Assembly (NCBI GenBank): GCA_017937385.1
Contig: JAGBDR010000055.1
Span: 1 to 54,969 of the forward strand
Source of the DNA: Parabacteroides sp.
GTDB lineage: Bacteria; Bacteroidota; Bacteroidia; Bacteroidales; Tannerellaceae
Reading direction: 5' to 3'
Length of the DNA: 54,969 bases
In this document: piece by piece, positions 1 through 54,969 of the stretch
Position numbering within the stretch: position 1 is the stretch's first letter
Layout of the letters: every line of letters starts with the position of its first letter
The notes under the pieces: model-generated
Told to the model about the DNA's origin: nothing
Seen by the model: the letters and a program-made list of their open reading frames with translations, nothing else
Databases searched by the model: none
Program-made: the position numbers and the translations under genes

Positions 1-13
1 CCTCGTTGTGTTT

Positions 14-150
14 GTACCCTGTAAGGGTACTGCAATGAATATAAGATATTTACGCATAGCAGCACCCTTACAGGGTGCCAACGGGGTACGGGAACTAACT
101 CCCGGGGTTGAAACCCCGGGCTATTAAGCGAAGCGCCTACAGCGCTTTTT
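14..150. repeat. REP-like palindrome cluster
   Basis: Non-coding. Positions 14-30 form a hairpin GTACCCT-GTA-AGGGTAC and 62-78 form GCACCCT-TAC-AGGGTGC, so the two hairpins are near-inverted copies of each other. At 101-120 lies CCCGGGGTT-GA-AACCCCGGG, and AGCGC/GCGCT pairs around 127-146. Clustered palindromes of this kind resemble REP/BIME elements, which in many bacteria are mobilised by a Y1-type REP transposase; no such gene is present here, so the class is inferred. Confidence 0.55.
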
Positions 151-180
151 GACACCCTCCTCTCCCTTCGGAGAGGGGCG

Positions 181-273
181 ATGTAACAATGCCCATTGTA
201 AGGTTGTTAGAATGGGCATTGTTACATCGTTAGAACGGGCATTGTTACGGTCTTATAATAGGCATTCTTATTT
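181..273. repeat. Four-unit 23-bp tandem array
   Basis: Four cores, AATGCCCATT (188), AATGGGCATT (211), AACGGGCATT (234) and AATAGGCATT (257), are spaced exactly 23 bp apart. Cores 1 and 2 are inverted relative to each other and can pair. The same core and period recur at 20686-20778. The array lies upstream of the aroB promoter. Confidence 0.8.
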
Positions 274-334
274 CCCCTGAATGGGACTGCGATAAAAATT
301 CCGCATTCATTCCTCGGACCGCCATGTTTTTCAT

Positions 335-365
335 TTTGATAATCGAATAACATATAATACCTTTG
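335..365 (+). promoter_or_regulatory. aroB promoter, Bacteroidetes type
   Basis: TTTG (335-338), 19 bp, then TACCTTTG (358-365) match the Bacteroidetes -33/-7 consensus TTTG-N19-TAnnTTTG. Transcription would start near 372, giving a leader of about 25 nt before the aroB ATG. Confidence 0.75.
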
Positions 366-396
366 TCGCAACGATTATAATAAAAGAAAGGACAAT

Positions 397-1461
397 ATGG
401 CCGCTCAAAAAGTAGTAATCAGCAAGAACCTCAAAGCCGATTTGCAGGCGTTCTTTGCTTCCATGAGTTATGATAAACTCTTTATCCTGACCGACACGAA
501 TACGCAAGAAAAATGTTATCCGTTGATCCAAGATATTCCCGCCTTGCAAAATGCTCCGGTAATTACCGTGCAGGCGGGCGATACCCATAAGGACATCGAA
601 CAGGTCGTTTCCATCTGGTCGCGCCTCTCAAACGAAGGTGCTTCCCGCAATTCGCTCTTAGTCAATCTGGGCGGCGGCATGATTACCGATATGGGAGGCT
701 TTGCCGGGGCGACCTTTAAGCGCGGTTTGCGGACGGTCAATATCCCGACCACCCTGATGGCCTCCGTCGATGCGGCTGTAGGTGGAAAGACCGGGGTTAA
801 TTTCAACGGTTTGAAGAATGAGGTTGGCTCTTTCTACCCGCCTGAATGTGTTTTTATCGATTGCGAGTTTCTGCGTACGCTCGACCGCGACAACTTGCTT
901 TCCGGCTATGCCGAGATGGTCAAACACGCGCTTATCAGTTCGATGGATATTTACGCCTCCGTCCTGTTGTTCGATCTCGATGCGAAGATCGATTATGCTT
1001 TTCTGAACAAGATGGTCGCCCAATCCGTAGCCGTAAAGGAACGCATCGTGGAGGAAGACCCGAAAGAGCACGGCATCCGCAAGGCGTTGAACTTCGGCCA
1101 TACAATCGGTCATGCCTACGAAAGCCTGTCGTTCAAGAAGAACCGCCCTCTGCTGCACGGCCATGCGGTTGCCGCCGGTATTGTCAGCGAGTTGTATCTG
1201 TCTCATAAGGTTTGCGGTTTCCCGATGGACAAACTGAGCCAGGTGGTCTATTATTTAAAGGAATATTATCCGCCTTTCGTGTTCGATTGCAAAGATTACG
1301 AAACGCTATACGAGCTGATGACGCACGATAAGAAGAACGAAGCAGGAATCATCAACTTCACTCTGCTTTCTCAAGTGGGTGACGTTCAGATAAATCAACA
1401 GGTAAGTAAAGAGAAAATCCTCGAATCATTGGATTTTTATCGCGAAAGCTTTGGAGTGTAA
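397..1461 (+). CDS. aroB: 3-dehydroquinate synthase
   Basis: 354 aa, the normal length for cytosolic 3-dehydroquinate synthase, which converts DAHP to 3-dehydroquinate in the shikimate pathway. The NAD-binding segment GGGMITDMGG lies near residues 92-101. The expected zinc ligands are visible: Glu173 in SGYAEMVKHA, His235 in NFGHTIGHAYE and His254 in LLHGHAVAAG. The ATG at 397 follows a clear promoter by about 30 bp. It is monocistronic or read together with the tRNA downstream, although that tRNA has its own promoter inside the end of this gene. No other shikimate genes are nearby. The assignment is secure from motifs. Confidence 0.96.
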   Translation: MAAQKVVISKNLKADLQAFFASMSYDKLFILTDTNTQEKCYPLIQDIPALQNAPVITVQAGDTHKDIEQVVSIWSRLSNEGASRNSLLVNLGGGMITDMGGFAGATFKRGLRTVNIPTTLMASVDAAVGGKTGVNFNGLKNEVGSFYPPECVFIDCEFLRTLDRDNLLSGYAEMVKHALISSMDIYASVLLFDLDAKIDYAFLNKMVAQSVAVKERIVEEDPKEHGIRKALNFGHTIGHAYESLSFKKNRPLLHGHAVAAGIVSELYLSHKVCGFPMDKLSQVVYYLKEYYPPFVFDCKDYETLYELMTHDKKNEAGIINFTLLSQVGDVQINQQVSKEKILESLDFYRESFGV

Positions 1462-1480
1462 CGAAAAATAGTTACCTTTG
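1450..1480 (+). promoter_or_regulatory. tRNA-Pro promoter
   Basis: TTTG (1450-1453), 19 bp, then TACCTTTG (1473-1480), a full match to the Bacteroidetes promoter. The -33 box lies within the last codons of aroB. Initiation near 1487 would precede the mature tRNA by about 10 nt. Confidence 0.75.
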
Positions 1481-1496
1481 CACCCGTAAACAAAAG

Positions 1497-1571
1497 CGGG
1501 GTGTAGCTCAGCCCGGTTAGAGTACGCGTCTGGGGGGCGTGTGGTCGGAAGTTCGAATCTTCTCACCCCGA
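1497..1571 (+). tRNA. tRNA-Pro (anticodon GGG)
   Basis: 75 nt fold as a cloverleaf. The acceptor arm pairs CGGGGTG (1497-1503) with CACCCCG (1564-1570), with A1571 as discriminator. The D stem is GCTC/GAGT. The anticodon stem CGCGT/GCGTG encloses loop CTGGGGG, which places anticodon GGG at 1532-1534, so it reads CCC proline codons. The T loop TTCGAAT is intact. CCA is not encoded (ACT follows), as is usual in this phylum. Confidence 0.93.
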
Positions 1572-1585
1572 CTTGCTGAGTAAAT

Positions 1586-1620
1586 AAAAAGAGGTTGCAA
1601 ATATTTGCAACCTCTTTTTA
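1586..1620. terminator. Bidirectional intrinsic terminator
   Basis: The palindrome AGAGGTTGCAAA/TTTGCAACCTCT is flanked by A5 on the left and T5 on the right, so it can end the tRNA-Pro transcript on plus and the long minus-strand run that finishes at 1711. Confidence 0.85.
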
Positions 1621-1710
1621 TTTTGTCCCGCATGAATGGAATAGATTTGTGCTTTATGATTTTGGTACAGTTATTCTGGCGGAGTAGTTTCCTATAAGGG
1701 TGCGCTGCAC

Positions 1711-2406
1711 CTACAAAATATTCTTTATCTCCTTTAAAGAGCTGACCGTATAAGTCGGTGTGAAGCCTTTGGCCGGCAATCCTTTCGGGTTCAGCCATAG
1801 CTGGTCGATGTTGGAGTTATGGGCACCGATGATGTCGGCTTCCCAGCTGTCGCCGATCATCAGGCTTTCGGTCCGGCGGGAGTTGGTGTTTTTAAGGGCA
1901 AAGTCGAAAATGCCTTTATGAGGCTTCTGGATACAGGCGTCTTCGGAAAGGACCAGTTTTTCGAAATAGGGAGCCAAGCCGGAATTGCTGAGTTTTTGGG
2001 ACTGGACTTCCCGAAAGCCGTTGGACAGGATATACATACGGTAGGAAGGACGCAAGTATTCCAATAGTTCGATCGCCCCCGGCACAAGGCGCGTTTTACG
2101 GGTAGTCCGTTGCAAGAACTCGTTGTTGATTGCCAATACGGATCGGGTATCTTCTATCCCCAACGGACGGAGCATATAGCGAAAGCGTTCGACGATCAAT
2201 GTCTGGCGGTCTATTTCATTGTTGCGGTATTGTTCCCATAGCCGGTTGTTATGTGGCCAGTAGATATCGAAGAAAGCCTCGAAGGAGGCATAATACCGGT
2301 CCAAGTGGTGAGCGGTATATATTTCTTCGAGGCATTCCTTATTATTATGATACGTATCCCAAAGGGTGTCGTCCAAATCAATGAAAAGACTTTTATATTT
2401 CATCAT
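1711..2406 (-). CDS. YjjG-family HAD nucleotide phosphatase
   Basis: 231 aa haloacid-dehalogenase superfamily hydrolase. Motif I is FIDLDDTLWDT (nucleophile Asp10, acid Asp12), motif II is ILSNGF, a lysine precedes HKGIF as motif III, and MIGDSWEADIIGA is motif IV. The long helical cap between motifs I and II resembles the YjjG group, which dephosphorylates non-canonical pyrimidine nucleotides; the substrate is inferred from the family. The start overlaps the stop of the upstream lipoprotein gene by 4 nt (an alternative ATG is at 2403), implying coupled translation at the end of the operon. Confidence 0.85.
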   Translation of the reverse strand: MMKYKSLFIDLDDTLWDTYHNNKECLEEIYTAHHLDRYYASFEAFFDIYWPHNNRLWEQYRNNEIDRQTLIVERFRYMLRPLGIEDTRSVLAINNEFLQRTTRKTRLVPGAIELLEYLRPSYRMYILSNGFREVQSQKLSNSGLAPYFEKLVLSEDACIQKPHKGIFDFALKNTNSRRTESLMIGDSWEADIIGAHNSNIDQLWLNPKGLPAKGFTPTYTVSSLKEIKNIL

Positions 2407-3275
2407 CCTACTTCAATTACCAAATATTTGCCAAGGCTCCAGAATGTCTTCTCGTCTGTGATCTTCAGTGTCATATTGCCGTCCTCGTCTTTTACAAATT
2501 CGTATGAACCTTCCGGATGATTGGATTTCAGTTTTGCCTTACCGGCAAACAGCGGGATTTCCTTCACTTCACGGATGTCGATGGAAATGAAATAATCTTT
2601 GTTGAAACCGCTCTGCAACACCTTGGACTTGGCAAACAAGCCTCCGCCGGAAAGGATTTTCTGGTCTTTCAGCTCTTTTGCCGTGCCAAAGCAATAATAG
2701 GCCGTGTGGAGTTTCTTGTCCTGTTTCTGCAGCTTTTCGGATTGGGCTGCGGTCTGGATGGACAAATCTTCCACGTCTTCATTCAGGGAAGCGACCTTTT
2801 CATCCAATTCCTGGATGCGTACATTCTTCTTCGCCAGATCTTCCTGCAAGGCAACGATCATGTTCGCTTTCTGGTCGAGTTCGGAAGAAAGGCGGCTGAT
2901 GGTCTTTTTCAGAGCTGCCGATTGGATTCCGCTCTTTTTCAGTTTCGCTTCCAGATCGCTGATCTGTTGCTTGTTCTTTTTCAGGGTTTCGCTGATCAAC
3001 TGCATGTTTTCTTTGATCTGTTCGCGATTGCTTTTGTTCAGATCTCCGTTTTGTTGCTGTATGTTGATGAAATTTTCTGCGTCACGAATCGATTGGATAT
3101 CGGCCTCCACCTCGTTCAGGATGCCAAGTATCTCGTTCAACTCTGCGTTGCTTTTGGTGTTTTCGATCTTGAGAGAGTCGTTTTCTGCTTTCAGCTTCTT
3201 GTATTCGGCTGAGTTTTGTCCACAGGAGACCAACATAGCTGTGCAGATCGTTGTTGCAATTAATACTCTTTTCAT
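2403..3275 (-). CDS. Coiled-coil lipoprotein
   Basis: 290 aa with a lipoprotein signal ending in LVSC (Cys18), so probably anchored to the outer membrane. Residues about 22-190 are almost entirely helical heptads rich in K, E, L and Q, a long coiled coil. The C-terminal 100 residues look beta-rich and carry no motif I recognise. Organisation resembles the Bacteroides Cbp1-type collagen-binding glycoprotein, but that is only a possible relation. It lies between rsmI (18-nt gap) and the HAD phosphatase (4-nt overlap) in one operon, and nothing in that context points to adhesion. Function unknown. Confidence 0.75.
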   Translation of the reverse strand: MKRVLIATTICTAMLVSCGQNSAEYKKLKAENDSLKIENTKSNAELNEILGILNEVEADIQSIRDAENFINIQQQNGDLNKSNREQIKENMQLISETLKKNKQQISDLEAKLKKSGIQSAALKKTISRLSSELDQKANMIVALQEDLAKKNVRIQELDEKVASLNEDVEDLSIQTAAQSEKLQKQDKKLHTAYYCFGTAKELKDQKILSGGGLFAKSKVLQSGFNKDYFISIDIREVKEIPLFAGKAKLKSNHPEGSYEFVKDEDGNMTLKITDEKTFWSLGKYLVIEVG

Positions 3276-3293
3276 GTCCTTTTTGTTTTTACG

Positions 3294-3998
3294 TTAAACT
3301 TCTGTTCCTGTCTCTTTGTCCTTCTTATCTTTAAAGCCTGCTAATACAATAACAATTTCACCTTTCGGTTCGTTCACGGCAAAGTGGGCGATTACTTCTT
3401 CCAACGTGCCGCGTACAGTCTCTTCATGAATTTTCGATATTTCGCGCGACACGGAAACAGAGCGTTCATTCCCGAAAAACTCGGCCAATTGCGTCAAGGT
3501 CTTGACCAACCGGAAAGGTGATTCGTAGAAGATCATGGTACGGGTTTCTGTCGAGAGTTCTTTCAGGCGTGTCTGCCTTCCCTTCTTCTGAGGAAGGAAA
3601 CCTTCGAAGCAGAATTTCTCGTTGGGAAGTCCCGATGCGACCAGTGCCGGGACGAAAGCCGTAGCACCCGGCAGACACTCCACGTCTACTCCCTGGCGTA
3701 CGCATTCACGTACCAACATAAATCCGGGATCGGATATCGCGGGTGTGCCAGCATCCGACACCAAAGCGATGTTTTCGCCAGCCTTGATACGGGCTGCCAC
3801 CTGTTCTACTGTTTTATGTTCGTTGAACTTATGGTGCGACTGCATCCTGTTCTGTATTTCGAAATGTTTGAGCAAGATACCGGTTGTACGTGTATCTTCT
3901 GCCAGAATAAGGTCGGCCTCTTTCAGCACGCGGATGGCCCGAAAGGTCATATCTTCCAGATTTCCGACAGGAGTGGGAACTACTGTTAATTTTGCCAT
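3294..3998 (-). CDS. rsmI: 16S rRNA (cytidine-1402-2'-O)-methyltransferase
   Basis: 234 aa tetrapyrrole-methylase fold. It begins with TPVGNLEDMTFRA, the N-terminal glycine-rich signature of RsmI, and has SDAGTPAISDPG near residues 80-91, the family's most conserved segment. RsmI uses SAM to methylate the ribose of C1402 in the ribosomal P site. At 234 aa it is somewhat shorter than the E. coli enzyme and ends after the core fold, as other Bacteroidetes forms do. It is followed closely by the coiled-coil lipoprotein gene and preceded by an inverted heptamer array. Confidence 0.93.
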   Translation of the reverse strand: MAKLTVVPTPVGNLEDMTFRAIRVLKEADLILAEDTRTTGILLKHFEIQNRMQSHHKFNEHKTVEQVAARIKAGENIALVSDAGTPAISDPGFMLVRECVRQGVDVECLPGATAFVPALVASGLPNEKFCFEGFLPQKKGRQTRLKELSTETRTMIFYESPFRLVKTLTQLAEFFGNERSVSVSREISKIHEETVRGTLEEVIAHFAVNEPKGEIVIVLAGFKDKKDKETGTEV

Positions 3999-4008
3999 AA
4001 CGCTAATT

Positions 4009-4093
4009 CAATTGACAATTGATACTGGACAATTGACAATTAAAGGGACAGAGACAACATAGTTGTCAATTGTCCATCGCCAATTGTCCGTTG
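4009..4093. repeat. Inverted ATTGACA heptamer array
   Basis: The left arm (4009-4042) carries ATTGACA-type 7-bp units and the right arm (4063-4093) carries the complementary TTGTCAA-type units, with a 20-bp spacer. It can form a long imperfect hairpin between the unknown gene ending at 4095 and the rsmI start at 3998. Related arrays are at 6391, 33767 and 42738. Confidence 0.8.
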
Positions 4094-4094
4094 T

Positions 4095-4883
4095 TTAGAG
4101 GAAACGTTTTTCAAGCAGTTTGATAAAGTCTGCGACAGCTTCGTCTTCTATATTCCACTTTAATTCGTCATTCAAGTATGCGACCGATTCTTCATACGAA
4201 TGAAGATCGTTCAGGTCGCTGATCGCTTTATTCATCCGTGCCTCATCGCCTCCGAATAGTTCTCGACGGAAACGGAAACGGTCGTTCAGGCTGAATGCCT
4301 TCCGGAAATCGGAAAGATTTTTCTTTTCCAACAGGTCGTTGAGGAATAATCCGGTACGTTCCGTGGAAACGGGAATCGGATCCGGTTTGGTCGGAGTTTC
4401 TTTTCCTGCGGGAATTTCCGGTTCGATCACCTCAGCGGGAGCCATGGCAGGAGCTGGCTGCACGACGATCGGCTCTTCCACGGGTATTTCCTTTTGGGAA
4501 ACCTCTGTTACGGCCGTTTCTGTTACAGCCTGCCTGATTTCCGGTTCGTCATGGGCCGACTCCGCTTCTTCCGGTTCCGCTTTTGCCGGAATCGGATTGG
4601 AGACCAGAACGGGGATTTCCGGTTCTGTCTGCATCGGGATCGGGGTGACAACCGGTGAAGGAATGGATTGGATCAAGGCCTGATGCTCTTCCATTTGTTT
4701 CCGCAACGCTTCGATCTGAATGGTTTCCAAAGCATGGATATCTTTCAAGATCTTGTGCGTGAGGTCGAAAGTCTGTCCGAAAAACGATACCGGATACACT
4801 TCTGCATTCCGCATTCCGGCAACCAACCGTTCAAGTTCCCGGATATCTAAAAGCAGATTGTCTATTTTTTCTCTATTTACCAT
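4095..4883 (-). CDS. Conserved unknown protein, Pro/Glu-rich linker
   Basis: 262 aa from the ATG at 4883; a TTG 12 nt upstream is in frame but less likely. No signal peptide or membrane segment. Residues about 1-70 are helical, about 70-180 are a low-complexity Pro/Glu/Val linker, and the last 80 residues form a compact acidic/aromatic helical domain with RFRFRRELFGGDEARMNKAI. I recall this C-terminal pattern in many uncharacterised Bacteroidetes proteins, but it has no function I can name. It is encoded between pepD (33-nt gap) and rsmI, so it is probably cotranscribed with both. Confidence 0.75.
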   Translation of the reverse strand: MVNREKIDNLLLDIRELERLVAGMRNAEVYPVSFFGQTFDLTHKILKDIHALETIQIEALRKQMEEHQALIQSIPSPVVTPIPMQTEPEIPVLVSNPIPAKAEPEEAESAHDEPEIRQAVTETAVTEVSQKEIPVEEPIVVQPAPAMAPAEVIEPEIPAGKETPTKPDPIPVSTERTGLFLNDLLEKKNLSDFRKAFSLNDRFRFRRELFGGDEARMNKAISDLNDLHSYEESVAYLNDELKWNIEDEAVADFIKLLEKRFL

Positions 4884-4916
4884 TGTGCCATGCAAATTTT
4901 AATGCGGTTGTTCGGG

Positions 4917-6371
4917 TCAAATTCTCGCAAGCGTTGTCACGATAAAGTCCCACGTACGGGCTACGGACGGGATGCTGACACGTTCGTCAGGAGAATGCGG
5001 GTGCTGCAAGTCCGGACCGATAGAGATCATGTCCATGGCAGGATAGGCTTCCTGGATGATACCACATTCCAGACCGGCATGCATCACTTTCGCTTCCGGT
5101 TTCTTCCCATACAGATCCAAATAGGCTTGCTGCATGATTTTCAAGATCGGTGAATCGATATTCGGTTGCCATCCACCGTAACCATCCGAATATTCCACTT
5201 TGGCCCCAGCCAGGGAGAATACACTTTCCAAGCTCGAACAAACAGCCTCCTTACGGCTCTCAGACGAACTACGCACCAAAATCTGGATCTCGATCATCTC
5301 GTCCGAAGACTTGACGATAGCCAGGTTGGTAGACGATTCGACCGTACCTGGAAAATCGGCCAACATACTGATCACCCCATTCTGGCAAGCCTCTATCGCA
5401 TTGATCAGGTCGTCTTGAATCTCTTCCGGAATCAGCGTGGCCGGCATATCGGTCATTTCGGCCGTAAAATCAATCTTATGTTCAATGCCCTTATATTCGG
5501 TGCGGTATATTTCCTGGTAATCGGAAACCAGTTCCCAAAGCGCCTCCACATTGTCGCCCGGAATCGTCAGGACAGCAAAAGCCTCACGCGGGATCGCATT
5601 GCGCAGCGAACCGCCTTCGATAGACGACAGACGAGCCCCATAGTCGCGCACGGCCTCTTTCAAGAAACGGAACATCAGCTTATTCGCATTCGCACGTCCC
5701 AAATGGATATCCACACCGGAATGGCCGCCTTTCAAACCGGTCAGACTGATTTTCACGGCGACATCGCCTTCCGGGATATAGGTATCTTCCTTAAATTGCA
5801 TGGAAACATTCAGATCGGCACCGCCGGCACAACCGACAAATAACTCGCCCTCTTCTTCCGAATCACAGTTCAACAGGATTTCCCCTTTCAGGAAACCCGG
5901 CTTCAAACCGACCGCTCCATCCATTCCCACCTCTTCGTTGATGGTGAAAAGAGCTTCCAAGGGACCGTGCTTCAGCGTTTTGTCGGCCAAGACAGCCATG
6001 GCGAAAGCGGCACCCATCCCGTTATCGGCACCCAATGTCGTCTCGCGTGCCTTCACCCAATCGCCCTCTATGTAAGCATCGATCGGATCGGTCAGGAAAT
6101 CATGTTTGACCGAAGAGTTCTTCTGCGGGACCATATCGAGGTGGGATTGCATGGTCACGGCTTTGTGTCCTTCCATCCCCGGAAAAGCCGGTTTACGAAT
6201 CAAAACGTTTCCCACTTCGTCCTGCAAGGTTTCCAATCCCAAACCTTTACCAAAAGCTACCATAAAACGGGTTACAGCCTCCATGTGTCCGGTTGGACGG
6301 GGGATTTGCGTAAGGTCATAGAAATACCCCCAGACAGGCTGCGGAGAAAGATTCTTGATTTCTGCGGACAT
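4917..6371 (-). CDS. pepD: Aminoacyl-histidine dipeptidase (M20)
   Basis: 484 aa, the usual size of PepD (carnosinase-type, M20 family), a cytosolic zinc dipeptidase that prefers Xaa-His peptides. Metal-binding segments appear in order: QSHLDMVPQ (His, Asp), TLGADNGMGAA (bridging Asp), NEEVGMDGA (catalytic Glu and ligand Glu), NCDSEEEGE (Asp) and HAGLECG (final His). The dimerisation lid lies between the last two. The start ATG at 6371 is preceded by the heptamer array that also forms the 3' end of the upstream flippase gene. The family call is secure; physiological substrates are not visible from sequence. Confidence 0.93.
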   Translation of the reverse strand: MSAEIKNLSPQPVWGYFYDLTQIPRPTGHMEAVTRFMVAFGKGLGLETLQDEVGNVLIRKPAFPGMEGHKAVTMQSHLDMVPQKNSSVKHDFLTDPIDAYIEGDWVKARETTLGADNGMGAAFAMAVLADKTLKHGPLEALFTINEEVGMDGAVGLKPGFLKGEILLNCDSEEEGELFVGCAGGADLNVSMQFKEDTYIPEGDVAVKISLTGLKGGHSGVDIHLGRANANKLMFRFLKEAVRDYGARLSSIEGGSLRNAIPREAFAVLTIPGDNVEALWELVSDYQEIYRTEYKGIEHKIDFTAEMTDMPATLIPEEIQDDLINAIEACQNGVISMLADFPGTVESSTNLAIVKSSDEMIEIQILVRSSSESRKEAVCSSLESVFSLAGAKVEYSDGYGGWQPNIDSPILKIMQQAYLDLYGKKPEAKVMHAGLECGIIQEAYPAMDMISIGPDLQHPHSPDERVSIPSVARTWDFIVTTLARI

Positions 6372-6390
6372 AATAAAACTACGTTTTTAA

Positions 6391-6496
6391 ATTGACAATT
6401 GACAATGGGCAATTGACAATTAGGTTGATAATAAATTATATATTGAATTGGCAACCGGACATTTAATTGTCAATTATCAATTGTCCATTGTCAATT
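6391..6496. repeat. Inverted ATTGACA heptamer array
   Basis: Left arm 6391-6421 has about four 7-bp units (ATTGACA, ATTGACA, ATGGGCA, ATTGACA). Right arm 6464-6496 has TTGTCAA-type units. The right arm overlaps the 3' end of the flippase gene and encodes its last residues and stop. Confidence 0.82.
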
Positions 6497-7491
6497 TGAA
6501 CCGAATCCTTTCGATTCGCAAGGGGTAGCGCCACCACGCCGAACAGCCCCGTCAATCCGAGCCAGGCTGTTTGCACCGTATGCACCACCAAAGCAAAAGC
6601 CGCCGCATCGGTTTCCTTTACTCCGAAGCACATCAAGGTGGCGATCACCATAAAATGCCACGGACCGATACCTCCTTGGACAGGCACAGCCACAGCAATA
6701 CTGCTCATCGTAAAAGCAATCAGACCGACCGTCACGCCCAAGTCGCGGGTAAAGTCGAAAGCATAGAACGTGATGTAGAAATACAGGAAATATCCTGTCC
6801 AGATCAACAAGGTCTGTATCACGAAAAGCCCTTTCCGTCTCATCAGCCAGACGCTCTTCATTCCGATCCAGACATTCTGCAACATCGACTTCGCTTTCTT
6901 GACCAGCGTAAAGTTACTCATATATGTGAATACAAACCAAATTCCGGCTATAAAAATTACGCCAGCCACATAAATCCATATCGAATTGAACATCGACTGG
7001 AAACCATCCAGCAACGCCGGGTTCTTCGCAAAGAAGCTGTGGAAGAAGTCAAAATTGAAGACAATGATGGACAGAGTGATCAGCCCGACCATGACAGTAT
7101 CGCTCACCCGGTCGATCAGCAATGTCCCCAAAAGGCGGGTAAAGGGGATTTTGTCATACTTCGTTATCATCCCGCAACGCCAGACTTCGCCGACACGCGG
7201 CAGCACAAGGTTCACGGCATAATTCCCCAACACGGCATAAATCACATTGCCAGTCTTCACCCGATTGCCTAACGAGCGGATCAGCAACCCCCAACGTAAT
7301 CCGCGAACCACATTGGCACCCAGGCCGAACAAAAGGGAGAAAAGAATAATCTCGTAGCGGACTCCCCGGCGGATCACATTCCAGATCTCGCCGATATCCA
7401 TTTTACTGTATAAATACCAAAGAAGCAAACAGCCGAAAACAAGCGGAAGAATTATCTTGAGAAACGTGCGTAGAATTGCTTTAAAATCCAT
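6463..7491 (-). CDS. Flippase-like (LPG synthase TM domain) protein
   Basis: 342 aa polytopic inner-membrane protein with about eight hydrophobic segments and the AglD/MprF-like transmembrane pattern (UPF0104), seen in VLPRVGEVWRCGMITKYD near residue 110 and VPVQGGIGPWHFMV near residue 270. Relatives without a synthase domain are thought to move lipids across the membrane or to support lipid modification; the role here is unproven. The C-terminal tail [10 protein letters not shown] is encoded by the ATTGACA heptamer array, so the native stop has probably been replaced. It starts the minus-strand run leading to pepD and is divergent from rsmA, with 95 bp between the two start codons. Confidence 0.85.
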   Translation of the reverse strand: MDFKAILRTFLKIILPLVFGCLLLWYLYSKMDIGEIWNVIRRGVRYEIILFSLLFGLGANVVRGLRWGLLIRSLGNRVKTGNVIYAVLGNYAVNLVLPRVGEVWRCGMITKYDKIPFTRLLGTLLIDRVSDTVMVGLITLSIIVFNFDFFHSFFAKNPALLDGFQSMFNSIWIYVAGVIFIAGIWFVFTYMSNFTLVKKAKSMLQNVWIGMKSVWLMRRKGLFVIQTLLIWTGYFLYFYITFYAFDFTRDLGVTVGLIAFTMSSIAVAVPVQGGIGPWHFMVIATLMCFGVKETDAAAFALVVHTVQTAWLGLTGLFGVVALPLANRKDSVQIDNGQLIIDN

Positions 7492-7521
7492 TATGCGTAG
7501 ATAAGTTTAAATTATTTGTTG

Positions 7522-7529
7522 TATTTTTG
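7522..7529 (+). promoter_or_regulatory. rsmA -7 box
   Basis: TATTTTTG matches TAnnTTTG. Initiation near 7536 gives a leader of about 50 nt and rules out the in-frame TTG at 7527 as the rsmA start. No clear -33 box is visible. Confidence 0.55.
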
Positions 7530-7586
7530 TACGTTGCAAAGATAAGCATTATATTTAAATACGAACACATTACACCCAAGAAGTGG

Positions 7587-8372
7587 ATGAGATTAGTTAA
7601 GCCAAAGAAAGCATTAGGACAACATTTCCTGAAAGATCTGCAAATTGCTGAACGCATTGCAGATACATTGTCCGATTACAAGCAGTTGCCTGTATTGGAA
7701 ATAGGCCCTGGGATGGGCGTCCTCACCCAATTCTTACTGGAAAAAGGACACGATCTGACAGTCGTAGAGCTGGATATGGAATCGGTCGATTACCTGGAAC
7801 AGCACTTCCCTGCCCTGGATGGTAAAATTCTGGCTGAAGACTTCCTGCGCCTGGATCTCGGCCGGTTATTTCCGGAGCCGTTTTGCGTAATCGGCAACTA
7901 TCCTTACAACATATCCAGCCAGATATTTTTCAAAGTGCTCGACTACAAGGAACAGATTCCCTGCTGTTCGGGCATGATCCAGAAAGAGGTCGCCGAACGC
8001 CTTGCCGCCGGTCCGGGCAGTAAGACATACGGCATCCTGAGCGTCCTGCTGCAAGCCTGGTATGAAGTGGAATATCTGTTTACAGTCAGTGAACACGTCT
8101 TCGATCCGCCTCCAAAGGTCAAGAGTGCGGTGATACGGATGGTACGCAACGGCCGGACATCATTGGGATGCGACGAGAAGCTGTTCAAAATCGTGGTCAA
8201 AACCTCCTTCAACCAACGCCGCAAAACCCTGCGCAACTCCATGAAACCGTTGTTAGGCAAGGATTGCCCCGATTATTCGCTTCCGATCTTCGACAAACGA
8301 CCGGAGCAACTTTCCGTAGAACAGTTCGTGGAACTGACACGGATAACAGAGCGGAACTTACAGGATTTATGA
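7587..8372 (+). CDS. rsmA: 16S rRNA A1518/A1519 dimethyltransferase
   Basis: 261 aa from the ATG at 7587; the reading frame extends upstream to a TTG, but that lies inside the promoter. KsgA/RsmA uses SAM to dimethylate two adjacent adenines in the 3' helix of 16S rRNA during 30S assembly. Motifs in order: KALGQHFLKD at the N-terminus, SAM-binding LEIGPGMGVLT, acidic VVELDMES and catalytic NYPYNISS, then a C-terminal helical domain with FNQRRKTLRN. The final codons GAT TTA TGA lie inside an AATCATA/TTTATGAT repeat array, so the repeat supplies the last residues and stop. Confidence 0.96.
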   Translation: MRLVKPKKALGQHFLKDLQIAERIADTLSDYKQLPVLEIGPGMGVLTQFLLEKGHDLTVVELDMESVDYLEQHFPALDGKILAEDFLRLDLGRLFPEPFCVIGNYPYNISSQIFFKVLDYKEQIPCCSGMIQKEVAERLAAGPGSKTYGILSVLLQAWYEVEYLFTVSEHVFDPPPKVKSAVIRMVRNGRTSLGCDEKLFKIVVKTSFNQRRKTLRNSMKPLLGKDCPDYSLPIFDKRPEQLSVEQFVELTRITERNLQDL

Positions 8373-8470
8373 TTTCAGATTTATGATTTATGACTTATGG
8401 TTTCAAACAGAGGCAGCTTCTTTTATCCGGTCTTCCTGTATTCAAATCATAAATCATAAATCATAAATTT
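8364..8470. repeat. Inverted AATCATA heptamer array
   Basis: Left arm (8364-8397) holds TTTATGA units, right arm (8444-8470) holds AATCATA units, with about 46 bp between. The left arm begins inside rsmA and contains its stop; the right arm ends 9 nt before the mgtE ATG. Confidence 0.82.
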
Positions 8471-8478
8471 CCCAAGAA

Positions 8479-9828
8479 ATGATTGAACTGACGAAAGAAT
8501 ACATAGACAATCTGAAAGACATCATCACGAAGAAAGATGACGCAAAGATCAAAGAGATACTGCACGATCTATATCCGGCAGACATAGCCGAACTCTATCA
8601 GGAGCTTGACTTGCAAGAAGCGATCTATCTCTATATGCTGATGGATGGCGAAAAGGCTGCGGATGTCTTGATGGAGCTGGATGAGGAGGACCGCCACAAG
8701 CTGTTGCGGGAACTCCCGAACGAGCTGATCGCCAAACGCTTCGTAGACAACATGGAGACCGACGATGCGGTAGACCTGATGCGTGAGTTGGACGAAGACA
8801 CCCAGGAAGAGATTCTTTCGCACATCGAAGACGTAGAACAGGCAGGTGATATCGTCGACCTGTTGAAATACGACGAAGACACCGCCGGTGGTCTGATGGG
8901 TACCGAAATGATCGTGGTGAACGAGAACTGGAGTATGCCCAAGTGCATCGACGAGATGCGTAAGCAGGCCGAAGACATGGACGAGATCTATTATGTCTAT
9001 GTAGTCGACGATGACGAACGCCTGCGCGGAGTCCTCCCCTTGCAGAAGCTGATCACCAATCCATCCGTCTCGAAGATCAAGCATGTGATGAAGAAAGACC
9101 CGATCTCCGTCCACGAAAGCGACAGTATCGAAGAAGTCACAGAAACGATCGAGAAATATGACCTGGTCGCCCTGCCGGTTATCGACAGCATCGGACGCCT
9201 TATCGGACGCATCACCATTGACGACGTCATGGATGAAGTCCGCGAACAACACGAACGTGACTACCAGTTGGCATCCGGTATCTCGCAGGATGTGGAAACG
9301 TCGGATAACGTCTTCACCCAAACGGCCGCCCGCCTGCCCTGGCTCCTGATCGGTATGATTGGCGGAATCGGCAATTCCTTGATATTGGGTAATTTCGAAA
9401 ACAGTTTCGCCGTCAATCCGAAGATGGCGCTGTTCATCCCGCTGATCGGCGGTACGGGAGGGAATGTCGGTATCCAGTCTTCCGCCATCGTGGTGCAAGG
9501 CCTGGCCAACAACAGTTTGAAGGAAGGGGACATTCTGCCCCAGATATTGAAGGAAGCGGTCGTTTCGCTAATCAACGCCAGCATTATCAGCTTAGTCGTA
9601 TTTATCTACAATTTCTTGATGTTAGGCGACAGGGGCATCACCGCGTCGGTATCTTTAAGCCTGTTTGCAGTCGTGATGTTTGCCAGTATCTTCGGAACAG
9701 TTGTTCCTATGACGCTCGATAAACTGAAGATCGACCCGGCATTGGCCACCGGCCCGTTTATAACCATCACCAACGACATTATCGGCATGATGATTTATAT
9801 GTTTATTGCGTCGGCATTGGCGGGATAA
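8479..9828 (+). CDS. mgtE: Magnesium transporter MgtE
   Basis: 449 aa, the typical MgtE length. An acidic, helical N domain of armadillo-like repeats (about 1-130) is followed by two CBS domains (about 135-255; TAGGLMGTEMIVVNE and VALPVIDSIGRLIG) and five transmembrane helices (about 285-445). The pore signature is seen in PLIGGTGGNVGIQSSA. MgtE dimers form an inner-membrane Mg2+ channel gated by Mg2+ bound between the cytosolic domains. It follows rsmA across an inverted heptamer array and ends at a perfect palindrome shared with the convergent susD gene. Confidence 0.95.
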   Translation: MIELTKEYIDNLKDIITKKDDAKIKEILHDLYPADIAELYQELDLQEAIYLYMLMDGEKAADVLMELDEEDRHKLLRELPNELIAKRFVDNMETDDAVDLMRELDEDTQEEILSHIEDVEQAGDIVDLLKYDEDTAGGLMGTEMIVVNENWSMPKCIDEMRKQAEDMDEIYYVYVVDDDERLRGVLPLQKLITNPSVSKIKHVMKKDPISVHESDSIEEVTETIEKYDLVALPVIDSIGRLIGRITIDDVMDEVREQHERDYQLASGISQDVETSDNVFTQTAARLPWLLIGMIGGIGNSLILGNFENSFAVNPKMALFIPLIGGTGGNVGIQSSAIVVQGLANNSLKEGDILPQILKEAVVSLINASIISLVVFIYNFLMLGDRGITASVSLSLFAVVMFASIFGTVVPMTLDKLKIDPALATGPFITITNDIIGMMIYMFIASALAG

Positions 9829-9838
9829 AATAAAATAT

Positions 9839-9866
9839 GTAGAGGCGCACGGCCGTGCGCCTCTAC
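9839..9866. terminator. 28-bp perfect palindrome between convergent genes
   Basis: GTAGAGGCGCACGG followed by its exact reverse complement, with no spacer. It lies between the mgtE stop (9828) and the susD stop (9873). No T-run follows on either strand, so rho-independent termination is uncertain; it may be a dispersed palindromic repeat. Confidence 0.6.
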
Positions 9867-9872
9867 ACAACA

Positions 9873-11555
9873 TCACCAACCTGTCGGTTGTTCAATATTC
9901 GGATTGGCTGTCCCTTCTTGTTGCGGGAATGGCCAAGAATCAAATTTCGGGAACGTGCAAGCACGGGTCTCGATCAGCACAAAAGCATTGTCATTCGGAT
10001 TCCACGCGCCATAGATCGGACCGGACATGGTCTCCGGACCGATCCCCCAACGGCGGATATCATCATACCGCTTATTCTCGAAACAAAGCTCTACGCGGCG
10101 CTCACGGCGATACAATTCGCGAACTTTCTCCTGCGAGTTATAGACCGATTTATCCATATTCGGAAGTCCCGCACGATGGCGGATCATGTTGATACAAGTC
10201 TCGACCTCCGGATTCGACCAATCGCCCGTCTCAACCAAACATTCCACATAGTCCAGCAACACTTCGGCATAGCGGTACAACGGGAAATCCAAAGAGCCGT
10301 ATCCCGTCGAACGGTCGTTCTCGTCGATAAACTTCTTCAACATATACCCGGAACGGGAGGCACCCGTCTTACCTACATAGTCGCTACTGTTCGGATCGAA
10401 CGGTAGGTAAGTATAATTGGAAATCGAAGTATTATCTCCCGGAAGCATGAACGTGGCAGCCAAACGCGGGTCACGCGGCTTATACAAGGGATTCCTTTCA
10501 TACTGTTCCCGCTCGGCAGCCGGCAACGACTGGATGGTCTTGCCGTCGATCGTCTCGTAGGTATCCAGCAACGATTTCAAAGGAGCGGCACAACCTTGTC
10601 CGCTTAAAGTCGTTCCCATATTCCGGAACCAGATATCATTGGCACCGTCTTTCGTGAAAAAAATACGTTCTTTGTTTTGTTCACCCTTGTAAGTAAACAG
10701 GTTGCGATAGCTATCCGTTACATCGCCATCCATATCATAATACAATTCGAACATACCCGAATCGATCAATTGCTTCGCAGCGTTTTTCGCCAAATCATAT
10801 TGCTTGAACTGCAAGTTGATATCCATCTTCATGGCCAGGACTACCGCTCGACTGATACGGTCCCGACGTCCTTCGTCCCACAAGAAGGGCAACGCTTTCT
10901 CATCTTGGACTGTCAGTACCTCGTCAAACTCCCGGTTCAGGAAATCCAGACATTCCGCCACTGTATTACGGCTCATATAGACCTCAGCCGGATTCAACGC
11001 CTTGTCGACAATAGGTACCCCGTCGTGCCGGCCGTACCATCTCAACAAATTCAGATGATACCAGGCCCGCCAAACCCGTGCTTCCACCTTCATACGTGTC
11101 CGTTCAGACTCGTCTGAGAAATAGGCATTATCCACATGCTCCAGGAAACGGCAGCAGCGGCGGATTTTCTGATAGTAATACCGCCAAGTCCAGAATGTCG
11201 ACTCCCAGGAAGAAGGCGAGTTATTGGAAGTGGGAGGCACCAGCGAACCGTTTCCCATCATAAGGATACGCTGTTCGAAGTTGGACAGGAAATACATATT
11301 GTCCGTCATACCCTCCATACAGACAAACCCCAGATCGTCGCCACCATATCCGGCTTTCGGCCACGAACGGCATTGCCCGAGCGCATTCTCGCACTCATTC
11401 ATCGTCTTCCAGAACTTGTCATCCGTCGTCGCAGTAGGATGATCTTTCGTCAGGAAATCTTCACAACCGGTACTTCCAACCAGCAATACGGATGAAAGAC
11501 CTACTATCTTGAATATATTGTTCAGTTTCATAATCATTATTAAATCTTTTATCAT
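9873..11555 (-). CDS. SusD/RagB-family outer membrane lipoprotein
   Basis: 560 aa if started at the ATG directly after the susC stop; ATGs at 11537 and 11531 are in frame, and MKLNNIFKIVG (11531) looks like the most natural signal peptide. The lipobox is VGSTGC. The body has the SusD pattern: an N-terminal TPR-like helical region, FLTKDHPTATTDDKFWKT near the N-terminus, and a C-terminal RRERRVELCFENKRYDDIRRW, highly typical of RagB/SusD. SusD proteins cap the SusC barrel and capture ligand at the cell surface. The ligand is unknown because no enzyme gene is linked. Confidence 0.93.
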   Translation of the reverse strand: MIKDLIMIMKLNNIFKIVGLSSVLLVGSTGCEDFLTKDHPTATTDDKFWKTMNECENALGQCRSWPKAGYGGDDLGFVCMEGMTDNMYFLSNFEQRILMMGNGSLVPPTSNNSPSSWESTFWTWRYYYQKIRRCCRFLEHVDNAYFSDESERTRMKVEARVWRAWYHLNLLRWYGRHDGVPIVDKALNPAEVYMSRNTVAECLDFLNREFDEVLTVQDEKALPFLWDEGRRDRISRAVVLAMKMDINLQFKQYDLAKNAAKQLIDSGMFELYYDMDGDVTDSYRNLFTYKGEQNKERIFFTKDGANDIWFRNMGTTLSGQGCAAPLKSLLDTYETIDGKTIQSLPAAEREQYERNPLYKPRDPRLAATFMLPGDNTSISNYTYLPFDPNSSDYVGKTGASRSGYMLKKFIDENDRSTGYGSLDFPLYRYAEVLLDYVECLVETGDWSNPEVETCINMIRHRAGLPNMDKSVYNSQEKVRELYRRERRVELCFENKRYDDIRRWGIGPETMSGPIYGAWNPNDNAFVLIETRACTFPKFDSWPFPQQEGTANPNIEQPTGW

Positions 11556-14500
11556 TTAGAAATTCAAGCTAACCCCCATCGAATAGGTTTTCACCAACGG
11601 ATATGAACCGCGCTGCCCACGGCTTTCCGGATCGACCAGCTTTTCCTTGCTGAACGTAAACGGATTCTGCACATTCGCATACACCCGGATACTACCGATA
11701 CCGATTTTCTTCAACCCCATCTGGTCGAACAAGTATCCCAACTGTATGTACTTCACGCGGCAATAGCTTGCATCGAAATGCCAGAAATCGGAGGTATGAT
11801 GGTTACTGCCATACGAGGAGTTGGGAGCCATACGCGGATAGCGGGCGGTCGTATTGGTCGGTGTCCAATAGTCTTTCTGGACAGACAGCGGCGTTTGTCC
11901 GTCGCCTCCCATATTCAAACCGAACGAATAGGGCTCCGAATAATAGGCATCAACCCCCTGCACACCCTGGAACAAGACTTCCAGGCCCCATTTCTTATAA
12001 TCCAACGAAATATTGGCAAAGTAGTTCAAATTCGGCTGTGCATCTCCCCGGATAACCCGATCGTCCGTTGTAATACGTCCATCTCCGTCCCGGTCGATAT
12101 AATGGATGTCACCGGGTCTCTGTCCGTCAAAAATAACCACGCCCTCTTTCGGAACCAGATTGCCGGAAGCATCCGTCGTAAAATCGCTTTCTTGCAGCAA
12201 ACCTTCCGTCGGATATACGAAATAGCTGTTCAAAGCGTAACCGACTTGATGGATGCGGTCTCCATTGTCATAGGGCGCACCAAACAGGTCTTCGATCTTA
12301 TTCTTGTTCTGGGACAGACCGCCATGCAGGTTGAACCCGAAATCTTTCGTCAGCTTTTTTCCGTACACCAGATCCAGTTCCCAACCTCTATTGCGCACCT
12401 TTCCGGAGTTCAACGGAGCAGAAGAGGTACCACCGATATAGGAAGTCGGCGGGGTAATGATCATGTCTGTCGTCAGCTTGTCGTAATAGTCGAACGTGAT
12501 CGCCAGGTCCTTGAACAGACGGATGTCCGCACCGATATTCAGCATGTGGACAGTTTCCCATGTGATGTCAGGGTTTCCGAACACCGTCTCATTTCCATTA
12601 CCGGCATCGATCAGCGACTGGTATCTGTAAAGCCCGATATTCTCATTTCCTAATAAACCGTAAGAGGCTCTCACCTTGAACTCGTTAATCTTGCTTTTCA
12701 ACGGTTTCATGAAGCGCTCCTCATGCAGGTTCCAACCGGCACCGACAGAGGGGAACACCCCATATTTGTTGCCTTTCCCGAAACGCGAAGAACCGTCACG
12801 GCGCACCGTAGCTTCCAACAGATAGCGGGAATTGAACGTATAGTTCGCCTTGGCAAACAAAGAGACCATCGAATAGCGATCCCAGTCGCCCGTATTGGTC
12901 AACTCCTGGTTGTAGCCGGCAATTGCGAAAAGGCGATGTTTCTGATATTCGAATGTATATTCGGCCGTTCCTCCCAGATAGTAGTAGCTGGAACGGTCTT
13001 TCGACGCACTGTAAGACGCACCCCAAGTCTGCAAGAAGGCACCGGAATTGTAGTCGAAGAAGTTATAGGCCTCCTGCTCGTTGCGCTGTGCACTACTACT
13101 GATACGGTATGAATATTGTCCGCGGACAATCAACTTCGGCAAGATCTCCCAACGGGGCGCGATGTTGATGCTGATGTTATCTTCCAGGTTCGTCTGGATA
13201 CCGCCACGCTCAAGGAGGGCCGCCGGGTTCCGCTGTTCCGGACGGTTTCCGTAATAGACGATATCGCTACCCTCCACCTTCGGATAATGGATAACGGTCG
13301 TCGGAGGCGTACGATAAATATAGGTAAAGATATCACCTCCGTTGTTATAGGACGGCTTCTCCCGGTTCGTACGGTAGGAATTGAAATCCATGTTCACCGA
13401 AAGGTTGTCCAGCAAGTTGACGGAAGTATTCGCCCGGATGTTCAGACGGTCTGAATTGGTGTTTTCCACCAGACCATTGTTCTTCAAGTAGTTTACGGTC
13501 AAGGCGAAACGTGCCAGGTTGCTACCGCCGGATACGGCGATAGAATGGCTCTGTACCGAACCGGTCTTGAACAGCCAGTCCGCCCAGTCGGTATCCGGAT
13601 AGTTCACCGGGTCGGTATGGTTACGGGTCGCATCAATCGCTTCCTGGGAGTAGACGGCGTTACCTCCGATATTCAAATTGGCGGCATTCACCATTTCCAT
13701 ATAGCCGGCACCATCGATAAACTCAGGCAAGTAGGTAGCCTGTTGCAAACCGAAATAACCGTTGTAGGACACATTCACTTTTCCCGGCATACCGCGTTTT
13801 GTCTTGACGACGATCACCCCGTTTGCGGCACGGGCACCATAGATGGCAGCCGCGGCGGCATCCTTCAGGACCGTGACGCTCTCGATCGTATTCGGGTCCA
13901 GCTGGTTCATATTCATCGGGATACCATCAACCAGCACCAACGGGTCGTTGTCGGTTTCCAACGACGAGATACCACGGATCTTGATCGTCGCGGCATCGGC
14001 ACCCGGCAAACCGGACTCCTGCGTCACGTTCAAACCGGTAATCCCCCCCTGCAAAGACTGGGAAAGAGAGGTGATCGGCTTTGTAGACAAATTCTTGGAG
14101 ACATCCAACGAAGAAACAGACGAGATGGAGTTCAACTTCTTTTCCTCCGAAATACCCGTCACCACGACCTCGTCCAGCTCTTCGGAATCCGAATCCAAAG
14201 AAACCGTCAGGTTGCTGATGGCACGGGAAACGACATACTCATAATCCTTGAATCCCAAATAGCGGAAGACCAGTACATCCCCTCTTTTCGCCTTGATGTT
14301 GAAATAGCCGTTTGCGTCGCTGACCGTTCCCAAGGTAGTTCCCTTGATCACGATGTTCACACCCGGCAGCGGATAGGGCGGTTCGGAATTTTCAAGTACC
14401 TGTCCCTGGATAGTCCAGTTCCGGTCGTCAGCAATGTTGCTGACGACTTCCGGTGCACCGGAAGTCACATTCTTGGCTATCGCGATATAGTCCTCGATTT

Positions 14501-14828
14501 GCTTGAAAGAATAGCCGTCTCCCAGCACGGCACGCAGAGCCGCCTGGATATCTGTCGTTCGGATATCGACCGAAACCACCTGGTCTTTCTGAAGTTCGTC
14601 ACTACTGTAGGCGATTTTCACGCCCGACTGTTTCATGATAGCATCCAAGACTTGCTCCAGACGAGCGTTCTTAAAGGATAAACTCAACGTATATCTCTGC
14701 TCGAAAAGAACGGTTGAAGCCGATACATTCGGCGAGATACTTAATAAATGAATAAGTAAAAATAAAAATAACGAGCACTTTAAGACTTTTTGTATATTCG
14801 TAAAAGCCTTGCATCTGCTTTTTTCCAT
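11556..14828 (-). CDS. SusC/RagA TonB-dependent transporter with STN domain
   Basis: 1090 aa from the ATG at 14828 (MEKSRCK); an upstream in-frame ATG at 14876 is possible. After a signal peptide comes an STN (secretin/TonB N-terminal) domain at about 45-118, a carboxypeptidase-regulatory-like domain at about 138-212, a TonB-box-like LDEVVVTG near 218, a plug (about 235-350, with PLVLVDGIPMNMNQLDP) and a 22-strand barrel ending in NF. The STN domain is the part that contacts a FecR anti-sigma factor in trans-envelope signalling, which fits the sigma/FecR pair just upstream. Import of a glycan or other ligand together with SusD is inferred. Confidence 0.95.
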   Translation of the reverse strand: MEKSRCKAFTNIQKVLKCSLFLFLLIHLLSISPNVSASTVLFEQRYTLSLSFKNARLEQVLDAIMKQSGVKIAYSSDELQKDQVVSVDIRTTDIQAALRAVLGDGYSFKQIEDYIAIAKNVTSGAPEVVSNIADDRNWTIQGQVLENSEPPYPLPGVNIVIKGTTLGTVSDANGYFNIKAKRGDVLVFRYLGFKDYEYVVSRAISNLTVSLDSDSEELDEVVVTGISEEKKLNSISSVSSLDVSKNLSTKPITSLSQSLQGGITGLNVTQESGLPGADAATIKIRGISSLETDNDPLVLVDGIPMNMNQLDPNTIESVTVLKDAAAAAIYGARAANGVIVVKTKRGMPGKVNVSYNGYFGLQQATYLPEFIDGAGYMEMVNAANLNIGGNAVYSQEAIDATRNHTDPVNYPDTDWADWLFKTGSVQSHSIAVSGGSNLARFALTVNYLKNNGLVENTNSDRLNIRANTSVNLLDNLSVNMDFNSYRTNREKPSYNNGGDIFTYIYRTPPTTVIHYPKVEGSDIVYYGNRPEQRNPAALLERGGIQTNLEDNISINIAPRWEILPKLIVRGQYSYRISSSAQRNEQEAYNFFDYNSGAFLQTWGASYSASKDRSSYYYLGGTAEYTFEYQKHRLFAIAGYNQELTNTGDWDRYSMVSLFAKANYTFNSRYLLEATVRRDGSSRFGKGNKYGVFPSVGAGWNLHEERFMKPLKSKINEFKVRASYGLLGNENIGLYRYQSLIDAGNGNETVFGNPDITWETVHMLNIGADIRLFKDLAITFDYYDKLTTDMIITPPTSYIGGTSSAPLNSGKVRNRGWELDLVYGKKLTKDFGFNLHGGLSQNKNKIEDLFGAPYDNGDRIHQVGYALNSYFVYPTEGLLQESDFTTDASGNLVPKEGVVIFDGQRPGDIHYIDRDGDGRITTDDRVIRGDAQPNLNYFANISLDYKKWGLEVLFQGVQGVDAYYSEPYSFGLNMGGDGQTPLSVQKDYWTPTNTTARYPRMAPNSSYGSNHHTSDFWHFDASYCRVKYIQLGYLFDQMGLKKIGIGSIRVYANVQNPFTFSKEKLVDPESRGQRGSYPLVKTYSMGVSLNF

Positions 14829-14941
14829 AAATTTGTACTTTACAGGTTTAAACTGAATGATTAATATGTTTAGCAATCTGTTACAGGAGGCAGTATGTAC
14901 CAGATACTGCCTCCTTCGTGTATATCATGATATCTACGTCA

Positions 14942-16123
14942 TCATACCTCCTCCCTTTTTTCTTGTTTGACATAAATTACCTGCCCCTCTCCCTGTTCCA
15001 GCTTCACATCCGAGGTGAAACTGATCAGTTCCAACAACTGCTCCAGGCTGATTGTCCGGTCGATGGCGAAAGAGAAACGCTTGTTTCTCAGCCGCTCGTC
15101 TTGATAGTGAACGGAGAAATCATACCAATGCAACAATTTGTCAAATATTTCGTCCAACGGGGTATCCTTGAAAATATATTCACCCTTTATCCAAGAGGTA
15201 TATAGCTCTGTATCTACAACATGTATATCCGATTCACGACTTTCCTTGTCATAACGGAACTGTTCGGAAGGTGCCATCCGGAACGCCTCTCCCCCATCCG
15301 CCTGCACCGACACGGCTCCTCTCACCAACGTGACGCTCATTGTCTGTTCGGACCGGTAGGACGAGACATTGAAAGAGGTGCCCAACACCCGGACCGCCAC
15401 CTCATCCGTCCGGACCACAAAAGGACAATCCGGATTCTTGGCCACGTCGAAGAACGCCTCTCCCTTCAATCGCACCTCGCGCACGTCGCCGGTAAAGCGG
15501 GTAGGATATGACAACTCCGACTCTGCATTCAGCCAGACATGCGTCCCGTCGGCCAACTCCAGTTCGTAGGCATTCCCTTTCGGGATCGCCAGATGGTTCC
15601 ATGTGCATTCTTCCTCACACGAATCCGAGTGATGGTCCGGCTTGTATGACAACTGGCCGGACGGGTGATTGCAGACCATCATATTCCCTTGCCGGATCGA
15701 AAAGCTGTCCTGTTTCAACGGGATCCGCTCACCATTTTCCAGCAACAAAGTCGGCTGGCTGATGTTTTCCAACGTGCCGATCTCGGCCGTCCACTCCTTC
15801 TCAACCGGCCGTCCCATCCAATAAACGCCCGCGGAAAGTACGATCGCCACCAGAGCCGCATAGGGCAGCCAGCGCTTCAGATCAAACGTCTTTTTCCGTA
15901 CCGTCCGGCTGCTGACCGCTTTCCAAGCCTGTTCGACATCATATCCGGACGTATCCTGTTTCGCCGTTACCGGGAAACTGCGATACAGCCGTCTCACCTG
16001 TTCATACTGCTGCCTATTGGCTTCCGAACGGGCAAGCCATTCTTCCAACAGGCGCCGTTCATCGGCACTTGCCTCTCCCGACAGGACAGACAGCATGATT
16101 TCATATATCGTTTCAGACTTCAT
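14942..16123 (-). CDS. FecR-family anti-sigma factor
   Basis: 393 aa from the ATG at 16123 (MKSETIYEIM); the frame stays open upstream to 16222 without a likely start. A short cytosolic N domain (about 1-80) would bind the sigma factor, one transmembrane helix lies at about 86-103 (WLPYAALVAIVLSAGVYW), and the periplasmic part holds the FecR domain (GNAYELELADGTHVWLNAES) and a C-terminal DUF4974-like domain of about 70 residues. It would receive a signal from the STN domain of the adjacent SusC and release the ECF sigma factor. The gap from the sigma gene is 85 nt and to susC about 110 nt. Confidence 0.93.
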   Translation of the reverse strand: MKSETIYEIMLSVLSGEASADERRLLEEWLARSEANRQQYEQVRRLYRSFPVTAKQDTSGYDVEQAWKAVSSRTVRKKTFDLKRWLPYAALVAIVLSAGVYWMGRPVEKEWTAEIGTLENISQPTLLLENGERIPLKQDSFSIRQGNMMVCNHPSGQLSYKPDHHSDSCEEECTWNHLAIPKGNAYELELADGTHVWLNAESELSYPTRFTGDVREVRLKGEAFFDVAKNPDCPFVVRTDEVAVRVLGTSFNVSSYRSEQTMSVTLVRGAVSVQADGGEAFRMAPSEQFRYDKESRESDIHVVDTELYTSWIKGEYIFKDTPLDEIFDKLLHWYDFSVHYQDERLRNKRFSFAIDRTISLEQLLELISFTSDVKLEQGEGQVIYVKQEKREEV

Positions 16124-16208
16124 TTGCGATGCTTTTATTATAATGACAACGGAAGGATGGGAAATGGGTAGGTAGGAAACACTATTTTTTTCCCATAATG
16201 GCAAAAAT

Positions 16209-16751
16209 TTACACAGCGGCATCCCAAAACGCCCTCATCAGCACAAAGAGCAGGAAACCACCCGACAGGCCGTTCAGCTCCTCACGCATGATCCGGAAAG
16301 CCTCTCCCAGGTGATACTTGACGGTGTTGACCGAAACGCCGGACACTTCGGCGATTTCTTTATACTTCAGTCCTTTTATACATTTAAGTAAAAAGATCTG
16401 TTTGCATTTGGGCGGCAACTTCCGCAAGGCGTTCCGCACCTCCTGTTTGTAGGGGAAATCCTCTTCTTCCTCCATCTCTTCACCCCACTCCTCCACGAGC
16501 GAGGCCAGAAAACTTTCTTTGGACGATTCGGCCTTGTAGTAGTTCAGGCAACGGTTATAAACCGACCGGCAGGCATACGGCAGGAAGTTCTCTTTACCGA
16601 CCGTCAGGCTTTCCTTCTCCCAAACGGCGATGAAAAAACTCTGCACGATATCTTCCACTACTTGTTTGTCCGGCAAATAACGGGACGCATAGCTGCACAA
16701 TTCCGCATAATGCATCCGAAACAATTGCTCAAAAAGTAGTTTATCGACCAT
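16209..16751 (-). CDS. ECF RNA polymerase sigma factor
   Basis: 180 aa from the ATG at 16751; an in-frame TTG at 16775 is less likely. Region 2 is at about 5-75 (FEQLFRMHYAELCSYASRYL, VVEDIVQSFFIAVWE) and region 4 at about 115-170 (LRKLPPKCKQIFLLKCIKGL, VSVNTVKYHLGEAFRIM). This is the Bacteroidetes-expanded ECF group usually paired with FecR. It is likely to drive transcription of the susCD pair when its FecR partner is released. It heads the four-gene minus-strand signalling and uptake locus. Confidence 0.94.
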   Translation of the reverse strand: MVDKLLFEQLFRMHYAELCSYASRYLPDKQVVEDIVQSFFIAVWEKESLTVGKENFLPYACRSVYNRCLNYYKAESSKESFLASLVEEWGEEMEEEEDFPYKQEVRNALRKLPPKCKQIFLLKCIKGLKYKEIAEVSGVSVNTVKYHLGEAFRIMREELNGLSGGFLLFVLMRAFWDAAV

Positions 16752-16939
16752 TTTCCCACTTCGTTTTTCAATCAACCCGGTAACTGCTTACAAAAATACA
16801 AAAAATTATGCAAACGTTCCATACAAACCGTTATTTCCTTTCGCAAGAAGAAGGTTTCAGATTGACAGCCCGATTTTGTGTTCACGGAAAACCGGTTAAA
16901 AATACATAATGTTTCCTGCCGGTTTTAACAGAAAAACGG

Positions 16940-17005
16940 CCATATTAGGGCCGTATTAGGGCCGTTGATCCTCCGTTGTAAGTCCGTTGTAAGTCCGTTT
17001 CCAGC
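16940..17005. repeat. 11-bp-period tandem array
   Basis: Six consecutive 11-bp units each start with CC: CCATATTAGGG, CCGTATTAGGG, CCGTTGATCCT, CCGTTGTAAGT, CCGTTGTAAGT, CCGTTTCCAGC. The period is close to one DNA helical turn, so the CCGT motif recurs on one face of the helix. Confidence 0.7.
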
Positions 17006-17163
17006 GATTGGCGTTAAAATTGCGGTTATTTTTTAACAAAACACCCCTTTTGGGACAGTCGAATGTTAACGCGATTTTAACACGCTTTTTGAAGGGACTG
17101 TTATAAGGAGTGAAGCGCCAATCGGGCCTGTCCGCAAGTAGGACAGATTTTCCACAAAAGAAG

Positions 17164-17171
17164 TATCTTTG
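17164..17171 (+). promoter_or_regulatory. lrgA -7 box
   Basis: TATCTTTG, matching TAnnTTTG, 28 bp before the lrgA ATG. No convincing -33 element was found at the right spacing. Confidence 0.55.
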
Positions 17172-17199
17172 CGCCCTGTATTAAAAAGATAGCAAACGT

Positions 17200-17550
17200 A
17201 TGCTGACAGAAGCATTTTACATTCTCTTCTTCTATTTCACGGGAGAGTTTATCAGTTATTTCATCGACGGGTTTATCCCGGGCAGCGTGATCGGGATGAT
17301 GTTGTTGTTCCTGGCACTGGTATTCAAGGTGGTCAAGCCGGAAAAAGTCAAAAAACTTTCCACGCTTCTGACTGAAAACATGGGGCTGTTTTTCCTTCCG
17401 GCGGGTGTCGGGCTGATGAATGCGCTCGGCATCCTCTCGCGCTATTGGGCCGTGATCGTGACCGCCTCGGTCGTCAGTACCCTGCTCGTGATTGCCAGCG
17501 TAGCACTTGTCCAACAAAAATTGGGAAAGGAGACGGACGGGGATGAATGA
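17200..17550 (+). CDS. CidA/LrgA-family membrane protein
   Basis: 116 aa with four predicted transmembrane helices and the family segment IPGSVIGMMLLFLAL near residues 26-40, followed by LTENMGLFFLPAGVGLMN. CidA/LrgA proteins are small holin-like inner-membrane proteins linked to control of murein hydrolases, and in some organisms to export of small organic acids together with LrgB. The stop overlaps the lrgB start by 8 nt, so the two subunits are translationally coupled. In this phylum the physiological role is not settled. Confidence 0.9.
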   Translation: MLTEAFYILFFYFTGEFISYFIDGFIPGSVIGMMLLFLALVFKVVKPEKVKKLSTLLTENMGLFFLPAGVGLMNALGILSRYWAVIVTASVVSTLLVIASVALVQQKLGKETDGDE

Positions 17551-18241
17551 ACTGGCACAATCGGAAGTATTTTCGCTGACCTTGGTGGCCGGCACCTATC
17601 TGGCGGCTTCGGCGCTCTACAAAAAGACACACGTCAGCCTGCTACATCCGCTCATCACCTCCATACTGGTCATCATCACGGTCCTGAAAGCGATGGATAT
17701 CGAATATGAATCGTTTCAGCAAGGCAGCCACCTGATCCATTTCCTGTTAGGGCCGTCGGTCGTGGCGTTGGGATATGTGCTGTATGAACAGATCCGTTAC
17801 CTGAAAGGAAATGTGGTTTCGATCCTGACATCCGTCTTCGTCGGGGCGATTGTGGGGATTGTCAGCGTGATCGCAATCGGCAAGCTGATGGGAGCCGACG
17901 CGACGCTGGTCGCCACACTGGAGCCGAAATCGGTCACGACACCCATCGCGATGGGGATTGCCGAGAAATCGGGCGGTATTCCCTCCCTGACGGCCGTTAT
18001 CGTAGTGGCGGTCGGCATATTCGGCAGTATCGTCGGGCCGTTCGTCATGAAAGCGCTGGGCATCGAAAGCCGTATCGCCAAGGGGTTGGCACTGGGCGCT
18101 TCGTCGCACGGGGTTGGCACATCCGTTGCCATCCAGATCGGCGCGGTGGAAGGAGCTTTGAGCGGGCTGGCCATCGGGCTGATGGGGATCATGACGGCGA
18201 TTCTCGTCCCGGTTATCAGCTTTATTATCTCGCTCTTTTAG
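17543..18241 (+). CDS. LrgB-family membrane protein
   Basis: 232 aa from the ATG at 17543; the frame opens earlier, but those codons lie within lrgA. It has six to seven hydrophobic segments and the LrgB core: LEPKSVTTPIAMGIAEKSGG near residues 130-150 and GASSHGVGTS near residues 185-195. It partners the CidA/LrgA protein encoded immediately upstream. LrgB homologues are implicated in murein hydrolase control and, in plants and some bacteria, glycolate or pyruvate transport. The function here is inferred only from the pair. Confidence 0.92.
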   Translation: MNELAQSEVFSLTLVAGTYLAASALYKKTHVSLLHPLITSILVIITVLKAMDIEYESFQQGSHLIHFLLGPSVVALGYVLYEQIRYLKGNVVSILTSVFVGAIVGIVSVIAIGKLMGADATLVATLEPKSVTTPIAMGIAEKSGGIPSLTAVIVVAVGIFGSIVGPFVMKALGIESRIAKGLALGASSHGVGTSVAIQIGAVEGALSGLAIGLMGIMTAILVPVISFIISLF

Positions 18242-18271
18242 TTTGAATTACCAAAAAAAACACTACTTTTG
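18242..18271 (+). promoter_or_regulatory. efp promoter
   Basis: TTTG (18242-18245), 18 bp, TACTTTTG (18264-18271). The expected start near 18278 leaves a leader of about 50 nt before the efp ATG. Confidence 0.7.
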
Positions 18272-18326
18272 TACCCGAAAATCCATCACGAGATAATATT
18301 AACAATATAATATAAAGCACATTAGT

Positions 18327-18890
18327 ATGATTAATTCACAGGACATCAAGAAAGGAACATGTATCCGTCTGGACGGCAAACTCTATTTCTGCGTCGATTT
18401 TCTTCACGTAAAACCGGGAAAAGGTAACACAATTATGCGTACAACCCTGAAAGATGTTGTCAAAGGCGGTCAGATCGAACGTCGTTTCAACATCGGTGAA
18501 AAACTGGAAGACGTACGGGTTGAACGTCGTCCGTACCAGTACACCTACCAGGAAGGCGAACACTATCACTTCATGAACCAGGAAACATTCGACGATATCA
18601 TCATCGATAAGAACCTGATCAACGGTGTGGACTTCATGATCGAAGGCCAGATCGTGGAAGTCGTTTCAGACGCTTCGACAGAAACAGTTCTGTTTGCAGA
18701 TATGCCTGTAAAAGTACAGTTGAAAGTCACGTATACGGAACCGGGTATCAAAGGTGATACAGCCACCAACACCCTGAAACCGGCAACCGTAGAATCCGGA
18801 GCCGAAGTACGCGTTCCGCTGTTCATCGAAGAAGGCGAAATCATCGAGATCAATACACAGGACGGTTCTTATGTAGGACGAATCCGGTAA
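18327..18890 (+). CDS. efp: Translation elongation factor P
   Basis: 187 aa, the standard three-domain length. EF-P binds ribosomes stalled on polyproline and stimulates peptide-bond formation. The N-terminal KOW domain contains HVKPGKGNTIM with Lys32 at the loop tip, the position that is post-translationally modified in many bacteria; no modification genes are seen nearby. The OB domains follow (EGQIVEVVSDASTETVLFAD, and a C-terminal segment with EIIEINTQDGSYVGR). It has its own promoter and is followed by an inverted AATCATA array. Confidence 0.96.
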   Translation: MINSQDIKKGTCIRLDGKLYFCVDFLHVKPGKGNTIMRTTLKDVVKGGQIERRFNIGEKLEDVRVERRPYQYTYQEGEHYHFMNQETFDDIIIDKNLINGVDFMIEGQIVEVVSDASTETVLFADMPVKVQLKVTYTEPGIKGDTATNTLKPATVESGAEVRVPLFIEEGEIIEINTQDGSYVGRIR

Positions 18891-18898
18891 TTTTTTTT

Positions 18899-18979
18899 GA
18901 TTTATGATTTATGATTTATGAATTATGCGATGACAAGATAAATCATAAATCTAAAATCATAAATCATAAATCATAAATT
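18899..18979. repeat. Inverted AATCATA heptamer array
   Basis: Left arm 18899-18927 is built of TTTATGA units; right arm 18937-18979 of AATCATA units, with a 9-bp spacer. The arms are nearly perfectly complementary. It lies between the efp stop and the radC ATG (18997), a T-run precedes the left arm, and the hairpin could act as an efp 3' end. Confidence 0.82.
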
Positions 18980-18996
18980 CCCCAAACCTCTTTGCT

Positions 18997-19677
18997 ATGA
19001 AAATAAAAGAATGGGCCGAAGAAGACCGCCCGCGCGAGAAAATGTTATTGAAAGGGATCGCTTCCCTGAGCGATGCCGAGTTGCTTGCCATCCTGATCGG
19101 TTCCGGCAACCAAGAGGAAACCGCTGTCCAACTGTCACAACGCATTTTGGGTTCCGTCCAAAATAATCTGAATGCTTTAGGTAAATTGTCTGTCAAAGAG
19201 TTGATGTCGAAGTTCAAAGGCATCGGCCAAGCGAAGGCGATCACCATCAACGCCGCCCTCGAATTAGGGAAACGGCGCAGCAACAGCGAGCCGGTCCAGC
19301 GTCCTGTCATCCGTTCCAGCCAAGACGCCTACCGGTTCTTCCACCCCCTGCTTTGCGACCTTCCCCACGAAGAGTTGTGGGTCGCGCTTACCAACCGTTC
19401 CGCCTCCGTGATCGAAAAGGTCAAGATCAGCCAGGGCGGGACAAACGCGACCTCTGTCGACCTCCGCATCATCCTGAAAGCGGCGATCAATGCCCTCGCT
19501 TCCGGTATCATCATCTGCCATAACCACCCGTCAGGCAACATCCGCCCCAGCCGGCAAGACGATCAGCTGACACAGCACCTTCGGGATGCCGCCCGCTTGG
19601 TCGAGATACAGCTACTGGACCACATCGTCCTCTGCGATGGCAACTATTTCAGCTATGCGGATGAAGGAATGCTCTAA
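18997..19677 (+). CDS. radC: RadC/JAB-domain protein
   Basis: 226 aa. The N-terminal helix-hairpin-helix-like part (about 1-100; KGIGQAKAITINAALELGKR) is followed by the JAB/MPN metalloprotease-like domain with the RadC signature HNHPSGNIRPSRQDD (about residues 169-183) and a Glu in EELWVALTN. Despite the name, a role in DNA repair is doubtful and the enzymatic activity is unknown. The gene sits alone between efp and an Rpn-family nuclease; other radC copies in Bacteroidales often lie on mobile elements, whereas this one has a housekeeping neighbour. Confidence 0.93.
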   Translation: MKIKEWAEEDRPREKMLLKGIASLSDAELLAILIGSGNQEETAVQLSQRILGSVQNNLNALGKLSVKELMSKFKGIGQAKAITINAALELGKRRSNSEPVQRPVIRSSQDAYRFFHPLLCDLPHEELWVALTNRSASVIEKVKISQGGTNATSVDLRIILKAAINALASGIIICHNHPSGNIRPSRQDDQLTQHLRDAARLVEIQLLDHIVLCDGNYFSYADEGML

Positions 19678-19773
19678 AAGACAGTCTACACGATTGATTT
19701 CGTGTCTCAAAATTGGCGGCAATTGATATTCTTCGTATATTTGTTCACAAACAATTAAAAACCGAAAAGCCTT

Positions 19774-20613
19774 ATGAAATATCTCGACCCTAAAGCGGAT
19801 CTGACTTTCAAGAAAGTATTCGGGGAACACCCCGACCTCGTCATCAGCTTGCTGAACGCATTGTTGCCACTTGAAACACCCGAAGAAGAAATCAAAGAAG
19901 TGGAATATCTGCCCGCAGAGCTTGTGCCGGAAACGCCCCTGCGTAAGAACAGCATCGTGGATGTCCGGTGCCGCGACGGGTTGGGACGGCAGTTCATCGT
20001 CGAGATGCAGATGGTCTGGTCGCCGGAGTTCGAACAGCGTGTCCTGTTCAATGCCGCCAAGGCATACGTCCGGCAGATCGATGCAGGCGAGGAATACCAT
20101 CTTCTGGAACCGGTCTATTCGCTGAATTTAGTAAACGAGGTTTTCGAATCGAAGCTGCCCGAATACTACCATTATTACCGGATGGTACACATGGAACATA
20201 CGGACCGGGTGATCAACGGGCTGCACTTAGTCTTCGTCGAACTGCCCAAATTCACTCCGCAGACCTTCTCGGAAAAGAAAATGCAGGTGCTTTGGCTACG
20301 CTACCTGACGGAGATCAACGAAAAGACAAACAAAATCCCGGAAGACCTCCTTGCCAATCCCGACATCCGGAAAGCGGTCACACAGATCGAAGAATCCGCT
20401 TTCTCGCCAAGCCAGTTGTACAGCTATGAACAGTTCTGGGACCTGATCAGCGTAGAAAAGACCCTGTTCAACAGCGGGAAGCGCGAAGGGATCGCAGAAG
20501 GCGAACACAACAAGCAAATCGAAATCGCCCGGAAGATGAAAGCGCATGGACTTGCCCTACCGGATATCGCCCAACTGACCGGGTTGGCTGAACAGGAAAT
20601 AGCGGGTTTATAA
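19774..20613 (+). CDS. Rpn-family PD-(D/E)XK nuclease
   Basis: 279 aa. It begins MKYLDPKADLTFKKVFGEHP, the hallmark of Rpn/YhgA-like proteins, followed by VDVRCRDGLGRQFIVEMQM near residues 68-86, which holds the PD-(D/E)XK metal-binding Asp and the ExQ motif. The C-terminus has a short helical repeat (EIARKMKAHGLALPDIAQL) and ends LAEQEIAGL, also typical. Rpn proteins are DNA endonucleases reported to promote RecA-independent recombination and are often mislabelled transposases. No inverted repeats or target duplication are seen, so it is not a transposon. A second copy starts at the right edge. Confidence 0.9.
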   Translation: MKYLDPKADLTFKKVFGEHPDLVISLLNALLPLETPEEEIKEVEYLPAELVPETPLRKNSIVDVRCRDGLGRQFIVEMQMVWSPEFEQRVLFNAAKAYVRQIDAGEEYHLLEPVYSLNLVNEVFESKLPEYYHYYRMVHMEHTDRVINGLHLVFVELPKFTPQTFSEKKMQVLWLRYLTEINEKTNKIPEDLLANPDIRKAVTQIEESAFSPSQLYSYEQFWDLISVEKTLFNSGKREGIAEGEHNKQIEIARKMKAHGLALPDIAQLTGLAEQEIAGL

Positions 20614-20955
20614 CACGACCGTCAACGGTTCGCCCCCCCTTATTTCCAAAAGGGAACAGGATTTTCCCCCTTCCCGACAGACGGTCGTAATGAATGCCCA
20701 TCATAAGGTCCTTACAATGCCCATTCAAGCAACCTGACAATAGGCATTCAAACGACCTTACAATGGGCATCGTCATAAAGAGGCAACTTCCCTCTTTTCA
20801 TTATCAGCAACGAAGAAGGTGTGTCGAAAAGCGCTTGTCAAATGTTTGAATACCCGATTTTATAGTTAGATTGCCTGTTTTTACGGATTCCTTCCTCTCT
20901 TTATGAAATAGAATCTCTATCTTCGTGGTCTAAATAACAAACAAGTACATGTCTC
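20614..20955. other. Intergenic region with 23-bp array
   Basis: No open reading frame with coding features. It contains the four-unit 23-bp array at 20686-20778 and, just before the GH20 gene, an imperfect -7 box TATCTTCG at about 20917. Confidence 0.6.
20686..20778. repeat. Four-unit 23-bp tandem array
   Basis: Cores AATGCCCATC (20693), AATGCCCATT (20716), AATAGGCATT (20739) and AATGGGCATC (20762) are spaced exactly 23 bp. Units 1-2 and 3-4 are in opposite orientation, so the array can fold on itself. Same family as 181-273. Confidence 0.8.
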
Positions 20956-22857
20956 ATGAAAAAGTTACTATTTATCTTCACAACAGCAAGTTTCCTATTC
21001 GGATTCAGCGCTTGTTCCCACAAAGACACCCCCAACCGTGTACCGGCCTTGATCCCGCAACCCCAAGAAATGACAGTCGGGGCGGATCATTTCACACTGA
21101 CGCGACGGGCGGCTATCACACTCGACACGTCCAATCCTCAGTTAATGGGGATCGCCCGATATTTCAACCAGAAGGTTGCGCCCGCGACAGGCTTTGAAGT
21201 TCCGGTCGAGAAGCACGGCAACATCGAATTCAAGCTGACCGACGATGCCGCTCTCGAAACGGAAGGCTACCGCCTGTTGGTCAAACAGGGCGAGATCAGC
21301 ATCACCGCCCATCAGCCGGCCGGCATCTTCTACGGAGTACAGACCTTATTGCAGATGCTTCCCTCCGAAATAAAAAGCGACCGGGAACAGCCAGGCATCG
21401 ACTGGACAGTGCCTTGTGCCGACATCACCGACAAACCTCAGTTTGCCTGGCGCGGACTTATGCTGGATGTCAGCCGCCACTGGTTCACCAAAGAGGAAGT
21501 GAAGAAATACATCGACGAACTGGCCGAATACAAAATGAACGTATTCCACTGGCACCTGACCGACGACCAAGGTTGGCGACTGGAAATCAAATCCTTGCCA
21601 CGCCTGACGGAAGTTGGTGCCTGGCGTGCTCCGCGTGTCGGGCAATGGTGGCAACGCGAGCCGCAACAACCGGGAGAAGAAGCGACCTACGGCGGTTTCT
21701 ACACGCAGGAAGACGTGAAAGAGGTGCTGGCATACGCGGCAGAGCGCTACGTGCGCGTCATACCGGAAATCGATGTGCCGGGACATAGCTTGGCGGCACT
21801 CGTCGCCTATCCGGAACTGGCGTGTATGCAAGCACCGTCGGCTGTCGGGGTCGGCAACAAATTCTATGGCGAAGACGAAAACACGCTCTGTGTCGGCAAG
21901 GATGCCACATTCGAATTTATGGACAAGGTCCTGACGGAGGTAGCCGCCCTGTTCCCGGATGAATACGTCCATATCGGAGGCGATGAATGTTTCAAAGGTT
22001 TTTGGCACAAATGCCCGCGTTGCCAAGCCCGCATGAAAGCGGAAAACCTGAAGGACGAAAACGAACTGCAGAGCTACTTCATCCACCGTATGGAAAGCCT
22101 TTTGAAAACAAAAGGGAAAAAGCTGATCGGCTGGGACGAGATTATCGACGGCGGACTGGCTCCCGATGCGACCGTCATGAGCTGGCGCGGGATGGAAGGC
22201 GGAATCAAATCGGCAAAAGCCGGCCATCATGTGATTATGACACCGACCGAACATTGCTACATCGACCTTTGGCAAGGCGAACCGTCTGTCGAACCGGACA
22301 CCTACTCCATGTGCCGCCTGAAAGATTCATATCGCTTCAATCCGGTTCCCGACAGCGTACCGGCCGAGATGATATTGGGCGGACAGGGAAATCTCTGGGC
22401 TGAATCGGTCCCCACGTTCCATCATGCCGAATACATGACCTGGCCGCGCGGATGGGCGCTTGCCGAAGTCCTCTGGACCGGACCGACCAAGGCAGACTGG
22501 GAGCGGTTCTGGCCGCGTGTCGAACAGCATTTTGTCCGGGCAGAGCAGGCACAGATCAACTATGCACGCAGTATGTACAACGCAATCGTCACTCCCTATT
22601 ATACCGCAGACGGAACGTTGGAGGTCAAGCTGGATAGCGAATTGGGCAACCTCGACATCTACTACACGTTCGACAATACGGACCCCGACCGCTTCACTCC
22701 GAAGTACGAAGCCCCGCTCCGGATCCCCAAGAACGCGACTTGGCTGCGCATCGTCACTTACCGGGACAACCAGCCGGTTGGAAAAGTGATCACCCTGACT
22801 GTCAAAGAATTGGAAAAGCGGGCAGAGAATACCCGCCATGTCGTCGGGAACTTGTAA
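20956..22857 (+). CDS. GH20 beta-N-acetylhexosaminidase lipoprotein
   Basis: 633 aa lipoprotein (lipobox GFSAC, Cys20). Domain order: GH20 N-terminal alpha/beta domain (about 25-155), catalytic TIM barrel (about 160-505) and a C-terminal chitobiase-type beta domain (about 560-625). The catalytic Asp-Glu pair is D343-E344 in HIGGDECFKG; FHWHLTDDQGWR near 197-208 and a Trp-rich LIGWDEI also match. GH20 enzymes use substrate-assisted catalysis to remove terminal GlcNAc or GalNAc, for example from mucin or host glycans. It is not part of the SusCD locus. Confidence 0.95.
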   Translation: MKKLLFIFTTASFLFGFSACSHKDTPNRVPALIPQPQEMTVGADHFTLTRRAAITLDTSNPQLMGIARYFNQKVAPATGFEVPVEKHGNIEFKLTDDAALETEGYRLLVKQGEISITAHQPAGIFYGVQTLLQMLPSEIKSDREQPGIDWTVPCADITDKPQFAWRGLMLDVSRHWFTKEEVKKYIDELAEYKMNVFHWHLTDDQGWRLEIKSLPRLTEVGAWRAPRVGQWWQREPQQPGEEATYGGFYTQEDVKEVLAYAAERYVRVIPEIDVPGHSLAALVAYPELACMQAPSAVGVGNKFYGEDENTLCVGKDATFEFMDKVLTEVAALFPDEYVHIGGDECFKGFWHKCPRCQARMKAENLKDENELQSYFIHRMESLLKTKGKKLIGWDEIIDGGLAPDATVMSWRGMEGGIKSAKAGHHVIMTPTEHCYIDLWQGEPSVEPDTYSMCRLKDSYRFNPVPDSVPAEMILGGQGNLWAESVPTFHHAEYMTWPRGWALAEVLWTGPTKADWERFWPRVEQHFVRAEQAQINYARSMYNAIVTPYYTADGTLEVKLDSELGNLDIYYTFDNTDPDRFTPKYEAPLRIPKNATWLRIVTYRDNQPVGKVITLTVKELEKRAENTRHVVGNL

Positions 22858-22957
22858 CACAAATGTAACATATATGTCGTAAGCGTGAAACATCATTCCT
22901 GTTCCTTTGCAATAGAATTGTAACAACAATCACTATTCGAAGTCCTAAAAGTCAGGA

Positions 22958-24202
22958 ATGAAACCAAAGAAGATTATCGCGCTCAGTCTGTTGGCATCGC
23001 TTCCGTTCGCCATGAAAGCGCAGGAAGCGACGACTCCGGACAGCATCGTCCGGAAACCCAGCAAGTTCAAAGTATCCGCCTATATCCAAGGGCAATTCCA
23101 ATATGGCCAGGAAGACGCGACCTTGAAAGTAGGCGACAAGAACGAACAGGAAGACAAAAGTTTCAACCGTTTCGGCATCCGCCGCGGACGGTTGAAATTT
23201 GAATATAACGACGGTATCGGAACAGGCGCCATACAGATCGATGCCAACGAAAAAGGCGTCAGTTTCCGCGACCTCTACATCGGCATCCAAGATCCCTGGA
23301 CCAAACGCTGCCAATTGCTGGCGGGTGTCTTCAACCGCCCTTTCGGCTACGAAATCGGCTATTCGACAAGCGGGCTAGAATCACCCGAACGGGCCACCAT
23401 CATCCAATATTTCTTCCCGGACGAACGCGACTTGGGCGCCATGTTGACACTCCGGGCCAAAGAGACAAGCCCGATCGGGTTTCTCCGCCTCGACGCCGGA
23501 CTGTTTGCCGGTAACAGTATCAACCGCGAGACCGACAACCGCAAAGACTTCATCGGCCGTTTAGGAGCCGAAAAGGAAATAGGCAACTGGGGGAAATGGG
23601 GATTAGGCGCCTCCTACTACAACGGCAGCGTCTACAACCCGACCGCCACCGCCTACGAACTCCTGGACAAACGATTCGTCGCGGTCGACCAAGGGAAAAC
23701 CGGCACCTACATGAAGCGCGAATATATCGGCTTGGACGCGCAGTTCTCATTCCAAAACAGTTGGGGGACCACCACCTTGCGCGGTGAAGGACTGTTCGGC
23801 ACGCAACCGGGCACCGCCTCCAGCACCAGAAGCCCCAACACAGAGACACGACCGGCCAACGAACCGGAAAACGCCCTGTTCAAACGTCCTTTCATCGGCT
23901 ATTTCTTCTATTTGGTGCACGACATCGGAATCTCTCCATTCTCCGTCGTCTTGAAATATGACACTTATGATCCCAACACCCGGTTGAAAGGGAATGAGAT
24001 CGGCACTGAAAACAGCCGGACCACCCGGACCGACCTCTCCCAAAGCACATTCGGCATCGGCGCTTTGTACCGCCTCGACAAGCATATCCGCGTGCAAGCC
24101 TATTATGAGTTCAACTTCAACGAAAAGAGCGACTTCGTAACAGGATATGAGAAAGACCGGAAAGACAACGTTTTCACCCTACGTCTGCAATACAAGTTTT
24201 AA
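22958..24202 (+). CDS. Phosphate-selective-type (OprO/P) porin
   Basis: 414 aa with signal peptide (MKPKKIIALSLLASLPFAMKA) and an amphipathic beta-barrel pattern ending in an aromatic residue (LRLQYKF), as needed for BAM assembly. Blocks such as FGIRRGRLKFEYNDGIG near 70-86, LAGVFNRPFGYEIGYST near 113-129 and EYIGLDAQFSF fit the phosphate-selective porin O/P family. The transported solute cannot be read from sequence, and no phosphate genes are adjacent. It starts 100 bp after the GH20 gene on the same strand, so cotranscription is possible but not shown. Confidence 0.85.
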   Translation: MKPKKIIALSLLASLPFAMKAQEATTPDSIVRKPSKFKVSAYIQGQFQYGQEDATLKVGDKNEQEDKSFNRFGIRRGRLKFEYNDGIGTGAIQIDANEKGVSFRDLYIGIQDPWTKRCQLLAGVFNRPFGYEIGYSTSGLESPERATIIQYFFPDERDLGAMLTLRAKETSPIGFLRLDAGLFAGNSINRETDNRKDFIGRLGAEKEIGNWGKWGLGASYYNGSVYNPTATAYELLDKRFVAVDQGKTGTYMKREYIGLDAQFSFQNSWGTTTLRGEGLFGTQPGTASSTRSPNTETRPANEPENALFKRPFIGYFFYLVHDIGISPFSVVLKYDTYDPNTRLKGNEIGTENSRTTRTDLSQSTFGIGALYRLDKHIRVQAYYEFNFNEKSDFVTGYEKDRKDNVFTLRLQYKF

Positions 24203-24240
24203 TTTCCCGGTCGGGCACTTCCCTGTCAAGTATGCATTTC

Positions 24241-24306
24241 TGCACAATTATTATTTATTTGTGCAATATTATTGGCAAAACCTGCACAATCTTTACCCGA
24301 TTGTGC
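24241..24306 (+). promoter_or_regulatory. Pair of operator-like inverted repeats
   Basis: Two copies of TGCACAA-N11-TTGTGC: half-sites at 24241-24247 and 24259-24265, then 24283-24289 and 24301-24306. The copies are offset by exactly 42 bp, about four helical turns. The second touches the -7 box at 24307. Geometry suggests binding of a dimeric repressor or two cooperating dimers; the regulator is unknown. Confidence 0.6.
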
Positions 24307-24314
24307 TATCTTTG
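24307..24314 (+). promoter_or_regulatory. -7 box of the flavoprotein gene
   Basis: TATCTTTG matches TAnnTTTG; initiation near 24321 precedes the ATG at 24347 by about 26 nt. The adjacent inverted repeat would cover the -33 region. Confidence 0.65.
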
Positions 24315-24346
24315 CCGCCAATATTTTTTATTTACATTTTACTTAC

Positions 24347-25435
24347 ATGAAGACATTAACAATCGGGGATCTGAAAGCCCGCATTCCAATCATCCAGGGT
24401 GGAATGGGCGTCGGAATCTCTCTCTCCGGCTTAGCCTCAGCCGTTGCAAATGAAGGTGGGATCGGCGTTATCTCCGCCGCCGGTCTCGGACTCTTATATA
24501 AGAAACTTTCTTCCAATTACACCGAAGCCGGCAATCTGGGCCTCGCCGCCGAGATCCGGAAGGCCCGCGAGAAGGCCAAGGGCATCATTGGCGTCAACGT
24601 GATGGTCGCCCTTTCAGACTTCGCCGAACTGGTGAAGACCAGTATTGCGGAAAAGGTCGACATCATTTTCAGCGGTGCCGGACTTCCGCTAGACCTGCCG
24701 TCGTTCCTGAAAAAAGACAGCGTGACAAAGCTGGTCCCGATCGTTTCCAGCGCACGTGCCATCCGCATCATCTGCGAAAAATGGAAAAACAACTACGACT
24801 ACCTTCCCGACGCAGTCGTGCTGGAAGGCCCGAAAGCCGGCGGCCACTTAGGATACAAGGAAAACCAACTGGAAGACGAGCATTTCTCGTTGGAAGAACT
24901 GCTGCCCCAGGTGGTGGAAGAAGTGTCACACTTCGAAGAAAAATACGACAAGAGAATCCCGGTAATTGCAGCAGGAGGCATTTACACGGGTGAAGACATC
25001 AAGCGCGTGATGGACCTGGGAGCATCAGGCGTGCAGTTAGGAACCCGTTTCGTCACCACGACCGAGTGCGACGCTTCCGACGCTTTCAAAGAAAGCTACA
25101 TCAAAGCGGAAGAAAAGGACATCGAGATCATCAAGAGTCCCGTCGGTATGCCGGGACGAGCCATCCACTGCGACTTTTTGCAGAAAGTGAAAGAGGGCCT
25201 GAAGCAACCGAAGGCCTGTCCCTTCAACTGCATCAAGACGTGCGACATCTCGCGAAGTCCCTATTGCATCGTGACCGCCCTGTATAACGCTTTCAAAGGG
25301 AATTTCGAAAACGGCTACGCCTTTGCCGGAAGCAATGTCTGGCGGAGCACCCGCATCATGTCGGTCAAGGAAACGATCAACGAACTGGTCAACGAGTGGA
25401 AACGTTCCGAACAACCGCTCCTTTCCTCCCGATAA
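24347..25435 (+). CDS. Nitronate monooxygenase-like flavin oxidoreductase
   Basis: 362 aa from the ATG at 24347; the upstream in-frame start lies in the promoter. FMN-dependent TIM barrel of the NMO/FabK superfamily: IQGGMGVGISLSGLASAVAN near residues 14-33, VLEGPKAGGHLG near 160-171 (the histidine is the usual catalytic base), and AAGGIYTGEDIKRVMDLGAS with GVQLGTRF binding the FMN phosphate. A Cys-rich stretch CPFNCIKTCDISRSPYC near the C-terminus is seen in the anaerobe branch. It could oxidise nitronates or act in another flavin reduction; FabK is less likely because no fatty-acid genes are linked. Confidence 0.88.
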   Translation: MKTLTIGDLKARIPIIQGGMGVGISLSGLASAVANEGGIGVISAAGLGLLYKKLSSNYTEAGNLGLAAEIRKAREKAKGIIGVNVMVALSDFAELVKTSIAEKVDIIFSGAGLPLDLPSFLKKDSVTKLVPIVSSARAIRIICEKWKNNYDYLPDAVVLEGPKAGGHLGYKENQLEDEHFSLEELLPQVVEEVSHFEEKYDKRIPVIAAGGIYTGEDIKRVMDLGASGVQLGTRFVTTTECDASDAFKESYIKAEEKDIEIIKSPVGMPGRAIHCDFLQKVKEGLKQPKACPFNCIKTCDISRSPYCIVTALYNAFKGNFENGYAFAGSNVWRSTRIMSVKETINELVNEWKRSEQPLLSSR

Positions 25436-25442
25436 ACAAAAA

Positions 25443-25530
25443 GTTTCACCGGCATGGAACTATTGTTTCCCGCCGGTGAAACTTTTGTTTCATGCCCATG
25501 AAACTATTGTTCCATGCCTATGGAACTTCA
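25443..25530. repeat. Four-unit 22-bp palindromic array and terminator
   Basis: Four units of exactly 22 bp begin at 25443, 25465, 25487 and 25509; each is an 18-bp GTTTC...GAAAC palindrome plus a 4-bp spacer such as TATT. Units 1 and 2 also pair over 15 bp (AAAAGTTTCACCGGC with its complement), flanked by A and T runs, so the array probably acts as a bidirectional terminator between two convergent genes. Its last 3 bp are the stop codon of the DUF6249 gene. Confidence 0.85.
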
Positions 25531-25947
25531 TTCATCCTTGCTTCCCTTTTTCTTCATCTTCGTCTCGATGATGAACGCGATAATCAATCCTAAGCCGCCG
25601 AACAGAAGGACGGACGCGCCATACGCGGAAGAGATCGCTTGATATTCATTATAGAAATCCAATGAATGCCTGTAGGCTGCAATGATCAGGTTAAAGAAAA
25701 ATCCGACAAGTATTCCCATACCGATCCCCATCAACAAGCATCCCGCCTTTAAAGAGCTAAACGAAAAACGAGGCAAGCTATACGAAGGAAGGCTGAGCCT
25801 TTTCCCTAAATCAGTAACATCCATTCTTTCACTGATCTTTTCAATAATCAACAAACGTTCTTTGCGACGCACGAACAGTTCAAACAATGCGTAAATGCCT
25901 AAACAAATAAATCCGACTACTAACGGAGCGGTAATAAAATCCATCAT
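25528..25947 (-). CDS. Small membrane protein, DUF6249-like
   Basis: 139 aa. Three hydrophobic segments (about 5-22, 69-92 and 110-128) separated by a basic cytosolic stretch (FVRRKERLLIIEKISERMDV). It resembles DUF6249 membrane proteins, which I recall next to ECF sigma factor genes in Bacteroides. Here the sigma/anti-sigma genes lie beyond the HipA-like/DUF3037 pair on the other strand, suggesting a once-contiguous set has been split. Its stop codon is formed by the 22-bp array. The biochemical role is unknown. Confidence 0.75.
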   Translation of the reverse strand: MMDFITAPLVVGFICLGIYALFELFVRRKERLLIIEKISERMDVTDLGKRLSLPSYSLPRFSFSSLKAGCLLMGIGMGILVGFFFNLIIAAYRHSLDFYNEYQAISSAYGASVLLFGGLGLIIAFIIETKMKKKGSKDE

Positions 25948-25984
25948 AACTATAAAATTTTAAACGATTCATTAATTTCTTTGC

Positions 25985-25992
25985 TACATTTG
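25985..25992 (+). promoter_or_regulatory. -7 box upstream of the HipA-like gene
   Basis: TACATTTG matches TAnnTTTG. It is 100 bp before the HipA-like ATG and is the only good plus-strand promoter before both that island and the following sigma gene. Confidence 0.5.
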
Positions 25993-26092
25993 ACGCGCCT
26001 CTTTCCGAAAGGTTACAGGAGAAGGGAAGAAAAAATTTTGCTGTTCGAATAAAAGAATATATATTTACACTTCAAAGAAAGTGCAAGTCAAT

Positions 26093-26896
26093 ATGAATAT
26101 ACCTGTTCTAAATAGCATCAAAATTATCGAAAAGCAATATGACACAGGCGAACTGCCAGTGTTAGTGACTTGCTCTGACAAAAACATGTATATTTGTAAA
26201 TATATGCGTTCTGCAACAAAAGCATTTAAACTTGCAAGCGAACTTATCGGAGCACAATTGGCAAAAATATGGGAAATAGAGTCTCCTAAATATGCCTTTG
26301 TAAACATCAAACAAGCACATTGGGTAAATATCACTACGCCTCATATACTTTCCGCACCGGCTTTTGGATATTACAAATTGGACAATATAGTAGACATCAC
26401 ACCTTCTACGTGCAAATACATAAATCAAACATCCAACCTACTGACCCAATTATTGAAAATAGCCCTTTTCGACTTTTGGATAGCAAATGAAGATAGGACA
26501 TACAACAATGCCAATCTGCTTTACGATATGCAGAATCATGCACTTATATCCATTGACTATGGAGGAATATTCAATACTTCTACATTTGAATATCCTATAA
26601 CACAGTTGATGTCTACAGATACTATACTTTATGCAGATATTTTCCAACACCTAGTAAAGGGGAAAACCGCAGATTCAGTAATCAATATGTCTTTGGAACT
26701 GAAAGACGACTATGAACGATATATAATCAAAAGCCAAAAAGATATGGATGCCATATCTAGGTCTATTCCCACAGAATGGGATGTTCCGGCCAATCTGATC
26801 AAGAAAAAATTGCAGCAACTCACTGATAAAGAATGGACGGAACAAGTATGGTCTAATTTTATAGAAAACATAAACAAGAATATAGGAAATGAATAA
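26093..26896 (+). CDS. HipA-like kinase (HipA_2 type)
   Basis: 267 aa from the ATG at 26093; a GTG 12 nt upstream is in frame. The HipA-like kinase pattern is visible: ATP-contact Lys36 in YICKYM, catalytic loop NEDRTYNNANLL with Asp134 and Asn139/141, and metal-binding Asp155 in ISIDYGGIF. The Asp-to-Asp distance of 21 residues is close to that in E. coli HipA. The N-terminal HipA subdomain is missing and there is no HipB-like DNA-binding partner; instead the stop overlaps a DUF3037 gene by 8 nt. DNA is clearly more AT-rich than its neighbours, suggesting transfer. The target is unknown. Confidence 0.8.
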   Translation: MNIPVLNSIKIIEKQYDTGELPVLVTCSDKNMYICKYMRSATKAFKLASELIGAQLAKIWEIESPKYAFVNIKQAHWVNITTPHILSAPAFGYYKLDNIVDITPSTCKYINQTSNLLTQLLKIALFDFWIANEDRTYNNANLLYDMQNHALISIDYGGIFNTSTFEYPITQLMSTDTILYADIFQHLVKGKTADSVINMSLELKDDYERYIIKSQKDMDAISRSIPTEWDVPANLIKKKLQQLTDKEWTEQVWSNFIENINKNIGNE

Positions 26897-27260
26897 TTTG
26901 AAATACAGTATTATATATGGTACGATTCGCCCGGAAATCTCAGAACGGCTGAGTTTAGGGCTTATATTTGTTGAAGGAGACAAAATCAGCATACGCTATT
27001 CTGAAAAGAAACTGAGCGCACTTCAACCTCTATTAACTCAATCCGAATATGAGTTCGTTGGAAAAGTCATACGCTCATTATCCAGAAACAATTGTATAAA
27101 TTCAGCAGAAACAATCAATTATCTTACTCGTTATTCCAATAATCTGATAACTGTATCGCAATTACATACAATAGATTTGGAGCCGACGAAAGGTAGTCAG
27201 GATTGGCTTTTTCGAAATTATGTATATGCCGGAGAAAAAAAAACAAAGAATAAGTTGTAA
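26889..27260 (+). CDS. DUF3037 protein, partner of HipA-like kinase
   Basis: 123 aa, soluble. The N-terminal YSIIYGTIRPEISERLSLGL corresponds to the DUF3037 opening (Tyr, Pro, Glu, Leu/Asn, Gly positions), followed by a helical C-terminal half with WLFRNYVYAGEKK. DUF3037 genes are repeatedly found next to HipA_2 kinases, and the 8-nt overlap here supports coupled translation and a joint function, perhaps antitoxin, adaptor or substrate. That role is inference; no DNA-binding motif is visible. AT-rich like the kinase. Only 32 nt separate its stop from the next sigma gene. Confidence 0.72.
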   Translation: MNNLKYSIIYGTIRPEISERLSLGLIFVEGDKISIRYSEKKLSALQPLLTQSEYEFVGKVIRSLSRNNCINSAETINYLTRYSNNLITVSQLHTIDLEPTKGSQDWLFRNYVYAGEKKTKNKL

Positions 27261-27292
27261 CCTATCCGCCCGGCTTGCGTCCATTAGATACG

Positions 27293-27850
27293 ATGGAGTT
27301 GTATACCGATACATATTATATACAAAGGATACAAGCGGGAGATACGGCATGCTTTGCCTGCCTTCTGGACAAATACAGCCGCCCTGTTCATTCGTTAATC
27401 CTAAAGGTGGTCAGAAACCGGGAAGATGCGGAAGAGCTGGCGCAGGACGTGTTCATGAAGGTGTTCCAGCACCTCCCTTCATTCAAGGGGGAATGCAGTT
27501 TCTCGACTTGGATCTACCGGATCGCCTACAACACGGCTATCTCGGAGACGCGGAAGAAGAAGCACGAGTTCCTGGCGATCGAGGAAGCCGTTCTTAATAA
27601 TGTATCGGAACAAGAGGTGGCCGAGTCGTTGGGCAGGACGGATGATTCCGGGCAATTGCAAATGCTCGACGCGGCCCTCGCCCAACTGCCGCCCGATGAA
27701 CGGGCGATCATCCTGCTCTTCTACATGAAAGAGAAGACAATCGACGAAGTGGCGACAATCACCGGGTTGACCTCTTCCAATATAAAAGTGAAATTACACC
27801 GCATACGAAAGAAACTATTTGTTCTATTAAAAGGAATGGAGGAAGAATAA
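27293..27850 (+). CDS. ECF RNA polymerase sigma factor
   Basis: 185 aa from the ATG at 27293; the in-frame TTG at 27275 is less likely. Region 2 (about 20-90): NREDAEELAQDVFMKVFQHL and STWIYRIAYNTAISETRKKK. Region 4 (about 125-180): LPPDERAIILLFYMKEKTID and TSSNIKVKLHRIRKKL. It is followed by a 1-nt gap and a two-TM protein likely to be its anti-sigma. It has no promoter of its own in the 32 nt upstream, so it may be read from the HipA-like island. GC content returns to the window norm here. Confidence 0.93.
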   Translation: MELYTDTYYIQRIQAGDTACFACLLDKYSRPVHSLILKVVRNREDAEELAQDVFMKVFQHLPSFKGECSFSTWIYRIAYNTAISETRKKKHEFLAIEEAVLNNVSEQEVAESLGRTDDSGQLQMLDAALAQLPPDERAIILLFYMKEKTIDEVATITGLTSSNIKVKLHRIRKKLFVLLKGMEEE

Positions 27851-27851
27851 A

Positions 27852-28211
27852 ATGACTCAGAAGAATGACCTATTGAAAGAGCTGTTTAGCCGGATGCCGG
27901 AAGAGGAACTTCCCGTTTCGTTCCGCGACAACATGATGCAACAGATCATGGCCGAAGCCGAACGGGTCCGCAAACGCAACGAACGCTGGGGATGGATTGC
28001 CGTCATCGCCGCCTCGTTGCTGATGATCGGTATCGCAATCGCCTCGTTCCTGTATATGGGTATCCCCCGAATATCCATACAGCTGCCCGATATGAGCACG
28101 TTGCCTTTCTATGGCTATATCGGAATGCTGACCCTGATCCTCTTAGGAGCCGACTACAAATTCAGGCAACTATTCAAGAAGAGGCAGATGTCCCGCAAAG
28201 AAAAGATGTAA
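27852..28211 (+). CDS. Putative two-TM anti-sigma factor
   Basis: 119 aa. An N-terminal cytosolic segment (about 1-45; LLKELFSRMPEEELPVSFRD) is followed by a transmembrane helix at about 47-70, a short periplasmic loop with ISIQLPDMSTLP, a second helix at about 84-102 and a basic tail. The layout, one nucleotide after an ECF sigma gene, fits a membrane-bound anti-sigma factor, but no known zinc-binding or FecR domain is present. The assignment rests on position and topology. Confidence 0.7.
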   Translation: MTQKNDLLKELFSRMPEEELPVSFRDNMMQQIMAEAERVRKRNERWGWIAVIAASLLMIGIAIASFLYMGIPRISIQLPDMSTLPFYGYIGMLTLILLGADYKFRQLFKKRQMSRKEKM

Positions 28212-28258
28212 GTGACGGTATTACAAGACTAAAAGTTCTATTTTCCAGCTAAAAAAAT

Positions 28259-28288
28259 CTTGCAAATCAGAAAAAAGCATTACCTTTG
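28259..28288 (+). promoter_or_regulatory. rpsA promoter
   Basis: CTTG (28259-28262), 18 bp, TACCTTTG (28281-28288). Expected start near 28295 gives a leader of about 70 nt before rpsA, long enough for autoregulation by S1, though no specific structure was identified. Confidence 0.65.
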
Positions 28289-28364
28289 CCCCCGATTTTT
28301 GAGAGATGACAACATAATGTCTAACTTACTAATTAAAACTAACTTAAGTATTAACAATTAGAGA

Positions 28365-30155
28365 ATGGAAAATTTAAAGAACATTCAACCCATTGAAGAT
28401 TTCAACTGGGATGCTCTTGAACAGGGCGAATCTTACGGTCAGGTAAGCAAGGACGATCTTGTAAAAACGTATGACGAAACTTTGAACACAGTAAAGGACA
28501 AAGAAGTCGTTATGGGAACTGTAACTGCAATGAACAAACGTGAAGTTGTAGTAAACATCGGTTTCAAATCAGATGGCGTTGTATCAATGGCTGAATTCCG
28601 TTACAACCCGGATCTGAAGATTGGTGACGAAGTAGAAGTCTACATCGAAAACCAGGAAGACAAAAAAGGACAGTTGATCCTGTCTCACAAGAAAGCACGC
28701 GCTACACGTTCTTGGGATCGTGTCAACGAAGCACTTGAAAAAGACGAAATCATCAAAGGTTACATCAAATGCCGTACGAAGGGCGGTATGATCGTAGACG
28801 TATTCGGCATCGAAGCCTTCTTGCCGGGTTCTCAGATCGACGTAAAACCGATCCGCGACTACGATGTATTTGTAGGTAAGACAATGGAATTCAAGATCGT
28901 GAAGATCAACCAGGAATTCAAGAACGTTGTTGTATCTCATAAGGCTCTTATCGAAGCTGAACTCGAACAGCAGAAGAAAGACATCATCTCTAAACTTGAA
29001 AAAGGCCAGGTACTGGAAGGTACGGTTAAGAATATCACTTCTTACGGCGTATTCATCGACTTGGGTGGCGTAGACGGTTTGATCCACATTACAGACCTGT
29101 CTTGGGGCCGTGTTTCTCATCCGGAAGAAATCGTTCAGCTGGATCAGAAGATCAACGTGGTTATCCTTGACTTCGATGATGAAAAGAAACGTATCGCTCT
29201 CGGCTTGAAGCAGCTGACTCCGCATCCTTGGGATGCTTTGGATCCAGACTTGAAAGTCGGTGATAAAGTAAAAGGTAAAGTGGTCGTTATGGCTGATTAC
29301 GGTGCATTCATCGAAATCGCTCCGGGCGTAGAAGGTCTGATCCACGTTTCTGAAATGTCTTGGACACAGCACTTGCGTTCTGCTCAGGACTTCATGAAAG
29401 TAGGTGACGAAATCGAAGCCGTTATCCTGACTCTGGACCGCGACGAACGTAAGATGTCCTTGGGTATCAAGCAGCTGAAAGCTGATCCGTGGGAAGACAT
29501 CGAATCTCGCTTCCCGGTAGGTTCTCGCCATGCAGCCAAAGTTCGCAACTTCACTAACTTCGGTGTATTCGTAGAAATCGAAGAAGGTGTAGACGGCTTG
29601 ATCCACATCTCCGACCTGTCTTGGACAAAGAAAATCAAACACCCGTCAGAATTTACTCAGATCGGTGCCGAAATCGAAGTTCAGGTTCTGGAAATCGACA
29701 AAGAAAACCGCCGTTTGAGCTTAGGTCACAAACAGCTGGAAGAAAATCCTTGGGATGTATTCGAAACAATCTTCACGGTTGGTTCTATCCACGAAGGAAC
29801 AATCATCGAAGTGCTGGATAAGGGTGCTGTAATCTCTCTGCCTTACGGTGTAGAAGGTTTCGCTACTCCGAAACATCTGGTAAAAGAAGACGGTTCTCAG
29901 GCTCAGGTAGACGAAAAACTGCAGTTCAAGGTAATCGAATTCAACAAGGAAGCGAAGAGAATCATCCTTTCTCACAGCCGTATCTTCGAAGATGAACAGA
30001 AAGGCTCCAAGAAAGAAGCCGGCGAAAAGAAATCTTCAAAACGTGGTGGCAAGAAAGAAGAGGAATCTGCAATGGTAACCGGTCCGGTTGAAAAGACTAC
30101 ACTAGGTGACATTGAAGAACTCGCTGCATTGAAAGAAAAATTGGCTGGTAAATAA
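28365..30155 (+). CDS. rpsA: 30S ribosomal protein S1
   Basis: 596 aa with six S1 (OB-fold) repeats, the full-length form. Clear repeat signatures include GVFIDLGGVDGLIHITDLSW, GAFIEIAPGVEGLIHVSEMS and GVFVEIEEGVDGLIHISDLS, at regular spacing of about 85 residues. S1 binds mRNA and helps load it on the 30S subunit; it is of special weight in Bacteroidetes, where Shine-Dalgarno use is low. The C-terminal tail is Lys/Glu-rich (KKEAGEKKSSKRGGKKEEE). Codon choice differs from neighbours in the way expected of a highly expressed gene. Own promoter and terminator. Confidence 0.97.
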   Translation: MENLKNIQPIEDFNWDALEQGESYGQVSKDDLVKTYDETLNTVKDKEVVMGTVTAMNKREVVVNIGFKSDGVVSMAEFRYNPDLKIGDEVEVYIENQEDKKGQLILSHKKARATRSWDRVNEALEKDEIIKGYIKCRTKGGMIVDVFGIEAFLPGSQIDVKPIRDYDVFVGKTMEFKIVKINQEFKNVVVSHKALIEAELEQQKKDIISKLEKGQVLEGTVKNITSYGVFIDLGGVDGLIHITDLSWGRVSHPEEIVQLDQKINVVILDFDDEKKRIALGLKQLTPHPWDALDPDLKVGDKVKGKVVVMADYGAFIEIAPGVEGLIHVSEMSWTQHLRSAQDFMKVGDEIEAVILTLDRDERKMSLGIKQLKADPWEDIESRFPVGSRHAAKVRNFTNFGVFVEIEEGVDGLIHISDLSWTKKIKHPSEFTQIGAEIEVQVLEIDKENRRLSLGHKQLEENPWDVFETIFTVGSIHEGTIIEVLDKGAVISLPYGVEGFATPKHLVKEDGSQAQVDEKLQFKVIEFNKEAKRIILSHSRIFEDEQKGSKKEAGEKKSSKRGGKKEEESAMVTGPVEKTTLGDIEELAALKEKLAGK

Positions 30156-30172
30156 TTACGGTCGTTTCAGAT

Positions 30173-30210
30173 AAAAAAAGGAGATGTCCTATGGGACATC
30201 TCCTTTTTTA
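30173..30210. terminator. rpsA terminator, bidirectional
   Basis: Perfect stem GGAGATGTCC/GGACATCTCC (30180-30189, 30194-30203), 4-nt loop, with A7 before and T7 after. Serves rpsA on plus and the 68-aa gene on minus. Confidence 0.92.
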
Positions 30211-30237
30211 TTGCTTGAAAATAAAGAACAGAAACGG

Positions 30238-30444
30238 CTACTCACCGATACCCAGCAATGCGTTTATTTCCTGACGTTTGTCCAAGTCCGTAAAATAGGC
30301 ATCCACTACTTTGTAAATATCGAATCCGCCCGTAGAACCGGCTGCCAGATTCAACGACTCGACCAATTTGCCTGTAGCCTTACGAATTTCCTCTTTATTG
30401 ATCAAATGAAACTCATTGTTGTGAATTAATTGACTCTTTCCCAT
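30238..30444 (-). CDS. Small conserved-looking protein of unknown function
   Basis: 68 aa, soluble, mixed helical (NKEEIRKATGKLVESLNLAA, then GGFDIYKVVDAYFTDLDKR). Good start context at 30444, a terminator shared with rpsA on its 3' side, and no competing frame support it as real. No motif I recognise and no membrane or secretion signal. Function unknown. Confidence 0.65.
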   Translation of the reverse strand: MGKSQLIHNNEFHLINKEEIRKATGKLVESLNLAAGSTGGFDIYKVVDAYFTDLDKRQEINALLGIGE

Positions 30445-30681
30445 GATGTTTTGATTTTAAAGTTATACATGTTTTTCATCCGAAAGCGGCAGGTCTGGCC
30501 TTGCCGTTTCGTTTAATGCACTAAATATACAAACATCCTTGAAATATTTGACCTTTCGGACCTCTATTTTTCAATAAATTCTATTTTCCCTACCCGAACA
30601 AGACCGTAAAAGCTCCGTGAAGAGACATAGAATCGGTCGATCAAAAAGCCTTTATAGGGAATCAGACAACGTAAAGGGGAG

Positions 30682-31011
30682 TTAACGGATGGATACTTTA
30701 CGAACCGTGTCGCCGATGCGGACGATATAATAACCTTTGGCTATATCCACCGTATATTCACCGGAGGGTTGTTTCATCGGTATCTCTTTTACCCGGATAC
30801 CGACCACGCTATAGATTTCGAGCTTACTGCCGGCCGGAGCATTCTCGACAACGATCTTATTATCGTAGGCACTAATCTCCACAGCATCCGGCTCCTTATC
30901 CTTGGAAACGGTAGTGCGCGACACAGTCGTATCCGCCTGCTGTGCCACCACATCAAGCGGGCAACCGGCCCATACAGCCAGCAACAAAACGATTGTAATC
31001 AATACCTTCAT
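30682..31011 (-). CDS. Small secreted protein resembling a T9SS sorting domain
   Basis: 109 aa from the ATG at 31011 (the frame extends to a TTG at 31035). Signal peptide (about 1-24, cleavage near VVAQQA), a charged linker, then about 65 residues that look like a type A C-terminal sorting/Por domain: KIVVENAPAGSKLEIYSVVG, a turn, then AKGYYIVRIGDTVRKVSI at the extreme C-terminus. Normally this module ends a large cargo protein; here it stands alone. No T9SS genes are in the window. It may be a remnant or a free-standing beta-sandwich protein. Confidence 0.7.
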   Translation of the reverse strand: MKVLITIVLLLAVWAGCPLDVVAQQADTTVSRTTVSKDKEPDAVEISAYDNKIVVENAPAGSKLEIYSVVGIRVKEIPMKQPSGEYTVDIAKGYYIVRIGDTVRKVSIR

Positions 31012-31032
31012 GTACCAAACCCAAAGATCGTA

Positions 31033-31040
31033 CAAATGTA
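31033..31040 (-). promoter_or_regulatory. -7 box of the small secreted protein gene
   Basis: TACATTTG on minus, matching TAnnTTTG; initiation near 31026 supports the ATG at 31011 over the upstream TTG. Confidence 0.5.
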
Positions 31041-31233
31041 AAAATATTTTTTTGATAATGCAGTAAATTCTGTATTATTAATCATAAAAGGAACAGAAGA
31101 GAACGTCCATGCATGCTTCCTCTAACCAAATTGGAGATTGAGCGCAAAGAGAAGTCCGGACTTTCTTCTGTTCTGCCGGCAGCTTGTTTGCTTCACCCGG
31201 ATGGTCTTATGTTTTTGTAACCATCCATTTTCT

Positions 31234-31321
31234 GTTTCACAGCTGTGAAACAAAAGAAACACAGTTGTGATATAGAAGGAAGACAGTTGTGATACAGAAA
31301 GAACACAACTGTGAAATGAAC
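31234..31321. repeat. Four-unit 22-bp palindromic array
   Basis: Units begin at 31234, 31256, 31278 and 31300. Each is centred on CACAGCTGTG or a variant (CACAGTTGTG, GACAGTTGTG, CACAACTGTG). The first unit is a perfect 18-bp palindrome GTTTCACAGCTGTGAAAC. Period and unit number equal those at 25443 and 43701 although the sequence differs. Confidence 0.82.
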
Positions 31322-31394
31322 TATACTGTCGGTTTCTTCTTTTAAAATAACGATTATAGGAGCCAAATAGAGTTCATATAATCATTCTCAATAT

Positions 31395-32309
31395 TCAAAC
31401 CTTTATCACCATGCCCTCATTTCCCAATACCGTGCCGGGGAATACAGCTTCGGCTTCCCGATGAAGTTCGGATAGGTTTTCGTAGCGGGCGGAATAGTGA
31501 CCGATAACGAGACGTTTCACATGAGCGTCACGGGCTATCTCAGCGGCTTGGCGGGCGGTGGAATGGAAAGTCTCTTTGGCACGGGCAAGGTCGCATTCAG
31601 CAAAGGTCGCTTCGTGATAAAGCAGATCCACTCCTTCGATAATCGGGATGATCGAGCGGTTATAAGCCGTATCAGAACAGAACGCATAACGCTTGGGAGG
31701 AGCCGCCGGACGTGTCAGGCGGGAATTGGGGACCACCTCGCCATCGGGCGTGACATAGTCCTGCCCTCGCTTGATATCTTTCATGCAGCGGACAGGAACC
31801 TGGTAGAAATCCGTCATTTCACGGATAATATGTGCCTCTTTCGGCTTCTCGGCGAAGAGATAGCCACAAGTCGGAATCCGATGCTTCAACGGGATGGAAT
31901 AGACCGATAGCGACCGATCTTCCATCACCAACGAATGGCTGTGAGTATCGACAGGATTGAAACGGACCTCAAATTCCATGCCCCGGCAAAACAAATCCAT
32001 CACCGGACGCAGGTAATCTTCGACCTCTTTCGGACCATGCACGACCAGCTCACCGGTACGCCCCAACATACCGAGCGTAGAGATCAGCCCGGGCAAACCA
32101 AAACAGTGGTCACCATGCAAATGAGAGATAAAGACATGAGCAAGACGGCCGAATCGAATACGCATCCTACGCATTTGCACCTGGGTACCTTCCCCACAAT
32201 CAATCATATACAATTTATCTCGCAAATCTACTACCTGTGAAGTCGCCAGATGCCGCGTGGTAGGTAACGCCGAACCGCATCCCAATATGTTGATATCAAA
32301 TTCTGCCAT
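31395..32309 (-). CDS. rnz: Ribonuclease Z
   Basis: 304 aa from the ATG at 32309 (MAEFDINILGCG); ATG 32318 is also possible and longer frames are not supported. Metallo-beta-lactamase fold endonuclease that matures tRNA 3' ends, needed here because CCA is not encoded in the tRNA gene. The zinc motif HLHGDH spans residues 63-68, with CGEGTQ before it, FCSDTAY and LYHEATF later, and the final His in IGHYSARY. Length matches the short bacterial form. Confidence 0.95.
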   Translation of the reverse strand: MAEFDINILGCGSALPTTRHLATSQVVDLRDKLYMIDCGEGTQVQMRRMRIRFGRLAHVFISHLHGDHCFGLPGLISTLGMLGRTGELVVHGPKEVEDYLRPVMDLFCRGMEFEVRFNPVDTHSHSLVMEDRSLSVYSIPLKHRIPTCGYLFAEKPKEAHIIREMTDFYQVPVRCMKDIKRGQDYVTPDGEVVPNSRLTRPAAPPKRYAFCSDTAYNRSIIPIIEGVDLLYHEATFAECDLARAKETFHSTARQAAEIARDAHVKRLVIGHYSARYENLSELHREAEAVFPGTVLGNEGMVIKV

Positions 32310-32416
32310 AAGATCCATCGGATAATTCGGGTGTAAAGATAATACAAAAGCATTGGCATACTGTGAAAAATAACAAAAAAAGCAAGGAAATTGTTCTGAA
32401 GATAACAGGGATTCTA

Positions 32417-32557
32417 TATATTTGTTAGCCAACACATAAATAAGACCAATAAAAATAGACTTAAGATATTTTCATCTAAGCCTTAACTAACTTTTTCTTT
32501 TTGTTTAAAACGGTTAAATGTAGAAACGGCCCAGCGTGAGCTTCGCCGTTTCTTTTT
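32417..32557 (+). ncRNA. Candidate small RNA (promoter to terminator)
   Basis: On plus, a -7 box TATATTTG (32417-32424) is followed about 100 bp later by an intrinsic terminator: stem GAAACGGC (32523-32530) with GCCGTTTC (32545-32552) and T5. Expected transcript is about 32431-32557, roughly 125 nt, with a second short hairpin CTTAAGAT/ATCTAAG inside. No reading frame is present, and both flanking genes are on minus. The -33 box is weak. No known family was recognised. Confidence 0.4.
32523..32557 (+). terminator. Orphan plus-strand intrinsic terminator
   Basis: 8-bp stem GAAACGGC/GCCGTTTC plus T5 on plus only. No plus-strand gene precedes it; cydB and rnz on minus lack the matching T-run. 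Interpreted as the 3' end of a candidate small RNA. Confidence 0.65.
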
Positions 32558-32592
32558 ACCAAAAGTGATTGCGAACCGCTCCACACATGCCA

Positions 32593-33747
32593 TCAATAGG
32601 CATGTGCATCTTCCTCTTCCATCTCTTTCTCACTGATCTTCCGCAGATCCAATGCACGCCAAGCATAGAAAATATAGCCTAAAACAAACGGTATGAGGAT
32701 GGATACATAGCTCATCACTTTCAAGGTGAACGGGCTGGAACAACTGTTCGCGATCGTCAGCGAACTTGGCAAGTCAGCTATCGAAGGATAATAAGCCGTA
32801 TTGTTCCAACCGGCACAAAGCAACAGTGCCAACACCGTAAGCACAGTTCCTGTCCCGCAAAACCAGATTCCCTTTTTCCATGCCGCCGACAAGATCGTAC
32901 GGACAATACCATACAAGACACCGGCTACACCCACCAACAGCACAACCGATACGACCGGCATCTCCACCAGATTCATAGCGTATTTATAAGGTTGCATATA
33001 CACCTCTTTTGTTTCCGGATCGACGGCAAACCCGTCAGCAAGCAACAGATGGATCAGGAAAGCCAGGAAGAAAACCAAAAACAGCACCGTCTCGATCACC
33101 AGATGCTTACGGCTACATTGAACAATCTCGGCATTGTCGATATTATTGATGAAATAAAGCAATGCCTGAATACGCGCCAAGAAAAACACCGCCAAGCCGA
33201 GGCATACGTTCCAGCATACAAAAGCGGCCTCAAGCCCATGCCACGGACTCGCCCAAGTGGAGATCACCGGCATCGCGACATCAGTCAGTTGTCCTTTGTT
33301 GACAACAAACTCGGCTCCGCTGAAGAACGTACCGACCGCCGTGCCCAACAGGACCGGCCCCAAGATGCCGTTCAGCAATAAAAATACCCGATAAGCCTTT
33401 TTACCCAAAAGATTTCCCTTTTTCGACTGATACTCATACGATACGGCCTGCAAGACGAAGCAAGCCAATATCAACATCCACACCCAGTAGGCACCCCCGA
33501 AACTGGTCGAATAAAACAATGGAAAAGAGGCAAAGAATGCACCTCCGAAAGTGACCAGGGTAGTAAAGGTAAACTCCCATTTGCGCCCAGTTGAGTTCAG
33601 TAACATCTTTTGTTGTAATTCCGTTTTGCCGATCGTGAAAAGCAAAGACTGCCCGCCTTGTACGAAAAGCAGGAAAACCAACAGTGCTCCCAAGAGAGAA
33701 ACCAGGAACCACCAATAATGCTGTAAGAATAAATATGTATCGTTCAT
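32593..33747 (-). CDS. cydB: Cytochrome bd oxidase subunit II
   Basis: 384 aa from the ATG at 33747 (MNDTYLFLQHYWWF); the frame extends upstream to 33774. About nine transmembrane helices; the N-terminal GALLVFLLFVQGGQSLLF and WASPWHGLEAAFV fit CydB. With CydA it forms the quinol oxidase that gives obligate anaerobes such as Bacteroides growth at nanomolar oxygen. Transcribed after cydA across a 100-bp spacer that contains one arm of an ATTGACA repeat. No cydX-like small gene follows. Confidence 0.95.
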   Translation of the reverse strand: MNDTYLFLQHYWWFLVSLLGALLVFLLFVQGGQSLLFTIGKTELQQKMLLNSTGRKWEFTFTTLVTFGGAFFASFPLFYSTSFGGAYWVWMLILACFVLQAVSYEYQSKKGNLLGKKAYRVFLLLNGILGPVLLGTAVGTFFSGAEFVVNKGQLTDVAMPVISTWASPWHGLEAAFVCWNVCLGLAVFFLARIQALLYFINNIDNAEIVQCSRKHLVIETVLFLVFFLAFLIHLLLADGFAVDPETKEVYMQPYKYAMNLVEMPVVSVVLLVGVAGVLYGIVRTILSAAWKKGIWFCGTGTVLTVLALLLCAGWNNTAYYPSIADLPSSLTIANSCSSPFTLKVMSYVSILIPFVLGYIFYAWRALDLRKISEKEMEEEDAHAY

Positions 33748-33766
33748 AATGATAACTGCTTTTTTA

Positions 33767-33791
33767 ATTGACAATGGACAATTGACAATTA
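33767..33791. repeat. Single-arm ATTGACA heptamer array
   Basis: ATTGACA, ATGGACA, ATTGACA, ATTA in tandem between cydA and cydB. No complementary arm is present; instead an AATTAAAG-type repeat stretch (about 33830-33862, read on minus) runs into the cydA stop, so the two sides belong to different repeat families. Confidence 0.65.
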
Positions 33792-33847
33792 AGAGATGAA
33801 TAGATTATACTGTGTATTCTGCACGTTTTTCTTTAATTATTAATTCT

Positions 33848-35398
33848 TTAACTCTTTAATTCCTCACTACCGATCGCCTTGATCATTATGCCGATCTCAG
33901 CAATAAGCAGAACGGTAAAAAGCAGCAGAAAAAGAAAGAATGTTGTCTGTACCGACGAAGTAGCCAAATTGGAAACGGATGCGCCTGTCGGTAGAATGTC
34001 TTGAATTACCCAGGGTTGACGACCTACTTCGGCGACAATCCACCCTGCCTGCCCAGCGATATAGGCCAAAGGAATCGTCCATAAACTCGCCCACTGCAAC
34101 CAACGGGCATCGGCAAACTTATTCTTTTTGATCCAAAGCAAAGCGACAAGGAACAGCAAGATAAAATAGCCGCCCAGCATCACCATGACACGGAACGAAT
34201 AGAAAGTCAGGCCGACCGGCGGAATCAGATCGGCAGAATCTTTGACATATCCATAGCCGAAATAGGCAAAGTTTTCGTCCAGCAAGGTACGGGCTTGCCG
34301 GGCAGCAGCCGGATCTTTATCTTTCACCGCCTTGCGATAGTCGGCAAGGGCTTGAATGGCGATTTGCCCCCTCTCTATTTTCTCGGCAGCCGAAAGAGCG
34401 ACTGTTCCTTTTGAGGTCCTATAGCCACCTTCTATCAAATTGACGATACCCGGCACGTATGCATCCACATCGCGTTCGGCAAGCAAGGACAACATTTTCG
34501 GAAACTCAACATGGAAGAGGAAAGGCTCTGCCGAATCCGTATAACTCTTCTTATCGGGATTCAACATACCGATGGCGACCAGCCCCATTCCGTTACCGCC
34601 TTCATACAAGCCTTCCATAGCCGCCAATTTCATCGGCTGTTTCTGCGCCACCTGATACGCAGAGCCATCGCCTGTCCAAGCAACAAGGATCGAAGCTACC
34701 AGACCGAAAACAGCGCTGACCTTGATACTCTCAAGTGCCAGTTTCACATTCCGCTTTTTCAACAGATACCAACTGCTGACACCCATCACGAAGACGGCAC
34801 CCACAATCCAACCGGAAAGTACAGTATGAAAGAATTTATTAATGGCAACAGGCGACAAGGTCACAGCCCAGAAATCGAACATCTCGTTGCGTACGGTATC
34901 CGGATTAAACTGCATGCCTGCCGGATACTGCATCCAGGCGTTGGCTATCAGAATCCAAAGCGCCGAAAGCGTAGCCCCAATGATCGTCAGCCAGGTGGAA
35001 GCCAGATGGAAACGCTTGCTGACCTTGTCCCAGCCGAAAAACATCACGGCAATAAAAGTCGCTTCCATAAAGAAAGCCAAAATCCCTTCGATGGCAAGAG
35101 GAGCGCCAAAGATATCCCCCACAAACCAACTGTAGTTAGACCAGTTCGTCCCGAACTCAAACTCAAGGATCAGCCCGGTGGCAACACCAATCGCGAAATT
35201 AATGCCAAACAGCTTCATCCAGAACTGCGCTGTCTTTTTCCAGAATTCATTACCTGTTTTGTAATAGAGGGTTTCCATGATGGCCTGTATAACGCCGAGC
35301 CCCAACGTAAGGGGAACGAACAGCCAGTGGTACATGGCAGTGAGAGCAAATTGCGCTCTCGACCAGTCAATCAAAGAAGTGTCAATGCTTGCAATCAT
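33848..35398 (-). CDS. cydA: Cytochrome bd oxidase subunit I
   Basis: 516 aa. His24 in QFALTAMYHWLFVPLTLG is the conserved N-terminal haem ligand. The Q-loop region follows mid-protein, and the invariant GRQPW motif lies in VAEVGRQPWVIQ near residues 443-454. CydA carries haems b558, b595 and d and oxidises quinol. Encoded between the DUF4492 gene (11-nt gap) and cydB, the standard Bacteroidetes order. The end of the gene, ELKS-stop, lies in an AATTAAAG-like repeat. Confidence 0.96.
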   Translation of the reverse strand: MIASIDTSLIDWSRAQFALTAMYHWLFVPLTLGLGVIQAIMETLYYKTGNEFWKKTAQFWMKLFGINFAIGVATGLILEFEFGTNWSNYSWFVGDIFGAPLAIEGILAFFMEATFIAVMFFGWDKVSKRFHLASTWLTIIGATLSALWILIANAWMQYPAGMQFNPDTVRNEMFDFWAVTLSPVAINKFFHTVLSGWIVGAVFVMGVSSWYLLKKRNVKLALESIKVSAVFGLVASILVAWTGDGSAYQVAQKQPMKLAAMEGLYEGGNGMGLVAIGMLNPDKKSYTDSAEPFLFHVEFPKMLSLLAERDVDAYVPGIVNLIEGGYRTSKGTVALSAAEKIERGQIAIQALADYRKAVKDKDPAAARQARTLLDENFAYFGYGYVKDSADLIPPVGLTFYSFRVMVMLGGYFILLFLVALLWIKKNKFADARWLQWASLWTIPLAYIAGQAGWIVAEVGRQPWVIQDILPTGASVSNLATSSVQTTFFLFLLLFTVLLIAEIGIMIKAIGSEELKS

Positions 35399-35409
35399 AC
35401 ATATATAAT

Positions 35410-35637
35410 TTAAGGATTCATTGCTCTGCCAGTCAATTCACCCGAAACGTGCTCTTCTTTCGCCTCCTCTCCCTCAAACTTCCCTAAATAATTAGGAAAG
35501 AAAAACAGTTTTAAGATAAAAAATAGAATAAAGAGCTTGACCAATATGATCAGCCATAACGTTCTGCCCAGCTTCATTTCATGAAAACCTTCCAGATAAA
35601 AACGGTATATCCGCATATATATAGGTTCCCTTTTCAT
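35410..35637 (-). CDS. DUF4492 protein, cyd operon leader gene
   Basis: 75 aa from the ATG at 35637 (MKREPIYMRIYRFYLEGF); longer frames run into AT-rich leader DNA. One strong transmembrane helix (about 28-46, LWLIILVKLFILFFILKLFF) and an acidic C-terminal tail. DUF4492 is found almost only in front of cydA in Bacteroidetes and relatives, so a role in assembly or as an accessory subunit of the bd oxidase is likely but unproven. It is the first gene of the operon, 11 nt before cydA. Confidence 0.88.
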   Translation of the reverse strand: MKREPIYMRIYRFYLEGFHEMKLGRTLWLIILVKLFILFFILKLFFFPNYLGKFEGEEAKEEHVSGELTGRAMNP

Positions 35638-35838
35638 ATTGATATCATTCTTTAATAACAAAAGATTGGGTGAATTTGTTTTCTTAGTGTACAAAAATAA
35701 GAAAAGCATTCAAACATTTTTCCCTAAAAGCATAGATATTATTTATGAAAAAATAGATTTCGTCTATAATCATTGTTAAAAAAAATTATTTCAAAGAAGA
35801 AAGCTGAAAGGAAGACTTGTTGTTACTTTCGCATTGGC

Positions 35839-35846
35839 TATATTTG
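35839..35846 (+). promoter_or_regulatory. -7 box of the oxidoreductase/DUF1080 operon
   Basis: TATATTTG with TTG 18 bp upstream (35818-35820). Start near 35853 gives a leader of about 73 nt. Confidence 0.6.
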
Positions 35847-35925
35847 CATCAGTTTGTGTTTTTATAAGACTGAATATTACATCGAATTATTATAATTAAG
35901 TGCTAATCTATAAAAAAGTATTACT

Positions 35926-37398
35926 ATGTCGAACATTTCAAGAAGATCATTTCTTCAAAGAGGAGCTGCCGCAGCTGCTGCCTTCTCTATCGTCCCGGGT
36001 TCCATTCTTGGAAAATCTCACGGATATGTAGCTCCGACTGATAAGTTGAACATTGCCGCCGTCGGTATCGGGGGTATGGGTAATGCCAACCTCAAGAACA
36101 TGGAGAAAACAGAAAATATCGTAGCGCTTTGCGATATCGACTGGAAATATGCAAAACCGGTATTCGAACGTCATCCCAATGCTAAGAAATATTGGGACTA
36201 TCGCAAGATGTATGACGAAATGGGTAAATCCATCGATGCCGTATTGGTTGCTACTGCCGACCATACACACGCAATCATCACTGCCGATGCCATGACTCTC
36301 GGCAAACACGTGTATACACAGAAACCGTTGACTCACTCGGTTTATGAATCCCGTTTGCTGACCAAGTTGGCTGCTTCTACAGGCGTTGCCACTCAGATGG
36401 GTAACCAGGGTTCTTCTTCTGAAGATACTGACCTTGTTTGCGAATGGATCTGGAACGGTGAAATTGGTGATATCACAAAAGTAGAATGTGCTACAGACCG
36501 TCCTATCTGGCCACAGGGTCTGAACACACCTGAAAAGGTAGACAAGATTCCGTCTACATTGAACTGGGATTTGTTCTCCGGTCCAGCCGAAGTCAAACCG
36601 TACAGCCATATCTATCATCCTTGGAACTGGCGTGGATGGTGGGCATACGGAACTGGTGCTCTGGGTGACATGGCTTGCCACATCATGCACACACCGTTCA
36701 AAGCCTTGAAGTTAGGTTATCCGACTAAGGTTGAAGCCTCTTCCACTCTGTTACTCCGCGACTGCGCTCCCAACGCACAGCACGTAAAATTCATTTTCCC
36801 GGCTCGTGAAAACATGCCGAAGTTGGCTCTGCCGGAAGTTGAAGTACATTGGTATGACGGTGGTATGATGCCGAACCGTCCCGAAGGTTTCCCCGAAGGC
36901 AAGGAACTGATGGGTCCTGGTGGCGGTCTGACGATCTTCCACGGTACAAAAGATACGCTGATCTGCGGTTGCTACGGACAAAAACCGTTCTTACTGTCAG
37001 GTCGTGTGCCTAACGCTCCGAAAGTTTGCCGTCGCGTAAGCAGCCACGAAATGGACTGGGTACGTGCTTGTAAGGAAAGTGCTTCCAGCCGTGTTCAGAC
37101 AAAGTCTAACTTCGCCGAAGCTGGTCCTTTCAACGAAATGGTCGTAATGGGTGTATTGGCCGTACGTTTGCAAGCTTTGCACAGAACATTGGAATGGGAC
37201 GGACAGAACATGCAGTTCACCAACATCAAGGACAACGAAGAATTGAAGATCTGTATTAAGGACGGTTTCACAATCAAAGACGGTCATCCTTCATTCAACA
37301 AAGACTGGACAGATCCTGTCAATGCAAAGCAGTTCGCTGCCGAGTTGATCAAACACAACTATCGTCAGGGCTGGCAGTTGCCTGATATGCCAAGATAA
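35926..37398 (+). CDS. Secreted Gfo/Idh/MocA-family oxidoreductase
   Basis: 490 aa with a twin-arginine signal (SRRSFLQRGAAAAAAFSIVP), so exported folded with its nicotinamide cofactor. The Rossmann motif AAVGIGGMGNANLKNM lies near residues 45-60, EKP-like TQKPLTHSVYESRLL near 143, and GDMACHIMHTPFKALKLGYP near 247. Such proteins act as glycoside or disaccharide 3-dehydrogenases, in Bacteroides working with DUF1080 hydrolases via 3-keto sugars. A DUF1080 gene follows by 24 nt, supporting that role. The substrate cannot be told from sequence. Confidence 0.92.
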   Translation: MSNISRRSFLQRGAAAAAAFSIVPGSILGKSHGYVAPTDKLNIAAVGIGGMGNANLKNMEKTENIVALCDIDWKYAKPVFERHPNAKKYWDYRKMYDEMGKSIDAVLVATADHTHAIITADAMTLGKHVYTQKPLTHSVYESRLLTKLAASTGVATQMGNQGSSSEDTDLVCEWIWNGEIGDITKVECATDRPIWPQGLNTPEKVDKIPSTLNWDLFSGPAEVKPYSHIYHPWNWRGWWAYGTGALGDMACHIMHTPFKALKLGYPTKVEASSTLLLRDCAPNAQHVKFIFPARENMPKLALPEVEVHWYDGGMMPNRPEGFPEGKELMGPGGGLTIFHGTKDTLICGCYGQKPFLLSGRVPNAPKVCRRVSSHEMDWVRACKESASSRVQTKSNFAEAGPFNEMVVMGVLAVRLQALHRTLEWDGQNMQFTNIKDNEELKICIKDGFTIKDGHPSFNKDWTDPVNAKQFAAELIKHNYRQGWQLPDMPR

Positions 37399-37422
37399 TT
37401 AGTTTTAAACAAATAAGTATCA

Positions 37423-38277
37423 ATGAAAAAGTCAGTATTATTAGCAAGTGCCGCTATCATGATGTGTTACTTCACATCTTGTAACGGTGGTAAAAAAACA
37501 GAAGAAGCTGCCGCTCAAGCAGAAGAAGCTGCTACAGAAGCTGCCGCTCCCGAGTATAAGCTCATGGAAGGTCTGCCCACAGTGGATTTGGCTGATTTCC
37601 CCAAAGATGCCGATGGCAAGATCACATTGTTTGATGGCAAGACATTGAAAGGTTGGAGAGGTTACAACCGCGCAGACGTTCCTGCAAGATGGACCGTTGA
37701 CAACGGTGCAATCCGCATGACCGGTTCAGGTGCAGGAGAAGCGGGTGCTAAAGACGGTGGCGACTTGGTATTTGCCCACAAATTCAGAAACTTCGAATTG
37801 GAATGGGAATGGAAAGTTGCCAAAGGTTCAAACTCCGGTGTATTCATCTTGATTCAGGAAGTGGAAGGACAGCCTTCTTATATCTCCGCTCCGGAATATC
37901 AGATCCTGGACAATGTAAACCATCCGGATGCCAAATTGGGTAAGGACGGCAACCGCCAGTCAGCTTCCCTGTATGACATGATTCCGGCAAAACCGCAGAA
38001 CTCCAAACCGTTCGGCGAATGGAACAAGTCTAAGATCATGTGCTACAAAGGTACAATCGTACACTACCAGAACGACGAACCGGTTGTAGAATATCACTTG
38101 TGGACACAACAGTGGAAAGAATTGCTGGACAACAGCAAATTCAGCAAAGACAAATGGCCGTTGGCTTACGAACTGTTGCTGAACTGCGGTGGTGAAAACA
38201 AAGAAGGTCTGATCGGTCTGCAGGACCACGGCGACGATGTCTGGTATCGTAACATCACTATTAAAGAACTTGACTAA
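37423..38277 (+). CDS. DUF1080 (3-keto-disaccharide hydrolase) lipoprotein
   Basis: 284 aa lipoprotein (lipobox FTSC, Cys20) with an Ala/Glu-rich linker (about 25-45) and one DUF1080 jelly-roll domain (about 60-284): LFDGKTLKGWRGYN at its start, NSGVFILIQEVEG in the middle and DHGDDVWYRNITIKEL at the end. Members of this family hydrolyse 3-keto-glycosides produced by partner oxidoreductases. The oxidoreductase gene sits immediately upstream, and a strong terminator follows, so the two form a compact operon acting in the periplasm or at the outer membrane. Confidence 0.92.
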   Translation: MKKSVLLASAAIMMCYFTSCNGGKKTEEAAAQAEEAATEAAAPEYKLMEGLPTVDLADFPKDADGKITLFDGKTLKGWRGYNRADVPARWTVDNGAIRMTGSGAGEAGAKDGGDLVFAHKFRNFELEWEWKVAKGSNSGVFILIQEVEGQPSYISAPEYQILDNVNHPDAKLGKDGNRQSASLYDMIPAKPQNSKPFGEWNKSKIMCYKGTIVHYQNDEPVVEYHLWTQQWKELLDNSKFSKDKWPLAYELLLNCGGENKEGLIGLQDHGDDVWYRNITIKELD

Positions 38278-38303
38278 TAACCAGTCAGTCCTTTAGTCCA
38301 TAT

Positions 38304-38338
38304 AAAAGCCCGATGTCTGTTTGGATATCGGGCTTTTT
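38304..38338. terminator. Terminator after the DUF1080 gene
   Basis: Stem GCCCGATGTC/GATATCGGGC (38308-38317, 38324-38333; one G-T pair), 6-nt loop, A4 before and T5 after. Confidence 0.92.
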
Positions 38339-38394
38339 ATATAGGATATATACAAGTGTTGATTCTGGAAGGAACCGAAATAGGTTAGTGAAAC

Positions 38395-39534
38395 CTATTT
38401 CGCCATCACTTTTATATTACTATAATTGTTTCCTTCGAAGTTGATGCGGCCGTTTTTACCGTTGTTGACATCGAGCGTGTAATTGTCTTTGTCCTTCTGG
38501 TTGTTGCGGCTATCGAAACCGACCGTGCTTTCGTCCTGACTACGACGCTGGATATTGAACCCACCTTGAATCTTGCAACTGCCGTATTTCAGATTGTTGG
38601 CAACGACGCGAAAAGAGGCTTTCTCGTCAATTGAAATATTCAGGTTACCGTAGCGAGCATCCACGTTGATCTTGTCGAAGTTGCTGGCAAGGTCCTTGAT
38701 GGTAAGCGTACTGTAGCTCAGTTCGTCTACATCGATACCTTGTTTCAACTCGTCGATCCTGCATTTCGCGTATTTCAGTTCCATATAACCGCTGTTCAGC
38801 CGGTTGATATGGATATCGCCATATTGGGATTCGACCTGGATCTTCTGGACATTTCCGAGATCGAGGTTGGAGTATTTACTATCGATATTCAATTGCGAAC
38901 CGTTGCGAACAGAGGATTTACTGCAATAGGCCAAATCCAAAGTTGCGTTGTCGACATCGGCAATACCCAGATTACCATATTTCACATCTATGTTGAGAGG
39001 ACCCGTAAAATTCCCGCCATTGAGATTGCCGTATTTGACATGCAGATCGCATCTTCCTTTGTTGTTTTCCGGCATGATGATATTGCCGTACTTCTGTGTC
39101 AAGTCGCACGTCAGTTCAGCTGGCATCGTGACATAGTAGTTGATCGTGAAAGATTCGTTGGAGCCACCGTTTCCGTTCTGCGACTTCAGACTGGTAACAG
39201 CCGAAACCGTATTGCCCATCTTCTCCATCCGGATGTTGACACGGTCGATGATGGCCTGCGCCTTTTCATCATTACGGGCTTTCGCTTCGATCACGACACG
39301 GATTGCGACTTCACCCTTGCTCCAGTGCGTGACCGTAATGTTTCCGAACCGATTGTCCATTTGCAAAATGTCACTTTTGCTGACATTGAAACTTTTGTTG
39401 ATTTCCTTCTTCTTGACGCTTTCCTGTTTGCTGCCCCACACAGATAGGCTACAACACAAAACCAGAAGCATCAGCAGGCAAGGCCTCAAGAAAGACAGCC
39501 TGCCGGTTGCGGCATGTTGATTCGTTGTTTTCAT
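38395..39534 (-). CDS. DUF4097-type repeat envelope protein
   Basis: 379 aa. Signal sequence with a long charged n-region (hydrophobic about 19-34), then about 300 residues of repeating beta strands in which KYGNL/KYSNL/QYGDI recurs (ILQMDNRFGNITV, LTQKYGNIIM, LHVKYGNLNG, IDVKYGNLGI, IDSKYSNLDL). This is the right-handed beta-helix pattern of DUF4097/adhesin-like proteins. Secreted; function unknown. Start overlaps the previous stop by 4 nt (ATGA), placing it as the last gene of an ECF sigma operon, perhaps as envelope sensor or regulated product. Confidence 0.82.
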   Translation of the reverse strand: MKTTNQHAATGRLSFLRPCLLMLLVLCCSLSVWGSKQESVKKKEINKSFNVSKSDILQMDNRFGNITVTHWSKGEVAIRVVIEAKARNDEKAQAIIDRVNIRMEKMGNTVSAVTSLKSQNGNGGSNESFTINYYVTMPAELTCDLTQKYGNIIMPENNKGRCDLHVKYGNLNGGNFTGPLNIDVKYGNLGIADVDNATLDLAYCSKSSVRNGSQLNIDSKYSNLDLGNVQKIQVESQYGDIHINRLNSGYMELKYAKCRIDELKQGIDVDELSYSTLTIKDLASNFDKINVDARYGNLNISIDEKASFRVVANNLKYGSCKIQGGFNIQRRSQDESTVGFDSRNNQKDKDNYTLDVNNGKNGRINFEGNNYSNIKVMAK

Positions 39535-40091
39535 TTGATTGTCTGTTTATGATTTAACTTTCTATTTGTTGTCTTCATATTCTCCATCTGTTTCAACATG
39601 ATGTTTAGGCTTTCCAAGCTGGTACAGTAATGCTGGTTCATGGCATAAAGGCCGTCATTGGAACAAGGCAAAGTCGGAAGAATCGTTTCCTCGAACATAT
39701 AATTATCTGTCAAGACACGCTTCGTCTCTTCCAAAAGTTCCTCCGTACCGGAAGTCTGTTGCTGTTTGTATATCGCCTGCATCCGCAAGATAATATCGTT
39801 CATTTGCATATTGTAGTACAACCGAAGTTCCTCTATCTCCTCCTTTACCTCGCAGGCAGGCTGAGAAGTAGCCACCTGGCCAGGCTGCGTATGCAAAGGC
39901 GCCGGTAATCGGAAGAGAAACAGGAGAGCGAGGCAAGCTGCCGCAGCAAAAGCATAAAGGCTATATAACGTAGCCCGGCTTCTGCGCGGAGCAGCCAACT
40001 TCTGTTCGAAGCGCTCGAAGTGGCCATCCGGCAACAGCTCGTCTTCAAAAGCTTCCCGGTTCGTGTCTATGAAATCTTTCAATCTATCCAT
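39531..40091 (-). CDS. Putative anti-sigma membrane protein
   Basis: 186 aa. A cytosolic N-terminal part (about 1-38, DELLPDGHFERFEQKL) resembles the sigma-binding start of other Bacteroidetes anti-sigma proteins; one transmembrane helix lies at about 42-62; the C-terminal part is a long helix with KQQQTSGTEELLEETKRVL. No named domain. It overlaps the ECF sigma gene upstream by 13 nt and the DUF4097 gene by 4 nt, so an anti-sigma role is inferred from position and topology. Confidence 0.72.
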   Translation of the reverse strand: MDRLKDFIDTNREAFEDELLPDGHFERFEQKLAAPRRSRATLYSLYAFAAAACLALLFLFRLPAPLHTQPGQVATSQPACEVKEEIEELRLYYNMQMNDIILRMQAIYKQQQTSGTEELLEETKRVLTDNYMFEETILPTLPCSNDGLYAMNQHYCTSLESLNIMLKQMENMKTTNRKLNHKQTIK

Positions 40092-40633
40092 TTTTCTTTA
40101 TTTGCAGCTATTATATCCAACAATTTACGCTTTGCCCTAAGATACTGGCTACGCACACTCGGCGGCTGAATCTTCAGGATGGAGGCAATCTCTTCCATAT
40201 CATATCCCTCAAAGAGATAGAGCGAGAGGATCACGCGATAGCCGGCGGGCAGTTGCTGGCAAGCTCTCTTCACTTGAGCAACCGAATAGCGGATTTCCTC
40301 TTCGTCCGGCCCGTCGTCGTCGGGTTCGGTGTAGTTATCCGAAAGCTCTTCCCAAGCGGGTGTTTGTCGGCGCACGTAATCAATGGCCGTACGGACGGCG
40401 ATACGGTGCATCCAAGCTTCGAAACATTGTCCATCCTGATACTGGTCCAGGCGAGTGAATATTTTCAGAAAAGAATCCTGCATGGCTTCCTCCGCCTCCG
40501 ACGTATTACCGACAATACGCAGGCAGGCAACATACAACCGCTGTGCGAATTGTTTGTAAAGGGCAAGCTGCGCGGTCCTCTCACCTCGCCGGCACCCTTC
40601 GATCAGATGTGCATTTGTTTCTTCCATTTTCAT
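40079..40633 (-). CDS. ECF RNA polymerase sigma factor
   Basis: 184 aa (a second ATG lies 6 nt further in). Region 2 at about 18-90: LRIVGNTSEAEEAMQDSFLK and CFEAWMHRIAVRTAIDYVRR. An acidic linker (EPDDDGPDEEEIR) leads to region 4 at about 120-175: LPAGYRVILSLYLFEGYDME, IQPPSVRSQYLRAKRKLL. It heads the sigma / membrane protein / DUF4097 operon with overlapping genes throughout. Confidence 0.93.
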   Translation of the reverse strand: MKMEETNAHLIEGCRRGERTAQLALYKQFAQRLYVACLRIVGNTSEAEEAMQDSFLKIFTRLDQYQDGQCFEAWMHRIAVRTAIDYVRRQTPAWEELSDNYTEPDDDGPDEEEIRYSVAQVKRACQQLPAGYRVILSLYLFEGYDMEEIASILKIQPPSVRSQYLRAKRKLLDIIAANKEKWID

Positions 40634-40710
40634 TTATATAAACGCTGGTTACCGGAGAAACGTTGCATCTTTCCGGCAAGAAAACAGAAAAAAGTACTAA
40701 TTTTTTCCAC

Positions 40711-40744
40711 AAAAAAAGAGAGGTATCATCCCGATGCCTCTCTT
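40711..40744 (-). terminator. Terminator after the NigD-like gene
   Basis: On minus, stem GAGAGGCATC/GATACCTCTC (40742-40733 with 40727-40718) and 5-nt loop followed by a T7 run. Separates the NigD-like gene from the sigma operon. Confidence 0.88.
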
Positions 40745-40770
40745 CCTGAACTAAATGATAAAAATAAAAG

Positions 40771-41508
40771 TTATGTTGTGGGAAGGTCTTCCGATTCTTC
40801 TGATTTGTAATCCAATTCAACCGTTTTGTAGTCGTTTGAAACAAATGATTTATACTTGATCTTCAACTTCACGGTCTTACCCTGCGTGCTCGGCAACAGA
40901 TTCAGTTTGAAGGAGACCAAACCTTGTGCCGGGTCAAGATATGAATCGATATTGCCATAGGCATTATGACGAAACTCCAGTTCATACGGGTCGGCCGGAT
41001 TTGTCTGCACCAAGTTCAGGAAATGCTTGACATTCTCGTTGTAACCCCTTTGGATAAAGAAATCAAAGGTTATATATCCATCTTCAATCCATACACCATT
41101 CTTAGCCCAAATGCTTCCGCCGTTCAACGCCAACATATCCGTCCCGTAGTAAGAATCGTTTTCCAGGCCTAAATCCGGAGCAATCTGTTTGGTCAGAATC
41201 GTGTCCATTCTCAGCAGCTGGACAGACTGGTCATATCCTTCGGTCTTCTTCTCGTCATTCTTATAGATAACACGCGCGCGGATTTCCTTTAAGTTCGCAG
41301 GCATATATGCGTTCGTCGGGAACAGCGTCGTACTATCGTCAAGCTGCATATAATAAGAATTATCTCCCAACGGCTTTACCGTTACAATCGCCCGGACGCT
41401 ATCTTTCCAAAACTCATTGTAAGCATCGTTATCATCCAAACAAGAATAAAAAAGCGTAGAACCCAACAGGATTCCGATCAATAGCATAATACTTTTCAAC
41501 GTCTTCAT
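40771..41508 (-). CDS. NigD-like lipoprotein
   Basis: 245 aa lipoprotein (lipobox LFYSC, Cys23). An N-terminal small beta-barrel region (VTVKPLGDNSYYMQLDDSTT) and a C-terminal beta-sandwich (FIQRGYNENVKHFLNLVQ, then FKLNLLPSTQGKTVKLKIKY) match the NigD family of Bacteroidales, named after a nigrescin bacteriocin locus but without an established function. Surface or periplasmic. Monocistronic, with its own terminator. Confidence 0.85.
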   Translation of the reverse strand: MKTLKSIMLLIGILLGSTLFYSCLDDNDAYNEFWKDSVRAIVTVKPLGDNSYYMQLDDSTTLFPTNAYMPANLKEIRARVIYKNDEKKTEGYDQSVQLLRMDTILTKQIAPDLGLENDSYYGTDMLALNGGSIWAKNGVWIEDGYITFDFFIQRGYNENVKHFLNLVQTNPADPYELEFRHNAYGNIDSYLDPAQGLVSFKLNLLPSTQGKTVKLKIKYKSFVSNDYKTVELDYKSEESEDLPTT

Positions 41509-41596
41509 AACATGTCTCTAAATTGTTTATTTTTCTTTCTACAAAAGAAGATGACAAACACGCGGCAAATGCTGCAAAGACGGTTGATAAAAGATG

Positions 41597-42730
41597 TTAA
41601 TGCTTCAATGATTGATAGATAAGTTCGGCAGTACGGCTGGAAGCGCCCGGCTTGCCCAACAGGCAGATCATCTCGTCGTAGCCACCGAGCATCCGCTCGC
41701 GATAGGCCGGATCGTTCAGGACACGTCCCAACTCGTCATGTATCTGACGGTATGAGAACCGGGCTCCGAACAACTCCTGCACCACTTCACGTCCGGCAAT
41801 CAGATTGACCAGTGAAATGTATTTCGTATGAAAGAAATGACGGAAAATAAAACTTGCCAACCGGCCGGCCGCCACATAGTAGCAGACGACTTGCGGCACA
41901 CGAAAAAGCGCAGTTTCAAGCGTAGCCGTTCCCGACGTAACTAATGCCGCATCACTGTGACGAAGAAGAGGATAGGTCTTGCCGAACACGATCTTGACAT
42001 CCGCATCACCGACATATTGCCCGTAATACTCCGGCTCCACGCCGGGAGCACCGGCAATCACAGGTTGATGATCCGGATAGGCAGCGGCAACTTTCAGCAT
42101 CGTCGGCAGGTTCTCTTTGATCTCCTGGCGGCGGCTACCGGCCAACAGTGCCAATACGGGACGTCCATCCAACCGTTCGTCTTCGCAGAAAGTGTCGGGA
42201 ACGGCTGCCTGTTGCTCCAGATAGTTGGCAACCGAATCAACCGAAGGATTACCGACGTAGTCCACCGGATAGTCGAGGTTACGGAAAAACGCCACCTCAA
42301 AAGGCAGGATGCAGAACATCCGGTCCACATAGCGGCGGAAGTCCTTGATACGATATTGCTTCCAGGCCCATATCTTGGGAGAGATATAATAGTAGACTGG
42401 CAACCCCAACTGTGTCTTCACATATTTGGCTATCTTCAAATTGAACCCCGGATAATCGATCAAAATCACCACGTCGGGGTTGTACTGCCGGATCTCTTCC
42501 TGGCAAGCTTTCATGTTGTTCAGGATCGTACGGAGGTTGAGCAATACGGGAATAAAACCCATGAAAGCCATCTCCCTGTAATGCTTCACCAACGTCCCTC
42601 CGACCGCCTGCATAAGATCACCACCCAGGAAACGGAAATCCGCTTCCGCATCCTGTTCTTTCAGAGCCGCCATCAAGTTGGAAGCATGCAGGTCACCGGA
42701 GGCCTCGCCCGCTATTAAAAAATATTTCAT
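41597..42730 (-). CDS. lpxB: Lipid-A-disaccharide synthase
   Basis: 377 aa, the normal size. GT19 glycosyltransferase that joins lipid X and UDP-2,3-diacylglucosamine on the inner face of the inner membrane. Starts with FLIAGEASGDLHASNLM, the LpxB N-terminal signature; YYISPKIWAWKQYRIK near 138-153 and LVTSGTATLETALF near 259-272 are equally diagnostic. surE lies upstream on the same strand, a common Bacteroidetes pairing; an inverted ATTGACA array lies between. Confidence 0.96.
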   Translation of the reverse strand: MKYFLIAGEASGDLHASNLMAALKEQDAEADFRFLGGDLMQAVGGTLVKHYREMAFMGFIPVLLNLRTILNNMKACQEEIRQYNPDVVILIDYPGFNLKIAKYVKTQLGLPVYYYISPKIWAWKQYRIKDFRRYVDRMFCILPFEVAFFRNLDYPVDYVGNPSVDSVANYLEQQAAVPDTFCEDERLDGRPVLALLAGSRRQEIKENLPTMLKVAAAYPDHQPVIAGAPGVEPEYYGQYVGDADVKIVFGKTYPLLRHSDAALVTSGTATLETALFRVPQVVCYYVAAGRLASFIFRHFFHTKYISLVNLIAGREVVQELFGARFSYRQIHDELGRVLNDPAYRERMLGGYDEMICLLGKPGASSRTAELIYQSLKH

Positions 42731-42737
42731 ATTTTTT

Positions 42738-42858
42738 CAATTGAAAATTGACAATGGACAATTGACAATTAAAATACAACAAGTTTCAAAATAATAATTG
42801 GATACTTAGAACACAGCGACAAAATAATTGTCAATTGTCAATTATCAATTGTCCATTG
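42738..42858. repeat. Inverted ATTGACA heptamer array
   Basis: Left arm 42738-42771, right arm 42827-42858, about 55 bp between. The right arm contains the last codons and stop of surE; the left arm ends 7 nt before the lpxB start (read on minus). Confidence 0.82.
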
Positions 42859-43611
42859 ATTTTTTAGCTGCGCCAAAAAATCATAGTCCGTCACATCGAT
42901 CTTGCAAGGGACAAGCGAAGCATAGCCACTGTCAAGCGCCAACGTGTCGTTGTCGGCATGGATCGGCTTGGCATTCTCAAAGGCACCGGCAAGCCAGAAC
43001 ACCGGTTCGCCGGCTGCGTTTTCTGACCGTTTGAACTCATTGGTCCAACGTCCGTCTGCCTGCCGGCACAGCTTCATTCCTTTTACATGCGGGATATTGG
43101 GAACGTTCAGATTCAGATATGTGCCATGCGGCAACCCTTCCTTCAGGACCCGCCGCGCAAGCATCCGCCCCAACCGGCAACTCTCGGTAAAATCGGCATC
43201 CGCATGATGATCCAAGAGCGACACGCCCATCGAAGGAATCCCGAACACGCATCCTTCGGCAGCCGCCCCCATCGTACCGGAATACTGGATGCAGATGGCA
43301 TGGTTGCCGCCATGATTGATCCCCGACACCAACAGGTCAGGCTCACGCTCCAGCACCTCGTTGATCGCCAGTTTCACACAATCGACCGGAGTTCCGGTAC
43401 AGCTATAAACCGTCAGCCCTTGTTCTTTCTTTACGAATGTATACTTGATCGGCACAAGCGAAGTGATCGCACTCGCCATACCCGAACGGGGCCCGTCGGG
43501 AGCAAACACCACAATATCTCCCAGATCCCGGAGGCACGCTGCCAACTCTTTTATCCCTTTGGCTTCAACGCCATCATCATTTGTAATCAGAATAAGCGGT
43601 CTATCGTTCAT
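42838..43611 (-). CDS. surE: 5'/3'-nucleotidase SurE
   Basis: 257 aa from the ATG at 43611 ([14 protein letters not shown]); the open frame upstream has no SurE features. Metal-dependent phosphatase of nucleoside monophosphates. Key parts: [11 protein letters not shown] with the Asp-Asp metal site, [14 protein letters not shown] with the Ser ligand, and [11 protein letters not shown] with the Asn ligand. The C-terminal tail NQWTIDN and the stop are encoded by the heptamer array, so the native end has probably been altered. Confidence 0.95.
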
Positions 43612-43700
43612 CTTATCATGTTTATTTGTACACAAATATATACGCAAAATCCCAAAGTCCCCCGCCAGCTTCCAAGACTTTCTCTCGGCAAGGGAACAAA

Positions 43701-43788
43701 GTTCCATAAGCATGGAACTATATTCTCATGGGCATGAAACTAAATTCCCATAGGCATGGGACTAAAATCCCATAAGCATGAAACACGA
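43701..43788. repeat. Four-unit 22-bp palindromic array
   Basis: Units start at 43701, 43723, 43745 and 43767; each holds an 18-bp palindrome-like core such as GTTCCATAAGCATGGAAC plus a 4-bp spacer (TATA, TAAA, TAAA, ACGA). The core is clearly related to that at 25443-25530 (GTTYCATGCCYATGRAAC). Confidence 0.83.
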
Positions 43789-43828
43789 AGACGATGACGG
43801 AGGAAACAGACTTCCGTTACCGTCTTCC

Positions 43829-43895
43829 ATATAAAAAGCGCAGACTAACGCAGACTTATCCGTTATCGCCAATAACGTCTGCGTTACCCTGCGCT
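43829..43895 (-). terminator. Long-hairpin terminator of rprXY
   Basis: Three stacked stems pair symmetrically: AGCGCAG/CTGCGCT (43837-43843, 43889-43895), AACGCAGAC/GTCTGCGTT (43847-43855, 43877-43885) and GTTAT/ATAAC (43862-43866, 43872-43876). On minus it is followed by TTTTTAT. It lies 33 bp after the rprY stop. Confidence 0.85.
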
Positions 43896-43927
43896 CGCCC
43901 GACGCAGTTCACGTCCGGCCAATCCGA

Positions 43928-44659
43928 TTAAAGGACTTGGATCCCCTCTTCACGAGCAGCATCTTCTCCGGAAGGCGTGATCAGCTTGTAACCCTTGCCG
44001 TGGATATTGATGATTTCGATTTTCGAATCGTCTTTCAACAGTTTACGAAGTTTCGTAATATAAACATCCATGCTGCGGGCATTGAAGTAGTTATCGTCTA
44101 CCCAGATCGTCTTCAGTGCATAATTACGTTCCAAGATTTCATTTGCATGAGCGCAAAGGAGGCTCAGAAGTTCGCATTCCTTGGTTGTCAACTTCGTCAC
44201 CTTCTCGTCGATAGCCAATGTCTGTTTCTGCGTATCGAACAAGAATTTTCCTAACTTATAGAAAGGAACATCTTTCATCTTCTTGCCCTTCACGCGGCGC
44301 AAAATCGCTTCGATACGGAGCAAGAGCTCTTCCATACTGAAAGGCTTTGTCAGATAATCATCTGCACCGATCTTGAAACCTTCCAGAATATCTTCCTTCA
44401 TCGTCTTAGCCGTAAGGAAGATAATAGGGATATCAGAATTGACAGAACGGATTTCCTGCGCCAACGTGAAACCGTCTTTTTTCGGCATCATCACGTCAAG
44501 TACGCAAAGATCGTATTTACCCTTGGTGAAACCTTTGTAACCGGCTTCTCCGTCGGAGAAGAGATCAGTCACATACCCTTTTGCCTGTAAGTATTCTCTC
44601 AACAGCATACCCAGGTTCTCGTCGTCTTCGCAAAAGAAGATTTTCAGTTTTTCTTCCAT
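43928..44659 (-). CDS. rprY: OmpR-family response regulator (RprY-like)
   Basis: 243 aa. Receiver domain (about 5-120) with acidic pair E11-D12-D13, phospho-acceptor Asp55 in CVLDVMMPKKDGF, Thr83 and Lys105 in DYLTKPF. C-terminal winged helix (about 135-232) with TTKECELLSLLCAHANEIL and YITKLRKLLKDD. It pairs with the kinase gene 2 nt upstream. The pair closely resembles RprX/RprY first described from Bacteroides fragilis; the regulated genes in this organism are unknown. Confidence 0.93.
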   Translation of the reverse strand: MEEKLKIFFCEDDENLGMLLREYLQAKGYVTDLFSDGEAGYKGFTKGKYDLCVLDVMMPKKDGFTLAQEIRSVNSDIPIIFLTAKTMKEDILEGFKIGADDYLTKPFSMEELLLRIEAILRRVKGKKMKDVPFYKLGKFLFDTQKQTLAIDEKVTKLTTKECELLSLLCAHANEILERNYALKTIWVDDNYFNARSMDVYITKLRKLLKDDSKIEIINIHGKGYKLITPSGEDAAREEGIQVL

Positions 44660-44661
44660 AA

Positions 44662-46215
44662 CTAACTTTTTATAAGAGGTAAAGTAATAATAAATTTTGT
44701 TCCTACATTGCCGGAGCCCGATTCGGCACGGATCGTGCCTTTATGGTCCTCCACTATTTTGCGGACGTAAGCAAGTCCGAGTCCGAACCCTTTTACGTCG
44801 TGCACATTACCTGTCGGTACGCGGAAGAAACGATCGAATACTTTCTTGAGGTATTCTTTCTTGATTCCGATACCGTTGTCCTCGATCGATACCAACAACT
44901 TGCCGTTCTCGTTCCACGTGCGGCACATCAGCGTCAACGGCACTTCAAGGCGGCGATACTTCACGGCATTGTCCAACAGGTTGAACAATACGTTCGTGAT
45001 GTGCATCTCATCCACATAGATCCCCGAATCTTCCGCCTGCAAGTCGATATCGATCGTACCGCCATATTTCTCGACCTTCAGGGCGAACGTGTTGGCTACG
45101 CCTGCCAGCAAATCATTCGCATCCACTTCTTTCAGTTTAAGGGCCGCTTTCTGCCGTTCAAACAGCGACATCTGCAACACCTTTTCCACCAGGAATCCCA
45201 GTCGCTTCGTCTCGTCGTTGATCACGCCCGATATATGCTTGAAGACGTCGGGGCTCTTCGTGATGTCCGAATCCTTCAACATCTGCGCGGCAAGCGAGAT
45301 GGTCGAAACCGGCGTCTTCAGTTCGTGCGTCATATTGTTGATAAAATCGTTCTTCATTTCCGAAAGCTTCTTCTGGCGGAACACGATATAAATGGTAAAG
45401 ATAAACGTCACCAAAAGTATCAGCGAGAAGAGGATCGACGGCACGATAAATGTGACAGAACTCGAAATATAATCTCCCTTTGTCGGGAAATACACCTTCA
45501 GGTAATTCTGTTTCGAAGGAGGATCGTTAGGGAACAACACCTGTTGGATCACGTCCGACACGGGAGGAATATCCCCATTCTGATAGACGATCTTTCCGTC
45601 TTTATTAATAACAGCAAAGACAAATGGCAGGTTTAATCCGTTGTTAACAAATTCTGATTTTAAGTAATTATTCAGCTTTTTAAAATCGATCCGTTCTTCG
45701 ATCGGTTTCAGATTTGCCGTCTGCAGGATGTTCAAGATCACTTCGTTCAACAATCCGCTCTGATACTGGTAGCGATGCTTCAACGCCTGCTGCAAGTCCT
45801 TGGATGTACGGACGATACTGTTGGGGACCTTGTTGCTGCCCAACGAAGGGAGCGGCTCTATCTTCCGGGTCCGGATATCACTCTGGAACTCGATGTGTTC
45901 GACCGTCCCGTCCGAATTGGTGAACTGCATCCGGTATTTTTTCTGGGTAACCATCTCGTCGGCAAGATTACCTCCGCCACTTTGATACAAGTAGTTGTTC
46001 GCTTCCTCGCGGCTCAGATCTTCCTCCAAATAGCGGCTCGTCTCATCTAATTCCAAGTTCTTCGAGACTTGGTGCATGGAACGTTTGACAGTTTCATTGA
46101 ACTGCTCACTACTTTTTTTCAGGATAATACTGACATACTGCACCTGCAAAAAGAGCAAACCGGCAAAGGCAAAAGCCATCACCACCGCAAGCAACCAAAT
46201 CGTAGACTTCCTCAT
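44662..46215 (-). CDS. rprX: Sensor histidine kinase (RprX-like)
   Basis: 517 aa. TM1 at about 5-27, a periplasmic sensor region of about 220 residues, TM2 at about 253-278, then the kinase core: H-box FINNMTHELKTPVSTISL with His297, N-box VLFNLLDNAVKYRR, G1 ISIEDNGIGIKKEYL and G2 FGLGLAYVRKI. No HAMP domain is evident between TM2 and the H-box. Autophosphorylates and passes phosphate to RprY. Transcribed ahead of rprY, ending at the long terminator. Confidence 0.93.
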   Translation of the reverse strand: MRKSTIWLLAVVMAFAFAGLLFLQVQYVSIILKKSSEQFNETVKRSMHQVSKNLELDETSRYLEEDLSREEANNYLYQSGGGNLADEMVTQKKYRMQFTNSDGTVEHIEFQSDIRTRKIEPLPSLGSNKVPNSIVRTSKDLQQALKHRYQYQSGLLNEVILNILQTANLKPIEERIDFKKLNNYLKSEFVNNGLNLPFVFAVINKDGKIVYQNGDIPPVSDVIQQVLFPNDPPSKQNYLKVYFPTKGDYISSSVTFIVPSILFSLILLVTFIFTIYIVFRQKKLSEMKNDFINNMTHELKTPVSTISLAAQMLKDSDITKSPDVFKHISGVINDETKRLGFLVEKVLQMSLFERQKAALKLKEVDANDLLAGVANTFALKVEKYGGTIDIDLQAEDSGIYVDEMHITNVLFNLLDNAVKYRRLEVPLTLMCRTWNENGKLLVSIEDNGIGIKKEYLKKVFDRFFRVPTGNVHDVKGFGLGLAYVRKIVEDHKGTIRAESGSGNVGTKFIITLPLIKS

Positions 46216-46529
46216 ATCAATAAATCTCTCGTTTTAATATCGCAAATAACGCGTCTTTTAATTTAATATTTACACAAAAAAAGTAAAAACAGAATATCAG
46301 TTATGTTAAAAATATATTACCAAATAAAGACTATTCTCCTTATATCTGTTTTTAAACTAAAGTTTTACCGTTCTCCAAAGGTCTATTACCTGACCTTATA
46401 CGTTCCGTACTAATTAATAAGAACAAAAACACAACGCGAATTGTTGCAGCCGGTACTCAAAAACTTTTCCCGAAAGTATTGACATTTAATTATTAACTCT
46501 ATCTTTGTCTTTTGTAAGAGTTTCGTAAA
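46216..46529. other. Divergent promoter region rprX / glsA
   Basis: AT-rich with no coding sequence. Carries the glsA promoter on plus; the rprX promoter on minus could not be pinned down. Confidence 0.5.
46479..46507 (+). promoter_or_regulatory. glsA promoter
   Basis: TTG (46479-46481), 18 bp, TATCTTTG (46500-46507). Start near 46514, leader about 16 nt. Confidence 0.65.
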
Positions 46530-47354
46530 ATGACACAAGAAAGCATTACACAGATAGACATCAGACAGGTATTACAGCAAAAGGCGCCTTCGGCTGCCCG
46601 CAAGATACCCGGCTTTGTGGTCGACTATCTGATCCGTACGGTTCATCAGGATGAACTGAACGACATCCTCCGCCGGTATCACGACAAAGACGGAGTCGCG
46701 TTCATGCAAGAACTGATCGGATATTTCGACTTGAATCTGGAGCTGGTCCATGAAGAGCATATTCCTGTCGCAGGACGGTACATATTCGCCTCCAACCATC
46801 CGTTAGGCGGACTGGACGGGATTTGCCTGTCGGCCATTATCGGCAGACGTTTCGACGGGAAGATCCGCTATTTGGTGAATGACTTGTTGCTCTACCTGCC
46901 TAATCTGAGATCGATCTTCGTCCCCATCAACAAACACGGGGCACAGGGGAAAAAGAACGCCGAGCTGATCGAAGAGGCATACGCTTCGGACAACCAGATC
47001 ATCACATTCCCCGCCGGCTTGTGTTCACGCAGACAAAACGGGAAGATACAAGATACCGAATGGAAGAAGTCATTCATCCAAAAGGCCGTACAATACAAAC
47101 GGGATGTCGTGCCGGTCTTTTTCGAAGGGCGTAACTCCAACTTTTTCTACCGTCTCGCCAACCTGCGGAAAGCCTTGGGCATACGGATGAATTACGAAAT
47201 GATCTACCTGCCCGACGAGATGTTCAAAAGCAAACACAAGACATACCGGGTCCATTTCGGGAAACCGATCCCCTGGCAAACCTTCGACAACAGCCGTAAA
47301 CCGACCGAGTGGGCTGCGTGGATGAAGGAAGTGGTCTATAACCTAAAGAAATAA
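46530..47354 (+). CDS. glsA: Glycine-lipid O-acyltransferase (PlsC-like)
   Basis: 274 aa with the acyltransferase HX4D motif in SNHPLGGLDGICLSA near residues 90-104 and a later substrate-binding segment ITFPAGLCSRRQNGK. It is followed by an OlsB-like N-acyltransferase gene at 13 nt. This order and pairing match the Bacteroides thetaiotaomicron glsA/glsB genes, which make glycine lipids, with GlsA adding the second acyl chain to N-acyl-3-hydroxy-fatty-acyl glycine. An ordinary 1-acyl-glycerol-phosphate acyltransferase is the alternative; the linkage favours glycine lipids. Confidence 0.86.
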   Translation: MTQESITQIDIRQVLQQKAPSAARKIPGFVVDYLIRTVHQDELNDILRRYHDKDGVAFMQELIGYFDLNLELVHEEHIPVAGRYIFASNHPLGGLDGICLSAIIGRRFDGKIRYLVNDLLLYLPNLRSIFVPINKHGAQGKKNAELIEEAYASDNQIITFPAGLCSRRQNGKIQDTEWKKSFIQKAVQYKRDVVPVFFEGRNSNFFYRLANLRKALGIRMNYEMIYLPDEMFKSKHKTYRVHFGKPIPWQTFDNSRKPTEWAAWMKEVVYNLKK

Positions 47355-47367
47355 TTGATTTTACTAT

Positions 47368-48345
47368 ATGCAAGACATTATCAAACCGATTGACCGTGCT
47401 CTCCTGAAAGCTGAACTGACAGAGGACAAGAAGCTGCGGAGGACCAACAAATCCAATAACGAAATATATATCGTCACGGCCCACGACTCTCCCAACGTCA
47501 TGCAAGAGATCGGACGGCTCAGGGAAATCGCTTTCCGGTACTACGGAGGCGGGACCGGCTTTCCGGTCGATATCGACGAGTACGACACGATGGACGATGC
47601 ATACCGCCAGCTGATCGTATGGAGTCCTGAAGATGAACAGATTTTAGGCGGCTACCGCTTCCTCTGCGGCTCGGATGTAAAATTCGACGAGGCCGGCAAA
47701 CCGGTTTTAGCTACATCCCATCTGTTCAATTTCTCCGATACGTTCAAGAAAGATTATTTGCCGTACACAGTCGAATTGGGCCGTTCGTTCGTGACGCTGG
47801 AATACCAGTCAACCCGCAGCGGCAACGCGAAAGGGCTGTTCGTGCTGGATAATCTTTGGGACGGCTTGGGAGCTCTTTCCGTCGTAGACCCCAGTTTGCA
47901 ATACTATTTCGGAAAAGTGACGATGTATAACACCTACAACTCCGAAGCCCGCAACATGATCCTGTATTTCCTGAACATGCACTTCCCCGACCCGGACAAA
48001 CTGATCACTCCAGTCTGCCCGCTGGAAACAGGCACAGACCTGAAAAAGATGCAGGAGCTTTTCAAGTATGACAACTTCAAGGACAATTATAAGGTGTTGA
48101 ACCAGGAGGTCCGCAAGTTCGGCATCAACGTGCCTCCATTGGTCAATGCGTACATGAGCCTCTCTCCTAAGATGCGCGTGTTCGGCACGGCGATCAACCA
48201 TGAGTTTGGTGAAGTGGAAGAGACCGGCATCCTGATTGCCATCAACGAAATCTTGGAAGAGAAGAAGAAACGCCATATCGAAACCTACCTGAACGAGGAG
48301 GGCAAATCGGCCGATCTGATACGCAAGACTGACATTTCCGATTGA
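47368..48345 (+). CDS. glsB: Glycine N-acyltransferase (GNAT/OlsB-like)
   Basis: 325 aa with an acyltransferase-type GNAT fold: LREIAFRYYGGGTGFPVDID near 50-70, ILGGYRFLCGSDV near 90, and VELGRSFVTLEYQSTRSG near 137-154 are typical of OlsB/hemolysin-like N-acyltransferases. In the glycine-lipid pathway GlsB joins a 3-hydroxy fatty acid to glycine, the first step. It is coupled to the upstream glsA gene. Annotated in many genomes simply as GNAT or putative hemolysin. Confidence 0.87.
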   Translation: MQDIIKPIDRALLKAELTEDKKLRRTNKSNNEIYIVTAHDSPNVMQEIGRLREIAFRYYGGGTGFPVDIDEYDTMDDAYRQLIVWSPEDEQILGGYRFLCGSDVKFDEAGKPVLATSHLFNFSDTFKKDYLPYTVELGRSFVTLEYQSTRSGNAKGLFVLDNLWDGLGALSVVDPSLQYYFGKVTMYNTYNSEARNMILYFLNMHFPDPDKLITPVCPLETGTDLKKMQELFKYDNFKDNYKVLNQEVRKFGINVPPLVNAYMSLSPKMRVFGTAINHEFGEVEETGILIAINEILEEKKKRHIETYLNEEGKSADLIRKTDISD

Positions 48346-48359
48346 CAACATATTATCCC

Positions 48360-51236
48360 ATGAAAATAATAACGACATTAGCCGGCTTGTTACTTTGCCT
48401 GACCCTTTGCGGACAGACGGAAAGACAGACTGTGAAAAAACCGAAGTTTTCAGGCTATCTGTTCGCCTATTTCGAAGGCAGCGGAGACGAAAAACTACAG
48501 GAACAGTTGCGTTTCGCTGTGAGTGAAGACGCAAAAAATTGGTATGCATTAAATGGTAACCGTCCAATTATCGCAAGTGACAGTATCAGCGAGAGCGGTG
48601 GCATTCGCGACCCGCATATCCTGAGAGGCGAAGACGATGCGTTCTACATCGTGGCAACAGACATGATGACGGCAAAGAACGGATGGAAAGAGAATCCGGG
48701 TATTGTGCTGATGCGCTCTACCGACCTCGTCAATTGGTCGCATACGAAAATCAACTTAGGAAAGGATTGGTCGGCATTCTCTGATGCCTACTGGGTATGG
48801 GCTCCGCAGACTATTTACGACCACAAGGCACGTAAATATATGATATATTTCACTTTACAACGTACAGGCGATAACAGACAATCGCTCATCACTTACTATG
48901 CCTATGCCAACCGTGACTTCACGGCTTTCGAAAGCGAACCCCAACCGCTCTTCTCTGCCCAATACGGCAGTATTGACAACGATATCATTTACAAGGATGG
49001 GACTTATCATCTTTTTTACAAAGGGAACACTAAGGATAAAAACGGCAAGGAGATAAAGAATGGTATTCAGCAGGCTGTATCAAAGAACCTGAGAGGCGCA
49101 TGGAAAGAAAATTTCAACTATCTGGATGCTTATGCCGGCACAGAGACACACGTAGAAGGCAGTAGCGTCTTTCCTCTTCACGACGGTAGCGGACAATGGA
49201 TATTGATGTACGACCTTTATGGTAGCGGACGTTACGAATACCAGACCTCAAAGGATTTGGTGAACTTCACAAAAGAGCCGCAGTCTTTTCGTAAAGATTT
49301 TTCCCCTCGCCACGGCTCCGTCATATCTGTAACACAGGATGAATTGGAGCGTATGCAACAAAAATGGGGCTATGTGTTGACCCATACATTTGAGAGCAAC
49401 GGTAATCCTATCATCCGCAACAAACATACGGCTGATCCGGCGGTGCTTGTTGAAAATGACACCCTTTGGCTTTTTGCCGGACACGACATGCAAGGCGGCC
49501 AGAATGACTATGTGATGAAAGATTGGTTGCTCTACTCGACAACAGATATGCGTCATTGGACTGAACATCCTTCTCCTTTGCATATCGATGCATTCAAATG
49601 GGCAAAGAGCAAACAGGCCTATGCCGGACACGTCGCCAAGCGCAATGGCAAATATTATTGGTATGTCTCGACAAACTGGTGTGGTATCGGTGTAGCTGTG
49701 AGCGACAAGATTACTGGCCCGTATAAGGATGCACTCGGAAAGCCGCTACTTACCAATGAAGACTGTTTTGCCTCGAAACATAATTGGGCTTGTATCGATC
49801 CGGCCATTTTCATTGACGATGACGGTACGCCTTATATTTTCTGGGGAAACGGTCAATGTTATTATGCCAAACTGAAAGATAATATGCTTGAGATTGACGG
49901 AGAGATCAAGCAAATAGAGGTACCTCGTTTCACTGAAGCTCCTTGGGTACACAAGTATCAAGGCAAGTACTATCTGACCTACGCGACAGAATGGCCGGAA
50001 AAAATCGCCTACGCCATGGCAGACAACATCGGTGGCCCATACGAACATAAAGGTATTATCAGCGAGATGGCCGGCAATTCGAATACGACTCACCCGGCAA
50101 TCGTCAAATTCCGCGACCGTTGGTTGTTTTTCTCCCACAATGGAGGATTGCCGAACGGAACAAGCTATAGCCGCTCAGTCATTGCCGAGCCGTTGTATTA
50201 TAATCCTGACGGCTCTATCCGTAACATTCCGCCTACAGCCGAGGGAGTAAGTGAAATAACGAAGATGGGAGCTTATGTAATGGTTTATCACAAAGATTCC
50301 GACCACAGTCTGCATATGGCACTGAGTCGCGACGGCTATTCATGGAAAGCGGTGAATGGCGACCGTGCTGTGGTCAGCGGTGATACCATTGCACAGCAAC
50401 GAGGCATCCGTGACCCTCATATTTATCGTGCACCTGATGGCACTTTCTATATAGTGGCTACCGACCTGCATATCTTCGCCCAACGCGAAGGGCTGCGTTC
50501 CACCGAATGGGAACGTGACGGCACGGAATACGGTTGGGGAAACAACCGGGGACTGGTATTGATGAAGTCACGCGATCTTATCCATTGGACGCACACCGTT
50601 TGTCGTATCGACAAGACTTTCCCCGAGCATTTCGGCAATCTGGGATGTGCTTGGGCGCCAGAGACAATCCATGACCCAGAGGAAGAACGGTTGATGGTAT
50701 ATTTCACTATCCGGCCGACAGGAAAAGGCAAGACCAAACTGTACTACTCTTATGCCAATAATGACTTCACCGGTTTGGAGACAGAACCGCAGTTGCTCTT
50801 TGAATATCCCGACGAGGAGGTTCAGATTCTTGATGCCGACATTATCCCTATGCCTGACGGCCGTTACTGCATGACTTATTGTTCACAGGATGGTCCCGCC
50901 GGAATCAAAATGGCTATTTCCAACCACATCAACCGAGGCTATAAATATCAACCGTTGCAAATTGACGCCGAGAAAGGTTCATGTGAAGCTCCGACGATGT
51001 ACAAGTTGATCGGTCAAGACCGCTGGCTGTTGATGTATGACATCTTCTCGATCAATCCTCACAATTTCGGCTTCATGGAAACTACAGATTTCAAGACTTT
51101 CCGCCATTTGGGCCATTTCGGAGAAGGCGGTACGAAACGAGACGGCTTCTCCGAACAAAAGCATGGAGCGGTCACTCAGATAACGGAAGAAGAGGCACAG
51201 CGTCTGGAAGATTATTGGAAGGAAAAATCAAAATAA
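48360..51236 (+). CDS. Three-propeller GH43-type glycosidase
   Basis: 958 aa from the ATG at 48360; an in-frame TTG at 48342 overlaps glsB. Signal peptide about 1-18. Three five-bladed propellers follow: about 30-339, 340-630 and 639-952. The outer two are clear duplicates (GIRDPHILRGEDDAFYIVAT versus GIRDPHIYRAPDGTFYIVAT), while the middle one is a distinct GH43 type (TADPAVLVENDTLWLFAG, CIDPAIFIDDDGTPYIFWGN). Each keeps candidate Asp-Asp-Glu acids. GH43 enzymes act mainly on arabinan or xylan side chains; specificity here is unknown. It starts 14 nt after glsB, so it may share that transcript. Confidence 0.88.
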   Translation: MKIITTLAGLLLCLTLCGQTERQTVKKPKFSGYLFAYFEGSGDEKLQEQLRFAVSEDAKNWYALNGNRPIIASDSISESGGIRDPHILRGEDDAFYIVATDMMTAKNGWKENPGIVLMRSTDLVNWSHTKINLGKDWSAFSDAYWVWAPQTIYDHKARKYMIYFTLQRTGDNRQSLITYYAYANRDFTAFESEPQPLFSAQYGSIDNDIIYKDGTYHLFYKGNTKDKNGKEIKNGIQQAVSKNLRGAWKENFNYLDAYAGTETHVEGSSVFPLHDGSGQWILMYDLYGSGRYEYQTSKDLVNFTKEPQSFRKDFSPRHGSVISVTQDELERMQQKWGYVLTHTFESNGNPIIRNKHTADPAVLVENDTLWLFAGHDMQGGQNDYVMKDWLLYSTTDMRHWTEHPSPLHIDAFKWAKSKQAYAGHVAKRNGKYYWYVSTNWCGIGVAVSDKITGPYKDALGKPLLTNEDCFASKHNWACIDPAIFIDDDGTPYIFWGNGQCYYAKLKDNMLEIDGEIKQIEVPRFTEAPWVHKYQGKYYLTYATEWPEKIAYAMADNIGGPYEHKGIISEMAGNSNTTHPAIVKFRDRWLFFSHNGGLPNGTSYSRSVIAEPLYYNPDGSIRNIPPTAEGVSEITKMGAYVMVYHKDSDHSLHMALSRDGYSWKAVNGDRAVVSGDTIAQQRGIRDPHIYRAPDGTFYIVATDLHIFAQREGLRSTEWERDGTEYGWGNNRGLVLMKSRDLIHWTHTVCRIDKTFPEHFGNLGCAWAPETIHDPEEERLMVYFTIRPTGKGKTKLYYSYANNDFTGLETEPQLLFEYPDEEVQILDADIIPMPDGRYCMTYCSQDGPAGIKMAISNHINRGYKYQPLQIDAEKGSCEAPTMYKLIGQDRWLLMYDIFSINPHNFGFMETTDFKTFRHLGHFGEGGTKRDGFSEQKHGAVTQITEEEAQRLEDYWKEKSK

Positions 51237-51257
51237 AGGCACATCAAAATTGCCTCT

Positions 51258-51842
51258 CTACTCCTCGTTCTTCTGCTTTTTCCATTCGACGGCTATCTCT
51301 TCGAGTGCGTCGTACCATTCTTTTCCGAAACGGCGGATCAACGGCTCCTTCAGGAACTTATAGACCGGGAGCGCTTCTTTCTTACCCAATATTTCTGCGA
51401 CCTTGCAAATTTCCCAACGATGATAGTTAACCGCTTCAAAAGTGTCATATTTCTCTACCCGGATCGGGTAAAGATGGCAGGAGACCGGTTTGTAGAAAGA
51501 GAGTTTGCCCTCCCGATAAGCCTTCTCTACCGCACATTTGCAAGTTCCGTCCGCATCGTAACAGGTAAAAACGCAATCCTTGCCATTTACAATGGAGGTT
51601 ACTAAGTCACCCTCTTCATCAATATAGGCAACGCCTTGTTTCTTGATGATCTCCCGGGCTTTCGGCGACAGGTCATCCCAAATGACCGGAAGAGCTTTTT
51701 CCAACTCGCCCACTTCGTCTTCCTGCAAAGGTGCGCCAGAATCACCTTCCACGCAGCAAATACCTTTACAATGTGACAGATCACACAAAAACTGGCGCTC
51801 AAGAACGTCGAGGCTGACTAAGGTATTATCTATTTGTATCAC
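51258..51842 (-). CDS. DUF3109 Cys-rich protein
   Basis: 194 aa, cytosolic. Cys20, Cys25, Cys29 and Cys30 (CDLSHCKGICC) plus later cysteines in DCVFTCYDADGTCKCAVEK, VSCHLYPIRV and WEICKVA suggest a metal or Fe-S site like that of YkgJ-type CxxCxxCC proteins. DUF3109 is widespread in Bacteroidetes with no known function. Converges with the GH43 gene with 21 nt between. It precedes nothing on minus but a spacer to the rest of the window; gpmI lies upstream. Confidence 0.88.
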   Translation of the reverse strand: MIQIDNTLVSLDVLERQFLCDLSHCKGICCVEGDSGAPLQEDEVGELEKALPVIWDDLSPKAREIIKKQGVAYIDEEGDLVTSIVNGKDCVFTCYDADGTCKCAVEKAYREGKLSFYKPVSCHLYPIRVEKYDTFEAVNYHRWEICKVAEILGKKEALPVYKFLKEPLIRRFGKEWYDALEEIAVEWKKQKNEE

Positions 51843-51857
51843 GATGAAAGAAATTAC

Positions 51858-51924
51858 GATTTATGATTTTTGATTTATGATTTATGTTTTTTATGCATAA
51901 ATCATAAATCAAAAATCATAAATC
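51858..51924. repeat. Perfect 29-bp inverted AATCATA array
   Basis: Left arm 51858-51886 and right arm 51896-51924 are exact reverse complements over 29 bp, with a 9-bp spacer. Each is four heptamer-type units, and both carry the same variant unit (TTTTTGA in place of TTTATGA). It fills the whole gap between the gpmI stop and the DUF3109 start. Confidence 0.9.
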
Positions 51925-51925
51925 C

Positions 51926-53443
51926 TTAGTTTTTAATCAAGTCCCGTCCGGTCATCTCACTCGGCTGTTGCATGCCTAAAATGTGTAAGATAGAGGGAGC
52001 GACATCGGCAAGGACACCGTTTTCTACCGTTGCATTTTTGTTTTCTGTCACATAGACAAAAGGAACAGGGTTCAAGGAATGAGCCGTGTTGGGAGTGCCA
52101 TCCTCGTTGAGCGCGTGATCGGCATTACCGTGGTCGGCGATGATGATGACTTCATAGCCGTTTGCCTTGGCAGCTTCAACCGTGTCTTTCACGCAGTTGT
52201 CGATAGCTGTTACCGCCTTTTCGATTGCACTGTAGATACCGGTATGCCCCACCATATCACCGTTGGCATAATTCACGACGATGAAGTCGAACTTCTGCGT
52301 ATGGATAGCCTCAACCAATTTGTCTTTCACTTCGTAAGCGCTCATCTCCGGCTTCAGGTCGTAAGTGGCGACTTTCGGGCTCGGCACCAAAATGCGTTCT
52401 TCCGCTTCATACGGAGTTTCGCGGCCACCGTTAAAGAAGAAAGTCACATGAGCATATTTTTCCGTTTCAGCGATATGAAGTTGTGTCTTGCCGTTATTGG
52501 CCAGATATTCACCAAGCGTATTCTGGACATTTTCCTTGTCGAACAAGATGTGGACACCTTTGAAAGAAGCATCATACGGAGTCATGCAATAATACTGCAA
52601 ACCGGGGATTGTGTGCATACCCTGTTCCGGCATATCTTGCTGAGTCAGCACGACCGTCAATTCTTTCGCACGGTCATTACGGTAGTTGAAGAAGATCACG
52701 ACATCGCCTTCTTTGATCGTGCCGTCTACGGAAGCGTTATTGATCGGCTTGATAAACTCGTCCGTCACACCTTCGTCATACGATTCCTGCATGGCCTGTA
52801 CCATATCGGTTGCCTGTTTACCTTTGCCTTCGATCAACAGGTCGTAGGCTTCTTTCACACGTTCCCAACGTTTGTCGCGGTCCATTGCATAGAAACGGCC
52901 TACGATGGATGCGATCTTTCCGGCAGACTGTGCACAATGGGCCGTCAGTTGTTCGATAAATCCTTTACCGCTCTTCGGGTCTGTGTCGCGACCATCCATG
53001 AAACAGTGGATGAAAGTATTGTCGATTCCGTATTCTTTGGAGATGTCGCAAAGTTTGAACAGGTGGTCGAAAGAACTGTGTACGCCACCATTGGAGGTCA
53101 ACCCCATGAAATGGATATTTTTGCCATGCTCTTTGGCGTAAGAGAAAGCTGAAACGATTTCAGGATTCTTCATGATGCTGTTGTCGGCACAGGCACGGTT
53201 GATCTTCACCAAATCCTGGTAAACGATACGTCCGGCCCCGATATTAAGGTGCCCGACTTCAGAGTTACCCATTTGTCCGTCGGGCAGACCTACGTTTTCA
53301 CCGCTTGCCTGCAACTGCGAATGAGGATAATTAGCCAGCAAACTGTCCCAATAAGGAGTGGGAGTGTTAAAGATTACATCGTCTTTGCCTTGATCGCCGA
53401 TGCCCCAGCCGTCAAGAATCATTAAAAGGGCTTTCTTGCTCAT
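51926..53443 (-). CDS. gpmI: 2,3-bisphosphoglycerate-independent phosphoglycerate mutase
   Basis: 505 aa, standard length. Alkaline-phosphatase superfamily enzyme interconverting 3- and 2-phosphoglycerate in glycolysis, needing two Mn2+. [11 protein letters not shown] carries metal ligand Asp11, and [16 protein letters not shown] carries the phospho-serine Ser61. The inserted transferase domain (about 75-310) includes [12 protein letters not shown]; later ligands are in [12 protein letters not shown] and [12 protein letters not shown]. Its 5' leader contains the degenerate AATCATA array at 53453-53545. Confidence 0.97.
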
Positions 53444-53452
53444 TGTCTTCGT

Positions 53453-53545
53453 GATTTATAATTTATAATTAGGATTTAAAATTTATGATTTATGATTTAT
53501 ACATTGAAGATAAATCACAAATCTTAAATCATAAATCTTAGAATT
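53453..53545. repeat. Degenerate inverted AATCATA array
   Basis: Left arm 53453-53500 with TTTATGA/TTTATAA units, right arm 53509-53545 with AATCATA/AATCTTA units, 8-bp spacer. It sits 9 bp upstream of the gpmI start, within the predicted leader RNA. Confidence 0.75.
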
Positions 53546-53564
53546 CCGCTTTTCTTTCCGGCAG

Positions 53565-53572
53565 CAAATTTA
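53565..53572 (-). promoter_or_regulatory. gpmI -7 box
   Basis: TAAATTTG on minus matches TAnnTTTG. Initiation near 53558 makes a leader of about 115 nt that includes the whole heptamer array. Confidence 0.5.
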
Positions 53573-53823
53573 CATAAAAACCATCGATTTTTATACGAGT
53601 CGGGTAAAAATCAAATTCCCTGTCTATTCTAAAAAAACAGGTCTATTGGTCCAAATCGAAACTACTATCCTATAAAATCCGATTTTCTACCCCATCTAAT
53701 ACAAATTACACGGTAGGGTAATATTTTTTAATAAACTATCTCATCTCATTAACAATCCCAATTTCTGAGTTACGTAAACATGATTTATAGAGGATAAGAT
53801 AACGAAGTTTACCTATAAAACAT

Positions 53824-53831
53824 TACTTTTG
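53824..53831 (+). promoter_or_regulatory. -7 box directly before a start codon
   Basis: TACTTTTG ends 8 nt before the ATG at 53840, so transcription would begin at or within a few bases of the start codon. Confidence 0.55.
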
Positions 53832-53839
53832 TATACGAT

Positions 53840-54538
53840 ATGGAAAAGGCAATACAAGACAAAGAACTGGGGACCATCCTCCTTCGCACCAGTCCTCGCG
53901 CAACCCGCTATACGTTGAAAATCGCTAAAGGAACAATTACGGCGACCATGCCTCCCGGAGGCGACGAAGCACGTATGCTGGCTTTTATCCACGAGAACCG
54001 GGAAAAATTACTCATCGCACTTGCCAAACATCCCGCCCGTCCGCTTTTGACGGACAAGACGGAGATGCAGACAGCCACGTTCCGTCTTCATATCTTCCGT
54101 ACAGACCGGGCGAACTTTTACATGAAATTGGACAACGGTATCCTGCATATCGCTTGTCCCACACAGACCGATTTTACCGATGAACGTATACAAAAAATTC
54201 TGAAAGATTTCTTAGAGCAAGCACTCCGCCACGAAGCCCGCCGCCTTTTGCCTGACCGGTTGCTCGGCTTAGCCTCCCGGCACGGCTTCACCTGTACAGG
54301 CGTAAAGATATTCAACAGCAAAAGCCATTGGGGAAGTTGCACGGCCCGCCGCAGCATCAATCTTTCCCTCTCCTTGATGCTTTTGCCCTGGCACCTGATC
54401 GACTACGTCCTCCTCCACGAACTGTGCCACACCATAGAGATGAACCACAGTAACCGCTTCCGGGCGCTGATGGACAATGTCACAAACGGAAAATCATTAG
54501 AATTGGAGAAAGAACTGAAAAAGTATCACACGCTGTAA
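53840..54538 (+). CDS. YgjP/M48-type metallopeptidase
   Basis: 232 aa, soluble, of the YgjP-like (DUF45) family. An N-terminal beta domain (TILLRTSPRATRYTLKIAKG) leads to WGSC (164-167) and the zinc motif HELCH (His193, Glu194, His197), with His203 in MNHSNRF as likely third ligand, the family's usual arrangement. YgjP-like proteins often occur beside type I restriction genes, but no such genes are present here. Substrate unknown. The promoter leaves almost no leader. Confidence 0.9.
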   Translation: MEKAIQDKELGTILLRTSPRATRYTLKIAKGTITATMPPGGDEARMLAFIHENREKLLIALAKHPARPLLTDKTEMQTATFRLHIFRTDRANFYMKLDNGILHIACPTQTDFTDERIQKILKDFLEQALRHEARRLLPDRLLGLASRHGFTCTGVKIFNSKSHWGSCTARRSINLSLSLMLLPWHLIDYVLLHELCHTIEMNHSNRFRALMDNVTNGKSLELEKELKKYHTL

Positions 54539-54545
54539 GTAGGAG

Positions 54546-54969
54546 CTACAACCTGCCAATCTCTTCTACCGACAAACCTGTACATTGAGCGATCGTTTCA
54601 ATATCGATTCCTTGCTTTTTTAAATTGAGAGCGATAAGGCGTTGCTCTTCGAGTTTTCCTCTTTCCATCCCTTTCTCCATCCCATCTTCAAAACTGGTAT
54701 CAAGCGCAGCGGAGAGGTCCCGCTCGACGGAAAGGCTCAGTTCGTATTCCAATCGTTCATCGGGGGTCATGCTGGCGACTTCCACTATGCTTTTCAGCTT
54801 GCGGAATATCTGGTCGTTCAGTTCTAAAGGTAATCGTTCCATGATCTCGATGTTGTTTAATACATATAACCACTTCTTGTAAAGCGTGTCGCACTCCGAC
54901 AAAGGTAATACAAATTTCGGCATCTCTATATAGATTTCGTTGAGGGTTTCACTGAAAGGTATTTTCAAC
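54546..54969 (-). CDS. Rpn-family nuclease, C-terminal part (cut by window edge)
   Basis: The visible 140 residues are the C-terminal half of an Rpn/YhgA-type PD-(D/E)XK protein; the N-terminal catalytic part lies beyond the right edge. Recognisable are the helical segment LPLSECDTLYKKWLYVLNN, a charged repeat FEDGMEKGMERGKLEEQR and the ending QCTGLSVEEIGRL, comparable with the ending of the complete copy at 19774-20613. The frame continues through the last base, so no start is assigned. It converges with the metallopeptidase gene, 7 nt apart. Confidence 0.82.
   Translation of the reverse strand, partial: LKIPFSETLNEIYIEMPKFVLPLSECDTLYKKWLYVLNNIEIMERLPLELNDQIFRKLKSIVEVASMTPDERLEYELSLSVERDLSAALDTSFEDGMEKGMERGKLEEQRLIALNLKKQGIDIETIAQCTGLSVEEIGRL

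Follow-up and report, generated by a model that had tools for sequence, protein, structure and literature searches.

Heptamer-armed hairpins between the genes of a Parabacteroides genome are probably gene-less copies of elements encoding 23S rRNA-intervening-sequence proteins

The intergenic regions of a gut bacterium, Parabacteroides sp. (GCA_017937385.1, contig JAGBDR010000055.1), contain inverted arrays of 7-bp repeats, which raises the question of what these arrays are and how they came to lie between genes. The window, meaning the whole stretch of DNA analysed, is 54,969 nt long. It holds eight heptamer arrays; the positions given for them in the original prediction, and the two-arm layout of seven of the eight, were both borne out (Table 1), and the site at 33767-33791 has one arm only. 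We give a probability of about 0.65 to the reading that they belong to a family of hairpin elements with repeat arms, of which they are copies lacking the gene; the family resembles the intervening sequences (IVS) of 23S rRNA and lies outside rRNA.

Paired arms have a fixed polarity in the Tandem Repeats Finder (TRF) listing. Family 1 runs as (AATTGAC)n followed by (GTCAATT)n and family 2 as (GATTTAT)n followed by (ATAAATC)n, and this polarity is constant across the arm pairs listed for the host. One cluster, C90:20388-20459, is mixed, its left arm belonging to family 2 and its right arm to family 1. The spacers of the window copies contain no ORF.

Table 1. Arms of the eight heptamer arrays in the window and observations made at each.
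Feature	Position	Observation
Family 1 left arm, site 1	4009..4043	orthologous gap empty in G105, G289, G205
Family 1 right arm, site 1, degenerate	4063..4095	hairpin z -6.4
Family 1 left arm, site 2	6390..6421	array located
Family 1 right arm, site 2	6465..6496	overlaps 3' end of minus-strand frame ending 6463
Family 2 left arm, site 3	8364..8403	overlaps stop codon at 8372
Family 2 right arm, site 3	8444..8468	folds; absent in G105
Family 2 left arm, site 4	18899..18927	array located
Family 2 right arm, site 4	18938..18978	folds
Single family 1 arm, site 5	33766..33790	array located
Family 1 left arm, site 6	42738..42770	family 1 also in G105, absent in G289
Family 1 right arm, site 6	42826..42858	overlaps stop of minus-strand frame ending 42838
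Family 2 left arm, site 7	51858..51890	gap empty in G105
Family 2 right arm, site 7	51896..51924	adjoins stop codon; hairpin z -13.6
Family 2 left arm, site 8	53454..53501	divergent gap
Family 2 right arm, site 8	53510..53540	folds; absent in G105 and G289

A wider search of the host for period-7 arrays, of the kind proposed with the original prediction, covered 448,969 bases and found 67 TRF rows, whereas each of three block-wise Markov shuffles gave 0. The canonical units of these rows are AATTGAC (32), AAATCAT (29), AAATTAT (3), AATTATG (2) and AATTGCC (1). Family 1 has 643 matches genome-wide (328 + 315; 25-mer, up to 3 mismatches), and a reversed-pattern control has 0. The arrays had been predicted to sit between genes, and this holds in the host sequence analysed: with gene positions taken from a rough purpose-made gene caller, intergenic sequence makes up 20% of the total and contains 40 of the 43 clusters, and 38 of 41 measured cluster edges lie within -34 to +57 bp of a stop codon. 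The gaps are tandem in 35 cases, convergent in three and divergent in two, and three clusters fall inside called genes. An avoidance of divergent gaps was considered and rejected (2/40, p 0.08).

The predicted hairpins are also well founded, since all eight window arrays fold better than every one of 200 shuffles each (z -4.3 to -13.6); the single-arm site folds weakly, at -10.4 kcal/mol. No pairing specific to the two arms of an element emerged. Partner arms complement each other no better than they complement arms from elsewhere in their family (n=10, z +0.86 for family 1; n=14, z -0.59 for family 2), and their local alignment gives no clear signal in the host (z -1.5 for family 1 and 1.1 for family 2), in G304 (1.6) or in G307 (1.3). 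Several family 2 elements convey to the eye a convincing impression of compensatory change between arms, which we rejected because exchanging the partners does not worsen the folding. We likewise rejected the provision of stops in all frames as the reason for a 7-bp unit, as 72 of 86 consensus arrays have them compared with 68.1 +- 3.2 for permuted units.

Comparison of orthologous gaps among related species, a check also suggested at the outset, reveals full, decayed, single-arm and empty states. Unit number varies between orthologues, and one gap may be occupied by different heptamer families in different species. The site 2 gap holds an AGTTGAC-type family in G301 and G329 (by eye), and the site 4 gap holds family 1 in G105 and an AATTACG type in G205. 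Most elements are common to close species, so little recent movement is seen. At site 7 the orthologous gap of the relative G307 contains AAAATTG-type arms that enclose a PF05635/TIGR02436 gene, which encodes a 23S rRNA-intervening-sequence protein (IVP), annotated as a four helix bundle protein.

Inverted repeats flank 42 of 51 tested PF05635 genes in Bacteroidales and 12 of 300 ordinary ORFs. The tested genes come from 68 PF05635 matches in 17 of 21 genomes, which were hand-picked, many because they are array-rich; one match was left out as the second fragment of the G304 gene, 16 more are outside the tested set, and the arm test is symmetric with respect to strand. The best lag among the 42 armed genes is 7 in 27 cases and 8 in 11. 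The association extends to many phyla within one subfamily. A scan of species genomes gave 581 relatives, and among the best 80 of them 75 have inverted arms; many of these relatives are MAG contigs, whose phylum can be misassigned. In the same best 80 of 581, lag-7 identity is at least 0.6 in 63 of the 69 with a score of at least 15, and no other lag is as high; the unit in this subfamily is 7 bp. The loop of these elements is about 390 bp and the arms about 33 bp. No significant arms were found at nine of the 51 Bacteroidales genes or at five of the best 80 of 581, and eight further loci in the genus comprise four with period-7 arms, two with arms of another period and two with none. Phages were considered as a vehicle and set aside; 15 relatives lie in viral_contigs.

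Heptamer arrays might instead be built in place at hairpins by replication slippage and template switching, with IVP genes merely nearby. The varying unit numbers of orthologues and the existence of single arms would fit such a process, which is nevertheless highly improbable given the contrast between armed IVP genes in the best 80 of 581 and ordinary ORFs, and the small number of unit sequences per genome. Arm sequence follows protein sequence: arm distance correlates with protein distance (Mantel r 0.33, 0/2000 permutations, n=76) at loci drawn from these 80 and 15 additional ones, with an arm score of at least 15, lag-7 identity of at least 0.55 and a protein of 80-160 aa, in a test where the averaged unit was set in register against AATTGAC and which favours AATTGAC.

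The gene-bearing elements have a position and a direction. In the 62 of the 69 loci with a score of at least 15 that entered this comparison, a stop codon lies at the element edge in 56, compared with 264 of 3100 random placements. It is at the left edge only in 47, at the right only in one and at both in eight, and 55 of the 62 have their left arm at the stop codon of an upstream co-directional gene.

Both window families arm IVP genes in the same genus as the host, family 1 in G303 and G319 and family 2 in G306, which supports the original proposal that two sequences of one period suggest one mechanism. G319 has three gene-less family 1 pairs and one IVP copy in 140 kb, and G303 is similar. 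Further heptamer families in relatives (AAAGTTG, AAAATTG, AATTACG and AATTATG) share one architecture with those of the window, and we consider it very likely that all belong to one element family. An IVP ORF lies inside the stem-loop in the relatives' elements and not in the window copies; only gene-less copies are present there, so the linked protein family could not be seen from the window. The window copies otherwise have the inverted arms, the stop-codon position and the arm family of IVP elements in the genus. Among the window sites, one is single-armed and another occupies a divergent gap. By eye, the gene-less spacers do not resemble remnants of IVP genes, and non-IVP inverted pairs 200-2500 bp apart, considered as carriers of other cargo, resemble pairs of adjacent elements with other genes between them.

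No IVP match was obtained in the host genome, which is the richest in arrays and is 90.5% complete. G105 encodes an IVP with 8-bp arms and has no period-8 rows in 114 kb. Across the order, 29 of 33 family-1-positive genomes contain an IVP, compared with 139 of 262 others. This association is in part circular, since IVP copies armed with family 1 themselves contribute to the family 1 matches; at a threshold of at least eight matches it is 10/13 (p 0.15). A genus-level link between array richness and IVP (6/9 compared with 6/29, p 0.016), where richness is a seed-count proxy and the cut was chosen post hoc, was considered and set aside.

Another explanation is that the arrays are regulatory RNA sites. 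Hairpins in the 3' regions of mRNAs, perhaps bound by IVP, would stabilise, process or terminate transcripts and would persist through selection, without selfish spread, and IVP would regulate itself and many genes. The stop-codon position, the strong hairpins and the sharing of most sites by close species agree with this, as do GC-rich, terminator-like hairpins seen by eye in the gap of site 18899 in congeners lacking the array. Set against it are a patchy distribution (268 matches in the host and 64 and 0 in congeners), a host without an IVP match, the occupation of one gap by different families in different species and arms that are not matched to their partners. We regard a regulatory role of this kind as unlikely.

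REP/BIME elements, which are associated with RAYT transposases, also form hundreds of intergenic inverted pairs near the 3' ends of genes. If the arrays were of this type, or MITE-like, a conventional transposase would move them and the IVP gene would travel as a passenger; this would account for hundreds of inverted pairs per genome and for presence and absence in orthologous gaps. The arms described here are instead 7-bp tandem repeats linked to PF05635, and they correlate with the IVP protein across phyla. A search that covered one transposase family, Y1_Tnp (PF01797), gave no match in the host, where the control search is positive in 5 of 14 known genomes, and RAYT/REP was set aside on this result. 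Inspection of the orthologous gaps by eye revealed no target-site duplication. Movement by a conventional transposase appears very improbable, slightly more so than slippage.

The comparison with STRR made in the original prediction is of limited use, since the heptamer systems that have been described, cyanobacterial STRR among them, consist of direct repeats. TAACTGA arrays of Beggiatoaceae, cyanobacteria and some Bacteroidetes are described in PMC4679880 as direct arrays upstream of start codons with one inverted case, and the available part of that paper names no linked gene. They share with the present arrays an intergenic location, a 7-bp tandem unit and a patchy occurrence across phyla, whereas seven of the eight window sites are inverted and are not direct arrays lacking an inverted partner. 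The BrickBuilt MITE of Porphyromonas gingivalis, as described in the part of PMC4596501 available, has 12-bp IS5-type terminal repeats and 23-nt internal direct repeats. It is likewise intergenic, inverted and gene-less, contains tandem repeats and varies in presence (between strains); the present elements differ in that tandem repeats make up the arms.

The closest parallel is the 23S IVS described in the portion of PMC4990558 available to us, a sporadic 428-nt sequence, called selfish, with a 28-bp stem and an S23p/IVP ORF in its loop. An ORF of this type in a stem-loop of similar size and sporadic occurrence are common to both. Excision by RNase III is a further trait of the 23S IVS. Unlike the IVS, the present elements have arms of 7-bp tandem repeats, lie at the stop codons of protein genes and include hundreds of gene-less copies; none was located in rRNA in the window (Rfam: one tRNA only) or in 20 IVP loci (Rfam: no family). 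Two of five IVP proteins also give weak profile matches below the cut-off to Avd of diversity-generating retroelements (E 6e-4 and 8e-4), and an Avd-IVP homology is noted in the available text of PMC10053308.

We return to IVS-like elements outside rRNA. A full-length element comprises two inverted arms of 7-bp units around a loop encoding a PF05635 four-helix-bundle protein, and other branches of the protein family have 8-bp and, judged by eye, 10-bp units. Elements adjoin the stop codon of a neighbour, the gene-bearing ones mostly co-directional with that gene. They would spread within genomes, and the gene would decay or be absent while the arms persist; two or more heptamer families can co-occur in one genome. 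That the elements are mobile is probable, at slightly less than our confidence in the reading as a whole. The IVP may act on the arms and help an RNA or single-stranded hairpin copy to insert near stop codons, and the window copies may owe their spread to a protein of this kind, encoded at another place or at an earlier time. A hairpin or mRNA intermediate is a doubtful part of this scheme. Somewhat less doubtfully, though still tentatively, we suggest a new class of mobile element that has no transposase, recombinase or reverse transcriptase of its own, in which a four-helix-bundle protein would recognise heptamer-tiled hairpins and place them directionally at stop codons, perhaps through mRNA. 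The 23S IVS would be the rRNA branch of this class, and its non-autonomous copies would be the gene-less hairpins that number in the hundreds per genome.

Proteins of PF05635/TIGR02436 occur widely, and PMC4990558 and PMC11270868 describe them as functionally uncharacterised. Among open-licence PMC papers we found no account of an IVP gene enclosed by short tandem-repeat arms, and an earlier description elsewhere is possible. The rRNA IVS that encode some IVPs have been called selfish without a mechanism; a link to a hairpin and to a genomic place and direction makes the function of these proteins testable. The same link would make sense of hundreds of so far unexplained repeats between the genes of one gut bacterium.

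The original prediction described eight arrays of two heptamer families, ATTGACA/AATTGAC (family 1) and AATCATA/AAATCAT (family 2), between genes of the window, and all eight are present (see table). Tandem Repeats Finder detects 67 period-7 rows in 448,969 bases of the host genome (the window plus 394 kb more), with units AATTGAC (32), AAATCAT (29) and near variants (6), against none in three block-wise Markov shuffles. Periods 6, 8 and 9 gave 2, 7 and 6 rows. Across the whole host genome a family 1 25-mer has 643 matches with at most three mismatches, and its reversed control has none. In RNA folding the eight window sites give z -4.3 to -13.6.

Array clusters in the 449 kb are intergenic in 40 of 43 cases, as judged from our own codon-usage caller (302 genes, rough starts). 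The gaps that contain them are tandem in 35 cases, convergent in three and divergent in two; available host gaps of at least 30 bp number 167, 27 and 33 respectively. By the same gene calls a stop codon lies -34 to +57 bp from the array edge in 38 of 41 measured edges, and many arrays overlap the stop.

The window also contains separate tandem arrays of 22-23 bp, several of which share a ATGGGCAT/ATGCCCAT core; periods 22 and 23 account for 15 and 9 rows in the 449 kb.

Coordinates of repeat features in the window and in host sequence C90
Feature	Position
Family 1 array	4009-4093
Family 1 array	6391-6496
Family 1 array	33767-33791
Family 1 array	42738-42858
Family 2 array	8364-8470
Family 2 array	18899-18979
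Family 2 array	51858-51924
Family 2 array	53453-53545
22-23 bp tandem array	194-270
22-23 bp tandem array	20710-20770
22-23 bp tandem array	25443-25527
22-23 bp tandem array	31238-31316
22-23 bp tandem array	43693-43784
22-23 bp array in loop of family 2 hairpin	C90:135706-135852
Three short 11-bp tandem duplications, closely spaced	16938-17089
Two to three family 2 units in the L120 gap	C90:136775

Of 295 genomes of the order, 33 carry family 1 and 12 carry family 2; within the genus, matches to family 1 number 268 in the host, 64 in genome G105 and 0 in G289. Sampled relatives contain further heptamer families (AAAGTTG, AAAATTG, AATTACG and AATTATG). The G205 sample (loci L059, L060, L065-L070) has 28 period-7 rows and 12 period-9 tandem rows.

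Arrays are gained or lost, and decay, between species, and the closest species pairs have most elements in common with few differences. The gap of site 4009 has no array in G105, G289 or G205, and at site 6391 an AGTTGAC type occupies the gap in G301 and G329. The gap of site 18899 contains family 2 in the host, G304, G306 and G307, family 1 in G105, an AATTACG type in G205, and by eye GC-rich terminator-like hairpins in G289, G295, G296, G303 and G329. The gap of site 51858 is empty in G105; G304 has family 2 there, G289 a different, hairpin-like sequence, and G307 an open frame between AAAATTG-type arms.

This frame (L135) is a PF05635 gene, encoding a 23S rRNA-intervening-sequence protein (IVP). 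PF05635 is found in 17 of 21 genomes picked by hand, with 68 matches in all. Inverted repeats above the 99th percentile of shuffles join the 350-bp flanks in 42 of the 51 genes tested, the best lag being 7 in 27, 8 in 11 and other in 4. Of 300 ordinary ORFs put through this test, 12 were significant; five scored at least 15, among them the site 51858 IVP gene itself.

Scanning 84,980 species genomes with the alignment of one PF05635 branch (the subfamily) confirmed at least 581 relatives, and all five subfamily proteins checked match PF05635 and TIGR02436 ('four helix bundle protein'). By record labels the best 80 of these are mostly from Bacteroidota, the others including Clostridia, Oscillospiraceae, Richelia, Leptospiraceae, Patescibacteria and Gammaproteobacteria (among them the Alcanivorax jadensis T9 genome). 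Arms are significant in 75 of these 80 and score at least 15 in 69; lag-7 identity reaches 0.6 in 63 of the 69, and no other lag is that high in any. These IVP elements have median arms of 33 bp and a median loop of 389 bp, and the averaged arm unit is A, A/g, T, T/g, G/a, A/t, N. Arm distance grows with protein distance (Mantel r 0.33, 0 of 2000 permutations, n=76). Common descent of whole elements could alone yield this correlation, which therefore establishes that the gene and its arms stay together as a unit but does not establish recognition of the arms by the protein. By eye the arms of elements L279 and L285 have a unit of about 10 bp, and that of 11 other loci is 8 bp, thus unit length differs between branches of the protein family. 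In L112 (G295) an IVP gene between heptamer arms continues in frame, by eye, into an apparent acyl-CoA dehydrogenase.

IVP elements are positioned at stop codons. A frame of at least 100 codons ends within -40 to +60 bp of an outer edge in 56 of 62 elements of the wide scan, compared with 264 of 3100 random placements. The stop is on the left only in 47, the right only in one and both sides in eight, so in these 47 the upstream gene and the IVP gene share one direction. A second count puts the end of such a frame no more than 60 bp from the left edge for 60 loci out of at most 69. Selection would favour this direction if the elements depend on transcription from upstream, and directed insertion is therefore not proved.

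Both window families occur as arms of IVP genes, family 1 in G303 and G319 of the same genus and also in G270 and G217, and family 2 around one gene in G306, of the same genus. G319 has three gene-less family 1 pairs in 140 kb plus one IVP copy; G303 is similar, with three pairs within 2 kb. Gene-less hairpins of the genome's own IVP arm family are also found in G306 (AAAATCAT-type family 2) and G307 (AAAGTTG and AAAATTG). G105 and G205 provide counter-examples: the G105 IVP has 8-bp arms yet the 114 kb sampled there contain no period-8 rows, and of two subfamily copies in G205 one has the AATTATG type of its sample and the other has no exact match. The host genome gave no IVP match. The subfamily is present in 12 of 38 genomes of the genus, and in 29 of 33 family-1-positive genomes of the order versus 139 of 262 others, a comparison in which an IVP copy that has family 1 arms is itself counted as a family 1 match; with at least eight family 1 matches the figure is 10 of 13 (p 0.15).

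Where G306 has the family 2 IVP element L120, G307 has an 8-bp piece, GATAAATC, the host has family 2 units (see table), G304 has short arms on either side of an unrelated GC hairpin, and G105 lacks an array. The AAAGTTG element L121 of G307 is also present in G304, with its IVP frame there broken into two matches; its gap has no array in G105 and a single family 1 arm instead in G306 and the host. The same gaps have therefore been taken by different families, with decay of both genes and arms. In L262 (G304) short family 2 arms enclose a GC-rich insert that resembles a hairpin.

23S rRNA intervening sequences have the protein and stem-loop plan in common with IVP elements (PMC4990558, PMC11270868) but sit in rRNA, which the window and 20 IVP loci scanned do not; TAACTGA arrays are direct repeats (PMC4679880) and BrickBuilt MITEs have IS5-type ends (PMC4596501). 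The open-licence literature searched gave no account of IVP genes between short tandem-repeat arms.

The elements probably spread within genomes; IVP may act on the arms, and gene-less copies may use it in trans. The subfamily matches structure 2rld strongly (E 5e-55) and the more distant XCC0516 structure, 2gsc, weakly (E 0.002); the Xanthomonas protein is described as a homopentamer of four-helix bundles (PMC4990558). Two of five IVP proteins weakly match the retroelement accessory protein Avd, below the profile cut-off, a resemblance pointed out in PMC10053308. Because of these structure matches and the Avd resemblance, we favour, with low confidence, a hairpin or mRNA intermediate as the most likely route, and a polymerase provided in trans would copy it.
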